Assembly: GCA_016782445.1 (NCBI GenBank)
Contig: JADHYM010000010.1
Coordinates: 1 to 38,965, forward strand
Source: Candidatus Omnitrophota bacterium
GTDB taxonomy: Bacteria > Omnitrophota > Gorgyraeia > JABMRN01 > RBG-13-46-9
DNA: 38,965 bases
Reading direction: 5' to 3'
Part shown: in pieces, positions 1-38,965 of the stretch
Numbering within the stretch: position 1 is the first letter of the stretch
Layout of the letters: every line of letters begins with the position of its first letter
Notes under the pieces: model-generated
Seen by the model: the letters and a program-made list of their open reading frames with translations, nothing else
Told to the model about the DNA's origin: nothing
Databases searched by the model: none
Position numbers and translations under genes: made by a program

Positions 1-767
1 TTTGAGGTAGAAGACATGTAGCCGTCCATCGCTGTCGTTAAAGTATCGCGATAAAGGTCCAGGCTGTCGCTTATCCTTGCCAGGAGGTCCGCGACGTCAC
101 GAAAATAAACTGACAGGTTGTTTGGTATTATGGGCTCGTATCCGCCCCGCGCTATGAAGTTGGTAATTTCCCGTTGCGGGCCTATGTTTCGCCTCAGGAT
201 CATAACGTTTTCTTTCAAAAAGAATATTTTATTCGGTACATTCGAATCAGGATTCTTAAATACGGAATCTTCGCACTTTTCTATTTCCTTATCCAGCTTT
301 TCAATAATCGGGAAGTAATTGTCAACGAGCGCGTCGGTAAGGTAATAAAAGAGATATCCTGTCCCCCGGGACATAATCTGCGCGTTTCGCAGGCACCTTT
401 CCCACGTCATGGATACGCTCGGAATAGGATTTGTGTGCACGGTCACGACGTAATTTTCGCCCACGAAAGTATCCAGTTCATGGGCAGTAGCTTTGTTCCT
501 GTGAGTGCCTATGTGCGCCGCGTGCAGCACGACGAAAAGATACCTTTCGTAGCGGTCGATTTTCGGCCGCTGTATTGTGGACATGCAGTCTTCTATGGCG
601 AGGGGGTGGAACAGAAAATGCTTTTCGAGAAAACGTATGTCTGTATCGGAGGGCTTTTGTATGTCAACCCATACGTAGGTGCCCTTTTTGCCAATAACGG
701 ACGAAACTTCTTCCGTACTTTTCAGAATTTCGACTACATTGTTCCGAAAGGTAAGAATTTTTATCAT
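1..767 (-). CDS. corA: CorA-type Mg2+/Co2+ channel, 3' end cut by window edge
   Basis: Divalent-cation channel of the inner membrane. 255 residues of the cytoplasmic domain are visible. The frame runs off the left edge just before the two C-terminal membrane helices and the GMN selectivity motif, so those cannot be seen. Recognised from the family signatures HPLAIED (residues 54-60), RPKIDRYERY, LRRNIGPQRE and YFRDVADLLARISD, the last being the long stalk helix. The ATG at 767 lies 10 bases after the yqeY stop and has an AGGG ribosome site a few bases upstream, so it is the distal gene of the PilZ-lipoprotein-panD-def-yqeY operon. No frameshift is visible in the part present. Family call is confident; ion specificity is inferred only from the family. 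Confidence 0.9.
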   Translation of the reverse strand, partial: MIKILTFRNNVVEILKSTEEVSSVIGKKGTYVWVDIQKPSDTDIRFLEKHFLFHPLAIEDCMSTIQRPKIDRYERYLFVVLHAAHIGTHRNKATAHELDTFVGENYVVTVHTNPIPSVSMTWERCLRNAQIMSRGTGYLFYYLTDALVDNYFPIIEKLDKEIEKCEDSVFKNPDSNVPNKIFFLKENVMILRRNIGPQREITNFIARGGYEPIIPNNLSVYFRDVADLLARISDSLDLYRDTLTTAMDGYMSSTS

Positions 768-777
768 TTTTGCCCTG

Positions 778-1233
778 TTATCCCAGAAGTTTCTTTACCA
801 TGTCGCTTACTTTTTTCCCGTCCGCGCGCATCTTTGTTTTTTCCGTAACGGCTTTCATGACCCGGCCCATATCTTTCGCACCCGAGGCGTTTGTCTCTGA
901 AATGGCAAGCCTTATTATTTTTTCAATTTCGTCATCTTTTAGCTGTTCAGGCATATAACTTTTAAGCACCTCGAGTTCCTGTTTTTCCTTTTCAGCAAGA
1001 TCAAGCCGCTTACCCTTCTGGAACTGTTCGATAGAATCAAGGTGCCTTTTTATCTGTCGCCCGATAACGGCCATTATTTCACTTTCGTTTAAGTCCGATT
1101 TTTTACGGGCTATGGCCTCGTTCACGATATCCGCTTTTAACATGCGCAGGGTCGAAACCTTGATCTTGTCCCCGGCTTTTAAGGCGGTTTTTATCTCGTT
1201 TTCGATTTTGGAGGATAAAGATTTTTCCGTCAT
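778..1233 (-). CDS. yqeY: GatB/YqeY family protein
   Basis: A 151-residue protein of the stand-alone YqeY family, which is related to the tRNA-binding tail domain of the amidotransferase subunit GatB. Visible hallmarks are the N-terminal KIENEIKTALKAGDK stretch, the LRMLKADIVNEAIARK helix, the Y-M-P-x-Q-L motif (SYMPEQLKDDEI) and the C-terminal GAKDMGRVMKAV segment. Length matches the family norm of about 150. It lies between def (10 bases upstream) and corA (10 bases downstream) in one operon. Its cellular role is not settled; an effect on tRNA-dependent amidation or on stress tolerance is only inferred from homology. Confidence 0.9.
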   Translation of the reverse strand: MTEKSLSSKIENEIKTALKAGDKIKVSTLRMLKADIVNEAIARKKSDLNESEIMAVIGRQIKRHLDSIEQFQKGKRLDLAEKEKQELEVLKSYMPEQLKDDEIEKIIRLAISETNASGAKDMGRVMKAVTEKTKMRADGKKVSDMVKKLLG

Positions 1234-1243
1234 GAAAAGATCC

Positions 1244-1726
1244 TTAGATTTTTTTACTCGGTTTGGGCTTTTTAAGAATTTTTTTATACCAGGGCCTGTG
1301 GTCCGTAATAAGCGTTCCGTTCAAATGGTCGATCTCATGCTGCGCAATGATGGCCGTAAGGCCCTTAAAGACGCGCGTCTTTTGTTCTTTATTTTCGTTC
1401 GAGTACGAGACAGTGACTTCTTCGAACCGCTTTACCTTGACAGTCTGGCCCGGCACGCTCAGGCAACCCTCCTCGAATGATGTAGCGCCTTTCTTTGATA
1501 TTATCTCGGGATTTACGAGCACAAGAACCCCGTCAGCCGTATCGACGACCGCTATGCTTTTGTCGAGGCCGACCTGGGGGCCGGCAAGGCCGATGCCTCC
1601 CCGGGCGCGCATCGTAGCTTCCATATTATCTACGAGGTTTTTTTCTATTTTTTCTGAAACCCGCACACGCCTGGCTTTCTTGTGCAGTATCGCGTTGGGC
1701 TCTTTTCGTATCGCAAGAAGTGTCAT
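1244..1726 (-). CDS. def: Peptide deformylase
   Basis: Removes the formyl group from the initiator methionine of nascent proteins at the ribosome exit. All three metal-site motifs are present in order: G-I-G-L-A-G-P-Q (residues 44-51), E-G-C-L-S-V-P (86-92, ligand Cys88) and H-E-I-D-H (130-134, two His ligands and catalytic Glu131). In motif 1 the second Ala of the usual GLAAPQ is Gly49, a mild deviation also seen in divergent deformylases. The 160-residue length is typical. The ATG lies one base after the panD stop, so translation is probably coupled. No fmt gene is visible next to it. Confidence 0.96.
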   Translation of the reverse strand: MTLLAIRKEPNAILHKKARRVRVSEKIEKNLVDNMEATMRARGGIGLAGPQVGLDKSIAVVDTADGVLVLVNPEIISKKGATSFEEGCLSVPGQTVKVKRFEEVTVSYSNENKEQKTRVFKGLTAIIAQHEIDHLNGTLITDHRPWYKKILKKPKPSKKI

Positions 1727-1727
1727 T

Positions 1728-2084
1728 TTATTTTTTTACAATAACCCGGTTTTCTCCATCCAAATAGACGATTTTTTGTTTTAGCGCCTGGGCCTCTTTG
1801 GCTTCTGCCAAGGCTGAGGAGAGGATGATCAGTAAATCGCCGACCTGGCCCAGGCGCGCCGCGGGGCCGTAAAGCACCACGCTTCCTGAGTTTGCTTTTT
1901 CTTCGATCACGTAGGTCTCGAATCTGGCGCCGGTATTCACATTGAGGACCTTGACGATTTCATTGGGAAACATATTGGCCGCCTCAATGATTTTTTTGTC
2001 GATTCCTATGCTGCCCTCATAGTTTAGGGCGGTTCCTGTAATGCGAGCTCTCTGTATTTTTGATTTGCACATTATTCTATACAT
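1728..2084 (-). CDS. panD: Aspartate 1-decarboxylase proenzyme
   Basis: Makes beta-alanine from L-aspartate for pantothenate and coenzyme A synthesis. It is a pyruvoyl enzyme that cleaves itself; the expected cleavage site Gly24-Ser25 is present in the context NYEGSIGID. Lys9, Arg54 and Tyr58, which line the active site in the E. coli enzyme, are conserved. Residue 11, a His in E. coli, is Gln here. Length of 118 is close to the family norm (about 126). A second possible start is Met5; the first Met is favoured because GGTGA lies just upstream and the Lys9 numbering then matches. panB and panC are not in the window. Confidence 0.95.
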   Translation of the reverse strand: MYRIMCKSKIQRARITGTALNYEGSIGIDKKIIEAANMFPNEIVKVLNVNTGARFETYVIEEKANSGSVVLYGPAARLGQVGDLLIILSSALAEAKEAQALKQKIVYLDGENRVIVKK

Positions 2085-2093
2085 GGATCACCG

Positions 2094-2426
2094 TTATTCG
2101 TTTGTTATGTTAGTGAGGTTGTCGCCATCAAAATAAAGTTTCTTTGTTTTTGAGAGGTATCCCGCATCTACGGGCAGTTCTGAATAGCGGCCCCGATAGA
2201 GCCATTCCTCGCGCGCTCCCGACCATTTCTCGCTGTCCTCGGTCACTTTTTTCGCGTCCGGCTCACCCCAGAGGTCCACGACCTGGTCCTTTGTCATGCC
2301 GATTTTTACGGAACTCGTTCCGATCGGAGTTTGGATGATTTTCTGCGGCGGAGGAGGCATTACATCAGCACAAGAGACTATCCCTACCATGCCTACTACC
2401 AGTATTAAACATATTATAGCTTTCAA
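2094..2426 (-). CDS. BamE/SmpA-like lipoprotein (TTG start)
   Basis: A 110-residue predicted lipoprotein. The hydrophobic leader ends in I-V-S-C, giving a lipobox with Cys19 as the lipidated residue, followed by a Pro-rich linker. Residues from about 40 (VKIGMTKDQVVDLWGEPD) match the BamE/SmpA fold signature, a small two-helix, three-strand domain often found in outer-membrane assembly proteins. Translation starts at a TTG that abuts the stop of the upstream PilZ gene; an AGGAG site eight bases upstream decides this start. True BamE function is not shown, since many unrelated envelope lipoproteins share this fold. Placed between a PilZ gene and panD. Confidence 0.75.
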   Translation of the reverse strand: MKAIICLILVVGMVGIVSCADVMPPPPQKIIQTPIGTSSVKIGMTKDQVVDLWGEPDAKKVTEDSEKWSGAREEWLYRGRYSELPVDAGYLSKTKKLYFDGDNLTNITNE

Positions 2427-2813
2427 TTACTTATCTCCTTTCTTATCGATTTCCTTGGCTTGTTCGTACAAAAGATCGCAGAAGAATTTAAGAAAAGTGT
2501 TTTTGTTGTCCTCCTCAATTTTAGTAAATCCGCAACCCACGTCATACAGCGAGCCATTTTCAGTAGAGGGCTTGTTTTTCCATATAACGGCGGCCTTGGC
2601 ATGGACGGGATTCAGGGCCTTTGGTATTTCTATTTGCACTTCAAGAGGGTCGTCTATTTTAAGCGATTTGTCACTAGTTTCAAAGCGAAGGCCGAGCGGT
2701 GATATGTTTTTCGTGGTGGTCTCGGCGATAATTTTATCCTTGTGTATTACGCGTATCTTAAGAGGGGTCTCCACGCGTAAATAGCGGCGACGCTCCTTGA
2801 ATTGCTTGGCCAT
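2427..2813 (-). CDS. Single-domain PilZ protein (PilZ-1)
   Basis: 128 residues, essentially one PilZ domain, the cyclic-di-GMP binding beta barrel. Both ligand motifs are present: R-x3-R at Arg9-Arg13 (RRYLR) and N-x-S-x2-G at Asn36-Ser38-Gly41. A longer frame reaches back to 2849, but the ATG at 2813 has a clear GGAG ribosome site seven bases upstream (2821-2824) and gives the usual PilZ length. It is the first gene of the operon running to corA and lies downstream of the palindrome-bearing promoter at 2840-2868. No output domain is attached, so its partner is unknown. One of five such genes in the first 12 kb. Confidence 0.88.
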   Translation of the reverse strand: MAKQFKERRRYLRVETPLKIRVIHKDKIIAETTTKNISPLGLRFETSDKSLKIDDPLEVQIEIPKALNPVHAKAAVIWKNKPSTENGSLYDVGCGFTKIEEDNKNTFLKFFCDLLYEQAKEIDKKGDK

Positions 2814-2839
2814 AATAATGCTCCTTTGTTTATTTGGCG

Positions 2840-2868
2840 AGTATATCATAATTATGATATAGCGTCAA
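2840..2868 (-). promoter_or_regulatory. Sigma70-like promoter of the PilZ-1/panD/def/corA operon
   Basis: On the minus strand TTGACG (2863-2868) and TATACT (2840-2845) are separated by exactly 17 bases. The expected transcript start is near 2833, about 20 bases before the PilZ-1 ATG, which leaves room for the GGAG site. The spacer is filled by a perfect palindrome listed separately. Confidence 0.75.
2842..2861. promoter_or_regulatory. 20-base perfect palindrome in promoter spacer, candidate operator
   Basis: A perfect 20-base palindrome (TATATCATAA and its complement) occupies the spacer between the -35 and -10 boxes and overlaps the -10. This is the classic position for a dimeric repressor or a MerR-type twisting activator. 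The regulator is not identifiable here. An AT-rich palindrome can arise by chance, but its placement is suggestive. Confidence 0.5.
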
Positions 2869-2928
2869 GGCGAGCCTCGCTGTTTATTTTATAAGGCTAC
2901 AAGCCAAGCATCCTTTCGGCGACCTTTT

Positions 2929-3097
2929 TAGTTAGCGCCTCCAGGGCGCTTGCCGCATATAAAGCTTCCGAGGCGCGCCTGCCGAGCGGCGAACTTTTGC
3001 GCCGAATTCGTATTGTTTACACCCTCGCCAGCGACCTTTTGGTATTCTTATAACAATAAATGGGGTGAGCAGCGAGGTAGGCGCGGTTCGGAAGCTT
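2929..3097. repeat. Dispersed repeat copy A (136-base core plus shared left flank)
   Basis: Core 2962-3097 starts AAGCTTCCGA and ends TCGGAAGCTT. The next ten or so bases inside each end are also imperfectly inverted (GGCGCGCCT against AGGCGCGG). Two near-identical copies exist at 10192-10327 and 17675-17809. The 33 bases to the left (2929-2961), including a GCGCC/GGCGC hairpin, also match the flank of copy C with few differences. The right end overlaps the first base of the stop codon of the gene ending at 3097. No coding sequence is plausible inside. Confidence 0.9.
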
Positions 3098-5379
3098 TAT
3101 GCATAGGACATGCTCTGCTTGGAGCCGATAAGAAGAAGGATGAGGGTTGCGGTGTTCAGAAGGACGAGGAGAAAGCATGTTACTGGAATGCCGAGAATTG
3201 GCATAAGGAGCGCGCTTACGCATAGCGCACCCACGAAGGATCCAAGAAGATCGACTGAGTAGGTCGCGGAAACAGAGCGGCTCACCTCAGTGCCCCGGGA
3301 ACCCAGGTATATCCGGTTGGCCAACGGGTATTGAAGGCCCCCTATAAAGCCTGCAATAAGCGGCAAGAACGCAAATATGTTGCCGCCGATAGAATAGAAA
3401 GGTTCGCTTCTCAAACCGCCAAAAGCCTTGATGCACAAAAGAAGAAAAATCGGGTAAGCGACCACGAGCCACTGTATTTTAATATACGCGCCGTAGGGAT
3501 TTTTAATGAGATCCAGTTTTCTTGTCATGTACATGCCGCCCGCTCCCAACCCCAGCATGAAAGAGGTGATGATTATGCCGATTTTGTAGTAGAGGTAGCC
3601 GTAGAGGGCCTGGAACGAGAGGACGATTATAATCTGGAAGGCTATCTCGCTCATTCCCGTCGTACCGAGGGCAAGAAGCGTTACATGTCTTACGAAGCCT
3701 TTTCCCCGCCTTAAAAATAAAAATACGAAAAATAGCGCGAAAATGCCTGTAACGGAAATTAGCAATAATCGCGGCGTTGTAAAGTACATGAAAAATTTTG
3801 ACAGAGAAAAACTCAAATACGAGCTCCAGAGAACCGTGTCGTAAAAATAGGAAATCGGCGAGAGGTCAAAATTTATTCTCACGGCGTTTTGCACACGGCC
3901 CAGCGCATTTTTTAAATAGCTTTGCCTTTCCCGGGATAAAAGCGAAAAGAGGTAGTAGTCCCTTACGTAAAGCGTGTGTATGCCTTTCTTTGCAAGGCGT
4001 GCCGCGATAAATTCAGGATCAAGCGAGATAAGGCCCTCATTCTTTGAAAGCAAAAAATATGCGGTGTTCCCCGGGATGATCTTCACATCCGGGAAGACGC
4101 TCTCTGCCGTTTGCGAAAGGGATTCCAGAAACATTGCCTGTTCACGGCTTAAATAGTTGGCGCTCGAGCTCACCGAAAAACCAACCACGCCCTTATCTTT
4201 TAAGAGGGATTTTATCTCTTCGAAAAATTCCTTCGTGTAAAACCTGTTTATCTCGGCAGTATACGGGTTGGGGAGATTTATAATTATGGCATCGTAGAGC
4301 GTTTTGCTCGTTTTCACAAAAAAGCGGCCGTCCGTATTTTTTATCAAGACCCGTTTGTCGTCGAGTGAATAGAATGGTTTTTCCTTAAGATATTTCCGGG
4401 AGAGAGTAATAATTAACGGATCCAGCTCTACGTAATCAATCCGGGCTCCGGGGTATTTTAGGATTTCTGCGAGAACTTCTCCCCCGCCGCCGATAAGCAA
4501 AATGTCTTCGGGTGAATCGAGAAAAACCATGGGAAAATGAACTGTTTCTTCGGCCGTCAGAGGGTCATTTGAACTGAAAAGAAAAAGTCCGTTTTGAAAG
4601 AAATTAATCTGGCCGGCCCTCTCGGTCACGGCCACTTTACCGTATATCGAATCCTCAACGTCGAGAACGTTAAACCCTTTCCACGATAGCCTTTCAGATT
4701 CTTTTTCAAGATAGTTCACGCCGCCCAATAAGCCCGCTGTTATTACCGCGCCGGTGAGCAAAATAGCAGAAGAGCGAAGGGCATTTTTTAGAAACGCTTT
4801 TTTACATGCGTACACGATCCATGCGGCTGAAATGAGGTTTAGGGCCGACAAAAGAAATGCTGCCGGCAGGCACGTAAAATACTTGATAAGAAAAAAGCTG
4901 GTTAAAAGCCCACCCAGTGCGGCACCTGCAGCTTCGAGCGTGTAGGCGTAACCGATTTTTTTGGAAGGTGTTGCTGCAACTACCATCTGCGAGCCCAGGA
5001 CAAATAGGAATGCTACAAGGAGCGCTATCGGTGTGAAAATAAGAACGGCGGCGGCGAGGAGAGCTCCGATGCCTGGTATCTCGCCTATCCCCACATGAAA
5101 AGCCAGTTTGAGGCATCTGGCAGCCAGGATACTTAATGGCACGAAGGCGGCAAGTCCGATTTGCAAAAACGAAAAGAGAGCTCGTTTTTCTTTTATTCTT
5201 TCCGAAAAAAATCGCGCAAGCGGCCCGCTTCCGACGCTACCGCCGAGAAGCCAGACGCTGAGCGCAAATCCGATAGATAATTCATTGCCGTAAAAGGAAG
5301 TGAAAAATTCGCGAAGAAGGAGTATCTGGCTTGATACGGCCGTTATGCCGAGAACGAATAGTGCGTAGATTATTCCCAT
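3097..5379 (-). CDS. Polytopic membrane protein with spermidine-synthase-like domain, catalytic Asp replaced by Asn
   Basis: 760 residues: several membrane helices (about 5-215), a soluble spermidine-synthase-like Rossmann domain (about 235-500) and more helices (about 525-755). The nucleotide-binding signature is present (GGGGE 297-301, ELDP 318-321, D350 in NTDGRFF). The segment that in true aminopropyltransferases carries a catalytic Asp (D-x-x-D-P) reads N-L-P-N-P (368-372), so polyamine synthesis is doubtful. The ATG at 5379 overlaps the end of the radical SAM gene by 10 bases; longer upstream readings only shadow that gene. The stop codon runs into repeat copy A. It belongs to the family of membrane-fused spermidine-synthase-like proteins whose substrate is, to my knowledge, undefined. 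Confidence 0.8.
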   Translation of the reverse strand: MGIIYALFVLGITAVSSQILLLREFFTSFYGNELSIGFALSVWLLGGSVGSGPLARFFSERIKEKRALFSFLQIGLAAFVPLSILAARCLKLAFHVGIGEIPGIGALLAAAVLIFTPIALLVAFLFVLGSQMVVAATPSKKIGYAYTLEAAGAALGGLLTSFFLIKYFTCLPAAFLLSALNLISAAWIVYACKKAFLKNALRSSAILLTGAVITAGLLGGVNYLEKESERLSWKGFNVLDVEDSIYGKVAVTERAGQINFFQNGLFLFSSNDPLTAEETVHFPMVFLDSPEDILLIGGGGEVLAEILKYPGARIDYVELDPLIITLSRKYLKEKPFYSLDDKRVLIKNTDGRFFVKTSKTLYDAIIINLPNPYTAEINRFYTKEFFEEIKSLLKDKGVVGFSVSSSANYLSREQAMFLESLSQTAESVFPDVKIIPGNTAYFLLSKNEGLISLDPEFIAARLAKKGIHTLYVRDYYLFSLLSRERQSYLKNALGRVQNAVRINFDLSPISYFYDTVLWSSYLSFSLSKFFMYFTTPRLLLISVTGIFALFFVFLFLRRGKGFVRHVTLLALGTTGMSEIAFQIIIVLSFQALYGYLYYKIGIIITSFMLGLGAGGMYMTRKLDLIKNPYGAYIKIQWLVVAYPIFLLLCIKAFGGLRSEPFYSIGGNIFAFLPLIAGFIGGLQYPLANRIYLGSRGTEVSRSVSATYSVDLLGSFVGALCVSALLMPILGIPVTCFLLVLLNTATLILLLIGSKQSMSYA

Positions 5380-6506
5380 ATTCCGGCTATCGGGTAGCCG
5401 CAGAACTTGCATTTGGAGCTCGCGATATTGTTCTCCATGACAAAATATCCGGCCCTGCCGACTACTGTTTTCTTGCACCGGGGACAGTACGTATTGTTGC
5501 CCGGATCCTGAGGCACATTTCCGATATAGGCGAAATGCAGGCCTTCTTTTTGGGCTATTTCCCTTGCCATACGGAGTGTTTTGACCGGCGTAGGAGGTAA
5601 ATTTTTAAGTTTATACATGGGCCAGAAGCGCGAAAAGTGGACAGGGACCTCTTTTCCCATGTTTTCCCGTATCCAGACGCACATATTCTTTATCATTACG
5701 GGGTCGTCGTTTAAAGTAGGAATGAGGAGATTGGTGAGTTCCACCCATATGCCGTTTTTTTTAGCTATTTTTATCGTTTCAAGCACGGGCTCGAGCCTCG
5801 CGCCGCATACCTCGCTCATAAAGCTCTCGCTGAATCCCTTGAGATCGATATTTGCCGCGTCAATAACGCCGGAGAGTTCCTCAAGCGGTTCCGGATTTAT
5901 AAATCCGGACGTCACCCAGACATTCTTAATTCCCTTTGCTTTCGCGAGCTTTGAAGTGTCGTACATATATTCGTAGAAGACAATGGGCTCGGAATACGTA
6001 TAAGCAATGGAGGCGCAACGCTCCCTTTGGGCGGCGTTAACGACTTCCTCGCAAGGAAGGTATCTCTCTACAACGTCCTCCGGGTTTTCCTGAGATATCT
6101 GCCAGTTCTGGCAGTATTTACATCTTAAATTGCATCCCGCGGTAGCGATGCTGAACGACCTTGAGGCAGGCAGCATGTGGTATAGGGGTTTCTTTTCGAT
6201 CGGGTCCACATGAATTGAGCAAGGAAGTTCATAGACGAGGCTATAAAGCTTTCCGTTTCTCGGCTCTCTCACCCTGCAGGGTGAGCGCTGGCCGTTTTTC
6301 AGAACGCACCGGCGCGGGCAAAGCGCGCACTCGACCGTACCACTGTCTATGACCCGATAGTGCCGAGCCTCTTTAAAATATCCTGTTTCGGCGAGCGCGT
6401 CGGCGCCTGAAAGGGCCCGCTCGATAAGTTTTGTGCCGAAAAAACTTCCGGCGACGGCGATAGACGCGCCCTTCAAAAATTTTCTACGTGTTATTTTCCT
6501 GAACAT
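5370..6506 (-). CDS. amrS: AmmeMemoRadiSam-type radical SAM protein with Tat signal
   Basis: 378 residues. The N-terminus T-R-R-K-F-L-K-G followed by a hydrophobic stretch is a twin-arginine signal or anchor (residues 6-24). A cysteine cluster (Cys60, 63, 67, 77 in a C-x2-C-P-x2-C context) precedes the radical SAM C-x3-C-x2-C at Cys125, 129 and 132. Two further pairs (Cys341/344 and Cys366/369) near the end look like a zinc ribbon. The overall pattern is that of the AmrS/PflA-like radical SAM family. The usual partners AmrA (AMMECR1) and AmrB (Memo) are not in the window. It overlaps the upstream hydrolase by 23 bases and the downstream spermidine-synthase-like gene by 10. A radical SAM enzyme carrying a Tat leader implies folding with its clusters before export. 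Confidence 0.87.
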   Translation of the reverse strand: MFRKITRRKFLKGASIAVAGSFFGTKLIERALSGADALAETGYFKEARHYRVIDSGTVECALCPRRCVLKNGQRSPCRVREPRNGKLYSLVYELPCSIHVDPIEKKPLYHMLPASRSFSIATAGCNLRCKYCQNWQISQENPEDVVERYLPCEEVVNAAQRERCASIAYTYSEPIVFYEYMYDTSKLAKAKGIKNVWVTSGFINPEPLEELSGVIDAANIDLKGFSESFMSEVCGARLEPVLETIKIAKKNGIWVELTNLLIPTLNDDPVMIKNMCVWIRENMGKEVPVHFSRFWPMYKLKNLPPTPVKTLRMAREIAQKEGLHFAYIGNVPQDPGNNTYCPRCKKTVVGRAGYFVMENNIASSKCKFCGYPIAGIWE

Positions 6507-8226
6507 CGGTATCTTTTTTAATCGTCTCCGGCTCTTTTACTTCGGGCGGCGGGCCCTCGGATTCGCATTTTTCATTCAGCCATTTTTTTAAAGTTTGGAT
6601 GACCTCGATGTCGGGGGAGTAGTATTTTACCTTCTCCGGGTCCTTGGCTGTTTTGCCCAGGAAGTGCCCCAGCGTTCTAAAATATACGCTTCGCGTGTCC
6701 TTAAGGCCCGCGTCCCGAAAAGCTTCTTCGATATTTTTCACACCGGAGGCAGAGGAAATTAAGTCGTCTTTTCCGTATATAATCAAGACGGGAACGCGTG
6801 TGTCCTTTATGCCGGAAAGAAAGTTTTGCTTATCGATCTCGATCATCCTTTTTACAAAAACCGGTTTTTGTAGCACAAAAACGCCGTCACGACTAGCGTT
6901 TTTGACGATACTCTCGGTGTATTTCTCCAGGGAGCGAAGCGTTGCCTCGTATGCGCCGTCGAATTTTTGCATATACGATATATGCCGGGATGCGCTTTCG
7001 CTTTCGGGATCAAGTATTTTTACGGGTAGCCTGGGACTTAGCATGACAAGCCCTGCAACCGGAAATTTCGTGAGGCCGGCCTGCGTTAGTAACAATGCGC
7101 TTTCCGAATGCGCAACGATAAATACATTTTTTCCATCAACCCTTTCGTTCGAATATAGAAGGTCTAAAGCGTTTTTCATGTCGTCGAGATCGTTTTTTAT
7201 ACTGGCGAACATATTGTCCCCCTGGGACTTTCCGGTGCCCCGCCTATCAAAGCGAAGAGTTATAAAACCTTCCTCGCTCATAGCGTCGGCAAGAAAAGAA
7301 TAAAGCCCTGCATTGTCGCGGGTCGCGGCGAGTTCGCCGGCCACGAACAAAACGGCCGGAAACGCGTCTTTTTCAAAGACGCCTTCGGGAATAGTGAGCG
7401 TTCCGGAGATCCCGACGTCTCCAGAGGGTATCATGACTTCTTCCGAGATATACGCCGCATTTTCGATTACAAGCGGCATCTTCGTTAATTTTTTAATACC
7501 GGGCACCTTTCTAGCGGTGAATCCATAATCCGATTTTATCGAAAGTATTAGAATGCTTTTATCCTTTTTTGAAACCCAGATCTTGGCTTCCGGAGCGGCG
7601 TTGGTTTTTACGATGAGGCACTCGGTTTTAACGGTTTTTCCGGCATAGGTAAGAAGCTCGTCTTTTATTGAAGTAAGAACAACCTTTCCCCGCGCGGGCG
7701 GCATAAGGGGCCGGCCCAGCAAGAAAATATTGAACGGCTGCGAGCCGCCGCGCGAGAAATCGTACTTTTCGACAAGAGGAAGGTATGTCACGAGAACCCG
7801 TGGGCTAAAAACGGATATGTCGTTTCGGCAAGGCACATCCATGGCGGCGCTGAAGCGCGAATTGTATGAGGAAAGAAAATCGAATGCTCCGGGTTTTCCC
7901 TCTATGTGCGTTGTTTCCGCCAGGGTATCGCCGTTTCTTTTTTCCGAAAAAAATTTCTCGAAAACATGCCCCTTTTTCTTAAAGACAATTTTAGCATTTA
8001 CCTTAGTGCCATATATATTCCGCGGGTAGAAAGCCGTTTCCCTGTATATGATCCTGTCTTCAGTTTTGTGCTTATCGATAACTACCTCTTGCACCTCACC
8101 CGTATTGATTTCTGCCATATAGCAGAACCGCTCATGCTGTTCTTTTTCAAACACAAGAAAAACAAACACAAGCGTTATTGCGATAGCCATGACGGCCGCT
8201 GCCAGGAAAAAACGCATCCATCTCAT
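6484..8226 (-). CDS. Membrane-anchored alpha/beta hydrolase
   Basis: 580 residues. One N-terminal membrane segment (about 5-27) and a beta-rich region of unknown role (about 30-250, weakly reminiscent of DUF3108) precede an alpha/beta hydrolase domain (about 265-570). The likely catalytic triad is Ser374 in A-H-S-E-S, Asp487/488 in YGKDDL and His521 in TLGHFL. The nucleophile elbow departs from G-x-S-x-G, having Ala372 and Ser376 in place of the glycines. RFDRRGTGKS (about 325-334) is the usual oxyanion-side loop of esterases and acyl peptidases. The tail is Pro/Glu-rich. The start ATG shares ATGA with the DUF4416 stop. Substrate unknown; being anchored, it probably acts outside the cytoplasm. 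Confidence 0.75.
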   Translation of the reverse strand: MRWMRFFLAAAVMAIAITLVFVFLVFEKEQHERFCYMAEINTGEVQEVVIDKHKTEDRIIYRETAFYPRNIYGTKVNAKIVFKKKGHVFEKFFSEKRNGDTLAETTHIEGKPGAFDFLSSYNSRFSAAMDVPCRNDISVFSPRVLVTYLPLVEKYDFSRGGSQPFNIFLLGRPLMPPARGKVVLTSIKDELLTYAGKTVKTECLIVKTNAAPEAKIWVSKKDKSILILSIKSDYGFTARKVPGIKKLTKMPLVIENAAYISEEVMIPSGDVGISGTLTIPEGVFEKDAFPAVLFVAGELAATRDNAGLYSFLADAMSEEGFITLRFDRRGTGKSQGDNMFASIKNDLDDMKNALDLLYSNERVDGKNVFIVAHSESALLLTQAGLTKFPVAGLVMLSPRLPVKILDPESESASRHISYMQKFDGAYEATLRSLEKYTESIVKNASRDGVFVLQKPVFVKRMIEIDKQNFLSGIKDTRVPVLIIYGKDDLISSASGVKNIEEAFRDAGLKDTRSVYFRTLGHFLGKTAKDPEKVKYYSPDIEVIQTLKKWLNEKCESEGPPPEVKEPETIKKDTDVQENNT

Positions 8227-8762
8227 GCCTTAAACCCTTTTCGTATTTCTGCAAGATGTATCCGGCGCACAGAATTAAAAAACTCAATATAATCTTTTGT
8301 CCGGTAATCGGGATAGGTCCATTCCAGGGGAACGAACGTTCCTTGCACGAACTGTAGTTCCACCTCCGCATATATGTGTGAGTCCAGGTAGATCCGATGG
8401 CTTCTCTCTTTGGTGGTGAAAAGCGTAAGGCTTGAAAGCCCTATGTATCCCGGGTCGATATTTACACGCCTTCCGGTTCTCGAGGAAAGTTTTTTTTCCA
8501 GTTTGTTTGTGTAAAGCTTTATGCGGTGGTTTTTCGAAAGAGAAACAGGTTTGCAAAAAACGATGAAAAGCCTTTTGAGCCCGCGCCCGAACTCCTTTTC
8601 GTAATACCGGGTATGGTCGAAATTAAAAATGCGGCTTTCGTTTTCTATGGGGCCGAATTTTTTTTGAAGACTCTTTTTTACGACATCAAAAAGCCGCACA
8701 TCGCCGCCTATGAGCCCTACGATTAGTTTTGCGGAAGGTTGGTTTGTTGTGGGGACGCCCAT
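8223..8762 (-). CDS. DUF4416 family protein
   Basis: 179 residues matching the DUF4416 pattern throughout: S-R-I-F-N-F-D-H-T-R-Y-Y, a central T-N-K-L-E, V-N-I-D-P-G-Y-I-G, H-R-I-Y-L and E-W-T-Y-P-D-Y. These conserved His, Asp and Tyr positions suggest an enzyme or ligand binder, but the family has no assigned function that I know of. The start lies one base after the upstream PilZ stop, and the stop shares ATGA with the hydrolase start. No signal peptide, so it should be cytoplasmic. Confidence 0.8.
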   Translation of the reverse strand: MGVPTTNQPSAKLIVGLIGGDVRLFDVVKKSLQKKFGPIENESRIFNFDHTRYYEKEFGRGLKRLFIVFCKPVSLSKNHRIKLYTNKLEKKLSSRTGRRVNIDPGYIGLSSLTLFTTKERSHRIYLDSHIYAEVELQFVQGTFVPLEWTYPDYRTKDYIEFFNSVRRIHLAEIRKGFKA

Positions 8763-8763
8763 T

Positions 8764-9147
8764 TTAAGGGGTGTTTGCTACTTGCGCTATAAAGTCGAAT
8801 AATTTTTTCTCGCCCGCGTCGTGGAATCTCGTGAATTTTATCCCGGTGTTGAAAAGTCTTCTCTCGGCATTTTTGCTTTCCTCGGCAGCCTCGGAAGACC
8901 ATGCCACTACGCCCCATGCCCTTATAAGATCGCTGTAGCCGGCAAGCTTGATCTCGAGCCTTAAGGGCATATCCTTTTTAAATTTCTCGTCCAAAAGGAG
9001 TTTTATGCCTTTTGTCGAGATGTCTACTCCTTTGGCGCTCGCGTCGTTACCGTTCAGATAATAGCGTACGGCTAGGTCTACCTCAAACCGGTCGGCGCTT
9101 CTCCTGTCGCTGCCGTCCCAGTAGCCCTTTAGCTTAACAATGCGCAT
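8764..9147 (-). CDS. Single-domain PilZ protein (PilZ-2)
   Basis: 127 residues forming one PilZ domain, the c-di-GMP receptor barrel. The binding motifs are Arg16-x3-Arg20 (RSADR) and Asp42-x-Ser44-x2-Gly47 (DISTKG), both intact. The start at 9147 has no clear ribosome site; it lies 22 bases after the stop of a possible small hydrophobic peptide. Translation may depend on coupling to upstream reading. It sits between PilZ-3 and DUF4416 in the operon led by the HIT gene. Confidence 0.87.
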   Translation of the reverse strand: MRIVKLKGYWDGSDRRSADRFEVDLAVRYYLNGNDASAKGVDISTKGIKLLLDEKFKKDMPLRLEIKLAGYSDLIRAWGVVAWSSEAAEESKNAERRLFNTGIKFTRFHDAGEKKLFDFIAQVANTP

Positions 9148-9169
9148 ATTGTTCAGTCGGATTTTCTTT

Positions 9170-9241
9170 TCATCGAAAAAAAGGCACAGCTAGTATCATG
9201 GCGAGTACCGCGACGGACAAAAGTTGAATTAAGAGGATCAT
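9170..9241 (-). CDS. Possible 23-residue single-helix peptide
   Basis: A short frame between two PilZ genes begins at an ATG (9241), five bases after the PilZ-3 stop, and ends in TGA at 9170. The product is almost wholly hydrophobic (MILLIQLLSVAV then more of the same, ending VPFFR), as expected for one membrane helix. There is no ribosome site, so it would need coupling to PilZ-3. It fills a gap otherwise unexplained in a tightly packed operon, but a frame this short can occur by chance. Confidence 0.3.
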   Translation of the reverse strand: MILLIQLLSVAVLAMILAVPFFR

Positions 9242-9246
9242 GATTT

Positions 9247-9612
9247 TTATTTGAGCTGTAAGTTTATGTAGTCCAGAAGGTCTTGCTTATCTTTTGGGGA
9301 TATATTATCGAAGAAAATCGCGACGTCATAATGCATGAATTTCCCGTCGATTATTACAGGGTGCTCCCTTACGACGACGCCCTCGGTAACGATCCTCAGC
9401 TTTTTTGACTCATTAGGCGCTTTGCCCTTGGTTTCGGGAACTACCAGCGTAACCTGTATCCTCGACAAAAGAGGTAGCTCCTTTTCGATTTTACAATAAA
9501 CTCCTGAAGCGCTTAAGTCGAGTGTTTTTGTAATGATGTTAACGTCGCCTGCCTCAACCTTTAATGAAATGCCCTCGTCTTTTATCCTGGGATATTTTCT
9601 TTTTTCGCTCAT
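9247..9612 (-). CDS. Single-domain PilZ protein (PilZ-3)
   Basis: 121 residues, one PilZ domain. Arg5-x3-Arg9 (RKYPR) and Asp32-x-Ser34-x2-Gly37 (DLSASG) are intact, so c-di-GMP binding is expected. The C-terminal half carries an insertion-like Lys/Asn-rich strand pair (TKGKAPNESKK). The start ATG follows an AAGGA site. It is the second gene of the operon begun by the HIT gene, 11 bases after its stop. Confidence 0.88.
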   Translation of the reverse strand: MSEKRKYPRIKDEGISLKVEAGDVNIITKTLDLSASGVYCKIEKELPLLSRIQVTLVVPETKGKAPNESKKLRIVTEGVVVREHPVIIDGKFMHYDVAIFFDNISPKDKQDLLDYINLQLK

Positions 9613-9623
9613 CTAATCCTTCC

Positions 9624-9968
9624 TTATCCAGGCGGCCAGGTGAATTTTCGCCCACCCAAAAGGTGCAGGTGCATGTGCAACACATCCTGCCCGGCGTCCT
9701 TGCCTGAGTTTATCACAAGCCTGTAACCCGAAGACTCTATTTTTTTGTCTTTAGCTATTTTCGAAGCGACGTAAACGAGCCTTCCGAGGAGTTCTATATT
9801 GCCTTTATCGACTTTGTTCGCGCCGGGAATGTGCTTCTTCGGGATCACGAGCACGTGCACCGGAGCCTCTTTGTTTATGTCCTCGAACGCGATTACATCG
9901 CGATCAGTATAAACGATTTTCGCCGGTAATTCCCCTGAAGAAATCTTGCAAAATATGCACTCCTGCAT
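9624..9968 (-). CDS. HIT family nucleotide hydrolase/transferase
   Basis: 114 residues with the full histidine-triad motif H-M-H-L-H followed by LLGGR, and the N-terminal C-I-F-C-K-I zinc-type signature of the HINT branch, which hydrolyses purine nucleoside phosphoramidates. A longer reading starts at 9977, but that ATG abuts the -10 box (9978-9983) and would lie upstream of the transcript start. The second Met at 9968 is therefore preferred, and the family norm of about 114 residues fits. The mRNA would be leaderless or nearly so, in line with the lack of any ribosome site. First gene of the operon running on to 3097. Confidence 0.88.
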   Translation of the reverse strand: MQECIFCKISSGELPAKIVYTDRDVIAFEDINKEAPVHVLVIPKKHIPGANKVDKGNIELLGRLVYVASKIAKDKKIESSGYRLVINSGKDAGQDVLHMHLHLLGGRKFTWPPG

Positions 9969-9977
9969 CGCTACCAT

Positions 9978-10006
9978 ATTATAAACATATAATTATGCTA
10001 TTGCAA
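9978..10006 (-). promoter_or_regulatory. Sigma70-like promoter of the HIT/PilZ/AmrS operon
   Basis: On the minus strand TTGCAA (10001-10006) and a consensus TATAAT (9978-9983) have a 17-base spacer. The expected start point is about 9970-9972, only two to four bases before the ATG at 9968. No Shine-Dalgarno sequence fits between them. Confidence 0.72.
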
Positions 10007-10109
10007 TACAATTTTTCTCCGGCTGCATGACAGGCGCCCTTTCGGCGACCTGAATAATAAGAAGTTTCCGGGCAGTGCTTCCGCTCGTCGCTCCCTCGGA
10101 GGATAGGTG

Positions 10110-10160
10110 CCCCTAGCAGTCTGTATGAAAAATGTGGAGTTAGGGACTTCCTTCGGTCGC
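10110..10160. repeat. Hairpin repeat, second family (copy 1)
   Basis: CCCTAGC ... GTTAGGG arms flank GCAGTCTGTAT and are followed by CTTCCTTCGGTCG. The same layout occurs at 12128-12177 with arms CCCTCGC ... GCGAGGG. One base pair differs by a compensatory change (C-G to A-T), and a second pair survives as G-T. Confidence 0.6.
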
Positions 10161-10191
10161 CCCTCGCTCACTCTTCAAAAAATGGACTGTT

Positions 10192-10327
10192 AGGCTTCCG
10201 AGGCGCGCCTGCCGAGCGGCGAACTTTTGCGCCGAATTCGTATTGTTTACACCCTCGCCAGCGACCTTTTGATATCTTTATAACAATATATGGGGTGAGC
10301 AGCGAGGTAGGCGCGGTTCGGAAGCTT
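10192..10327. repeat. Dispersed repeat copy B (136 bases)
   Basis: Begins AGGCTTCCGA (one change from copy A) and ends TCGGAAGCTT. It is otherwise nearly identical to copy A apart from the segment around 10271-10290. It lacks the 33-base left flank shared by copies A and C, so that flank is not obligatory. Same orientation as the other two copies. Confidence 0.88.
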
Positions 10328-10418
10328 GCACGTAAGCTGCGAGACAGGCATGGCATGGACGTCTACACGGAAGACATAAGCCATGAGATAGGTGCAGTTC
10401 GGAAACTTGAGGAGAGGG

Positions 10419-10775
10419 CTATTTTTTTTCTTGGGCGCCGGCTGCTTCTTCGGCAGCTTTTTTAGTCGATTTTTTCCAGCATCCCTTAGTGCAGAAAAAT
10501 TTGCCGTTGCGATAATACCAGAAGTTTTTTATGTCTTTATTGCACGAGACACAATTTTTTGGGCGCTGTTTTTTTTCTTCGGGTTTCGCTTCCTCGGGTT
10601 TCTTTTCTTCTGCTTTTTTCGCCGGTGCCGGGGGAGCGCTTTCCGGATTTTTAGCAGGCTTTTCTTTTGCAGCCTCTTTCGGAGCTTCTTTTGGCGCTTC
10701 TTTCGGCGAGGTTTCTTTTATCTCGTTCGGCTTCTTCTCTGGTTCGTTTTGGTTTTCTTTTTTTTCTTCGTTCAT
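10419..10775 (-). CDS. Lys/Ala/Pro/Glu-rich protein with C-terminal zinc-ribbon-like motif
   Basis: 118 residues starting at the ATG (10775) that shares ATGA with the PilZ-4 stop. The first 70 residues are low complexity, with repeated KEAP-like units and runs of Lys, Glu, Ala and Pro, and are probably disordered. Residues from about 74 hold a compact motif with Cys-x2-Cys (NCVSCNK) and, after an aromatic stretch (FWYYRNGKFFC), Cys-x3-Cys (CTKGC). This is a plausible treble-clef or MYND-like zinc site. I do not recognise the family. Longer readings begin inside PilZ-4 and are rejected. Cytoplasmic, function unknown. Confidence 0.65.
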   Translation of the reverse strand: MNEEKKENQNEPEKKPNEIKETSPKEAPKEAPKEAAKEKPAKNPESAPPAPAKKAEEKKPEEAKPEEKKQRPKNCVSCNKDIKNFWYYRNGKFFCTKGCWKKSTKKAAEEAAGAQEKK

Positions 10776-11113
10776 AGTTTTGATCCTATCCAATTTTTGT
10801 AAAGGTACTCCAGGACCTTTGCCTTGTCGCGAGGGGCGATTTTTGTAAACCGCACACCTGAGGTCGTACCGTCCGTAATTTCTTTTGACCAGCATACCTC
10901 GCCCGCGGCAAAAACAGGAATGTTGTCGCCCGGTATGCTGAACTCAATATTCAAGGGCGAGCCTTTTTCCAGTTTCTCATGCGAGAAAAGCCGGGCCCCT
11001 TCCCTGGAGAGATCTGTCACTTTTGTTTGGAACCTAGTAAGGGATTTTTCTACCGAGCTGCAGAAAATGCTCAAACTCGTATTGAATCTTACGTGCCTTC
11101 GCCTTTCAGTCAT
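10772..11113 (-). CDS. Single-domain PilZ protein (PilZ-4)
   Basis: 113 residues, one PilZ domain with Arg5-x3-Arg9 (RRHVR) and Asp34-x-Ser36-x2-Gly39 (DLSREG) intact. A longer frame reaches 11194 across the terminator hairpin, but the ATG at 11113 has GGGAG five bases upstream and gives the standard N-terminal RRR start. A CTGCCGGCAG palindrome (11127-11136) lies directly upstream of this ribosome site. The stop overlaps the start of the zinc-ribbon gene, so the two are co-translated. Confidence 0.87.
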   Translation of the reverse strand: MTERRRHVRFNTSLSIFCSSVEKSLTRFQTKVTDLSREGARLFSHEKLEKGSPLNIEFSIPGDNIPVFAAGEVCWSKEITDGTTSGVRFTKIAPRDKAKVLEYLYKNWIGSKL

Positions 11114-11165
11114 CCCTTCTCCCTGCCTGCCGGCAGCCTTAATTAAACACCGAAAAAAGTGAACG

Positions 11166-11206
11166 AAAAAAAGAGGAACAGATTTATCATCCATTCCTCT
11201 TTTTTT
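11166..11206 (-). terminator. Rho-independent terminator after the TIGR04073-like gene
   Basis: A stem of GAGGAA with TTCCTC extended by A and T runs (13 pairs, loop about 15 bases) is followed by a T tract on either strand. On the minus strand it ends the gene at 11233-11553, 27 bases after its stop. Confidence 0.75.
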
Positions 11207-11232
11207 GCTATCAAGTAAGAAAAATCCTAGAT

Positions 11233-11553
11233 CTATTCGCTGAATACATATTCCGGCTCAAGCACTGGTGCATACTCTTCGGGGATCGGGAATGGGAATG
11301 TCACGGTTTCATAGATACCGGCTCCCGTTCTCACTATCGTCATTCCGACGCCCTTCGCGAGGCCTATCGTCAAGCCAGAAAATACATTGTCCTCAACGCT
11401 TGTGTCGTAAATATTCTTTGGTAATTCTACCCATCCTGTTACTATGTTCGCAAGACCGCGCATAAGTTTCTTGCCCGGGTCCTGAGCATAACAGGCTGTC
11501 GCTATACCGACTATCGCTACTATAGCAACAAACATAATTATACCTTTCTTCAT
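11233..11553 (-). CDS. Secreted TIGR04073-like protein ('exosortase system-associated')
   Basis: 106 residues with an N-terminal signal sequence (about 1-24; either cleavage after C-Y-A or lipidation at Cys21 is possible). The mature part carries the pattern K-L-x-R-G-L-A-N-I-V-T-G-W-V-E-L-P-K-N-I-Y, then a Gly-rich membrane-like helix (GLAKGVGMTIVRTGAG) and a TFPFPIPEEY ... LEPEYVF end, which I recognise as the TIGR04073 family. No exosortase is in the window, and the role is unknown. Strong AGGAGGTG ribosome site, own promoter and own terminator, so it is a monocistronic and probably well-expressed gene. Confidence 0.78.
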   Translation of the reverse strand: MKKGIIMFVAIVAIVGIATACYAQDPGKKLMRGLANIVTGWVELPKNIYDTSVEDNVFSGLTIGLAKGVGMTIVRTGAGIYETVTFPFPIPEEYAPVLEPEYVFSE

Positions 11554-11595
11554 TTCTTTTTCACCTCCTTTTTGTTTTAGAATCTATTTATGCAA

Positions 11596-11624
11596 AGTAT
11601 ATCATATGTAAATTTCTTTGTCAA
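11596..11624 (-). promoter_or_regulatory. Strong sigma70-like promoter of the TIGR04073-like gene
   Basis: Minus-strand TTGACA (11619-11624) and TATACT (11596-11601) with a 17-base spacer, the closest match to consensus in the window. The leader is about 35 bases long and contains the AGGAGGTG site. Confidence 0.8.
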
Positions 11625-11667
11625 CCCCGTTAGAGAAGATTTTTAGAGAAGATTTTCTCTAACGGGG
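11625..11667. promoter_or_regulatory. 13-base-pair hairpin abutting the -35 box
   Basis: CCCCGTTAGAGAA and TTCTCTAACGGGG form a perfect 13-base inverted repeat whose left arm begins one base beyond the -35 of the TIGR04073-like promoter. The loop repeats TAGAGAAGATTTT. It lies just after the PilZ-5 stop but has no clean U tract, so it could be a terminator variant, an mRNA 3' stabiliser or a protein site. Confidence 0.55.
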
Positions 11668-11675
11668 TCAAGGGC

Positions 11676-12047
11676 TCAAGAGGCACTTTTTTTGATAAGA
11701 GTGCCAATGATAGCGGATATTCTTTTGCGGTCCTCTTCTTTAATATCGATAAATTCGATGCCTGTATCGTACATCTCTTTTGACTTCTCCCCTATCTCTC
11801 TTTTTTTGACCACCCATACGACTGTACCGGTGCAAGCGATCCTTGTACCTGTCTTATCCTCAATATCAAGCTCCAGGCTTACACCCTGAAAAAGGCCGAG
11901 GTTTTCTTCAACGACCACGCATATGCCGCCGGAGCCCAGATTTTCCGTATGTGTTGCAAACGGGCGTGACTTCTCGTTTTTCCTTATATGAATGAGGCAC
12001 TTATAATGCGCTCGCGGAAATCTTCTTCTGTCAATTCCGTCCCACAT
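11676..12047 (-). CDS. Single-domain PilZ protein with altered second motif (PilZ-5)
   Basis: 123 residues. Arg8-x3-Arg12 (RRFPR) is intact, but the second motif reads Asn36-Leu-Gly38-Ser-Gly-Gly41, with Gly in place of the usual Ser38, so ligand binding may be altered. The ATG at 12047 is set by an AAGGAG site six bases upstream; a longer frame to 12146 crosses the promoter and is rejected. It is transcribed from its own promoter, divergently from gspA, and ends at the 11625-11667 hairpin. Confidence 0.85.
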   Translation of the reverse strand: MWDGIDRRRFPRAHYKCLIHIRKNEKSRPFATHTENLGSGGICVVVEENLGLFQGVSLELDIEDKTGTRIACTGTVVWVVKKREIGEKSKEMYDTGIEFIDIKEEDRKRISAIIGTLIKKSAS

Positions 12048-12067
12048 CTTGATCTCCTTCTTGAGTA

Positions 12068-12096
12068 AGTATATATAACGATTAGGGTAAATGCAA
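12068..12096 (-). promoter_or_regulatory. Sigma70-like promoter of PilZ-5
   Basis: Minus-strand TTGCAT (12091-12096) and TATACT (12068-12073) with a 17-base spacer; the AAGGAG site and ATG follow about 20 bases later. Confidence 0.68.
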
Positions 12097-12290
12097 GTAA
12101 AATTCTGTTTTCGTCGATCGGTTGCGTCCCTCGCAGTCTGTATCATTTTTTGCGGTGCGAGGGACTCCCTTCGGTCGTAGCTGGAATCGTTATACGGTGA
12201 CCGTTAGACGGTACGTTTAACGTACAACGCATGACGTTTCGAGCTACGACACCGTTCAGCGTTTCACGCCTACCTCGGAAGTATTTTTGC
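12097..12290. repeat. Structured divergent intergenic region between PilZ-5 and gspA
   Basis: No gene is supported here. Contents: the second-family hairpin GTCCCTCGCA / TGCGAGGGAC (12126-12135 and 12156-12165) with the shared CTTCGGTCG tail; a longer inverted pair GTCGTAGCT / AGCTACGAC (about 12174-12250) enclosing a GTACGT-TTA-ACGTAC hairpin and several ACGGT/ACCGT words; and CGCCTACCTCG (about 12268-12278), which also occurs near the right end of the 136-base repeat. Confidence 0.6.
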
Positions 12291-12319
12291 TTTACATTTA
12301 AGTGTGCGTCACCTATAAT
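12291..12319 (+). promoter_or_regulatory. Sigma70-like promoter of gspA-gspB
   Basis: TTTACA (12291-12296) and a consensus TATAAT (12314-12319) with a 17-base spacer. The expected start near 12326 leaves a leader of only about 15 bases with no Shine-Dalgarno sequence before the ATG at 12341. Confidence 0.72.
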
Positions 12320-12340
12320 ATAAAGCACTAACCAAAAGCT

Positions 12341-13168
12341 ATGTATTTAGACTACTACAAACTAAAAGAAAATCCGTTCAACGTAACGAGCGATCCTAGC
12401 TTTCTTTTTCTGGGCCATGCCCATAAGGAGGCGCTTTCGCATCTTCTTTACGGGATAAAGGAAAAGAAAGGCTTTCTTGAAATAACCGGTGAAATAGGAG
12501 CGGGCAAAACTACTTTATGCAAGGCACTTCTCAAAAAGCTGGACCCGGGCACAAAAACCGCGTTTATACTCAACTCGAACCTTTCCGAAATGCAGCTTTT
12601 GCAGGCGATTCTCGAGGATTTTGGCATAACGGTTCAGAAGAAAAGCAAAATATCGTTTTTCAAGGGGCTAAACGATTTTTTGCTGGAGGAATGCAGGAAA
12701 AATTCTAACGCCGTTCTCATTCTTGATGAGGCGCAAAATATAAAATCCTCGACTCTTGAAGGGATACGCCTTCTCTCCAATCTCGAAACGGACAAGGAAA
12801 AGCTTTTTCAAATCGTGCTGGTCGGACAACCCGAGCTTCGCGAAAAACTGAATTCTCCCGAGCTTGCACAGCTCAGGCAGAGAATCGCTGTCCGGTATCA
12901 CGTGAATCCGCTGGAAAAAGATGAGGTGCGTCAGTATATACTTCACCGGTTGAGTGTCGCGGGCGGAGCAGGCGATATAATATTTACAGATGAAGCGATA
13001 GAAAAAATCTTCGAATACTCCGGCGGCATACCGCGGCTTATAAACCTTGCGTGCGACAAGGCTCTCCTGGCGGGGTTCGTTGCTGAAACAAGATCCATCA
13101 ATCGCGATATTGTTGAAAAAAGCGTTTGCGAACTGGAAGGTAAGCCCGCTGAAGTCGTAAGGGTATGA
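12341..13168 (+). CDS. gspA: GspA/ExeA-type AAA+ ATPase
   Basis: 275-residue AAA+ ATPase. The N-terminus Y-x-L-K-E-N-P-F-N-V-T-S-D-P is the ExeA/GspA signature. Walker A is G-E-I-G-A-G-K-T-T (residues 50-58) and Walker B VLILDE (125-130), with a sensor-type GQPELREKL segment and a C-terminal GGIPRLIN helix. In type II secretion, GspA works with GspB to place the secretin through the peptidoglycan layer. The C-terminal peptidoglycan-binding part of long ExeA proteins is absent, leaving only the ATPase core. It shares ATGA with gspB. These are the only plus-strand genes here, and no other secretion gene is nearby. Confidence 0.82.
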   Translation: MYLDYYKLKENPFNVTSDPSFLFLGHAHKEALSHLLYGIKEKKGFLEITGEIGAGKTTLCKALLKKLDPGTKTAFILNSNLSEMQLLQAILEDFGITVQKKSKISFFKGLNDFLLEECRKNSNAVLILDEAQNIKSSTLEGIRLLSNLETDKEKLFQIVLVGQPELREKLNSPELAQLRQRIAVRYHVNPLEKDEVRQYILHRLSVAGGAGDIIFTDEAIEKIFEYSGGIPRLINLACDKALLAGFVAETRSINRDIVEKSVCELEGKPAEVVRV

Positions 13169-13635
13169 GTACGATAGTCGAAGCGCTTAAAAAGATACAG
13201 CGCGCGCCCGAATCCCAGCTTGCCCCTCCCGCGAAGCATTCTGAGCCGGCAAGATCCGTAGATGTCCGAAAGGGGCCGGTCTTGCTTATCGTTTTCGTTT
13301 TGTTTTCCGCGAGCGTTTTAGGTTATTTTCTATATCAGCGTTCGCGGCCCGTAGTGCATGAGCCGGCCGCGGCGGAGCATCCCGCCTTCGTCCTTCCCGC
13401 CGAGACTATATCCCAAGAACCGGAAAGCCCCAAAAGAACTTCGGTTGAGACGTTTTACAACCCGTTAAGTTTGAGCGGAATTATGTACCTTAAGGGAAAG
13501 CCGCGCGCAATCATAAATAACCGCGTATTAACGGAGGGCGATACGCTAGAGGGTTTTACGATTTTGAAAATCGGAATAGATTCAGTGAAAGTGGAGTCTT
13601 CCGAGGGTGTAAGCACGGTCCGCCTGACGCGATAA
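13165..13635 (+). CDS. gspB: GspB-like membrane protein
   Basis: 156 residues with the layout of GspB: an N-terminal cytoplasmic S-T-I-V-E-A-L-K-K motif, a single membrane helix (about 38-57), a Pro/Ala/Glu-rich periplasmic linker, and a C-terminal domain (about 102-156) containing LSGIMYLKGKPRAIINNRVL and a GDTLEGF turn, as in the PilP/GspC-like homology region. It overlaps gspA by four bases, which supports an ATPase plus anchor pair. It converges on the thioesterase gene with only three bases between the stops and no terminator. The alternative of a generic pilus-assembly accessory cannot be excluded. Confidence 0.7.
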   Translation: MSTIVEALKKIQRAPESQLAPPAKHSEPARSVDVRKGPVLLIVFVLFSASVLGYFLYQRSRPVVHEPAAAEHPAFVLPAETISQEPESPKRTSVETFYNPLSLSGIMYLKGKPRAIINNRVLTEGDTLEGFTILKIGIDSVKVESSEGVSTVRLTR

Positions 13636-13638
13636 CGC

Positions 13639-14022
13639 CTATTCGAGCGCCTTTCGTACCTCTTCCGGAATTTTTATGGGTTTTTTGTCCGCGTTCGTGA
13701 ATACGTGTGCTGTCTCGCCCAGGGCAACGAGCGTAGAGCCCTTTTTAATCGTATAGGAAAAAGTTAAACTCGTGTTCCGCATATCCTTTATACCGGTTTC
13801 GACGGTTATGGAATCATCGTAGGTAACCGGTGATTTGTAGGTGCATTGCGCGCTTATCACCATAAAGCGCACATTTTTTTCTTCCTCCATCCGGCGATAG
13901 GATAAACCGATTTTTCTAAAAAACTCCGTACGCGCGACTTCGAACCACACGAAATACTTCCCGTAATAGGCAACGCCCATTCTGTCGGTTTCTTCGTAGC
14001 GGACTCTTATAGTTATTTTCAT
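13639..14022 (-). CDS. YbgC/4HBT-type acyl-CoA thioesterase
   Basis: 127-residue single hotdog-fold protein. The N-terminal signature R-Y-E-E-T-D-R-M-G-V-A-Y-Y-G-K-Y, with catalytic Asp13, and W-F-E-V-A-R-T-E are those of the YbgC/FadM branch, which hydrolyses short-chain acyl-CoA or related thioesters. Its ATG immediately follows the stop of the GNAT gene. No tol-pal genes are adjacent, so the usual YbgC context is missing. Substrate not predictable. Confidence 0.85.
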   Translation of the reverse strand: MKITIRVRYEETDRMGVAYYGKYFVWFEVARTEFFRKIGLSYRRMEEEKNVRFMVISAQCTYKSPVTYDDSITVETGIKDMRNTSLTFSYTIKKGSTLVALGETAHVFTNADKKPIKIPEEVRKALE

Positions 14023-14478
14023 TTACAGCGATTTTACAAAAGTGTGGATATGGAACCCGCTCACCTCGAGCGACTCCTTCTTGTCGAATCCGTGTTTTTT
14101 GCACAGTTTAATGGCGGACATCATCCTATCCGTCGCACGAAATATGATTTCCTTATACTTTGCGTCTTTGCAGAAATCGACAGCGGTTTTTAAAAGCAAG
14201 GTGCCGCACCCCTTACCCCTTGACGACTCTCCTACAAAAAGCCTGCGCAATAGAACGCTTGTGCCTGAATCCCGCTTGACACCCACTGTGCCGACAATCT
14301 CGCCATTTTCCTCTATTACAAAAAAAGAGTTTCCTTTGCCGCCATAAGTGCCTGCTATGTCTTGTATGTCCGTATCCTTGTACGCGGTCTGATCGAAAGG
14401 GTATTCTTTTTGAAGTATGGAAAGGATGAGTTTTTTTACGCTGCTTGAGTCTTTCGGCTTGTAGGCCCTTGTTTCCAT
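14023..14478 (-). CDS. GNAT family N-acetyltransferase
   Basis: 151 residues. The acetyl-CoA loop R-G-K-G-C-G-T-L-L, preceded by LRRLFVGESS (motif A), and the following IKLCKKHGF segment (motif B) define a GNAT domain covering the whole protein. The start has a textbook AGGAGGT site five bases upstream. It lies between aroB and the thioesterase in the pckG operon. Neither motif reveals whether the acceptor is a small molecule or a protein. Confidence 0.85.
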   Translation of the reverse strand: METRAYKPKDSSSVKKLILSILQKEYPFDQTAYKDTDIQDIAGTYGGKGNSFFVIEENGEIVGTVGVKRDSGTSVLLRRLFVGESSRGKGCGTLLLKTAVDFCKDAKYKEIIFRATDRMMSAIKLCKKHGFDKKESLEVSGFHIHTFVKSL

Positions 14479-14496
14479 GAATACCTCCTTGTGACT

Positions 14497-15576
14497 CTAT
14501 CTTTCGATTGTTTTTCGTATGAGGCGCCGGGGAACTTTTTCGACGGGTTTGGCGCACCCTATTTTTTTAGGTAAAATGAATTTATTCGTGCCTTTTGTGA
14601 ATTTTTTATCGAATGCAAGAGATCGAAGCACTTTCTTAACGTTTAGCCGGGCGACTTTTTTTCCTTTAAGCCTTTGTATAAGTGAGATGATTCTCTTGTA
14701 ATCTTTATCCTCGAGCATTCGGAGCTCCCTGGCCACAAAGCTTGCCATGATCATTCCGCGCGCAACGGCGTCGCCGTGAGATATCGATTTCGTATAACAG
14801 GCGGATGCCTCGATGGCGTGCCCGAAAGTATGCCCGAAATTTAGCACCGCGCGTATGTCGCGGTTGTCAAACTCATCTTTTTCGACAATCCGCGCTTTTA
14901 TGGCTGCTGTGCGAAGCACGACCGCCTCGAGAAGTGCTTTTTCGCGCTTTATGATTCTCGAAAGATTTTTCTCAAGAAGCGCAAAGAGCCCGGCGTCTTT
15001 TATAACAGCGCACTTTACAACTTCAACAAGGCCGTTCTTAAGTTCTTTGAGGGGTAGTGTATCGAGAAATCCGAGGTCGCAGAGTACGAATTGCGGCTGG
15101 TAGAAGCTCCCTACTATGTTCTTGGCCTCCTTTATGTCCAGTGCTACTTTTCCCCCGATAGCCGAGTCGACCTGCGCAAGAAGCGTGGTCGGAATTTGCG
15201 CGTACGGAACGCCGCGCCGGTATGTGCTTGCAACGAAGCCGGCCAGATCACCCACTACCCCGCCGCCAAATGCGATTATAAAAGGAGTCGCCTTTTTTGT
15301 TTTTTTCGAGAGAACTGCCATGGTTTTTTTATAGACGCCGAACGATTTTGCTTTTTCAGAATCAGGCGTTGTGTGGAAGATGAGGTTTTTAGTAAGGGGC
15401 CTTAGCCCCTTGCGGAGCGCTGCTCCGTGAAGTTTGAGGATTTTTTTGTTGCTGATTATGAAGATAGGGGTGTTTTTGCTTTTTATCTTTAGGAGGCACC
15501 CGAGCTTTGCGACGAGGTGGTTACCTATATATATACTGTAGCCTCGTTTCCCCAGGCGCATATGAATCGTTTTCAT
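14497..15576 (-). CDS. aroB: 3-dehydroquinate synthase
   Basis: 359 residues. Second step of the shikimate pathway, converting DAHP to 3-dehydroquinate with NAD+ and a metal. Visible signatures: G-G-G-V-V-G-D-L-A-G-F (NAD loop), the T-Y-R-R-G-V-P-Y-A-Q-I-P-T-T-L-L-A-Q-V-D-S-A-I-G-G region, the glutamate metal ligand in G-L-V-E-V-V-K, and the two His motifs F-G-H-T-F-G-H-A and S-H-G-D-A-V. The C-terminal quarter is unusually Lys/Arg-rich. Its start overlaps the pckG stop by one base (TAATG). aroQ, the next enzyme, lies far away at 37125. Confidence 0.96.
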   Translation of the reverse strand: MKTIHMRLGKRGYSIYIGNHLVAKLGCLLKIKSKNTPIFIISNKKILKLHGAALRKGLRPLTKNLIFHTTPDSEKAKSFGVYKKTMAVLSKKTKKATPFIIAFGGGVVGDLAGFVASTYRRGVPYAQIPTTLLAQVDSAIGGKVALDIKEAKNIVGSFYQPQFVLCDLGFLDTLPLKELKNGLVEVVKCAVIKDAGLFALLEKNLSRIIKREKALLEAVVLRTAAIKARIVEKDEFDNRDIRAVLNFGHTFGHAIEASACYTKSISHGDAVARGMIMASFVARELRMLEDKDYKRIISLIQRLKGKKVARLNVKKVLRSLAFDKKFTKGTNKFILPKKIGCAKPVEKVPRRLIRKTIER

Positions 15577-17366
15577 TAGGATTTTAAGCGTTCTTCAAAA
15601 GCGCGAAGTTCTTTTAAGATTTCTTTCGGCAGGCGACGTCCGAACTTCGCGAAGAATTTTTTTTGCTCTCCTACTTCCAGGGCCCACTCTTTTTTGTCAA
15701 TTGAGAAAAGCTCCTTCCACTTTCTCTCCCCTATTTTTATGCCATCGGTATCAATGTCGCCGTATTTAGGTATGTACCCCAGGGGCGTTTTTACGGCTCC
15801 GACTTTTCCGTTGCACCGGTCAAGAATCCATTCTAAGATCCTTACATTATCCCCGAATCCGGGCCATAAAAAGTTGCCGCGCGAATCCTTTCTGAACCAG
15901 TTTACATAGAATATCCTGGGTGGGCGCGCCATCCTTTTCCCTGTTTTAAGCCAATGGGTGAAGTAGTCCGCCATGTTATAGCCGCAGAAAGGAAGCATTG
16001 CCATGGGGTCCCTTCTTACCTCGCCGAGCTTGCCGTATTGGGCCGCTGTTCGCTCCGACACAAGCGTGGCACCAAGATAAACCCCGTGTTGCCAGCTGAA
16101 CGACTCCGAGACGAGCGGCGCCAGGCGAGCCCTGCGGCCGCCGAATACGATCGCAGATATCGGGACACCGTGATGGTGCTCAGAGCGGAACGAGGCTGAC
16201 GGGCACTGCGAAATAGGGGCGGTAAATCTTGAGTTAGTATTAGCTCCCTTCACGGGCAAGCCGTCTTCGTCGCGTATCCCTGATTTCCATTTACGGCCGA
16301 GCCAATCGATTCCGTTTTTTGGTGGTTTGCCTTCGCCGTCCTCCCACCACACGGTTTTATCGGGCTTCAGAAGAACGTTGGTGTAGATCGTGTTCTTTTT
16401 TATTGTTGCCATGGCATTCGGGTTGGTTTTGGAATTCGTTCCCGGCAGAACCCCGAAAAAACCCTTTTCCGGGTTGATTGCCCAGAGCGAGCCGTCTGAA
16501 TCAACGCGCATCCACGCTATATCATCTCCTACGGTCCATACCTTGACGCCTTTCTTTAGAATGCTTTTTGGCGGAACGATCATGGCAAGGTTTGTTTTTC
16601 CGCAAGCAGAAGGAAAAGCGCCTGCTAGGTATTGAATCTGGCCTCCGGGCCTTTCTATTCCCAATATGAGCATGTGTTCCGCGAGCCACTTTTCCTTTGC
16701 GGCCATGTAACTGGCGATGCGCAGAGCCAGGCATTTTTTACCGAGAAGAACGTTACCGCCGTAACCAGACCCGACGCTCCAGATAGTGTTGTCTTCGGGG
16801 AAGTGAAGTATCAGGCGCTTGGCCAGGTCGCGTTCAGCTTTTCCATGAAGGCACTTGGTGAATTCGCCGCGCGTACCGAGCTGTTTAAGCACCTTCTCTC
16901 CGGCGCGCGTCATTATGAGCATGTTTAATACCACGTATATGCTATCGGTAAGCTCAATCCCGATTTTGCTGAAAGGCGAGCCTGTGGGGCCCATGGAAAA
17001 AGGTATTACGTACATTGTGCGGCCCTTCATCGAGTCCTTGAAGATGCTCTCAGCCTTTTTATAGGCGGCGCGCGGGCTCATCCAGTTATTAATAGGTCCT
17101 GCAGTGCGCTTTTTCTTGGTACATATAAAGGTAAGTCCTTCGGTGCGCGCTACGTCGTTTGGCGCCGTTCGGTGCAAGAAACACCCCGGCATTTTTTTTT
17201 GGTTCAACCTGATAAGCTCTCCGGTTCTTGAGGCCTCTTTTTCAAGAGAGGTTTTTTGCTTCTGGCTACCGTTTATAAGTACGATATGGTCCGGCGCACA
17301 CATGCGCGCCATTTTATTTATCCAGGACTCAAGTTTTTTGTGCTTCAAAGCTATTCTTTGTGTCAT
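15576..17366 (-). CDS. pckG: Phosphoenolpyruvate carboxykinase (GTP)
   Basis: 596 residues, normal for the GTP-dependent class. Interconverts oxaloacetate and PEP using GTP. The P-loop with the hyper-reactive Cys is F-P-S-A-C-G-K-T-N (251-259; Cys255). The H-R-T-A-P-N-D-V-A-R-T-E stretch (65-76) corresponds to the substrate-binding SRTxPxDVAR motif, and the guanine-site region and FWPGFG-like FLWPGFGDN follow near the end. A good AAGGAAGG ribosome site and a sigma70-like promoter lie just upstream. First gene of the pckG-aroB-GNAT-thioesterase operon, so PEP supply is co-expressed with a shikimate enzyme that draws on it. Confidence 0.97.
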   Translation of the reverse strand: MTQRIALKHKKLESWINKMARMCAPDHIVLINGSQKQKTSLEKEASRTGELIRLNQKKMPGCFLHRTAPNDVARTEGLTFICTKKKRTAGPINNWMSPRAAYKKAESIFKDSMKGRTMYVIPFSMGPTGSPFSKIGIELTDSIYVVLNMLIMTRAGEKVLKQLGTRGEFTKCLHGKAERDLAKRLILHFPEDNTIWSVGSGYGGNVLLGKKCLALRIASYMAAKEKWLAEHMLILGIERPGGQIQYLAGAFPSACGKTNLAMIVPPKSILKKGVKVWTVGDDIAWMRVDSDGSLWAINPEKGFFGVLPGTNSKTNPNAMATIKKNTIYTNVLLKPDKTVWWEDGEGKPPKNGIDWLGRKWKSGIRDEDGLPVKGANTNSRFTAPISQCPSASFRSEHHHGVPISAIVFGGRRARLAPLVSESFSWQHGVYLGATLVSERTAAQYGKLGEVRRDPMAMLPFCGYNMADYFTHWLKTGKRMARPPRIFYVNWFRKDSRGNFLWPGFGDNVRILEWILDRCNGKVGAVKTPLGYIPKYGDIDTDGIKIGERKWKELFSIDKKEWALEVGEQKKFFAKFGRRLPKEILKELRAFEERLKS

Positions 17367-17388
17367 ATACCTTCCTTATGTTTATCCA

Positions 17389-17417
17389 AATATACGAAAT
17401 ATAGTATGATTTGTCAA
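17389..17417 (-). promoter_or_regulatory. Sigma70-like promoter of pckG
   Basis: Minus-strand TTGACA (17412-17417) and TATATT (17389-17394) with a 17-base spacer; the AAGGAAGG site and ATG at 17366 follow. Confidence 0.75.
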
Positions 17418-17674
17418 TCGTAATCTCGAGTATCGAAAATGTAAACGCAACATAAATGCTTTCAGAGGGCACTGCCACGCTGCTCGGCATAAACTTATGA
17501 TAAATATCTTAAAATAATGCGCTTGAGCATTCTGCCCTCGAATTCATGCCTGCCTGCCGGCAGGCAGGCGCATTAAAATGGCGCGATTGTATTCGCGATT
17601 TTTAAAGCCGCTTCAGCAATGCCCGCAACCCTCTTTATTCTAGTTATCGCCTTCAGGGCGTTTGCCGCATATAA
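17418..17674. repeat. Gene-free stretch of repeat modules upstream of copy C
   Basis: No gene is supported. It holds a perfect 22-base palindrome (17550-17571, halves GCCTGCCTGCC), a GCAATGCCCGCAACCCTCT module (17614-17632) that is the complement of one at about 38831-38849, a GTATTCGCGA module (17589-17598) resembling GTATTCACGA at 38952-38961, and, at 17641-17673, the 33-base flank shared with copy A. Confidence 0.6.
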
Positions 17675-17809
17675 AAGCTTCCGAGGCGCGCCTGCCGAGC
17701 GGCGAACTTTTGCGCCATACACTTAAGTTTACACCCTCGCCAGCGACCTTTTGGTATTCTTATAACAATAGATGGGGTGAGCAGCGAGGTAGGTGCGGTT
17801 CGGAAGCTT
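17675..17809. repeat. Dispersed repeat copy C (135 bases)
   Basis: Same AAGCTTCCGA ... TCGGAAGCTT ends and interior as copies A and B, except that the short segment after GCGCC (17716-17731) is replaced by unrelated sequence one base shorter, which destroys the inner TATTGTT arm. It lies between the pckG promoter and the terminator at 17835-17874. Confidence 0.88.
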
Positions 17810-17834
17810 TGTAAATTAAGTTGTCTTAAAGGAA

Positions 17835-17874
17835 AAAAATAAACGGCTTCCTGTGTAGGAAGCCGTTTATTTTT
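17835..17874 (-). terminator. Strong rho-independent terminator
   Basis: An 18-pair stem (ACGGCTTCCT core, loop GTGT) flanked by A and T runs, lying 15 bases after the stop of the gene at 17890-18333. It would also stop plus-strand transcription. Confidence 0.9.
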
Positions 17875-17889
17875 CGTATCGAGATGCTC

Positions 17890-18333
17890 TTATAGACGCT
17901 GCATCTGTCCTCTTCGTTTCACGATTTCCATGGCGTTGCCGCGAATCGTTTGTGGTTGTACCTGAGGAGATGAGTCGTCCCATGTCGGAACATTGTCATA
18001 GGCAGCCTGGAAAGGCTTTTCCTTACCTTCTCCCGCGCCGCTTACCGCAAAACCTTGCTCCAGAGAATCGTACGCGGTCTGAGCTATCGTTTTGGTTGGT
18101 TTTGAAGCCGGGTGTCCTAAAGGTGTTATCGAGTCGGCTATAGTCTGAAATAGTTCCCACGGACGGTCGCCGGAAGTCCTTGTTTGAGTTGACTGCGTGG
18201 TAGCCTTTGTAACTTTTGTAGTTTTTGTAACCTTTGCCTTAGAAGTAGCAGTAGCCTGCGGGCCTTCCCCGGCAAAAGAAACTGTTGCCATGACAAATAA
18301 AAAGGCCATTACGAGAATTGCTATTTTTTTCAT
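17890..18333 (-). CDS. Secreted protein of unknown family
   Basis: 147 residues. A classical signal peptide (MKKIAILVMAFLF..., cleavage probably after S-F-A at residue 21) is followed by a Thr/Lys-rich stretch (about 28-52) with several K-V-T-K-T-T-type units, then a region rich in Pro, Ser and Gln and a basic C-terminus. No catalytic motif is visible and I do not recognise a family. It has its own promoter, a GGGGGTG ribosome site and a very strong terminator, which suggests an abundant periplasmic or surface protein. Function unknown. Confidence 0.7.
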   Translation of the reverse strand: MKKIAILVMAFLFVMATVSFAGEGPQATATSKAKVTKTTKVTKATTQSTQTRTSGDRPWELFQTIADSITPLGHPASKPTKTIAQTAYDSLEQGFAVSGAGEGKEKPFQAAYDNVPTWDDSSPQVQPQTIRGNAMEIVKRRGQMQRL

Positions 18334-18370
18334 ATTTCACCCCCTTTAAATATTAGCATTTTATGTTAAA

Positions 18371-18399
18371 AGTATACCATACAAAACAAATTTTTACAA
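18371..18399 (-). promoter_or_regulatory. Sigma70-like promoter of the secreted protein gene
   Basis: Minus-strand TTGTAA (18394-18399) and TATACT (18371-18376) with a 17-base spacer, set in AT-rich DNA. Confidence 0.7.
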
Positions 18400-18442
18400 A
18401 TTATTGTAAAGTTTTTTTGCATGACATTTATAAGCGCGCATC

Positions 18443-18766
18443 TTACGAAATCTTACTTCCTGCGGCTACTTCCCTTTCCGGCTTAAGAAAAACTATTCTT
18501 TCGCCGTCATGGGCCACCAGAAGCATGCCGTGCGATTCTACCCCGCGTATTGAAAGCCGCTCGAGGTTGTTGACTACGACGACTTCTTTTCCCAGAAGCT
18601 CTTCTTTTTTATAGTGAAGCCGGATGCCCGCGACAATTTTTTTAGGATCGCTGCCCGAATCAACCGTCAGAACATAAAGTTTGTCGGCATTCGGATGTTC
18701 CTCACAGCCGGTTATTTTCGCGATACGCATGTCCAGAGCCTTGAAGCTTTCAAAAGAAACCATCAT
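18443..18766 (-). CDS. tRNA-binding OB-fold protein (MetG C-terminal domain/Trbp111 type)
   Basis: 107 residues equal to the stand-alone EMAP II-like tRNA-binding domain that also forms the C-terminal dimerisation part of methionyl-tRNA synthetase. Visible are F-x-x-L-D-M-R-I-A-K-I, the H-P-N-A-D-K-L-Y-V-L strand, V-A-G-I-R-L-H-Y, the N-N-L-E-R-L-S-I-R-G-V-E-S-H-G-M-L-L segment and the F-L-K-P end. The start overlaps the stop of the PVC small basic protein gene (AAATGATG; a second ATG follows directly). No metG is in the window, so whether it partners MetRS in trans cannot be told. Confidence 0.88.
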   Translation of the reverse strand: MMVSFESFKALDMRIAKITGCEEHPNADKLYVLTVDSGSDPKKIVAGIRLHYKKEELLGKEVVVVNNLERLSIRGVESHGMLLVAHDGERIVFLKPEREVAAGSKIS

Positions 18767-19110
18767 TTCTTTTTCTCCTCTTTCTTAGGTGAGACTCCCT
18801 TTGCGGCCGGCGCGCCGGCCTGGGACTTAGCACCTTGCGGTTTCCCGCTTCCGACGGCGGAAGCGGCGCCTGCCTGCGGAGCGCCCGGAACGGCGCCCTC
18901 TACGGCGGCGACTTCGCCCTCTGCAGCGGGAGCTGCCTTTTCTTTTTTAACCTTGAATTTTAAAATCTTGAGCTTGGGCAATCCATATACGGAATCGCCC
19001 TCAGCCCACTTTTCCTTTTCCTTTAGTTTTTTAATGCGTTCATAGCGTTTCATAACCGATCTGAATTTCGCGCTCTTTTCGCCCGAACGCAGACTAGGAT
19101 GTTGTGACAT
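18763..19110 (-). CDS. PVC-superphylum small basic protein, with a long Ala/Pro/Lys tail
   Basis: 115 residues. The first 55 match the small basic protein treated as a signature of the PVC superphylum (TIGR04137-like): M-S-Q-H-x-S-L, a central M-K-R-Y-E-R-I-K-K-L helix, G-D-S-V-Y-G-L-P-K-L-K and a basic end. It has been suspected to bind rRNA, but its role is not established. The usual protein ends near there; here a further 60 residues of Ala, Pro, Gly and Lys follow, ending KKEEKKK. A GGGGG site precedes the start. It sits next to a tRNA-binding protein, which fits a role near translation. It is the strongest taxonomic marker in the window. Confidence 0.8.
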   Translation of the reverse strand: MSQHPSLRSGEKSAKFRSVMKRYERIKKLKEKEKWAEGDSVYGLPKLKILKFKVKKEKAAPAAEGEVAAVEGAVPGAPQAGAASAVGSGKPQGAKSQAGAPAAKGVSPKKEEKKK

Positions 19111-19131
19111 GGTATTTAAATCCCCCTTTCG

Positions 19132-19653
19132 TTATTTTTTCCTTACAAAACAACCGATATACGTCTTTTCGAACTCTTTTTTCGCAATTTCCGCGTCTTT
19201 AAAACTTTCGTAGCCGCCGGCACACACCTGGAACCACTCCCCTGAAGGTATAATAAGCGCCTTGTGTCCTTTTTGCGAAAGGCCGCGGAGTTCTTCTTCG
19301 GCCTTACGTTTTTCCTTGTAGGAAATAAGCTGCACAAGGTACGGGTATGAGGCGAGTGGTTTTTTCGTATCTTTTGTCTCAATTTTTTTCGGTTCCACTT
19401 TTTCTTTCTGGGCCTTTAGAGGGATAGCGGCTTCGCGGGGCGCAGGCGCTATTCTTTTTCCCCTTTCCACGCCAAGGGCAAAAGCGACGACAAGCCCCAT
19501 GATAAGCGCGATAGCGATAACGGCTACGCTTTCGATCGAAAAATATACAGAAGAGCTCTTTTTTTTCTGCGTTATCCGGCCCGCTATTCGCTTTAAACCG
19601 GTTGCCTCTCTTTTAAACTCCTTGAAAAGCTCTTTTTGTACTTCTTGTGTCAT
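19132..19653 (-). CDS. SPOR-domain membrane protein
   Basis: 173 residues from the ATG at 19653, which shares ATGA with the helicase stop; a slightly longer frame from 19668 is less likely. Layout: a cytoplasmic basic N-terminus (about 1-40), one membrane helix (about 42-63), a Lys/Pro/Glu-rich periplasmic linker, and a C-terminal SPOR domain (about 100-170; Y-P-Y-L-V-Q-L-I-S-Y, then AEEELRGL and WFQVCAGGYESFKDAE). SPOR domains bind glycan strands stripped of stem peptides and localise to division sites. Same operon as NlpD, which also acts on septal peptidoglycan. Confidence 0.85.
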   Translation of the reverse strand: MTQEVQKELFKEFKREATGLKRIAGRITQKKKSSSVYFSIESVAVIAIALIMGLVVAFALGVERGKRIAPAPREAAIPLKAQKEKVEPKKIETKDTKKPLASYPYLVQLISYKEKRKAEEELRGLSQKGHKALIIPSGEWFQVCAGGYESFKDAEIAKKEFEKTYIGCFVRKK

Positions 19654-22600
19654 TTTGACTCCCAGCAAATGTCATCGTAATCACATCCCCTGCATTTTTC
19701 CTTATCCCGTTCGGGGAATTTGTCGAACTCAAGAGCGTTTATTTTTTTCCATATATTTAATACAAGTTTTTCGAATTTGTCAACCATTTCGTTCGTTATT
19801 TCAGTTTTTTTGTTCACGTAAGTTCCTTTTGTAAGGCCGTGCTTTAAGGAGGAGTTTTTTGCGGGTTCCAGGAAGACGAGCGTGCCGTGGCTCACTTTAT
19901 ACAGAGGCGGCTCATGTATGTCCTTTTCGTAGAGAAGTTTATACGCGATAAGCTGTCTCATGTAATCGTCGCAATCTTCGCTTTCAAGATCGACTGAGTT
20001 CCCGAGTTTTTTTACGTGTCTGTCGGGCGCGCCGGTCTTATAATCGACCACCCTAATGGTTTTATTTTTCTTGTCTTCAAATTCTATTTTATCAAATTTG
20101 CCCGAAAGTGCTATACCCCCTTTTAAGGTCACTATCTTCTTTTTTTCAAGCTCGAGCGGGACAATCGGACGCTCAGCTTCGGCTTTATACCATTTGCCGA
20201 GGGACTCAAGCTTTGCCAGGCACTGAGATCTTATTTTTTTTGTAACGGCCTGATACTCAAGGTCGTTTTTAAAAACAGATTTAAAAAAGGGGAAATCCGG
20301 AAAGCGCTTAGTTCGCTTGTACAAGCGGTAGGTCTCCTCGAGAGCCTTGTGCGCGCAGTTTCCGAAGACGAGGCTTTGTTTTTTTCTTCCGGGCAAAAGA
20401 AGCACGTTGTCGTATAAAAATCGTCTCTTGCATCTTAAGTAATTATTTATCTTTGTCGGCGTGAGCGTTAGCCCCTTGACTATGTCATCCAGCACGTCTT
20501 TCGTGTCTTCAGGGAGAGGGCCTTCCTTTTTCTCCTTGAAAAATCTGGATAAAAGCTCCTCTTCGCTGTCGGCCCCGTCCGTTGGCGCGAGGCCTATATT
20601 GTCTAAATAAGAGCTCGATATATTGTCCTCGGTGGGACTCGAACTGAATATAAGGTTTGATTTTGCCCGGCTTGATGCCACGTAGAAGAGCCGCGTTTCG
20701 TCAAAGAACGCAAGCCGCTTAAGCTCTGCTTTATCCTTTATACCGTGCTTACTTTTTAGAATAGACCCTGGCAACGGTATCCTGTCGGATAGGGGCTTGA
20801 GCGGCCAATTTTTATCCTGGATGCAGAAGGGTATGAAGCATGTATGAAATTCAAGGCCCTTGGACGAATGGGCAGTTATTAAGCGCACGCCGTTCTGCGT
20901 AGCTGTTACCAGTCGGCCGCGCACCGGCATGTTGTGAGTTGCTAAAAGCTCTACCTCTTCAAGAAAATCAGTCAGGGTAATCTCCGGGCGGGAAAGAGAG
21001 TAATTCTTTACCATATTGACAAATGCCGTAAGTGCCCGCAGTTCACGCATTATGAGGATTTTGTTTTTGTCATACTCGCGCAGGATAAATTTGTAGATAT
21101 CAGCGTCTTCGATAAATCCCATCAGCATATCGTGAACAGGCCTTGTGTCGGCGTCGATAAGGAGTCTCTGTATTGCCCAGGATGCTCTGTTCATCCGGTC
21201 TGACGGCTGTTTTCCTGAGATTTCTGCCGGAAAGGAGCTAAGGAAGGCAGAAAAAGTAGAGACGCTTTTTTTCTCCCGATTTGTGCGGTCAATAAAAGCC
21301 ATAAGCACGCTCGATTGTATCTGGAAAAAATCGCTCGATAAGACCTTGTAAAGCGTCAAATCTTTTTCGTCCGCATTTTTCATTGCCTGGTGAGCGAGCT
21401 GTAAAATCTGTATCATCTGTTTTACGCGCCGGTGCCCCGCTATGTCTTCTTTTCCGTCTGTCGCGTAGGGTATGCCGGATCTTAAGAATCCGTCGATAAG
21501 TCTCGGCATGTCTTTACGTTTTCTGACGAGAACGGCGATCTGGTTGAATGGTTTTTTTCTTTCTTCCGCCGGAAGCGCTTTATCGCTTTCAATTGCCCCG
21601 GCAATGCTTGAGATCATCTTTATGATGAACATTATCTCCTCATCCGGGCATGAAAATCGTGTAAATTCTATTCTTTTGTTTTTATAATCTTTCTGCGCGA
21701 GGAGGCGCTTGTTTTTTTCAAGTCGTGCTCCAAGAGGGATCTCGGCAATAATAGCGCTCGAAAGGTTCACAATCTCTTTTGTGGATCGGTAGTTGTTTTT
21801 AAGACGTATGGTTTTTATGTCCGGAAAACGCTCTTTCAAAATTTTAAAATTCGCGACGCTAGCTCCCTGAAACCTGTATATAGACTGGTCGTCATCGCCC
21901 ACGCAACACAGATTCGGGCTTTTTCCTTCCACGAGGGAAAATAAGAGCTTAAGCTGCGCGCCGTTAGTGTCCTGGAATTCGTCGACCATTACGTATTTAA
22001 ATCTTTCGGTGTAGGCTTTTCGAACCTCAGGCTCGCCCTTTAGCACCTTTAGCGCGAAACCGATCATATCGTCATAATCATAACGCCCCCTCTTGTCGAA
22101 CACGCGCGTGTCAGACGCTTTTATCTCTTCGTATTTTTTATAGATAAAAGAAAGTTCCTTAAGGCGCGGAATATGCTTTTCCTCGATATGAAAGCCGTCG
22201 GGCTTTAAGAGCTTTATTTCCTTTTCGAAATTTTCCGGGAGAATCCCTTCATTTTTTAAATCGCTGATGCGCTTTTGTATTTCAGAGAGGTATAGATAGG
22301 GTTTCCCGAAGGGGCGAAGCTCTTTGATATTTTTCGGAAAGTTATCCAGAATGTATTCAAAGCACTTTATTTTTTCGACGTCCGTGATCTGTATCTTTTC
22401 CCGCAGGTAATCTGAAGCCTCTTCCGAATCAAGTAGAAGTGAATTGGCGAAGCCGTGAAAGGTTTCGGCGTAAATCCTGTAGCCTAGAGGGCCTACTATT
22501 TTTCCAAGGCGCTCCTTAACTGATTTTGCCGCGGAGTTTGTGTATGTGAGGACCAGGATGTTTTCTCCCGGTACTTTTTCGGCCTTCATAATATGGGCAG

Positions 22601-22718
22601 CCCGGAGAGACAAAAGGTGCGTTTTTCCCGTGCCCGGGCCGGCTATTACAAGAACAGGCCCGCCAATAGCGTGTACGGCCTCTTCCTGCTCCGTATTGAG
22701 CGTCAGGGTTTGCGTCAT
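19650..22718 (-). CDS. UvrD-family helicase fused to an AddB-type Fe-S nuclease domain
   Basis: 1022 residues. N-terminal superfamily 1A helicase: Walker A A-G-P-G-T-G-K-T (26-33), the D-E-F-Q-D-T-N Walker B, a GDDDQSIYRFQGA motif III, NNYRST (motif IV) and the HSSKGLEF / LFYVASSRAK motifs V and VI. The C-terminal 250 residues form a PD-(D/E)xK nuclease with G-K-F-D-K-I-E-F and V-V-D-Y-K-T-G. Four cysteines are placed as in AddB-type Fe-S nucleases: one before (LRCKRR) and three after the domain (Cys1009, 1012 and 1018). Probably a double-strand-break end processor. An AddA or Cas4-fusion-like alternative is possible. It overlaps both neighbours through ATGA. Confidence 0.88.
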   Translation of the reverse strand: MTQTLTLNTEQEEAVHAIGGPVLVIAGPGTGKTHLLSLRAAHIMKAEKVPGENILVLTYTNSAAKSVKERLGKIVGPLGYRIYAETFHGFANSLLLDSEEASDYLREKIQITDVEKIKCFEYILDNFPKNIKELRPFGKPYLYLSEIQKRISDLKNEGILPENFEKEIKLLKPDGFHIEEKHIPRLKELSFIYKKYEEIKASDTRVFDKRGRYDYDDMIGFALKVLKGEPEVRKAYTERFKYVMVDEFQDTNGAQLKLLFSLVEGKSPNLCCVGDDDQSIYRFQGASVANFKILKERFPDIKTIRLKNNYRSTKEIVNLSSAIIAEIPLGARLEKNKRLLAQKDYKNKRIEFTRFSCPDEEIMFIIKMISSIAGAIESDKALPAEERKKPFNQIAVLVRKRKDMPRLIDGFLRSGIPYATDGKEDIAGHRRVKQMIQILQLAHQAMKNADEKDLTLYKVLSSDFFQIQSSVLMAFIDRTNREKKSVSTFSAFLSSFPAEISGKQPSDRMNRASWAIQRLLIDADTRPVHDMLMGFIEDADIYKFILREYDKNKILIMRELRALTAFVNMVKNYSLSRPEITLTDFLEEVELLATHNMPVRGRLVTATQNGVRLITAHSSKGLEFHTCFIPFCIQDKNWPLKPLSDRIPLPGSILKSKHGIKDKAELKRLAFFDETRLFYVASSRAKSNLIFSSSPTEDNISSSYLDNIGLAPTDGADSEEELLSRFFKEKKEGPLPEDTKDVLDDIVKGLTLTPTKINNYLRCKRRFLYDNVLLLPGRKKQSLVFGNCAHKALEETYRLYKRTKRFPDFPFFKSVFKNDLEYQAVTKKIRSQCLAKLESLGKWYKAEAERPIVPLELEKKKIVTLKGGIALSGKFDKIEFEDKKNKTIRVVDYKTGAPDRHVKKLGNSVDLESEDCDDYMRQLIAYKLLYEKDIHEPPLYKVSHGTLVFLEPAKNSSLKHGLTKGTYVNKKTEITNEMVDKFEKLVLNIWKKINALEFDKFPERDKEKCRGCDYDDICWESK

Positions 22719-23431
22719 CGCACATCTACTTTCTCAAACTCTATTTTTATCCGGTCACTCTCAATCCTGAGCCCGTCTCCGGATGAGCCCGCGGCGAATT
22801 TCAAATTATATTTTCCCCAGCCGGAAAGGCTTGTCTTTAAATTTTGCTTTATGTTTTCGGGCAGTCCATTCACAAGCGATGGTGAAAAAAGGATATGTGC
22901 CGAGATATCTATGTAGCCTTTTTCCGAAACAACCCCCCGGGCGCTGATTTTTATATTTTCGGAGACCGCGCCAAAATTTAAAAATTCTGCCGTGTCTCCG
23001 TGCATGAATATGGTTGTCGTGATCTCCTCGAACGCGCCTTCGCTTACAACCGGCCAGAGGTCAGACGGCAGGAAGCCGCCCTCGGAGAGCGAAGTAGTGT
23101 CTACAACCGGCGAGGCGAGCCGGACGTTTTTAAGAGTAAACGTGACCGTAATGCCTTTTTCGTCCAGAAGTCTGTCAAAAGAGGGTTCAAGAAACGCGAA
23201 GTCAGCAGTGATGGCGATATTGCGAAAATCTTTTATAATAAATACGGGGTCATCAAGCCTGGCGCGCCTTATCACAAAACACGATACGAAATCAACCCAA
23301 TTTGAGTAGTTAAGGCCTATATGGAGCTCGTTTCCTATAAAGTCAAGGAAGACCCTTCCCGAAAACGCATATATGATTCCGGCCAGAAAAAGCGCGGCGA
23401 TAAGGACCGCGGACAAGAAGAGCTTTTTAAT
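22715..23431 (-). CDS. Membrane-anchored envelope protein of unknown family, probable ATT start
   Basis: 238 residues: a short basic N-terminus (IKKLF), one membrane helix (to about residue 22), then a beta-rich periplasmic domain. It contains repeated strands such as VTFTLKNVRLASPVV and FEEITTTIFMHGDTAEF, somewhat like AsmA/DUF748 proteins. No catalytic motif is seen. The first conventional start in frame is TTG at 23416, inside the membrane helix's flank and 24 bases from the AGGAAAGGA site. An ATT at 23431, one base after the HD-GYP stop, has ideal spacing and adds the two lysines expected before a membrane helix, so ATT is preferred. Function unknown. Confidence 0.65.
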   Translation of the reverse strand: MKKLFLSAVLIAALFLAGIIYAFSGRVFLDFIGNELHIGLNYSNWVDFVSCFVIRRARLDDPVFIIKDFRNIAITADFAFLEPSFDRLLDEKGITVTFTLKNVRLASPVVDTTSLSEGGFLPSDLWPVVSEGAFEEITTTIFMHGDTAEFLNFGAVSENIKISARGVVSEKGYIDISAHILFSPSLVNGLPENIKQNLKTSLSGWGKYNLKFAAGSSGDGLRIESDRIKIEFEKVDVR

Positions 23432-23432
23432 A

Positions 23433-24866
23433 TTATTTTTTCCTTTCCTGTCGTTCAGATCCGAGGAGCCTGCGCATATCTTTACGCGCCACTACCTTGA
23501 GAAGCGCTTTGACGACATCCGGGTCAAACTGCCTGAGCGCATTTTTCTTGATTTCCTCAATGGCTTTTTCGATCGTTAGAGTAACCCTGTAGGGGCGTTT
23601 TGTTATCATGGCCTCGAAGGCGTCCACGACGGCCATGATACGGGAACCGAGGGGTATGTCACTTCCCTTAAGACCGTCCGGATAACCACTGCCATCAAAA
23701 TTTTCGTGGTGGTGCAATATTATAGGCGTCACGGACTTGAGGGATTTTAAAGATTTCAGAATCGTGGCTCCTTTAAGAGGATGTTCTTCGATTACCCTAT
23801 GCTCCTGCCTGGTGAGCTTGCCTTTCTTCTTAAGTATCTTTTCCGGCACCATGAGTTCGCCGGCGTCGTGAAGGAGCGCCGCGTACTGCAAATTTTTAAG
23901 CTCGTGTTCGCGTATCCCGAGCTCTATGCCAATGAGCTGCACAAGCCGGAGATAGCTTGTTTTTGTCGGGGCATATATACCAGGGCCGCGGGATTCGATT
24001 ATCTGGGCGAGCGCCCTTATGCTACCCAGAGTAAGCCGCTCCTGCGCCTTGTAGAGTTGAGTGTTTTTTATGGCGATCGCCACCTGCTCTGCGAGGGTAC
24101 GCATAATCTCTTCGTCAAAAGCGTTGAAAGCCGTTCCGTCAACCTTGTCGTAAAGGGTTATTGCGCCTATAACATCCTCGTCTATAAGCGGGGTCGAGAG
24201 GTATTCGCTTGTCCTTATGGTTTTGCCGTATTTTACTGCTTTTCCCGGAGCCCATCTGCCTATGAGCACTTTCTTGAGCTTTGTTTCCTTTTGCCTAAGG
24301 TCCACGGTTGCCTTTGGTATGAGCGTCTTTTTTCTGCTATCAACAAGCTTTACAGAGCACCTCTGGGCCTTAATGACTTGCATGGAAAGCCTGGCAATCC
24401 GCGTCAGGAGATCCTCGAGTTCCGGGGAGGAGCCCATTAGCCTGTGGACAGTGTGAACTGTTGAAAGTGCGATCATACGCGGCTGCATCGTCCGGTGCAG
24501 GACATCATAGTTCATCTCCGCAGAAACGCCTTTTAGGGAGGCCGTGATTACGTGTGAGAGAAAACCCGTTAGGCCCTCTGTCGGTTTTTTGGCAAAGCGC
24601 CCAATTATAAAAAAACTGGGACGCCCTTTCTGTAAGACAGGATAAGAGAAGACGTAGGTGCCGTTCTTTGCCAGAATGGTCACGGCCCGGCGAGCATTCT
24701 TGGCGAGTCTGGCTGCTTCACAAAAGGGTTTTTTGCCAAGGGCCTTGCGCTCGCTTAAGAAGGAGATGCGAACACGCCCCGTGTAGTGCGACAGAAAGCG
24801 TGACAGTCGCTTCGGGCCGAGCCTTTCCTCAAGCTTCGCTAAAAAGGTGCTATTTTTTCTTTTCAT
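23433..24866 (-). CDS. GAF/HD-GYP protein, probable c-di-GMP phosphodiesterase
   Basis: 477 residues: an N-terminal region of unknown fold (about 1-130), a GAF sensor domain (about 145-285; ARLSMQVIKAQRCSVKLVD to FNAFDEEIMRTLAEQVAIAI), and an HD-GYP domain (about 295-470). The metal-site motif reads L-L-H-D-A-G-E-L: the HD pair is present, but the Lys of the usual HDxGK is Glu. The H-H-H-E-N-F-D-G-S-G-Y-P-D-G-L and D-A-F-E-A-M-I-T-x-R-P-Y-R motifs are intact. It would lower c-di-GMP, the ligand of the five PilZ proteins in this window, or act as a sensor if the Glu change harms catalysis. It overlaps dgt by four bases. Confidence 0.88.
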   Translation of the reverse strand: MKRKNSTFLAKLEERLGPKRLSRFLSHYTGRVRISFLSERKALGKKPFCEAARLAKNARRAVTILAKNGTYVFSYPVLQKGRPSFFIIGRFAKKPTEGLTGFLSHVITASLKGVSAEMNYDVLHRTMQPRMIALSTVHTVHRLMGSSPELEDLLTRIARLSMQVIKAQRCSVKLVDSRKKTLIPKATVDLRQKETKLKKVLIGRWAPGKAVKYGKTIRTSEYLSTPLIDEDVIGAITLYDKVDGTAFNAFDEEIMRTLAEQVAIAIKNTQLYKAQERLTLGSIRALAQIIESRGPGIYAPTKTSYLRLVQLIGIELGIREHELKNLQYAALLHDAGELMVPEKILKKKGKLTRQEHRVIEEHPLKGATILKSLKSLKSVTPIILHHHENFDGSGYPDGLKGSDIPLGSRIMAVVDAFEAMITKRPYRVTLTIEKAIEEIKKNALRQFDPDVVKALLKVVARKDMRRLLGSERQERKK

Positions 24867-26017
24867 ACTTTTTTGTAGGGGTCAAAAAACTTTTTATATT
24901 CGTCAAGCGCGTACCTGTCGGTCATTCCCGCGATATAGTCGCACACGACCCTGTACTTATCGTCTTTCCCCAGCCGCGTTCGCGCAGAGTGCGGAAGCTG
25001 CTCCGAATTTTTTATATAAGTCTCAAAGAGGTCCTTTATAAAACGATAGGCTTTGTCAGCCATCCTGACTACCCTGTAGTGATGATAGAGGTTGTCCGTC
25101 AGGAAGATGCGCAAGGGTTTTCTCAACTCATTCATTTTATCGCTAAACCTTACGACCCGCTCGGGCATTTCCCGGACCTGGGAGGCGCTTTTTAAATTGA
25201 ATTTTTTAATAATATGCTCTGTATTTTTTACAAGATCCGTTACCTGAGTATTGATCAGGCTGCGGACTATCTGGTAGCGCTTTATCTTCGCCGGTATTTT
25301 TGAAAACTTTTTTTTGATCTCTGTCTCAGCGTCTTTCCAGAGGGCTATGGACTCGAGCTTGTTCTCCTCAATAAGGCCGCTCGCCAGGCCGTCATCCAAA
25401 TCATGATTATCATATGCGATTTCGTCAGCGATGTCAACAACCTGTATCTCGAGAAGCGGAGAGCCTTCTATTTCGAACGGTATGTAGGCTCGCGGCTTAT
25501 CAAAAGGAGTGGAGTGTTTTATTATGCCTTCTCTCACCTCATAGGTAAGGTTGAGGCCGGGGAACAACGGATAGCGTTCTTCCAAGAGATCTACCACCCT
25601 CAACCCCTGTGAATTATGATCAAACCAGCCGTGCTCGGCCATGAGCTCGGAGAGTGCATCCTCGCCGGAGTGGCCGAAAGGCGTGTGACCAAGATCATGC
25701 GCAAGCGCTATAGTTTCGGTGAGATCCTCGTTGAGCCGGAGGCTTCGCGCTATAGTCTTTGCGATCTGTGCCACCTCGAGCGTATGCGTAAGGCGCGTCC
25801 TGTAATGGTCACCTTCGTAGTTTACGAATACTTGAGTTTTGTATTCAAGCCGCCTGAAGGCAGTGGAGTAAATGATGCGGTCCCGGTCCCGTTGATAGGC
25901 CGAACGATAAGGGTGTTCCTTTTCTCTGTGCGAGCGGCCTTTTGTCCCGCTCGACTTCGCGGCGTAGGACGCCAACTGAACCAGTTCGTTATTCTCGATC
26001 TCTTTTCTTGTTAACAT
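24863..26017 (-). CDS. dgt: Deoxyguanosinetriphosphate triphosphohydrolase-like protein
   Basis: 384 residues of the dGTPase type HD superfamily. Visible are Y-R-S-A-Y-Q-R-D-R-D-R-I-I-Y-S-x-A-F-R-R-L, the T-R-L-T-H-T-L-E-V-A-Q metal His, A-L-A-H-D-L-G-H-T-P-F-G-H-S-G (HD pair) and the distal D-I-A-D-E-I-A-Y-D-N-H-D-L-D-D metal Asp. Length fits the short dGTPase-like class (about 380, against 505 in E. coli Dgt). It hydrolyses dNTP to deoxynucleoside plus triphosphate; base preference is uncertain. It starts four bases after the phosphodiesterase stop. Confidence 0.92.
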   Translation of the reverse strand: MLTRKEIENNELVQLASYAAKSSGTKGRSHREKEHPYRSAYQRDRDRIIYSTAFRRLEYKTQVFVNYEGDHYRTRLTHTLEVAQIAKTIARSLRLNEDLTETIALAHDLGHTPFGHSGEDALSELMAEHGWFDHNSQGLRVVDLLEERYPLFPGLNLTYEVREGIIKHSTPFDKPRAYIPFEIEGSPLLEIQVVDIADEIAYDNHDLDDGLASGLIEENKLESIALWKDAETEIKKKFSKIPAKIKRYQIVRSLINTQVTDLVKNTEHIIKKFNLKSASQVREMPERVVRFSDKMNELRKPLRIFLTDNLYHHYRVVRMADKAYRFIKDLFETYIKNSEQLPHSARTRLGKDDKYRVVCDYIAGMTDRYALDEYKKFFDPYKKV

Positions 26018-26021
26018 ACTT

Positions 26022-26513
26022 CTATGATATTCTTATTATCGTTCCTTTTATGGTCTCCCCTATTTCTAGAATCCCGAAACTGTTGAACGCCGCGAATACC
26101 TTATCAGTCGGCGTACCGGGGTTGAAGAAAAGCGTTTTTCCAATTACCTCATTAACCGGTACATGCGAATGTCCGAATACTATCGCATCCACTCTCGTAA
26201 ACTCACCACGCACCGCGTCGATAAGTTTGGTCGGCGGGCCGTAGCCGTGCATGAGCCCTATCCTGAAACCGTTTATTTTTATCACGTCTTTCTGCGGCAG
26301 ACACGCTTTAAGGTCGTGCATATCCATGTTTCCATACACGGCGTGCGTGGGCGCCAGGTGTTCAAGTTTATCCAAAACCGAACGTTCTATGAAATCGCCG
26401 GCGTGCAGTATCATATCGACTTTTTTAAATTCTCTGCAGACCGCTTCCGGAAGATTCAAGGCCGCCTTTGGTATGTGGGTATCCGACAGGACGCCGATCC
26501 GGATTAACTGCAT
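26022..26513 (-). CDS. YfcE/MJ0936-type metallophosphoesterase
   Basis: 163 residues of the calcineurin-like fold. All metal-site motifs are present: G-V-L-S-D-T-H (motif I), H-A-G-D-F (II), Y-G-N-M-D (III), G-L-M-H-G-Y-G (IV) and F-G-H-S-H-V-P (V), followed by N-P-G-T-P-T-D. The family hydrolyses phosphodiesters in vitro, and the natural substrate is unknown. It overlaps the end of the ATPase gene by 10 bases and lies four bases before dgt. Confidence 0.92.
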   Translation of the reverse strand: MQLIRIGVLSDTHIPKAALNLPEAVCREFKKVDMILHAGDFIERSVLDKLEHLAPTHAVYGNMDMHDLKACLPQKDVIKINGFRIGLMHGYGPPTKLIDAVRGEFTRVDAIVFGHSHVPVNEVIGKTLFFNPGTPTDKVFAAFNSFGILEIGETIKGTIIRIS

Positions 26514-28135
26514 ATGACGACCCGTCTCTTGTATAAACGCAAAAGCGCGTTCAGTGTTTTTTTATCCCACACCCATATGTTTTTTTCCTTGGCGAGAAGC
26601 AGTGCGTTCTCGTCTATGCCGCCGAACGCGATGCACACGCGCCTGGCAATTTTATCACGCATCGGGTTGTAGCGCTTAATAAAATCGCATATAAGAGGCT
26701 CATTTATTCTCTTCTCCATTACCCGGGATACCCAATATTTCCCTTTAGGAAGGCTCGCCAGGATTTCCGCACCGTCTAAGCTGTTGCGAATTTCGACCGC
26801 GGAGAACCGGGGAAGCTTCTTGACTTTTTTACCTAATCCCACAATTTCGCCGGCGAAAGAGGAGAAGAGTTCCTCGACTCTTCGGGGTATGCCTTTTTGT
26901 TTTTCGTGAAAGTGTTCGGCGATGTCACGCCGTAACGTGGCCCTCCAGATACTTTCCCTTTCCGTAATGTCGCCGACGGGGAGCGTCTTTCTCTTGTGGA
27001 GTACGTTTTTAATCCAGAACTTTAGCACGACGTCGTTTATCTCATAAAAAAGGCCGTATTTCGAAACCAGGTCGAGCCCTGTGAGCTCAATAAGGGTTTT
27101 TAGAAAAACACCTTTGCTTTTACCCAGCCATACTGCCATTTCGCCGGTTTTGTTAAATCCGTAGGCGATGGCTGCCAGTGTATCGAGTGCGCTATTTTGC
27201 TCTTTGCTGCCGAGAAGACTTACTGTCATGTTCGCCAGATATTGATTTATGGTGCCGCTACCGGCGTACACAAGCGCTGTAATCGCGTCCACGAGCGTTT
27301 CAAGGCCAACGCGGAAATCCCGGCTAAGGCCGGCCAGTTCTTTTATTTTTCGCGCAATAACGGTTATGTAAAACGGGTTTCCGTCCGTAAAGTCTATCAG
27401 GTAATCCGAGAGGCCCTCTTCCAGAGCGAGTCCTGATAGTTTTTCCTCGAGAAACGCGCGGGATGTCGCGTGATCAAAACCCGAGATTTCGATAACCTCG
27501 AAATTCCCGTACAAAAGGGCGAGTTTTTCGGAAAGTATTTTACGTATAGCGCTCTTTTTGGAACTCGAGACGATATACATCGTATCCTTTTGTATCATTA
27601 TTATCTTGCCGAAGTGCATATACGGCTTTTTAATCTTAAACCGCTCGAGATTGTGAAACTCGTCGAGTATGACGACGCAGGACTTTCCTGTTTCCTGGCG
27701 GAGGACAGACGTTAATCCGAGAAGTTTTCTATAGGCTGCAGTGTAACCTTTTACACTCAGGTCCTTCTTGATTTCCCGTACGGCGAGCACAGTGACAGGA
27801 ATGAGGGGTTCCGCGGCTGCGAGCAGAAATTCAAGGTCGTTTTTTACCTCTTTTTCGCAGGACAGAAGGTAATTGTAAAGCACGGTGGCTATGAATTTAT
27901 CCGCGAAGGAGCGGAATGGCTCGTCTATTACTTCTATGTAGATCGGTATGATGGACGTGTCTTTTAGAGAATACAAAAACTGATAAAGTATGGAGGATTT
28001 TCCTGAAAGCATCTGCCCTGTAAGAGCTACATTCTGCCTGTACCCGCCTTTAAGGGCGGTGACCCTTTTCTCGAGGAGCCTCAACACTTCCCCTCTTCCG
28101 AAGAATTCTTTATCAATTGCAGGTTCGTTTAGCAT
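26504..28135 (-). CDS. STAND/archaeal-type ATPase with a possible degenerate nuclease tail
   Basis: 543 residues. Residues 8-330 form an NTPase of the archaeal-ATPase/STAND type: F-F-G-R-G-E at 11-16, Walker A G-Q-M-L-S-G-K-S-S (40-48), Walker B VVILDE (154-159) and an ISGFDHATSRAFLEEKL helix before a winged-helix segment (about 300-390). The last 80 residues (VCIAFGGIDENALLLAKEKNIWVWD then LNALL) look like the final strands of a Mrr-type restriction-endonuclease fold, but the expected catalytic D...(E/Q)xK pair is not apparent. Related proteins often act as molecular switches; here the role is unknown. It lies between nlpD and the phosphodiesterase. Confidence 0.68.
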   Translation of the reverse strand: MLNEPAIDKEFFGRGEVLRLLEKRVTALKGGYRQNVALTGQMLSGKSSILYQFLYSLKDTSIIPIYIEVIDEPFRSFADKFIATVLYNYLLSCEKEVKNDLEFLLAAAEPLIPVTVLAVREIKKDLSVKGYTAAYRKLLGLTSVLRQETGKSCVVILDEFHNLERFKIKKPYMHFGKIIMIQKDTMYIVSSSKKSAIRKILSEKLALLYGNFEVIEISGFDHATSRAFLEEKLSGLALEEGLSDYLIDFTDGNPFYITVIARKIKELAGLSRDFRVGLETLVDAITALVYAGSGTINQYLANMTVSLLGSKEQNSALDTLAAIAYGFNKTGEMAVWLGKSKGVFLKTLIELTGLDLVSKYGLFYEINDVVLKFWIKNVLHKRKTLPVGDITERESIWRATLRRDIAEHFHEKQKGIPRRVEELFSSFAGEIVGLGKKVKKLPRFSAVEIRNSLDGAEILASLPKGKYWVSRVMEKRINEPLICDFIKRYNPMRDKIARRVCIAFGGIDENALLLAKEKNIWVWDKKTLNALLRLYKRRVVICS

Positions 28136-28144
28136 AATTTTTTC

Positions 28145-28807
28145 TCAAGGTAAATAATAAAACGGATTCTGCGGCTCGTGGCCCTTCCTTATTTCAAAGT
28201 GGAGCGTCGGATAGCCGGTCCGGCCCGTCTGGCCGACCCTGGCAATCGCTTCGCCCCGGTTTACCTTTTGCCCGACCATAACAAGATTTTCCTTGTTGTG
28301 CGCGTAGACAGTCTGAAAATCGCCGGCATGGTCGATTATTATTGTTTTTCCGTAACCCTTCATCCCATCCGAGGCAAAGCTTACGCGGCCGCTTCTTGAG
28401 GCCGCGACAGTCAATCCCTCGCGCGCACGTATATCAATGCCTTTATTCTTTACCATGTTCAGGGTTGAGCCAAAATACGATACCACTTTGCCTTTTACCG
28501 GCCACATGAAGTTTTCGTATTTCGAGCTGTTATACGAGGCCGCTTTAGGTTTCGCGGAAGAGACCTTTTTTCGGGGAATCAATATAAGCTGCCCAACTTC
28601 GATTTTACTTGCGTTCGGTATGCGGTTTATCTTTACTATTTCCCTTAAACTCACGCTGTATTCCTTTGATATTCCCCATAGCGTTTCCCCACGCGATACT
28701 TCATGGTAAAACCCGTCGCGCGTGCCCGGCGTATAACTCACGGTCGCGCAACCGGCTGCGAGCATCGCGCAGAGTAAGATTATGAGAGATCGCGTGTTTC
28801 GACGCAT
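28145..28807 (-). CDS. nlpD: NlpD-like LysM/LytM lipoprotein
   Basis: 220 residues. Lipobox L-A-A-G-C with Cys20, one LysM domain (about 34-78; H-E-V-S-R-G-E-T-L-W-G-I-S) and a C-terminal LytM (M23-like) domain (about 102-218). The first metal ligand of active M23 peptidases (H-x-G-x-D) is Asn121 in N-K-G-I-D, and the domain reads G-K-T-I-I-I-D-H, Y-A-H-N and L-H-F-E-I-R, which is the pattern of E. coli NlpD, an outer-membrane activator of the amidase AmiC rather than an enzyme. No amidase is in the window. It heads the operon that also contains the SPOR protein. Confidence 0.88.
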   Translation of the reverse strand: MRRNTRSLIILLCAMLAAGCATVSYTPGTRDGFYHEVSRGETLWGISKEYSVSLREIVKINRIPNASKIEVGQLILIPRKKVSSAKPKAASYNSSKYENFMWPVKGKVVSYFGSTLNMVKNKGIDIRAREGLTVAASRSGRVSFASDGMKGYGKTIIIDHAGDFQTVYAHNKENLVMVGQKVNRGEAIARVGQTGRTGYPTLHFEIRKGHEPQNPFYYLP

Positions 28808-28869
28808 GCTATTATTTAATCCCCATTTATTTTATTCAGCTGATAACTGACAACTGATAACTGATTCCG

Positions 28870-28940
28870 AGCGGCTAGCGGGAATCGAACCCGCGTAACT
28901 AGCTTGGGAAGCTAGCACACTACCATTGTGTTATAGCCGC
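28870..28940 (-). tRNA. tRNA-Gly (anticodon CCC)
   Basis: 71 bases that fold fully: acceptor stem GCGGCTA/TAGCCGC, D arm ACAC/GTGT, anticodon stem CTAGC/GCTAG with loop TTCCCAA (anticodon CCC), and T arm GCGGG-TTCGATT-CCCGC. The CCA end is not encoded. It reads GGG codons. It stands alone between thiC and nlpD; no clear promoter was found, so it may be processed from a longer transcript. Confidence 0.96.
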
Positions 28941-28960
28941 ATTCCTTGCGCATCTAAGCT

Positions 28961-29080
28961 CCGATGGACGACGGACGATCGTTCGCTTCCTTCGGTCGCT
29001 CACTCGGACGATGGACGATTAGTTTTCAGAATTATACCCGAATCGTCCTTCGTCCCTTCGTCTTTCGTCCTTTCGGAACA
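28961..29080. repeat. GGACGA-rich low-complexity tract at the thiC 3' end
   Basis: Between the tRNA and thiC, GGACGA units recur on the plus strand (about 28968-29018), and the same unit recurs on the minus strand inside the last codons of thiC (about 29040-29075). CTTCCTTCGGTCGC in the middle matches the second repeat family at about 10147-10160. Confidence 0.5.
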
Positions 29081-30336
29081 CTGTTTTCTAGACATTCCTC
29101 ACTTATCTTCAACGAACAATAATCGCTGCACATCGTGCAAACATCTTTCTCTTTCGGGCGTGATCCGGCCCTGTATTTTCTGCATTTTTCCGGGTCTACT
29201 GCCAGAGCAAATTGTTTTTCCCAGTCCCTGGCAAACCTGGCTTTTGAAATAGCCGCATCCATGTTTTCGGCGCCTTTTACCTTTTTCGCTATATCGGCGG
29301 CGTGCGCAGCGATCTTTGACGCTATTACGCCCTCTTTCACGTCTTCGAGCGTAGGAAGTCTTAAGTGTTCGGCAGGGGTTACATAACATAAGAAATCCGC
29401 GCCGAAGCTCGCGGCAATAGCCCCGCCTATGGCGCTTGTTATATGATCATAGCCGGGCGCGATGTCTGTCACTATGGGCCCAAGGACATAAAAAGGCGCG
29501 CCCTCGCAAACTTTTTTTTGGAGCTCCACGTTTTTTTGTATATCCTGTAGCGGAACGTGCCCGGGGCCCTCTATGATAACCTGAACGCCTTTTTTTCGCG
29601 CTTTTTTTCGGAGCTCTCCCAGCATCATGAGCTCTTCGAGCTGCGGCTTATCTGTCGCGTCCTGAATAGCCCCCGGCCGGAGCCCGTCCCCAAGGCTCAA
29701 AGTAATATCAAATGCTTTCGCAATGTCAACAACTTCATCAAATTGCGCGAAAAATGGGTTTTCCTTCGCGTTTTTAAGCATCCAGTCTATTGTTATCGCG
29801 CCGCCGCGTGAGACCACGCCTGCAATGCGGTTTGATTTTCTAAGAGAACGCGTAGTTTGAAGCGTTACGCCCGCGTGGATCGTGAAATAATCTACCCCTT
29901 CCCGCGCCTGGCCCTCCAGAGTTTTAATAAAAAAGCTTTCGGGTATCTTTGCTATAGAATCGTATTTTCTTTTTCCTAAAACAGCAACCTCATAGATCGG
30001 CACGGTTCCGAGCGGCACGCGCGCCGCATCCAGGATTTCCTTACGTATCTCGCGTAGATTCAGGCAGGCTGAGAGGTCCATAACAGTATCGGCACCAAAG
30101 CGCTCAGCTACTTTAAGCTTCTCTAATTCAAATTCAATATTGCAGGAATCCTGCGAAGCGCCGATGTTGGCGTTTATTTTTGTCCTTAGTCCCGCTCCGA
30201 TGCCACAGGGCATTTGTAAGGAACGCTTTTTATTTTTCGGTATTACGACGGTTCCTTTTTTCAAACGTCCGGAAAGCTTTTCCGGGCTAATGAGTTCTTC
30301 GGTTGCTATGCGTTTTATCAGGGATTTTTGTATCAT
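29032..30336 (-). CDS. thiC: Phosphomethylpyrimidine synthase
   Basis: 434 residues. A radical SAM enzyme that rearranges aminoimidazole ribotide into HMP-phosphate, the pyrimidine half of thiamine. The C-terminal cluster motif is C-x2-C-x4-C at Cys400, 403 and 408. Core motifs include G-A-D-T-V-M-D-L-S, I-H-A-G-V-T, S-R-G-G-A, L-G-D-G-L-R-P-G and E-G-P-G-H-V-P. This is the short form lacking the N-terminal extension of the 630-residue E. coli enzyme. The ATG at 30336 shares ATGA with thiE; longer frames shadow thiE. The last 14 residues (PKGRKTKGRRTIRV) come from the GGACGA-like repeat and look like a recent addition. Confidence 0.96.
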   Translation of the reverse strand: MIQKSLIKRIATEELISPEKLSGRLKKGTVVIPKNKKRSLQMPCGIGAGLRTKINANIGASQDSCNIEFELEKLKVAERFGADTVMDLSACLNLREIRKEILDAARVPLGTVPIYEVAVLGKRKYDSIAKIPESFFIKTLEGQAREGVDYFTIHAGVTLQTTRSLRKSNRIAGVVSRGGAITIDWMLKNAKENPFFAQFDEVVDIAKAFDITLSLGDGLRPGAIQDATDKPQLEELMMLGELRKKARKKGVQVIIEGPGHVPLQDIQKNVELQKKVCEGAPFYVLGPIVTDIAPGYDHITSAIGGAIAASFGADFLCYVTPAEHLRLPTLEDVKEGVIASKIAAHAADIAKKVKGAENMDAAISKARFARDWEKQFALAVDPEKCRKYRAGSRPKEKDVCTMCSDYCSLKISEECLENSVPKGRKTKGRRTIRV

Positions 30337-30947
30337 TTCATGGCCTTTAAAATTTTTTTTATCATAAAACTGCCTCGCGCGAGACATACCCCGTCCGCGC
30401 CGGCGGCGAGGACGCGGCAGGCATTTTTTTCGTTTATTCCCCCTATCCCTAAGAGGGGCTTTCGGGAGAGACAGCGCATTTTTTTTATAAAACGTATCCC
30501 TTTTTCCGGGAGCCGGCGCTTGAGGGGCGTGCGAAAGATCGGCCCGGCGCTTAGGTAATCAAAGTCTTCGCTTTTCGCTCTTTTCATCTCGCGATGAGTG
30601 TGCACTGTTTTTCCCAGGATCATTCTTTTACCTAGTATTTTTTTTATTACACTACATCCGAGATCGCCGTAGCCTGAGTGAACACCCGAGGCTCCCGAAG
30701 CTAAGGCAACGTCCGGCCTGTCATTTACGAGAAAATCCGCGCAGAATTCGCGCGCTAAACGCGCGATCTTACGGGCTTCCGGCAGCATTTTATACGACGG
30801 AGCGTTTTTATGCCGAAACTGCACAGCGTTTACCCCATTTTTAAATATCGTCCGCGCAAAGCCCGCAGGATCCTTTGCGCCCAAAAGGCTTTTGTCAATT
30901 ATCGAGTAAACTTTCCAGTTTGAGGCGCGATCTTTTTTCGAGTTCAT
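30333..30947 (-). CDS. thiE: Thiamine-phosphate synthase
   Basis: 204-residue TIM barrel that joins HMP-PP and thiazole phosphate to give thiamine phosphate. Conserved stretches: V-Q-F-R-H-K-N, F-L-V-N-D-R-P-D-V-A-L-A-S-G-A-S-G-V-H, S-A-G-P-I-F-R-T-P (pyrophosphate loop; usually GPIFxTxTK) and L-G-I-G-G-I. The typical GVHLGQxD is GVHSGYGD here. The start overlaps thiD2 by 53 bases in another frame and has only a weak ribosome site. thiG, thiS and thiL are not in the window, so thiazole supply must come from elsewhere. Confidence 0.9.
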   Translation of the reverse strand: MNSKKDRASNWKVYSIIDKSLLGAKDPAGFARTIFKNGVNAVQFRHKNAPSYKMLPEARKIARLAREFCADFLVNDRPDVALASGASGVHSGYGDLGCSVIKKILGKRMILGKTVHTHREMKRAKSEDFDYLSAGPIFRTPLKRRLPEKGIRFIKKMRCLSRKPLLGIGGINEKNACRVLAAGADGVCLARGSFMIKKILKAMK

Positions 30948-31323
30948 ATACTTTAAATCTTAACCTTTTAAACTTCTTCGAAACGTTCTTATCCAGAAGC
31001 TTTGAAACTTCTTCCAGACTCCTTAAAGACTCCTTGGCGCGCTGCGCATTGGCGCGGAATATGTCCGTAAGAGTCCGCCTTCTAAGTTCTCTGCGGGACG
31101 ACTTTTTCCCCACATCCTTTAGCGTATTCCGGAATTTTAAAGACTGCGCGCCCGAAGAGCACTCTATTTTTTTTGCGCAGCGCAGCGTGTCCTGCCGCAC
31201 TTTTTTCAAGGACCTCGTTAGCGGCCTGTCGTTTAAAGCGAAACGCGCGATATCTTCGCAGACCCGGATGCCCTCACTCGAGCGGTTAAGGTTCGCGTCG
31301 ATGATACGAAGCGCCTCACGCAT
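30895..31323 (-). CDS. thiD2: ThiD2-type HMP-phosphate kinase domain protein
   Basis: 142 residues, all helical, of the ThiD2 family (Pfam ThiD2), a non-canonical HMP-phosphate kinase usually fused to the N-terminus of ThiE. Family marks are R-I-I-D-A-N-L-N-R-S-S-E-G-I-R-V-C-E-D-I-A-R-F at the N-terminus and A-N-A-Q-R-A-K-E-S-L-R-S-L-E-E near the end; both halves share an N-R-x-x-E-x-L/I-R-x-x-E-E/D pattern. With ThiC making HMP-P and ThiE using HMP-PP, this fills the intermediate step. Here it is a separate frame overlapping thiE by 53 bases. It overlaps rfaE2 by eight bases. Confidence 0.8.
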   Translation of the reverse strand: MREALRIIDANLNRSSEGIRVCEDIARFALNDRPLTRSLKKVRQDTLRCAKKIECSSGAQSLKFRNTLKDVGKKSSRRELRRRTLTDIFRANAQRAKESLRSLEEVSKLLDKNVSKKFKRLRFKVYELEKRSRLKLESLLDN

Positions 31324-31786
31324 GTTTTAAACGCTCCAGGATGCGCGTAGTAGAAAAGCCTTTTACATACGGAATAACAACGGTTTTTCCTCCGCTCTTT
31401 TGCACGAAACAGTTGCCCACGATATCTTTTTTTCTCCAATCTCCGCCTTTGGCGAGGATGGAAGGAGAAATCGCCCTGATTAGGTTCTCCGGAGTTTTTT
31501 CCGTGAACATAACGACATAGTCGACAAACTCAAGAGCCGACAGGACAGCCCCGCGTTCAATTTGCCGGTTTACAGGCCTGGTTCTCCCTTTGATTTTTTT
31601 CACGGACGAGTCACTGTTTAGCCCTACTACAAGTATGTCTCCCAGGGCCTTGCACTTTTTTAAATATGCCACGTGGCCAAAATGTAGTATGTCAAAACAG
31701 CCGTTAGTGAAAACGATTCTTTTACCTCTTTTTTTAAGCTTTTTGAGGCAGCTTTTAAGCATTTTTAACGTAACGAGTTTTTTCAT
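31316..31786 (-). CDS. rfaE2: RfaE2-like nucleotidyltransferase (heptose-1-phosphate adenylyltransferase)
   Basis: 156 residues of the cytidylyltransferase-like fold. Signature T-N-G-C-F-D-I-L-H-F-G-H (27-38, HxGH at 35-38), G-L-N-S-D-S-S-V-K-K-I-K-G, R-P-V-N and I-L-A-K-G-G-D-W. This is the pattern of the HldE C-terminal domain, which adds AMP to D-glycero-beta-D-manno-heptose 1-phosphate for LPS core precursors. It follows gmhA, the first enzyme of that pathway. The N-terminal kinase domain (HldE1/RfaE1) is absent from this gene and from the window. The ATG at 31786 gives the usual length; a longer frame overlaps gmhA. Confidence 0.87.
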   Translation of the reverse strand: MKKLVTLKMLKSCLKKLKKRGKRIVFTNGCFDILHFGHVAYLKKCKALGDILVVGLNSDSSVKKIKGRTRPVNRQIERGAVLSALEFVDYVVMFTEKTPENLIRAISPSILAKGGDWRKKDIVGNCFVQKSGGKTVVIPYVKGFSTTRILERLKHA

Positions 31787-31800
31787 TCCTTTAACATGTT

Positions 31801-32370
31801 TTAGGATAATGCTTCTTCGACGAGTTCGCAAATAATGTGTATAACCAGGATATGCGCTTCCTGTACGCGGGGCGTATTTTTAGAATCCGCAAGAAGCGCG
31901 AAGTCGACGCCGGATTTAAGGGCTCCTCCCTCTTTTCCGCTTAAGATCACCGTAGTAAGTCCTAGAGAGCGTGCCTTTTGGATCGCGGCGATTACGTTTT
32001 TCGCGTTTCCGCTGGTGGATATGCCGATCGCTACATCACCCTTTTTTCCGAGCGCCTCGACCTGCCGCGAAAAGCTTGCTTCGTATCCGTAGTCATTCGA
32101 GAGGGCCGTTATTATTGATGTATTCGCGGTAAGCGCAATGGCGGCAAATGCGCGCCTTTCTTTTTTAAATCTCCCGACAAGCTCTGCGGCAAGGTGCTGA
32201 CTATCAGAGGCGCTTCCGCCGTTGCCGAATACGAGGATCTTCCCGCCCTGTTTTATCGAGGCTACGAACGCTTGGGCTATTTTTTCGATTAGCTCGATAT
32301 TTTTATCGGAAAGAAGCGAAGAAATTGCATTAGCATTTTCTTCGACTATGTGTTTTATTCTTTTTTGCAT
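31801..32370 (-). CDS. gmhA: Sedoheptulose 7-phosphate isomerase
   Basis: 189-residue SIS-domain enzyme that makes D-glycero-manno-heptose 7-phosphate for LPS inner core or other heptosides. Conserved motifs: F-G-N-G-G-S-A-S-D-S-Q-H-L-A-A-E-L-V-G-R-F (with the catalytic and metal residues of GmhA), S-N-D-Y-G-Y-E, G-I-S-T-S-G-N-A-K-N-V and Q-E-A-H-I-L-V-I-H. It starts after a GGAGGAGTG site, directly behind a GAAA-tetraloop hairpin. It supports a diderm organism that makes heptose-containing glycolipid. Confidence 0.95.
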   Translation of the reverse strand: MQKRIKHIVEENANAISSLLSDKNIELIEKIAQAFVASIKQGGKILVFGNGGSASDSQHLAAELVGRFKKERRAFAAIALTANTSIITALSNDYGYEASFSRQVEALGKKGDVAIGISTSGNAKNVIAAIQKARSLGLTTVILSGKEGGALKSGVDFALLADSKNTPRVQEAHILVIHIICELVEEALS

Positions 32371-32381
32371 TTTTCACTCCT

Positions 32382-32401
32382 CCACACGCTTTCGCGTGTG
32401 G
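32382..32401 (-). promoter_or_regulatory. GNRA-loop hairpin directly upstream of the gmhA ribosome site
   Basis: On the minus strand CCACACGC-GAAA-GCGTGTGG forms an eight-pair stem with a GAAA tetraloop. The final GG of the stem is also the first part of the GGAGGAGTG ribosome site of gmhA. It lacks a T tract on this strand, so it is not a terminator; it may set translation or mRNA stability between pfp and gmhA. Confidence 0.6.
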
Positions 32402-32406
32402 TTTTA

Positions 32407-33438
32407 TTACCCGAAAAATATCCGCGCGATTTCGTAAAGATCCATATCAAGAGTTTTTAGCGTGCCCACAGCGTCTTCGATAGGAACACTCACAATATCG
32501 TTTCCTTTAAGAGCGACCATCGTCCCGAATTTTCCACTTAGCACAAGCTCGACTGCTTTTACCCCGTACCTGGTAGCAAGCACCCTGTCAAATGCGCTCG
32601 GGGCACCGCCCCGCTGTATGTGACCGAGAACTGTTACGCGCGTTTCGAAGCCGGTACGCTTTTCAATTTCCGGACCTATCTGCTGCGCTATGCCTCCGAG
32701 AAGGACATGTCCGAAAGCGTCCTTTTTCGCCCCTTTAACAACGAGGCCTTTTCTGAGCTTCGCGCCTTCACTTACCACGACAATGCTGAAATGCTTGCCA
32801 CGCGCATGCCGTTTTTTAATTATACCGCACACCTCATCAAGATCAACAGGCACTTCAGGGACAAGTATCATGTCGGCGCCTCCGGCGATTCCCGCGTAGG
32901 TAGCTATCCATCCGGCATGGCGGCCCATTATCTCAACCACCATTATTCGATGGTGACTCTCCGCGGTTGTGTGAAGCCTATCTAGCGCCTCGGTCGCTAT
33001 ATTGACTGCCGTATCAAACCCAAAAGTGAAGTCTGTGCAGGAAAGGTCATTGTCGATAGTCTTCGGTACCCCGACAACCTTTATGCCTTCTTTTGAGAGT
33101 TTCGAGGCCACACCGAGCGTGTCATCGCCTCCAATCGCGATAAGGGCGTCGAGCTTAAGGCTCGAAAAATTATGCTTAACCTTCTCCGTATCCTTTTTTT
33201 GCTTATACGGGTTTGTCCGAGAAGTGCCCAGAATAGTTCCGCCTTTCGGTAATATTCCTGAGACCGAATCAAGGTCGAGCTCCATTGTATCTTTTTTAAT
33301 AAGGCCTTGCCAGCCATTTTTTATGCCTGTTACTTTAATCCCTTCCTGCTTAGCTTTCCACGTTATAGCCCGAATAGTCGGGTTTAGGCCCGGACAATCG
33401 CCCCCTCCGGTCAATACGCCTATTTTTTTTATCGTCAT
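32407..33438 (-). CDS. pfp: 6-phosphofructokinase, residues of the PPi-dependent type
   Basis: 343-residue PfkA-superfamily enzyme. T-G-G-G-D-C-P-G-L-N (10-19) is the phosphoryl-donor loop. Two positions discriminate donors in this family: the residue after GGD is Asp106 (ATP enzymes have Gly) and the residue after the Pro of P-x-T-I-D-N-D is Lys126 (ATP enzymes have Gly). Both are the pyrophosphate-type choice, so reversible PPi-dependent phosphorylation of fructose 6-phosphate is expected. M-G-R-H-A-G-W-I-A and I-Q-R-G-G-A-P-S-A-F-D-R line the sugar site. A good AAGGAG site precedes the start. Together with PEP carboxykinase, it suggests PPi-linked, energy-saving glycolysis. Confidence 0.9.
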   Translation of the reverse strand: MTIKKIGVLTGGGDCPGLNPTIRAITWKAKQEGIKVTGIKNGWQGLIKKDTMELDLDSVSGILPKGGTILGTSRTNPYKQKKDTEKVKHNFSSLKLDALIAIGGDDTLGVASKLSKEGIKVVGVPKTIDNDLSCTDFTFGFDTAVNIATEALDRLHTTAESHHRIMVVEIMGRHAGWIATYAGIAGGADMILVPEVPVDLDEVCGIIKKRHARGKHFSIVVVSEGAKLRKGLVVKGAKKDAFGHVLLGGIAQQIGPEIEKRTGFETRVTVLGHIQRGGAPSAFDRVLATRYGVKAVELVLSGKFGTMVALKGNDIVSVPIEDAVGTLKTLDMDLYEIARIFFG

Positions 33439-33456
33439 TATTTTTCTCCTTATTTT

Positions 33457-34065
33457 CTATTCGATTCCCCCAAAAGGCATCCTTCTCGACGAATCCTCGC
33501 CTTCTTTCGTAGATGCCGCGCCTTCTCTTTTTCCTTTTGCCCCTGATATTTTAGTAACATTTATTTTTATATTAATAGCCTCTTCCACGCCAAGCATCTC
33601 CTGAACCTTTGATTTAACCAGGCTTTGCACTTTTTCCGTGGTCTGCGGAATGTTGGAATCCGAGAAAATGGTTGCCATGCATTCGATGTTAATGCCTCGC
33701 TTATTTGCGGTTACATTTGACCTGAGTTCCTTGACCTCAGCGAACTGATGAACGGATTTCTTTACGAAATCCTCTATTGCCGAGAGCGAAACAGTGACCT
33801 GACCGTCAGGATTTTCAAAGGCGATTGTCTTGTCTTGCCCCATCCTGAAAAAAATGGCGCGCGAACGCAGTATTCCGCAAATGACGATAATGGCGCCTAA
33901 AACCCCGACAAAGCCCCTCACTGAGTCAGAGGAAGCGATAAAGTCCAGCGCACCCTGGACATCTTCCGCAGTACAGACATTCAAAGCGACGCATATAAGC
34001 GCCCCTCCGATGACAAGATAAACAGACAGATATATTAAAACGAACAAGAGTCTCAGTAATTTCAT
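33457..34065 (-). CDS. amaP: Asp23/AmaP-type membrane protein
   Basis: 202 residues. Two N-terminal membrane helices (about 4-28 and 50-68) are followed by an Asp23/Gls24-like domain (about 80-172; QVTVSLSAIEDFVKKSV, then V-x-x-L-R-S-N-V and the VEEAINIKINVTKI strand), and a charged tail. This is the layout of AmaP, the membrane anchor of Asp23 in Gram-positives. It follows accC, as the Asp23 protein YqhY does in Bacillus, where it has been linked to acetyl-CoA carboxylase control. AGGAGG ribosome site. The function in a diderm is inferred only. Confidence 0.82.
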   Translation of the reverse strand: MKLLRLLFVLIYLSVYLVIGGALICVALNVCTAEDVQGALDFIASSDSVRGFVGVLGAIIVICGILRSRAIFFRMGQDKTIAFENPDGQVTVSLSAIEDFVKKSVHQFAEVKELRSNVTANKRGINIECMATIFSDSNIPQTTEKVQSLVKSKVQEMLGVEEAINIKINVTKISGAKGKREGAASTKEGEDSSRRMPFGGIE

Positions 34066-34077
34066 ATTTACCTCCTA

Positions 34078-35436
34078 TTATTTTATTCTTTCTTTCGCTT
34101 CCAAAAGCTTATCCACAAAAGCCGTAGTAAACCGGCCACGCAGGAACGAGGGATTTGATAATACCTCCCGATTGAAAGGTATAGTTGTTTTTATCGGCTC
34201 GAGAATGAACTCGTCCAGCGCCCGCCGCATGATCGATATGGCCTGGCGGCGCGAACTTCCGTACGATATAATCTTTGCTATCATTGAATCGTAATACGGG
34301 GATATCTCATACCCTTGATAGATATGCGTGTCTATCCTTATGCCGGGCCCGCCCGGGAGATTAAGGGCCGCGATCCTTCCGGGGCATGGCCGGAAATCAT
34401 TATCCGGGTCTTCGGCGTAAACGCGGCATTCAATAGAACTGCCCCGGAACTTGATGTCGTCCTGCTTGTATTTTAATTTTTCTCCCGCGGCAATTTTTAT
34501 CTGCTCTTTTACAAGGTCGATACCCGTAAGCATTTCCGTAACCGTGTGCTCGACCTGTATGCGGGTGTTCATTTCCATGAAATAAAAATTGTTGTTTTTG
34601 TCCATCAGGAATTCTATGGTACCGGCATTTACGTAACCGATGGACTTGGCGCAGCGCACAGCTATATCACCCATCTTTTTGCGCACTTTCGCGTCCAGGG
34701 CGGGCGATGGTGACTCCTCGATAAGTTTCTGATGACGCCTCTGTATCGTGCACTCTCTTTCCCCCAGATGCACCACATGGCCGTACGAATCGGCAAGTAT
34801 CTGAAATTCTATGTGCCGCGGTTCTTCTATATATTTTTCGATGTATACATCCGGGTTTCCGAAGGCAGCTTCAGCTTCGCGCTGGGCCGTCAGAAATGCG
34901 CCTACTAAGCGCACGTCGTTATGACATACCCTCATACCTTTGCCGCCACCGCCAAGAGAAGCTTTTATAATCACCGGATACTTTATTTTTTTTGCCGTAG
35001 AAAGAGCTTCTTCCTTGGTGTTAACAATGCCCTTACTTCCCGGCGTTATGGGAAGACCTGCTTTTTTCGCGGCGTTCTTTGCCGCCATCTTATCGCCCAT
35101 AATCCGGATATTTTCGGGTGTAGGGCCGATAAATTTTATCTGGCAGGATTCGCATATTTCCGCAAAGTGCGCATCCTCGGCCAGAAATCCGTATCCCGGA
35201 TGTATCGCTTCTACGTCCGTTATTTCGGCCGCGCTTATTATGCTCGGGATGTTTAAATAGCTGTCGCTCGCCGGAGCCTTTCCGATGCAAACGGATTCGT
35301 CAGCCAGCTTGACGTGAAGGGAGCTTGCATCAGCCTCCGAAAAAACAGCAACCGTCCGTATGCCGAGCTCCTTTGCGGCCCTTATGACGCGAACGGCAAC
35401 CTCTCCCCTGTTAGCGATAAGTATCTTTGAAAACAT
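34078..35436 (-). CDS. accC: Biotin carboxylase subunit of acetyl-CoA carboxylase
   Basis: 452 residues, standard for AccC. Carboxylates the biotin of AccB with bicarbonate and ATP, the first step of fatty acid synthesis. Visible: [25 protein letters not shown], the glycine-rich [14 protein letters not shown] loop, [25 protein letters not shown] and M-N-T-R-I-Q-V-E-H. It starts two bases after the accB stop. The carboxyltransferase genes accA and accD are not in the window. Confidence 0.97.
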
Positions 35437-35438
35437 CT

Positions 35439-35897
35439 TTATAATGGTTCTACTAGAAACAATACCTGGCCGAATTCTACAGGTTCGGCATTTTCTACCA
35501 AAACGTCAACTATTTTTCCCTTTAGCTCGGATTTTATCTCGTTCATAAGCTTCATGGCTTCGATTATACACAGGACGTCATTTTCTTTGACAGAGCTGCC
35601 GATATCTACGAAAGATTTTGCATCGGGCGACGAAGACCTGTAAAATGTGCCCACCATAGGGGCCTTTATCTCTACGAGATTCTGCGTTTCCTTTTTAGTC
35701 GGCCTTACGTCTTGGGACTCAGAGTGCCTTAAAATGGGCGCGGCCGGACCTTGAGGCATGGCGACAACGCTTTTTTCTATTACCCCATGCAGTCCTTTTT
35801 TTAGATGAAATTTAACGCCCTCTTCCTCAATGCTTATTTCGGTGAGGTTATGCTTTTCCATTAAGCGAACTATCTCTTCGATTTTTTTTATGTTCAT
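35439..35897 (-). CDS. accB: Biotin carboxyl carrier protein of acetyl-CoA carboxylase
   Basis: 152 residues. The N-terminal part ([20 protein letters not shown]) is the AccB-specific helix; a Pro/Ala linker (about 45-72) leads to the biotinyl domain (about 75-152) with the lipoyl/biotin turn E-A-M-K-L-M-N. Lys116 is the biotinylation site. The strand [12 protein letters not shown], bearing the protruding thumb typical of AccB, is present. An AAGGAG site marks the start. Lies between efp and accC. Confidence 0.96.
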
Positions 35898-35920
35898 ATC
35901 TTTGCTCCTTATTTAACGCG

Positions 35921-36478
35921 TTAAGCCCGGCAGGAATAATCTCCGGTTCGCGTATCAATTCTTATTTTTTCACCAGCGTTTATGAAAAGAGGCACCTTTA
36001 CCGTGGCACCTGTTTCTACTGTTGCGGGTTTTAAACCGCCCTTTGCAGTGTCGCCCTTAATACCGGGTTCTGTATAGGTAATTTCAAGCTCGACAAAAGG
36101 AGGTAACATAATGCCGATCGGTTTATCGTTATGGAACGACACGTCCGCCTCTATGCCGTCTTTTAGGAATTTTGCACTTCCGCCGATCGCGCTTTCATCT
36201 ATTCCAATCTGTTCATAGGTTGACTGGTCCATAAAATAGTGCGTTGAGCCGTCATGGTAAAGATGCTGCATTTTTTTTTGCTCGATATAGGCCTGCTGAA
36301 ATGTATCCTCCGGCCTGAACGTCTGCTCGAAAGAAGCGCTTGTAGCGAAATTCTTTAGCTTTACCCTCACGAACGCTCCTCCCTTGCCGGGTTTTATATG
36401 CTGCGATTCGAGTATTACATGCAGGGCCTTGTTAATCTCTATTGCTATTCCGCTGCGAAACTGGCGCGCTGTTATCAT
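35921..36478 (-). CDS. efp: Translation elongation factor P
   Basis: 185 residues, three OB-like domains. Relieves ribosome stalling at polyproline runs. The modification loop reads K-P-G-K-G-G-A-F with Lys32 at the tip, the residue that is beta-lysylated, rhamnosylated (as Arg) or otherwise modified in known bacteria. No epmA, epmB, earP or ymfI gene is in the window. The end T-R-T-G-D-Y-S-C-R-A is close to the family D-T-R-T-G-E-Y signature. It shares ATGA with the M24 peptidase stop. The proline-rich tracts in neighbouring genes are obvious clients. Confidence 0.97.
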   Translation of the reverse strand: MITARQFRSGIAIEINKALHVILESQHIKPGKGGAFVRVKLKNFATSASFEQTFRPEDTFQQAYIEQKKMQHLYHDGSTHYFMDQSTYEQIGIDESAIGGSAKFLKDGIEADVSFHNDKPIGIMLPPFVELEITYTEPGIKGDTAKGGLKPATVETGATVKVPLFINAGEKIRIDTRTGDYSCRA

Positions 36479-37128
36479 TGAGTTAAGATCCTTCCGCTGT
36501 TTTGCGTTACAAGCAGCATGTCCTCTATTCTTACGCCGCCTTTCCCCTTGACGTAAAGGCCGGGCTCTATTGTTATGACCATTCCCTTTTTTAAGATATT
36601 TCTATTCTTTTCCGAGAGCTTGGGGGACTCGTGAACCTTTTTCCCTATCCCGTGTCCCAGAGAATGCAGAATGTTCCGGCCGAACCCTTTTTTCCGCAGG
36701 AAATCGTGCGCTTTTTTTGCGAGATATGAAATTCTAATGCCAGGCTTCACCGCGCGTATCGCCATGAGCTGGGCGCCTCTTACCGCCCGGAGCATCCTCT
36801 TCATAAGCGCATTTGGCGTTCCCACAAATACTGTTCGCGTCATGTCGGAACGCTCGCCCCTGTAAACCACTCCGAAATCCACTACAACAACGTCGCGATG
36901 CCTGATCCTTCTTTGCGTCAGCGCGGCGTGCGGTTTCGCAGCGTTGGAACCCGAAGCAACGATTGTCCTAAAAGAACGCTTAAGTCCCCTCGTCTTGATC
37001 CGCGATTCTATTTTTTCAGCCAGTGCCATTTCGCTTATTCCGGGTTTTATGTATTTAGCTATTTCCCGGAATATCTCGGCTGCTAGCTTAGCTGCTTTTT
37101 CTATTCTTTTCAACCGGCGCTTGTTCAC
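36475..37128 (-). CDS. M24 family aminopeptidase (Xaa-Pro type, catalytic domain only; GTG start)
   Basis: 217 residues of the pita-bread fold. The five metal ligands can be placed: Asp in V-D-F-G-V, Asp in R-S-D-M-T-R-T, His in S-L-G-H-G-I-G, Glu in T-I-E-P-G-L-Y and Glu in V-R-I-E-D-M. The N-terminal creatinase domain of typical Xaa-Pro dipeptidases (about 130 residues) is missing, so the protein is near the size of a methionine aminopeptidase, although the V-R-I-E-D-M context and the efp neighbourhood favour the PepQ/YqhT branch. The start is a GTG overlapping the aroQ stop. A methionine aminopeptidase identity cannot be fully excluded. Confidence 0.83.
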
Positions 37129-37571
37129 ATCTCGCCTTTTAGGAGGCCGACAGCGGCCTCAAGCCCCAAAAGATAGCTTGCTTTTCCAAAACCCGAGACC
37201 TGCCCCTTGGCTACGGGGGCTATGAGAGATGTGTGCCTAAACTCTTCGCGAGCGTATATGTTTGATAGATGTACTTCGACAGCAGGGAGACTCGAAGCGC
37301 TTATTGCATCGCGTATGGCAACGCTTGTATGCGTATAAGCCGCCGGATTTATCAAAATAGCGCTCATTCCGTTTTTCTTTGCCGCGCCGATCATATCGAC
37401 GATCTCGCCCTCATGATTTGACTGCGCGATTTTCAAGACAACCTTGTTTTTTTTCGCGCATTTTTCGAGTTCTTTGTTTATCTCGTCAATAGTAGTCGTG
37501 CCGTAGATGTCAACTTCTCTTGTGCCTAAAAGGTTAAGATTGGGGCCGTGTATTACTATTATCTTCAACAT
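37125..37571 (-). CDS. aroQ: Type II 3-dehydroquinate dehydratase
   Basis: 148 residues. Third step of the shikimate pathway, following AroB. Motifs: [13 protein letters not shown] (with the flexible-loop Arg and the active-site Tyr in V-D-I-Y-G), [28 protein letters not shown] and [14 protein letters not shown]. The ATG at 37571 has GGAGGG five bases upstream; a longer frame to 37607 overlaps the zinc protein and is rejected. Its stop overlaps the GTG of the M24 peptidase gene. Confidence 0.96.
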
Positions 37572-37572
37572 A

Positions 37573-37743
37573 TCAACCCTCCGCTCCGGGCTTTTCGGCT
37601 TCCTCAATAAGCATTATCGGAATACCGTCTTTTATCGGGTACCTTAGCCCGCATTTAACGCATACGATTTTCTCGCCCTCGAGCTTTACGTCGGCTTTGC
37701 ACTGCGGGCAAGCGAGAATCTCTAAAAGTTTTTTGTCTATCAT
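37573..37743 (-). CDS. Trm112/YcaR-like small zinc protein
   Basis: 56 residues. [16 protein letters not shown] and [19 protein letters not shown] are the signatures of the UPF0434/Trm112-like family, with two CxxC pairs forming a zinc knuckle. Trm112 proteins in eukaryotes and archaea activate methyltransferases; bacterial stand-alone copies are poorly characterised. It shares ATGA with the YbhN-like stop, and its own stop is one base before the aroQ ATG, so it is firmly embedded in the operon. Confidence 0.88.
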
Positions 37744-38711
37744 ACGTTTCCCTCCAGCTTCATCCGTTTCTTGAATTTAAATTGCGGGGCGAAGGCGTAG
37801 AAGCCCGCGCCGATGACGCTTGTTAAAAGAAGAATTACCAATAAGAGAATACTGATCGCGAAGGCGTTATCGCTTCCTATGAAATCCTTAAATAGAAGCA
37901 CGATGGCGCCCTCCCGAAAGCCGAGTCCCCCAATAGACGGTAGCATGCTTATGAGGCTTACGAGCGGCATTAGAAGAAATATAATTCTTAAGCTTAACCC
38001 GGTGCCGAGGGAGGCGCCAAGAAGGAATATAACGATAAAATAGCTGCATTGCACGATAGCGGAAACAAGCGCGGCAACGGCTAAAAGTTTTTTTTTGTTC
38101 CGGTAATCGTGCACCATGCGGTAGACCTTTGAGAGCTTTTCTCCCACGTTGAACAATTTAAGGTGCGACAGCGCTCCAAGAACCACGCCGGCGACCCTTG
38201 AATTTAAAACCACTACCATGCCTACTATACCTGCTACTGCAAACAGCGCTATGGCGCTTTTAATCGACGAGTTAATCATGTTCCAGGAGCATAAAAGCGC
38301 GATACTTGCTATCACAATAAAGGAAAATACGCCCACAAAACGGTCCATGAACACTGCGACAAAAGATTTTCCCGCCTGATCAGTTTGAGCATACGCATAG
38401 TATGCCTTGACGAGATCGCCGCCGATCGCCGTAGGCATGAAATTATTAAAAAAGTATCCGACAAATGACAACTGAGCTGTTCGGATATAAGGTATTAAAA
38501 GCCCTTCGCCTTGAAAAACGAGCCTGAGCCGTACGGCGAGCACGCATACGTTGATCGCGAAGAGAAGTACCGCGAAGAAAAAAATCGCCAGATTCGTCTT
38601 CATAAGCGTAGCAGCGACGCCAGGCAGGTGGTGCCGCATGGCAAAAAGAAGCCCTGCCAGAAGTACAGTGCTCACAAAAACCCTCAGAAACGCAGAAAGG
38701 CCTTGTTTCAT
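37740..38711 (-). CDS. YbhN/AglD-type membrane protein (LPG-synthase-like flippase fold)
   Basis: 323 residues with about eight membrane helices. Family motifs are F-F-N-N-F-M-P-T-A-I-G-G-D-L-V-K-A-Y-Y, D-R-F-V-G-V-F and P-S-I-G-G-L-G-F-R-E-G-A. This UPF0104 family resembles the flippase half of lysylphosphatidylglycerol synthase; its members are thought to move or present lipids. The ATG at 38711 lies about four bases after the expected transcript start; a longer frame to 38780 reads through the promoter and is rejected. It heads the long operon extending to thiC. Confidence 0.87.
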   Translation of the reverse strand: MKQGLSAFLRVFVSTVLLAGLLFAMRHHLPGVAATLMKTNLAIFFFAVLLFAINVCVLAVRLRLVFQGEGLLIPYIRTAQLSFVGYFFNNFMPTAIGGDLVKAYYAYAQTDQAGKSFVAVFMDRFVGVFSFIVIASIALLCSWNMINSSIKSAIALFAVAGIVGMVVVLNSRVAGVVLGALSHLKLFNVGEKLSKVYRMVHDYRNKKKLLAVAALVSAIVQCSYFIVIFLLGASLGTGLSLRIIFLLMPLVSLISMLPSIGGLGFREGAIVLLFKDFIGSDNAFAISILLLVILLLTSVIGAGFYAFAPQFKFKKRMKLEGNV

Positions 38712-38721
38712 AATAGCAGCT

Positions 38722-38750
38722 AATATAACATAATTATATTTATTAGTAAA
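38722..38750 (-). promoter_or_regulatory. Sigma70-like promoter of the ybhN-aroQ-efp-acc operon
   Basis: Minus-strand TTTACT (38745-38750) and TATATT (38722-38727) with a 17-base spacer. The likely start point is near 38715, which leaves only about four bases before the ATG at 38711 and no ribosome site. Confidence 0.65.
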
Positions 38751-38780
38751 GGTAAATTGAATAGCGCAGCCCTCCCGCAA

Positions 38781-38965
38781 CCACCCTTATGACTGCTTGC
38801 CGAGCATGCCCTCAGCGACTTGATTTATAGAGGGTTACGGGCATTGCTTTCGCTTGACGTTCGCTCGGGGATACGCGCCCCTCGCTCACTCTACAAAAGT
38901 CGCTCATGCCCTACTGCGCAAAAGATTGCGCAACGAAATGGCGCGCATGCGGTATTCACGACTTT
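38781..38965. repeat. Gene-free window end made of repeat modules
   Basis: No gene is supported. GCCCCTCGCTCACTCT-n-CAAAA (38877-38898) matches 10159-10180 at 21 of 22 positions. The stretch before it (about 38839-38876) matches 10070-10110 more loosely. GAGGGTTACGGGCATTGC (about 38831-38848) is the complement of a module at about 17614-17632, and GTATTCACGA (38952-38961) recalls 17589-17598. An element probably continues past the edge. Confidence 0.6.

Follow-up and report, generated by a model that had tools for sequence, protein, structure and literature searches.

Large back-to-back hairpin repeats in Omnitrophota genomes, folded under selection on one strand and probably mobile

ERIC, Correia (NEMIS) and RUP-type MITEs possess conserved terminal repeats and TA target duplications, and integron attC sites conserve structure over sequence and are recognised on one strand. 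REP sequences consist of a palindrome of 20-50 nt that follows a conserved tetranucleotide, mostly GTAG, and RAYTs recognise the folded single strand and mobilise the REPs (PMC8266576); REPIN doublets with compensatory changes in their arms have also been described (PMC3116915). Judged by analogy, these doublets are the nearest described kind for the two repeats reported here from Omnitrophota, a 136-bp repeat (A) and a second repeat (B) that adjoins it. Like REPINs and BIMEs, A and B are intergenic and multi-copy, carry two inverted hairpins per unit, show compensatory arm changes, and depend on the fold of a single strand (PMC3116915; PMC8266576). Unlike REPs, their hairpins measure 135-200 nt instead of 20-50, B contains a three-way junction with tandem G·A motifs, and the outer stem of B is hypervariable where the ends of REPs are highly conserved; a tetranucleotide of the GTAG type common to the foot of the stems was not found in the A and B alignments. 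With the ERIC, Correia and RUP-type elements, which are imperfect palindromes of 100-160 bp, they share a non-coding nature and an intergenic location, but here the ends vary with compensation, no TA duplication could be established and one strand is favoured. The maintenance of structure over sequence and the preference for a single strand also recall attC sites, but A and B do not form arrays of single-gene cassettes, their copies lie kilobases apart, and no RYYYAAC/GTTRRRY core boxes are conserved in their alignments.

The window, by which we mean the whole analysed stretch of 38,965 nucleotides, belongs to a genome (G000) of 1,004,523 bases in 37 contigs that is 85.9% complete; G, C and L below denote genomes, contigs and loci. 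A sequence-only reading of the window had reported three near-identical repeats in one orientation, and these were confirmed on the + strand at 2962-3097 (copy A, 136 bp), 10192-10327 (copy B) and 17675-17809 (copy C, 135 bp). Copies A and B are 97% identical, copies A and C 93% with one gap, and the window contains 111 repeated exact 24-mers, compared to none in 20 shuffles. The copies are non-coding with inverted ends, as had been stated, and copy A indeed ends on the final stop-codon base of the ORF at 3097-5478. The inner arms were also described correctly; the copy at 10192, however, starts with AGGCTTCCGA and not with AAGCTTCCGA. In all three copies the better-conserved fold is that of the window + strand, which at copy A is antisense to the genes.

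Further copies exist in the genome: the three of the window and nine more make up 12 full copies of A on nine contigs with identities of 82-100%, and one more was found in another genus, so that the concern that the repeat might lack other copies or stem from the assembly did not hold. At two places in G000 only the 27-bp end of A is matched before the sequence runs into a different one, which is B. Outside G000, one copy of 96% identity occurs in G003, a genome of the same family and another genus; a search with the R2 model over a sample of 147 genomes gave matches to A only in G000, the G003 copy coming from another search and not being listed there. A is confined to G000 plus this single copy in G003. 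The genes beside the copies have no common function and include PilZ, spermine-synthase-like, HIT and PEP carboxykinase genes as well as two without a Pfam match.

The three copies are real, but the sequence-only reading overlooked the adjoining repeat and thereby saw half of the unit. Every copy of A in the window abuts an intact or decayed B, or the remains of one. A truncated B on the minus strand (17464-17634, 30 bits under the covariance model of B) lies back to back with copy C, a decayed one, also on the minus strand (10060-10175, 21.7 bits), lies back to back with copy B, and a remnant to which no strand was assigned is found by copy A at 2887-2961, where positions 2887-2925 correspond to the outer 3' arm of B and 2926-2963 to a spacer shared with copy C. 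The final bases of the window fall inside an otherwise intact copy on the minus strand that is cut by the contig end (38829-38965, 120.5 bits) and of which the terminal 90 bases recur unchanged at the end of contig C31. B measures about 165-200 nt and forms a three-way-junction hairpin: its outer stem is long, as is the first of its two arms, which has a conserved GCGCCATTT loop side, and AGCGA motifs are located at the junction. Some B loops contain extra small hairpins (GCCCGCCTGACCGGACGGGCAGGC, TCCGCCAGAGGCGGA; L063:4775-4965, L064:4051-4242, L066:241-433 and L031:1241-1439), as if smaller repeats landed there. A comparison of the A copies with the B model gave 6-21 bits, and since such scores arise on both strands they are uninformative about a distant homology of A and B.

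In G000 the B covariance model gave 38 matches that represent at least 22 separate places, counting copies and fragments, and because contig ends often fall in B, copy numbers are underestimates. The A/B family explains many of the contig breaks in this assembly. Across the class, B was matched in 18 of 147 genomes, and the single-contig genomes G007 and G112 (taken to be CP070780.1 and CP070655.1) have several copies each. An exact 19-mer from the B core was present in 21 stretches among about 85,000 GTDB genomes, 20 of which are titled Omnitrophota or Omnitrophica; the remaining match (L132:3188-3206) lies on a 3.4-kb contig of a 'Selenomonadales' MAG, where misbinning or transfer is possible. 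The same 19-mer had no match in IMG/VR, and a phage or viral origin was rejected on this ground. A search of Rfam at A and B returned no family at the gathering score, and in the literature on Omnitrophota or Omnitrophica repeats, with subscription papers mostly outside its coverage, we found no account of them; A and B are real and, as far as the literature searched shows, undescribed. An RNase P RNA (RF00010) is located at L183:3534-3884, just before a B element of G007.

Wherever two elements, A/B or B/B, lie within about 250 bp of each other, their selected strands (as defined below) point apart, in 14 of 14 pairs if one truncated tandem half-copy in G112 is left out. These comprise B-B pairs on C16, C2, C20 and C37, B-A pairs at two sites of the window, on C31, C34, C33 (two sites) and C5 and in G003, and, in G088, two pairs of B-like elements. 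It follows that the unit is a divergent doublet.

The structure of B was assessed on a sequence-only alignment of 18 copies. Paired cells amounted to 97.9% (84.1% in shuffles) and covariation to 0.451 (0.190 in the control), and sliding the partners by 1-3 columns lowered pairing to 35-49%. Double changes were found in 24 of 47 pairs overall and in 17 of 20 in the outer stem, a result reached in none of 500 shuffles. Even within one genome the outer stem reads AGGGTTGCGGGC, AAGGTTCCGGG, GGGGTTTCGGGC, GCGAGACACTGCGTC, GCTGCCTTTGGGGC and others, each paired with its own complement; its sequence varies among copies and pairing is kept by compensatory change.

Which strand is concerned can be read from the mismatches, as G·U and A·C should be equally frequent if both strands were equally important. 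In an alignment that penalises both alike and is thus symmetric between the strands, the B stems of 61 copies contained 64 G·U versus 8 A·C, and about 31 versus 5 when G000 and G003 are left out (our tally of rows); the outer stem of A, the only part of A used in this test and likewise aligned symmetrically, contained 26 versus 1 on the window + strand. The associated p-value of 6e-12 overstates independence, the copies being related, but the sign of the bias is steady across many genomes. Strand-biased cytosine deamination as a source of the G·U excess was rejected because unpaired (loop) columns show no excess of C/T over A/G. With covariation above the shuffled and slid controls and G·U in excess over A·C, the repeats thus behave as elements structured on one strand, which we call the selected strand. 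This strand also gives the better fold in 53 of 56 copies of B and 12 of 13 of A, and the consensus of A folds at -60.9 kcal/mol on the + strand, for which the alignment has a few extra flanking bases, versus -44.7 on the minus strand. In the second arm of B, 30 of 56 copies show a perfect GC-GA-NN-GA-stem pattern on the selected strand and none does so on the opposite one; of 1120 shuffles, one has it. The GA steps are unchanged while the NN pairs between them covary (GC/GC, CC/GG, CT/AG, AT/AT, GT/AC), as is characteristic of tandem sheared G·A pairs. Selection acts on how one strand of each hairpin folds, and A and B are therefore neither plain terminal repeats nor two-strand cruciforms nor intrinsic terminators. 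Tolerance of G·U is compatible with RNA as well as with single-stranded DNA. GC skew, sampled in two single-contig genomes (the second in part), tracks the coding strand and gives no clear origin or terminus.

Comparison of orthologous sites bears on how the repeats came to their places. In G001, B and another hairpin sit between two divergent genes, the right-hand one of which we take from its sequence to be hisG-like, and the orthologous site of G003 is empty, with the same two genes and 72 bp between the flanking matches versus about 540 in G001. In G007 a distance of about 670 kb separates the flanks of this site, each of which has B-like sequence nearby, as if the repeats had recombined; the break in synteny between these two genomes of the same genus lies at B (G001:C13 versus G007:C1, at ~148.5 kb and 821.6 kb). 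Between G000 and G003, A and B are 93-96% identical, whereas the coding DNA of one shared locus is 67-74% identical. The G003 contigs that carry A and B may be misbinned G000 DNA, which would bear on this cross-genus identity; the left-hand neighbour gene of the G003 doublet has matches of 73-75% in G001, G007 and G002, which end before the doublet is reached. Taken together, the empty orthologous site and the cross-genus near-identity point to mobility.

We therefore consider it probable (roughly 0.6) that A is half of a dispersed, non-coding and non-autonomous mobile unit in which two large imperfect hairpins are placed back to back, as A-B or B-B. The best reading of A/B is that of non-autonomous, single-strand-selected, REPIN-like mobile doublets. 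Such a unit would work like a giant REPIN: the folded single strand, most likely single-stranded DNA exposed during replication or repair, would be recognised by an enzyme acting in trans, and the units, being copied or moved, would end up in intergenic gaps as the places of least harm. Of the three interpretations offered by the sequence-only reading, likeness to REP/BIME has proved the best analogy with respect to the inverted doublets and one-strand folding; it breaks down over size, the tetranucleotide and the repeats that flank RAYT genes. Y1_Tnp (RAYT) genes are present in G000, in 118 of the 147 genomes of the class and in 17 of the 18 that bear B, and because they are such a common background in the class their presence is weak evidence. 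When the B model was run at 22 RAYT loci from 11 genomes, no adjoining B was found (best hit 8.5 bits, E 0.83); adjacency was thus rejected at 0 of 22 loci and membership in the RAYT system is not claimed. The RAYT loci (L165, L161, L164, L172, L173, L176 and others) often have inverted repeats of their own at both ends, e.g., GGGGACGTTTCACCTTG. A more specific version of the preferred reading is possible but tentative, namely that A/B represent a hitherto undescribed, phylum-restricted mobile class of large back-to-back three-way-junction hairpins, folded as single strands and with tandem sheared G·A helices. It would be moved by a nuclease or recombinase that recognises structure and not sequence, which would leave the outer stem free to drift while remaining paired.

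The location of the repeats relative to genes might suggest a different role, also among those offered by the sequence-only reading, that of a cis-acting RNA element at transcript ends serving termination, 3'-end stabilisation or processing. Many copies start 0-60 nt from a stop codon, some overlapping it, and the structure is strongly conserved. Each A copy of the window lies, as had been noted, at an operon boundary, 3' of one minus-strand gene and upstream of the promoter-like site of the next; these sites are pattern matches only, all on the minus strand and downstream of the respective copy in gene direction (copy A, TTGACG-17-TATACT at 2840-2868; copy B, TTGCAA-17-TATAAT at 9978-10006; copy C, TTGACA-17-TATATT at 17389-17417). 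At two sites orthologous between G000 and G007 (L027:5740-6320 versus L218:5900-6510; L023:6940-7480 versus L186:3800-4570), the A of G000 is replaced by other, unrelated giant hairpins directly after the same gene. Such sites could be either a hot spot or the seat of an exchangeable post-gene function, and different hairpins in the same position could reflect a positional function rather than chance insertion. One of the G007 replacement sites holds a 54-nt mini-B (L186:3978-4031) in which the outer stem is closed by GGAGCGACAAGCGGA and both arms are missing; it may be an ancestral or minimal hairpin. As a general rule, however, a function at transcript ends is rather unlikely. Where A is flanked by genes of the same strand, these are sense to its window minus strand in eight of nine cases, the selected strand there being therefore antisense to the upstream gene; for B, the selected strand is antisense to the flanking genes in 21 cases and sense in 14, with 5 and 2 others. 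A strong intrinsic-terminator hairpin of the upstream gene (17833-17871, minus strand AAATAAACGGCTTCCTACACAGGAAGCCGTTTATTTTTTT) precedes copy C, which therefore lies between terminator and promoter and outside both neighbouring transcripts, and several A/B copies lie in divergent promoter regions. A U tract follows the hairpin on the selected strand in only 6 of 47 copies of B and 1 of 12 of A (the other 11 copies of A lacking one), compared to 12 of 47 and 3 of 12 on the opposite strand, so that a U tract of their own, as in intrinsic terminators, was rejected as not above background.

We consider it unlikely that A and B are classical MITEs, in which the inverted ends would be terminal repeats bound as double strands by a DDE transposase encoded elsewhere. 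The dispersed intergenic copies, the empty site and inverted ends that are perfect or near-perfect would all fit, and in genus g2 the ends of B resemble those of a second element with another interior (GGACAG..TTTAAGCTG; L116), as if one enzyme served both. On the other hand, the ends differ among copies of one genome yet remain self-complementary, and a one-strand G·U bias is not expected under double-strand recognition. In the G000 assembly, which is 86% complete and in which many contigs break in repeats, a full-length transposase-bearing version with these ends, such as the sequence-only reading had proposed to look for, was not found, and no consistent target-site duplication was seen at the ends of A or at the single empty site. 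The ends of A are conserved and those of B are not. The suggestion of a non-autonomous mobile element made by the sequence-only reading is upheld as to dispersal, the empty site and cross-genus near-identity, while selection on the fold of one strand is unlike a plain MITE with terminal inverted repeats. The element at L116 (about 1228-1463, G001) belongs to a third family of large hairpins that also occupies many places in G007; its interior is unlike B and its outer stem, GGACAG..TTTAAGCTGGTGCC, resembles the B outer stems of the same genus.

A multi-copy trans-acting non-coding RNA expressed from the selected strand would account for a strand-specific, covarying fold with conserved unpaired motifs, but no Rfam family is matched and promoter-like sites upstream of the selected strand occur in only 3 of 47 copies of B and 1 of 12 of A, against 2 and 2 on the other strand; a promoter of their own was rejected as not above background, which makes this reading quite improbable. 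Still harder to maintain is an immobile double-stranded protein-binding or cruciform repeat, such as a nucleoid or gyrase site: the repeats are palindromic, intergenic and close to operon boundaries, but the one-strand bias and the near-identity across genera compared to diverged coding DNA speak against it. An assembly or binning artefact, which the many contig ends in these repeats might suggest, can be practically dismissed, as the copies differ by 3-18%, their flanks differ, and the B family is found in the single-contig genomes CP070780.1 and CP070655.1, which refutes it for the family.

Dispersed palindromes of bacteria are usually short (REP) or marked by conserved ends (ERIC, Correia). 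The present family is phylum-restricted, with ends that are variable yet paired, a one-strand fold under selection and copies in divergent pairs. The strand test applied here, which compares G·U with A·C in symmetric alignments, is usable on any family of palindromic repeats. As REPIN-like doublets, A and B have spread through the intergenic spaces of these Omnitrophota, probably as mobile passenger DNA; they separate 'structure-recognised' from 'sequence-recognised' mobility and offer a concrete substrate for the search for the enzyme.

Follow-up and report, generated by a model that had tools for sequence, protein, structure and literature searches.

A probable extracytoplasmic AmmeMemoRadiSam system with a spermidine-synthase-like membrane protein in an Omnitrophota genome

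A gene run in a Candidatus Omnitrophota bacterium probably encodes part of an AmmeMemoRadiSam system that works outside the cytoplasm, consisting of an exported radical SAM protein (AmrS), a Memo-AMMECR1 fusion encoded elsewhere in the genome, and a nucleoside-binding membrane subunit, a spermidine-synthase-like protein with 14 TM segments, that we term SPDM (a name coined for the present analysis). The usual view places radical SAM enzymes in the cytoplasm, where SAM and Fe-S assembly are located; a first-pass annotation of the same DNA had suggested radical chemistry on the other side of the membrane, and we find support for this as the likely setting. In the mechanism that we propose, AmrS would fold in the cytoplasm with its Fe-S clusters and then be exported by Tat; its partner on the outer side of the inner membrane would be a Memo-AMMECR1 fusion that is exported by Sec; and SPDM would serve as the membrane subunit, with its domain on the same side as AmrS, holding a SAM-type nucleoside.

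The locus and its genome

The window (the whole stretch of 38,965 nucleotides that was analysed) comes from an Omnitrophota MAG that is 86% complete with 2.4% contamination. As first annotated, four overlapping minus-strand genes encode SPDM, AmrS, a hydrolase-like protein and a DUF4416 protein (Table 1), and the overlaps amount to 10 nt (SPDM/AmrS), 23 nt (AmrS/hydrolase) and 4 nt (hydrolase/DUF4416); the run extends upstream beyond this set, into a PilZ-looking gene. A second contig of the genome (C9) resembles a second copy of the window neighbourhood, and may be foreign.

Table 1. Coordinates of the genes and sequence features in the window
Feature	Position	Strand	Basis or remark
SPDM gene	3097-5379	minus	ATG start; frame open up to GTG at 5478
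Spermidine-synthase-like domain, residues ~237-500 of SPDM	3880..4671	minus	Foldseek; predicted extracytoplasmic
Asn368 codon (401 counted from GTG)	4276..4278	minus	at catalytic Asp position
AmrS gene	5370-6506	minus	TIGR04337 match
Radical SAM CNLRCKYC motif, residues 125-132	6111..6134	minus	three Cys conserved
FKEARHYRVID segment, residues 44-54 of AmrS	6345..6377	minus	counterpart of motif on the leaderless clade's mini-proteins
Tat leader MFRKITRRKFLK...ADALA, residues 1-39; possible signal-peptidase site between ALA and ET	6390..6506	minus	sequence; leader type in relatives
Hydrolase-like gene	6484-8226	minus	Hydrolase_4 match
DUF4416 gene	8223-8762	minus	PF14385 match
PilZ-looking gene	8764-9147	minus	identified by eye; extends the run upstream

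The hydrolase-like and DUF4416 proteins are accessory and lie outside the core. The former, an alpha/beta-hydrolase-like protein predicted to be membrane-anchored, matches Hydrolase_4 at 54 bits (gathering cutoff 27) and does carry the A-H-S-E-S elbow that had been flagged as atypical; the elbows of five relatives read HGN, HAS, HSE, YGE and HGE, and of the six proteins just two, those of the window and of L041, retain the nucleophile Ser, which is not conserved. The latter matches PF14385 at 180.6 bits (gathering cutoff 27). The order PilZ-looking/DUF4416/hydrolase/AmrS recurs at four loci (L038, L039, L041 and L043), and conservation of the hydrolase and DUF4416 next to AmrS is confined to the closer relatives of the window; being lineage-restricted, and with the nucleophile lost, they were rejected as core parts.

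AmrS and its pairing with SPDM

The AmrS protein (378 aa) scores 382 bits against TIGR04337, for which the cutoff is 220. Its cysteines C125, C129 and C132 are invariant in 40 aligned AmrS sequences, and the CxxxCxxC motif is found in all 86 AmrS inspected. In its AlphaFold model (pLDDT 93.4) the core is of high and the leader of low confidence. A fold search returned general radical SAM relatives only, the nearest solved fold being the pyruvate formate-lyase activating enzyme (3cb8), from which AmrS differs by its leader and by further Cys motifs at both termini; none of the neighbours noted for AmrS is a glycyl-radical enzyme. The source genome separately encodes a second, leaderless AmrS, and in the AmrS tree the putatively exported or SPDM-linked proteins are split from the leaderless paralogue at 100/100.

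Neighbourhood analysis shows the pairing with SPDM to be conserved well beyond the source genome; the first-pass annotation had named a pairing confined to this genome as a result that would refute it. When SPDM was used as bait over named genomes, AmrS lay within 4 kb at 29 of the 38 well-flanked loci (each flank 2.5 kb or longer) across phyla, and either AmrS or Memo-AMMECR1 at 33; the other 5 of the 38 had neither within that distance. In a survey of the phylum (237 genomes), at least 63 of 112 strong SPDM matches were within 4 kb of an AmrS, against about 0.5% expected by chance, and the remaining 49 adjoined no AmrS among those listed. Chance pairing was rejected on these counts. The pairing also occurs in Acidobacteria, Latescibacterota, Desulfobacterales, Chloroflexi and Elusimicrobia, although some archaeal and other taxon labels of MAG contigs may be binning errors.

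That AmrS and SPDM are merely co-located, with no joint function, is extremely improbable: some copies of each are indeed unlinked, but the pairing recurs in several gene orders and phyla (the 63 pairs of the phylum survey comprise 32 co-directional and 31 convergent ones), and none of the 20 AmrS-negative genomes listed for the phylum has a strong SPDM match. In relatives of one family (f11), ORFs of 219, 221 and 236 aa that follow SPDM were judged to be a separate run.

The leader of AmrS

The N-terminus of AmrS scores 20.6 bits against the Tat model TIGR01409 (cutoff 16.7) and 13.3 against Pfam TAT_signal, below the cutoff of 22.7; a leader of the same type is found in AmrS relatives from many families and phyla, and the source genome encodes TatC on two contigs (C24 and C9). 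Leader classes were assigned by hydropathy and motif rules, and under the first rule Tat-type leaders occurred in 17 TatC-positive and 6 TatC-negative genomes, Sec/TM-type leaders in 5 and 45 (Fisher p 9e-8), and leaderless proteins in 26 and 0. Because five of the six Tat-type leaders in TatC-negative genomes begin with MRR and lack SRRxFLK, or have extended starts, a stricter SRRxFLK-like rule was adopted, refined after the initial result, which gave 17 and 1, 5 and 50, and 26 and 0, respectively (p 2.5e-11); both p-values overstate the case, as the genomes are related rather than independent, and the calls of TatC absence rest on MAGs.

Leader type switches several times over the AmrS tree, and a single family (f2) holds both kinds, with a Tat leader in a genome that has TatC (G027) and Sec-type leaders in two that lack it (G023 and G109); in several genomes tatC is itself close to AmrS or SPDM. 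Export of AmrS thus appears to be under selection, and the twin-arginine leader proposed in the first-pass annotation stands, its RR motif behaving as part of a Tat leader as far as sequence allows. The Sec/TM-type leaders on the AmrS of many relatives are a puzzling route for an Fe-S enzyme, and count against the export reading.

Separate Tat mini-genes of a leaderless clade

One clade of AmrS, TatC-positive in 26 of 26 genomes, carries no leader of its own. It was at one time taken as evidence against export, an argument dropped once separate Tat mini-genes were found: a mini-gene lies directly downstream of AmrS in 22 of the 26 members, as compared with 0 of the 73 other, leader-bearing AmrS (L102, not part of this count, also has one). 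The mini-proteins are 47-78 aa long and as a rule contain a Tat motif, a hydrophobic stretch, a KEAxYY motif and a C-terminal LAG. In being small, separate Tat-signal proteins near an Fe-S enzyme they resemble the formate dehydrogenase region proteins of TIGR02811; they differ in falling below its cutoff (of three scanned, one scores 21 bits against a family cutoff of 48) and in carrying the AmrS KEAxYY motif and the C-terminal LAG.

The KEAxYY motif is the same as that at the N-terminus of leader-bearing AmrS and is present also in the leaderless paralogues, and in the window its KEARHY segment falls within the confident core of the AmrS model. We infer that the mini-protein may donate its KEAxYY strand to AmrS in trans. 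The small Tat or TM peptides, whose conserved C-terminal motif ends in LAG and whose genes adjoin a radical SAM gene, could instead be substrates of AmrS, undergoing RiPP-like modification of the tail, with the same segment fused to AmrS in other lineages; since the motif belongs to the N-terminus of AmrS, leaderless paralogues included, and is a confident part of its fold, docking of a donated strand is the simpler account, and a substrate role is very unlikely.

The Memo and AMMECR1 partners

Memo and AMMECR1, both of which have human relatives, are the usual companions of AmrS. The claim that these AmrA/AmrB partners are absent holds for the window, which contains neither, and fails for the genome: a genome search found both on another contig (C20) as a single fused protein with the signal peptide MKRIALILLLMLFSAPISFA, exceeding the cutoffs of both TIGR04336 and TIGR04335, and a second, leaderless Memo at C31; absence of the two partners from the genome was rejected accordingly. 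All three models of the AmmeMemoRadiSam system (TIGR04335 for A, TIGR04336 for B and TIGR04337 for the radical SAM protein) are therefore exceeded in the source genome, where AmrS, Memo and AMMECR1 are not adjacent; in many relatives they are adjacent or fused, and adjacency is typical of the system without being a strict condition of its NCBIfam models. The leader-bearing set differs from the known system in its export signals, its fused A and B proteins and its linkage to SPDM.

In many relatives the Memo-AMMECR1 fusion adjoins AmrS or SPDM, and at one locus (L059) AmrS, Memo and AMMECR1 form one protein of 849 aa behind a single leader. Fusions beside AmrS or SPDM whose N-terminus is intact and readable bear a signal peptide or a lipobox, a statement that leaves aside a few cut by contig ends or with unclear starts. 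At the Memo metal-ligand columns, three His are kept in 27 of 27 sequences and a Cys in 23 of 27; human MEMO1 binds iron via two His and one Cys (PMC11081632). Because a putatively exported Memo-AMMECR1 is encoded in the genome and stands beside AmrS in many relatives, we regard the system as a relocated form of a known one, and not as the unrelated new pathway that the first-pass annotation had envisaged.

These signals also bear on whether AmrS leaves the cytoplasm at all. It could be tethered to the membrane on the cytoplasmic face, with the leaders as anchors only and SPDM as a docking platform, a reading favoured by the cytoplasmic location of SAM, Fe-S assembly and low-potential electrons, by the resemblance of many AmrS leaders to plain N-terminal TM segments, and by the existence of an AmrS clade without its own leader. 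Against it, leader type tracks TatC, a Tat mini-gene of its own accompanies AmrS in the leaderless clade, Memo-AMMECR1 has signal peptides, and the positive N-termini of the leaders favour an N-in, C-out orientation, so that a cytoplasmic AmrS seems to us improbable.

The SPDM protein

SPDM (760 aa) has 14 predicted TM segments, with a spermidine-synthase-like domain between two halves of seven. It scores 88 bits against Spermine_synth and 60.6 against NF037959, the fused MFS/spermidine synthase family (cutoff 40), and is below the cutoffs for spermidine synthase itself (TIGR00417, 86.5 vs 249.6; PRK00811, 96.9 vs 260). The AlphaFold model (pLDDT 92.9, pTM 0.92) and a Foldseek comparison of the domain with 1uir and 3o4f (TM-score ~0.75 by target length) indicate the aminopropyltransferase fold. 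Because its loops alternate between Lys/Arg-rich and Lys/Arg-poor through both halves in an 18-sequence alignment, the positive-inside rule predicts that both termini are cytoplasmic and that the domain lies on the outer side. The structure and topology checks proposed at the outset thus return a domain that folds like 1uir and 3o4f and is predicted to be extracytoplasmic.

In alignments with 1uir and 7xif, Asn368 falls on the leading Asp of their DxxD motif, a residue that we take to be the catalytic base, as in the enzymes of human and E. coli. Of 106 SPDM relatives, 65 have N at this position and 12 (~11%) have D, while the nucleoside-binding residues E351, D353 and D383 are near-invariant. 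SPDM hence shares the domain fold and the nucleoside-binding motifs of spermidine synthase (1uir, 3o4f, 7xif) and NF037959; it differs from them in the change of the catalytic Asp to Asn, in the position of the domain between two 7-TM halves, predicted outside, and in the linkage to AmrS. The Asn substitution, and with it the description of a pseudo-aminopropyltransferase inside a membrane shell, agree with the first-pass annotation.

As the nucleoside pocket is kept and the catalytic Asp lost, the most likely task of the domain is not spermidine synthesis but the binding, presentation or carriage, for AmrS, of SAM or a product of its breakdown. It is doubtful, though less so than a cytoplasmic AmrS, that within an extracytoplasmic system SPDM is an active enzyme on the outer face that transfers aminopropyl, aminocarboxypropyl or methyl groups, sharing its substrate with AmrS and working upstream or downstream of it, for instance in the synthesis of a polyamine or metallophore. 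Near-invariance of the nucleoside-binding residues would fit such an enzyme, as would retention of N411, R412, Y414, G297, E310 and H314, the 12 relatives that keep the Asp, a position 404 that is often D or E, and FeoA/FeoB-looking genes nearby in a few relatives; however, most members have another residue in place of the catalytic Asp, the window protein has a second Asn in the DxxD motif region, at 404 (GTG numbering), and no acceptor or donor pathway is seen nearby.

Candidate redox partners

Relatives offer two candidates for electron supply, each of which would suit an enzyme acting beyond the cytoplasm. The first, encoded upstream of AmrS in the leaderless clade and absent from the window, is a protein with FMN_bind, Fer4_5 and Fer4 domains, like the NosR/NapH flavo-Fe-S membrane proteins though far below the NosR cutoff. 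The second, in the group with Sec leaders, is a DsbD_2 protein with three Cys that are invariant in 23 of 23 sequences; its gene is found next to those of AmrS and SPDM or between them. We infer that the NosR-like or DsbD_2 proteins may supply electrons to AmrS in these relatives; in the window no electron donor gene is adjacent, and the source genome has a single DsbD_2 gene and a single FMN_bind gene elsewhere.

Discussion

A search of the open-access literature found neither export of a radical SAM enzyme nor an AmrS paired with a spermidine synthase described, and no function for the AMMECR1-Memo-AmrS trio. We know of no SAM pool outside the cytoplasm, which counts against the extracytoplasmic reading that we prefer. 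So do the SPDM loci that have no partner close by, the ~11% of SPDM with the catalytic Asp retained, and, for the window, the location of Memo-AMMECR1 on another contig and the lack of a neighbouring electron donor gene. More tentatively, the full radical SAM pathway could operate outside, with SPDM carrying SAM across the membrane, flavin or thiol relays giving electrons, and some lineages using a strand-donating Tat mini-protein, a conjecture that we hold to be less likely than not.

If the extracytoplasmic reading is true, the exported AmmeMemoRadiSam set would break the rule that radical SAM enzymes are cytoplasmic, and one would have to ask by what route SAM and low-potential electrons reach the outside. 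The AMMECR1-Memo-AmrS trio would at the same time be placed, for the first time, in a concrete context: on one side of the membrane, with a partner in the membrane and with redox partners.

Small proteins and gene fusions around AmrS

Directly 3' of leaderless AmrS, several relatives encode a separate Tat-signal mini-protein ending in KEAxYY...LAG (Table), and further loci likewise carry one 3' of this gene. Upstream of leaderless AmrS lies a second mini-protein, which contains a TM segment and bears an EAKYW motif at its C-terminus.

Coordinates by locus (L, relatives)
Feature	Locus	Position
KEAxYY...LAG mini-protein	L065	10619-10792
KEAxYY...LAG mini-protein	L147	2621-2797
KEAxYY...LAG mini-protein	L055	8780-8944
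EAKYW mini-protein	L065	9386-9625
EAKYW mini-protein	L064	9221-9442
EAKYW mini-protein	L148	5938-6177
AmrS-Memo-AMMECR1	L059 (= L145)	7754-10303
Tandem AmrS	L049	3435-5703
Tandem AmrS	L142	
PilZ-looking ORF	window	2427-2849
PilZ-looking ORF	window	8764-9147
PilZ-looking ORF	window	9247-9612
PilZ-looking ORF	window	10772-11194
PilZ-looking ORF	window	11676-12146

AmrS, Memo and AMMECR1 also occur as a natural triple fusion of 849 aa with one N-terminal leader. Elsewhere, two tandem AmrS copies of the Tat-leader type adjoin one SPDM (the spermidine-synthase-like membrane protein), and at L203 (G154:C35) an intact SPDM adjoins an AmrS broken into two ORFs, by either assembly error or frameshift.

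Genomic surroundings

A cluster of five small ORFs, PilZ-looking by eye, surrounds the window's operon. In the same genome, a second SPDM is represented at L207 (G000:C9:1-9240) by its C-terminal part, after which come one PilZ-looking and one lipoprotein-like gene, then tatC and YqeY, an order similar to the window's; this locus is possibly a duplicated region or contamination from a relative. FeoA/FeoB-looking iron transporter genes lie near AmrS-SPDM in three relatives (L042, L045, L050), beside which may be set the binding of iron by human Memo (PMC11081632).
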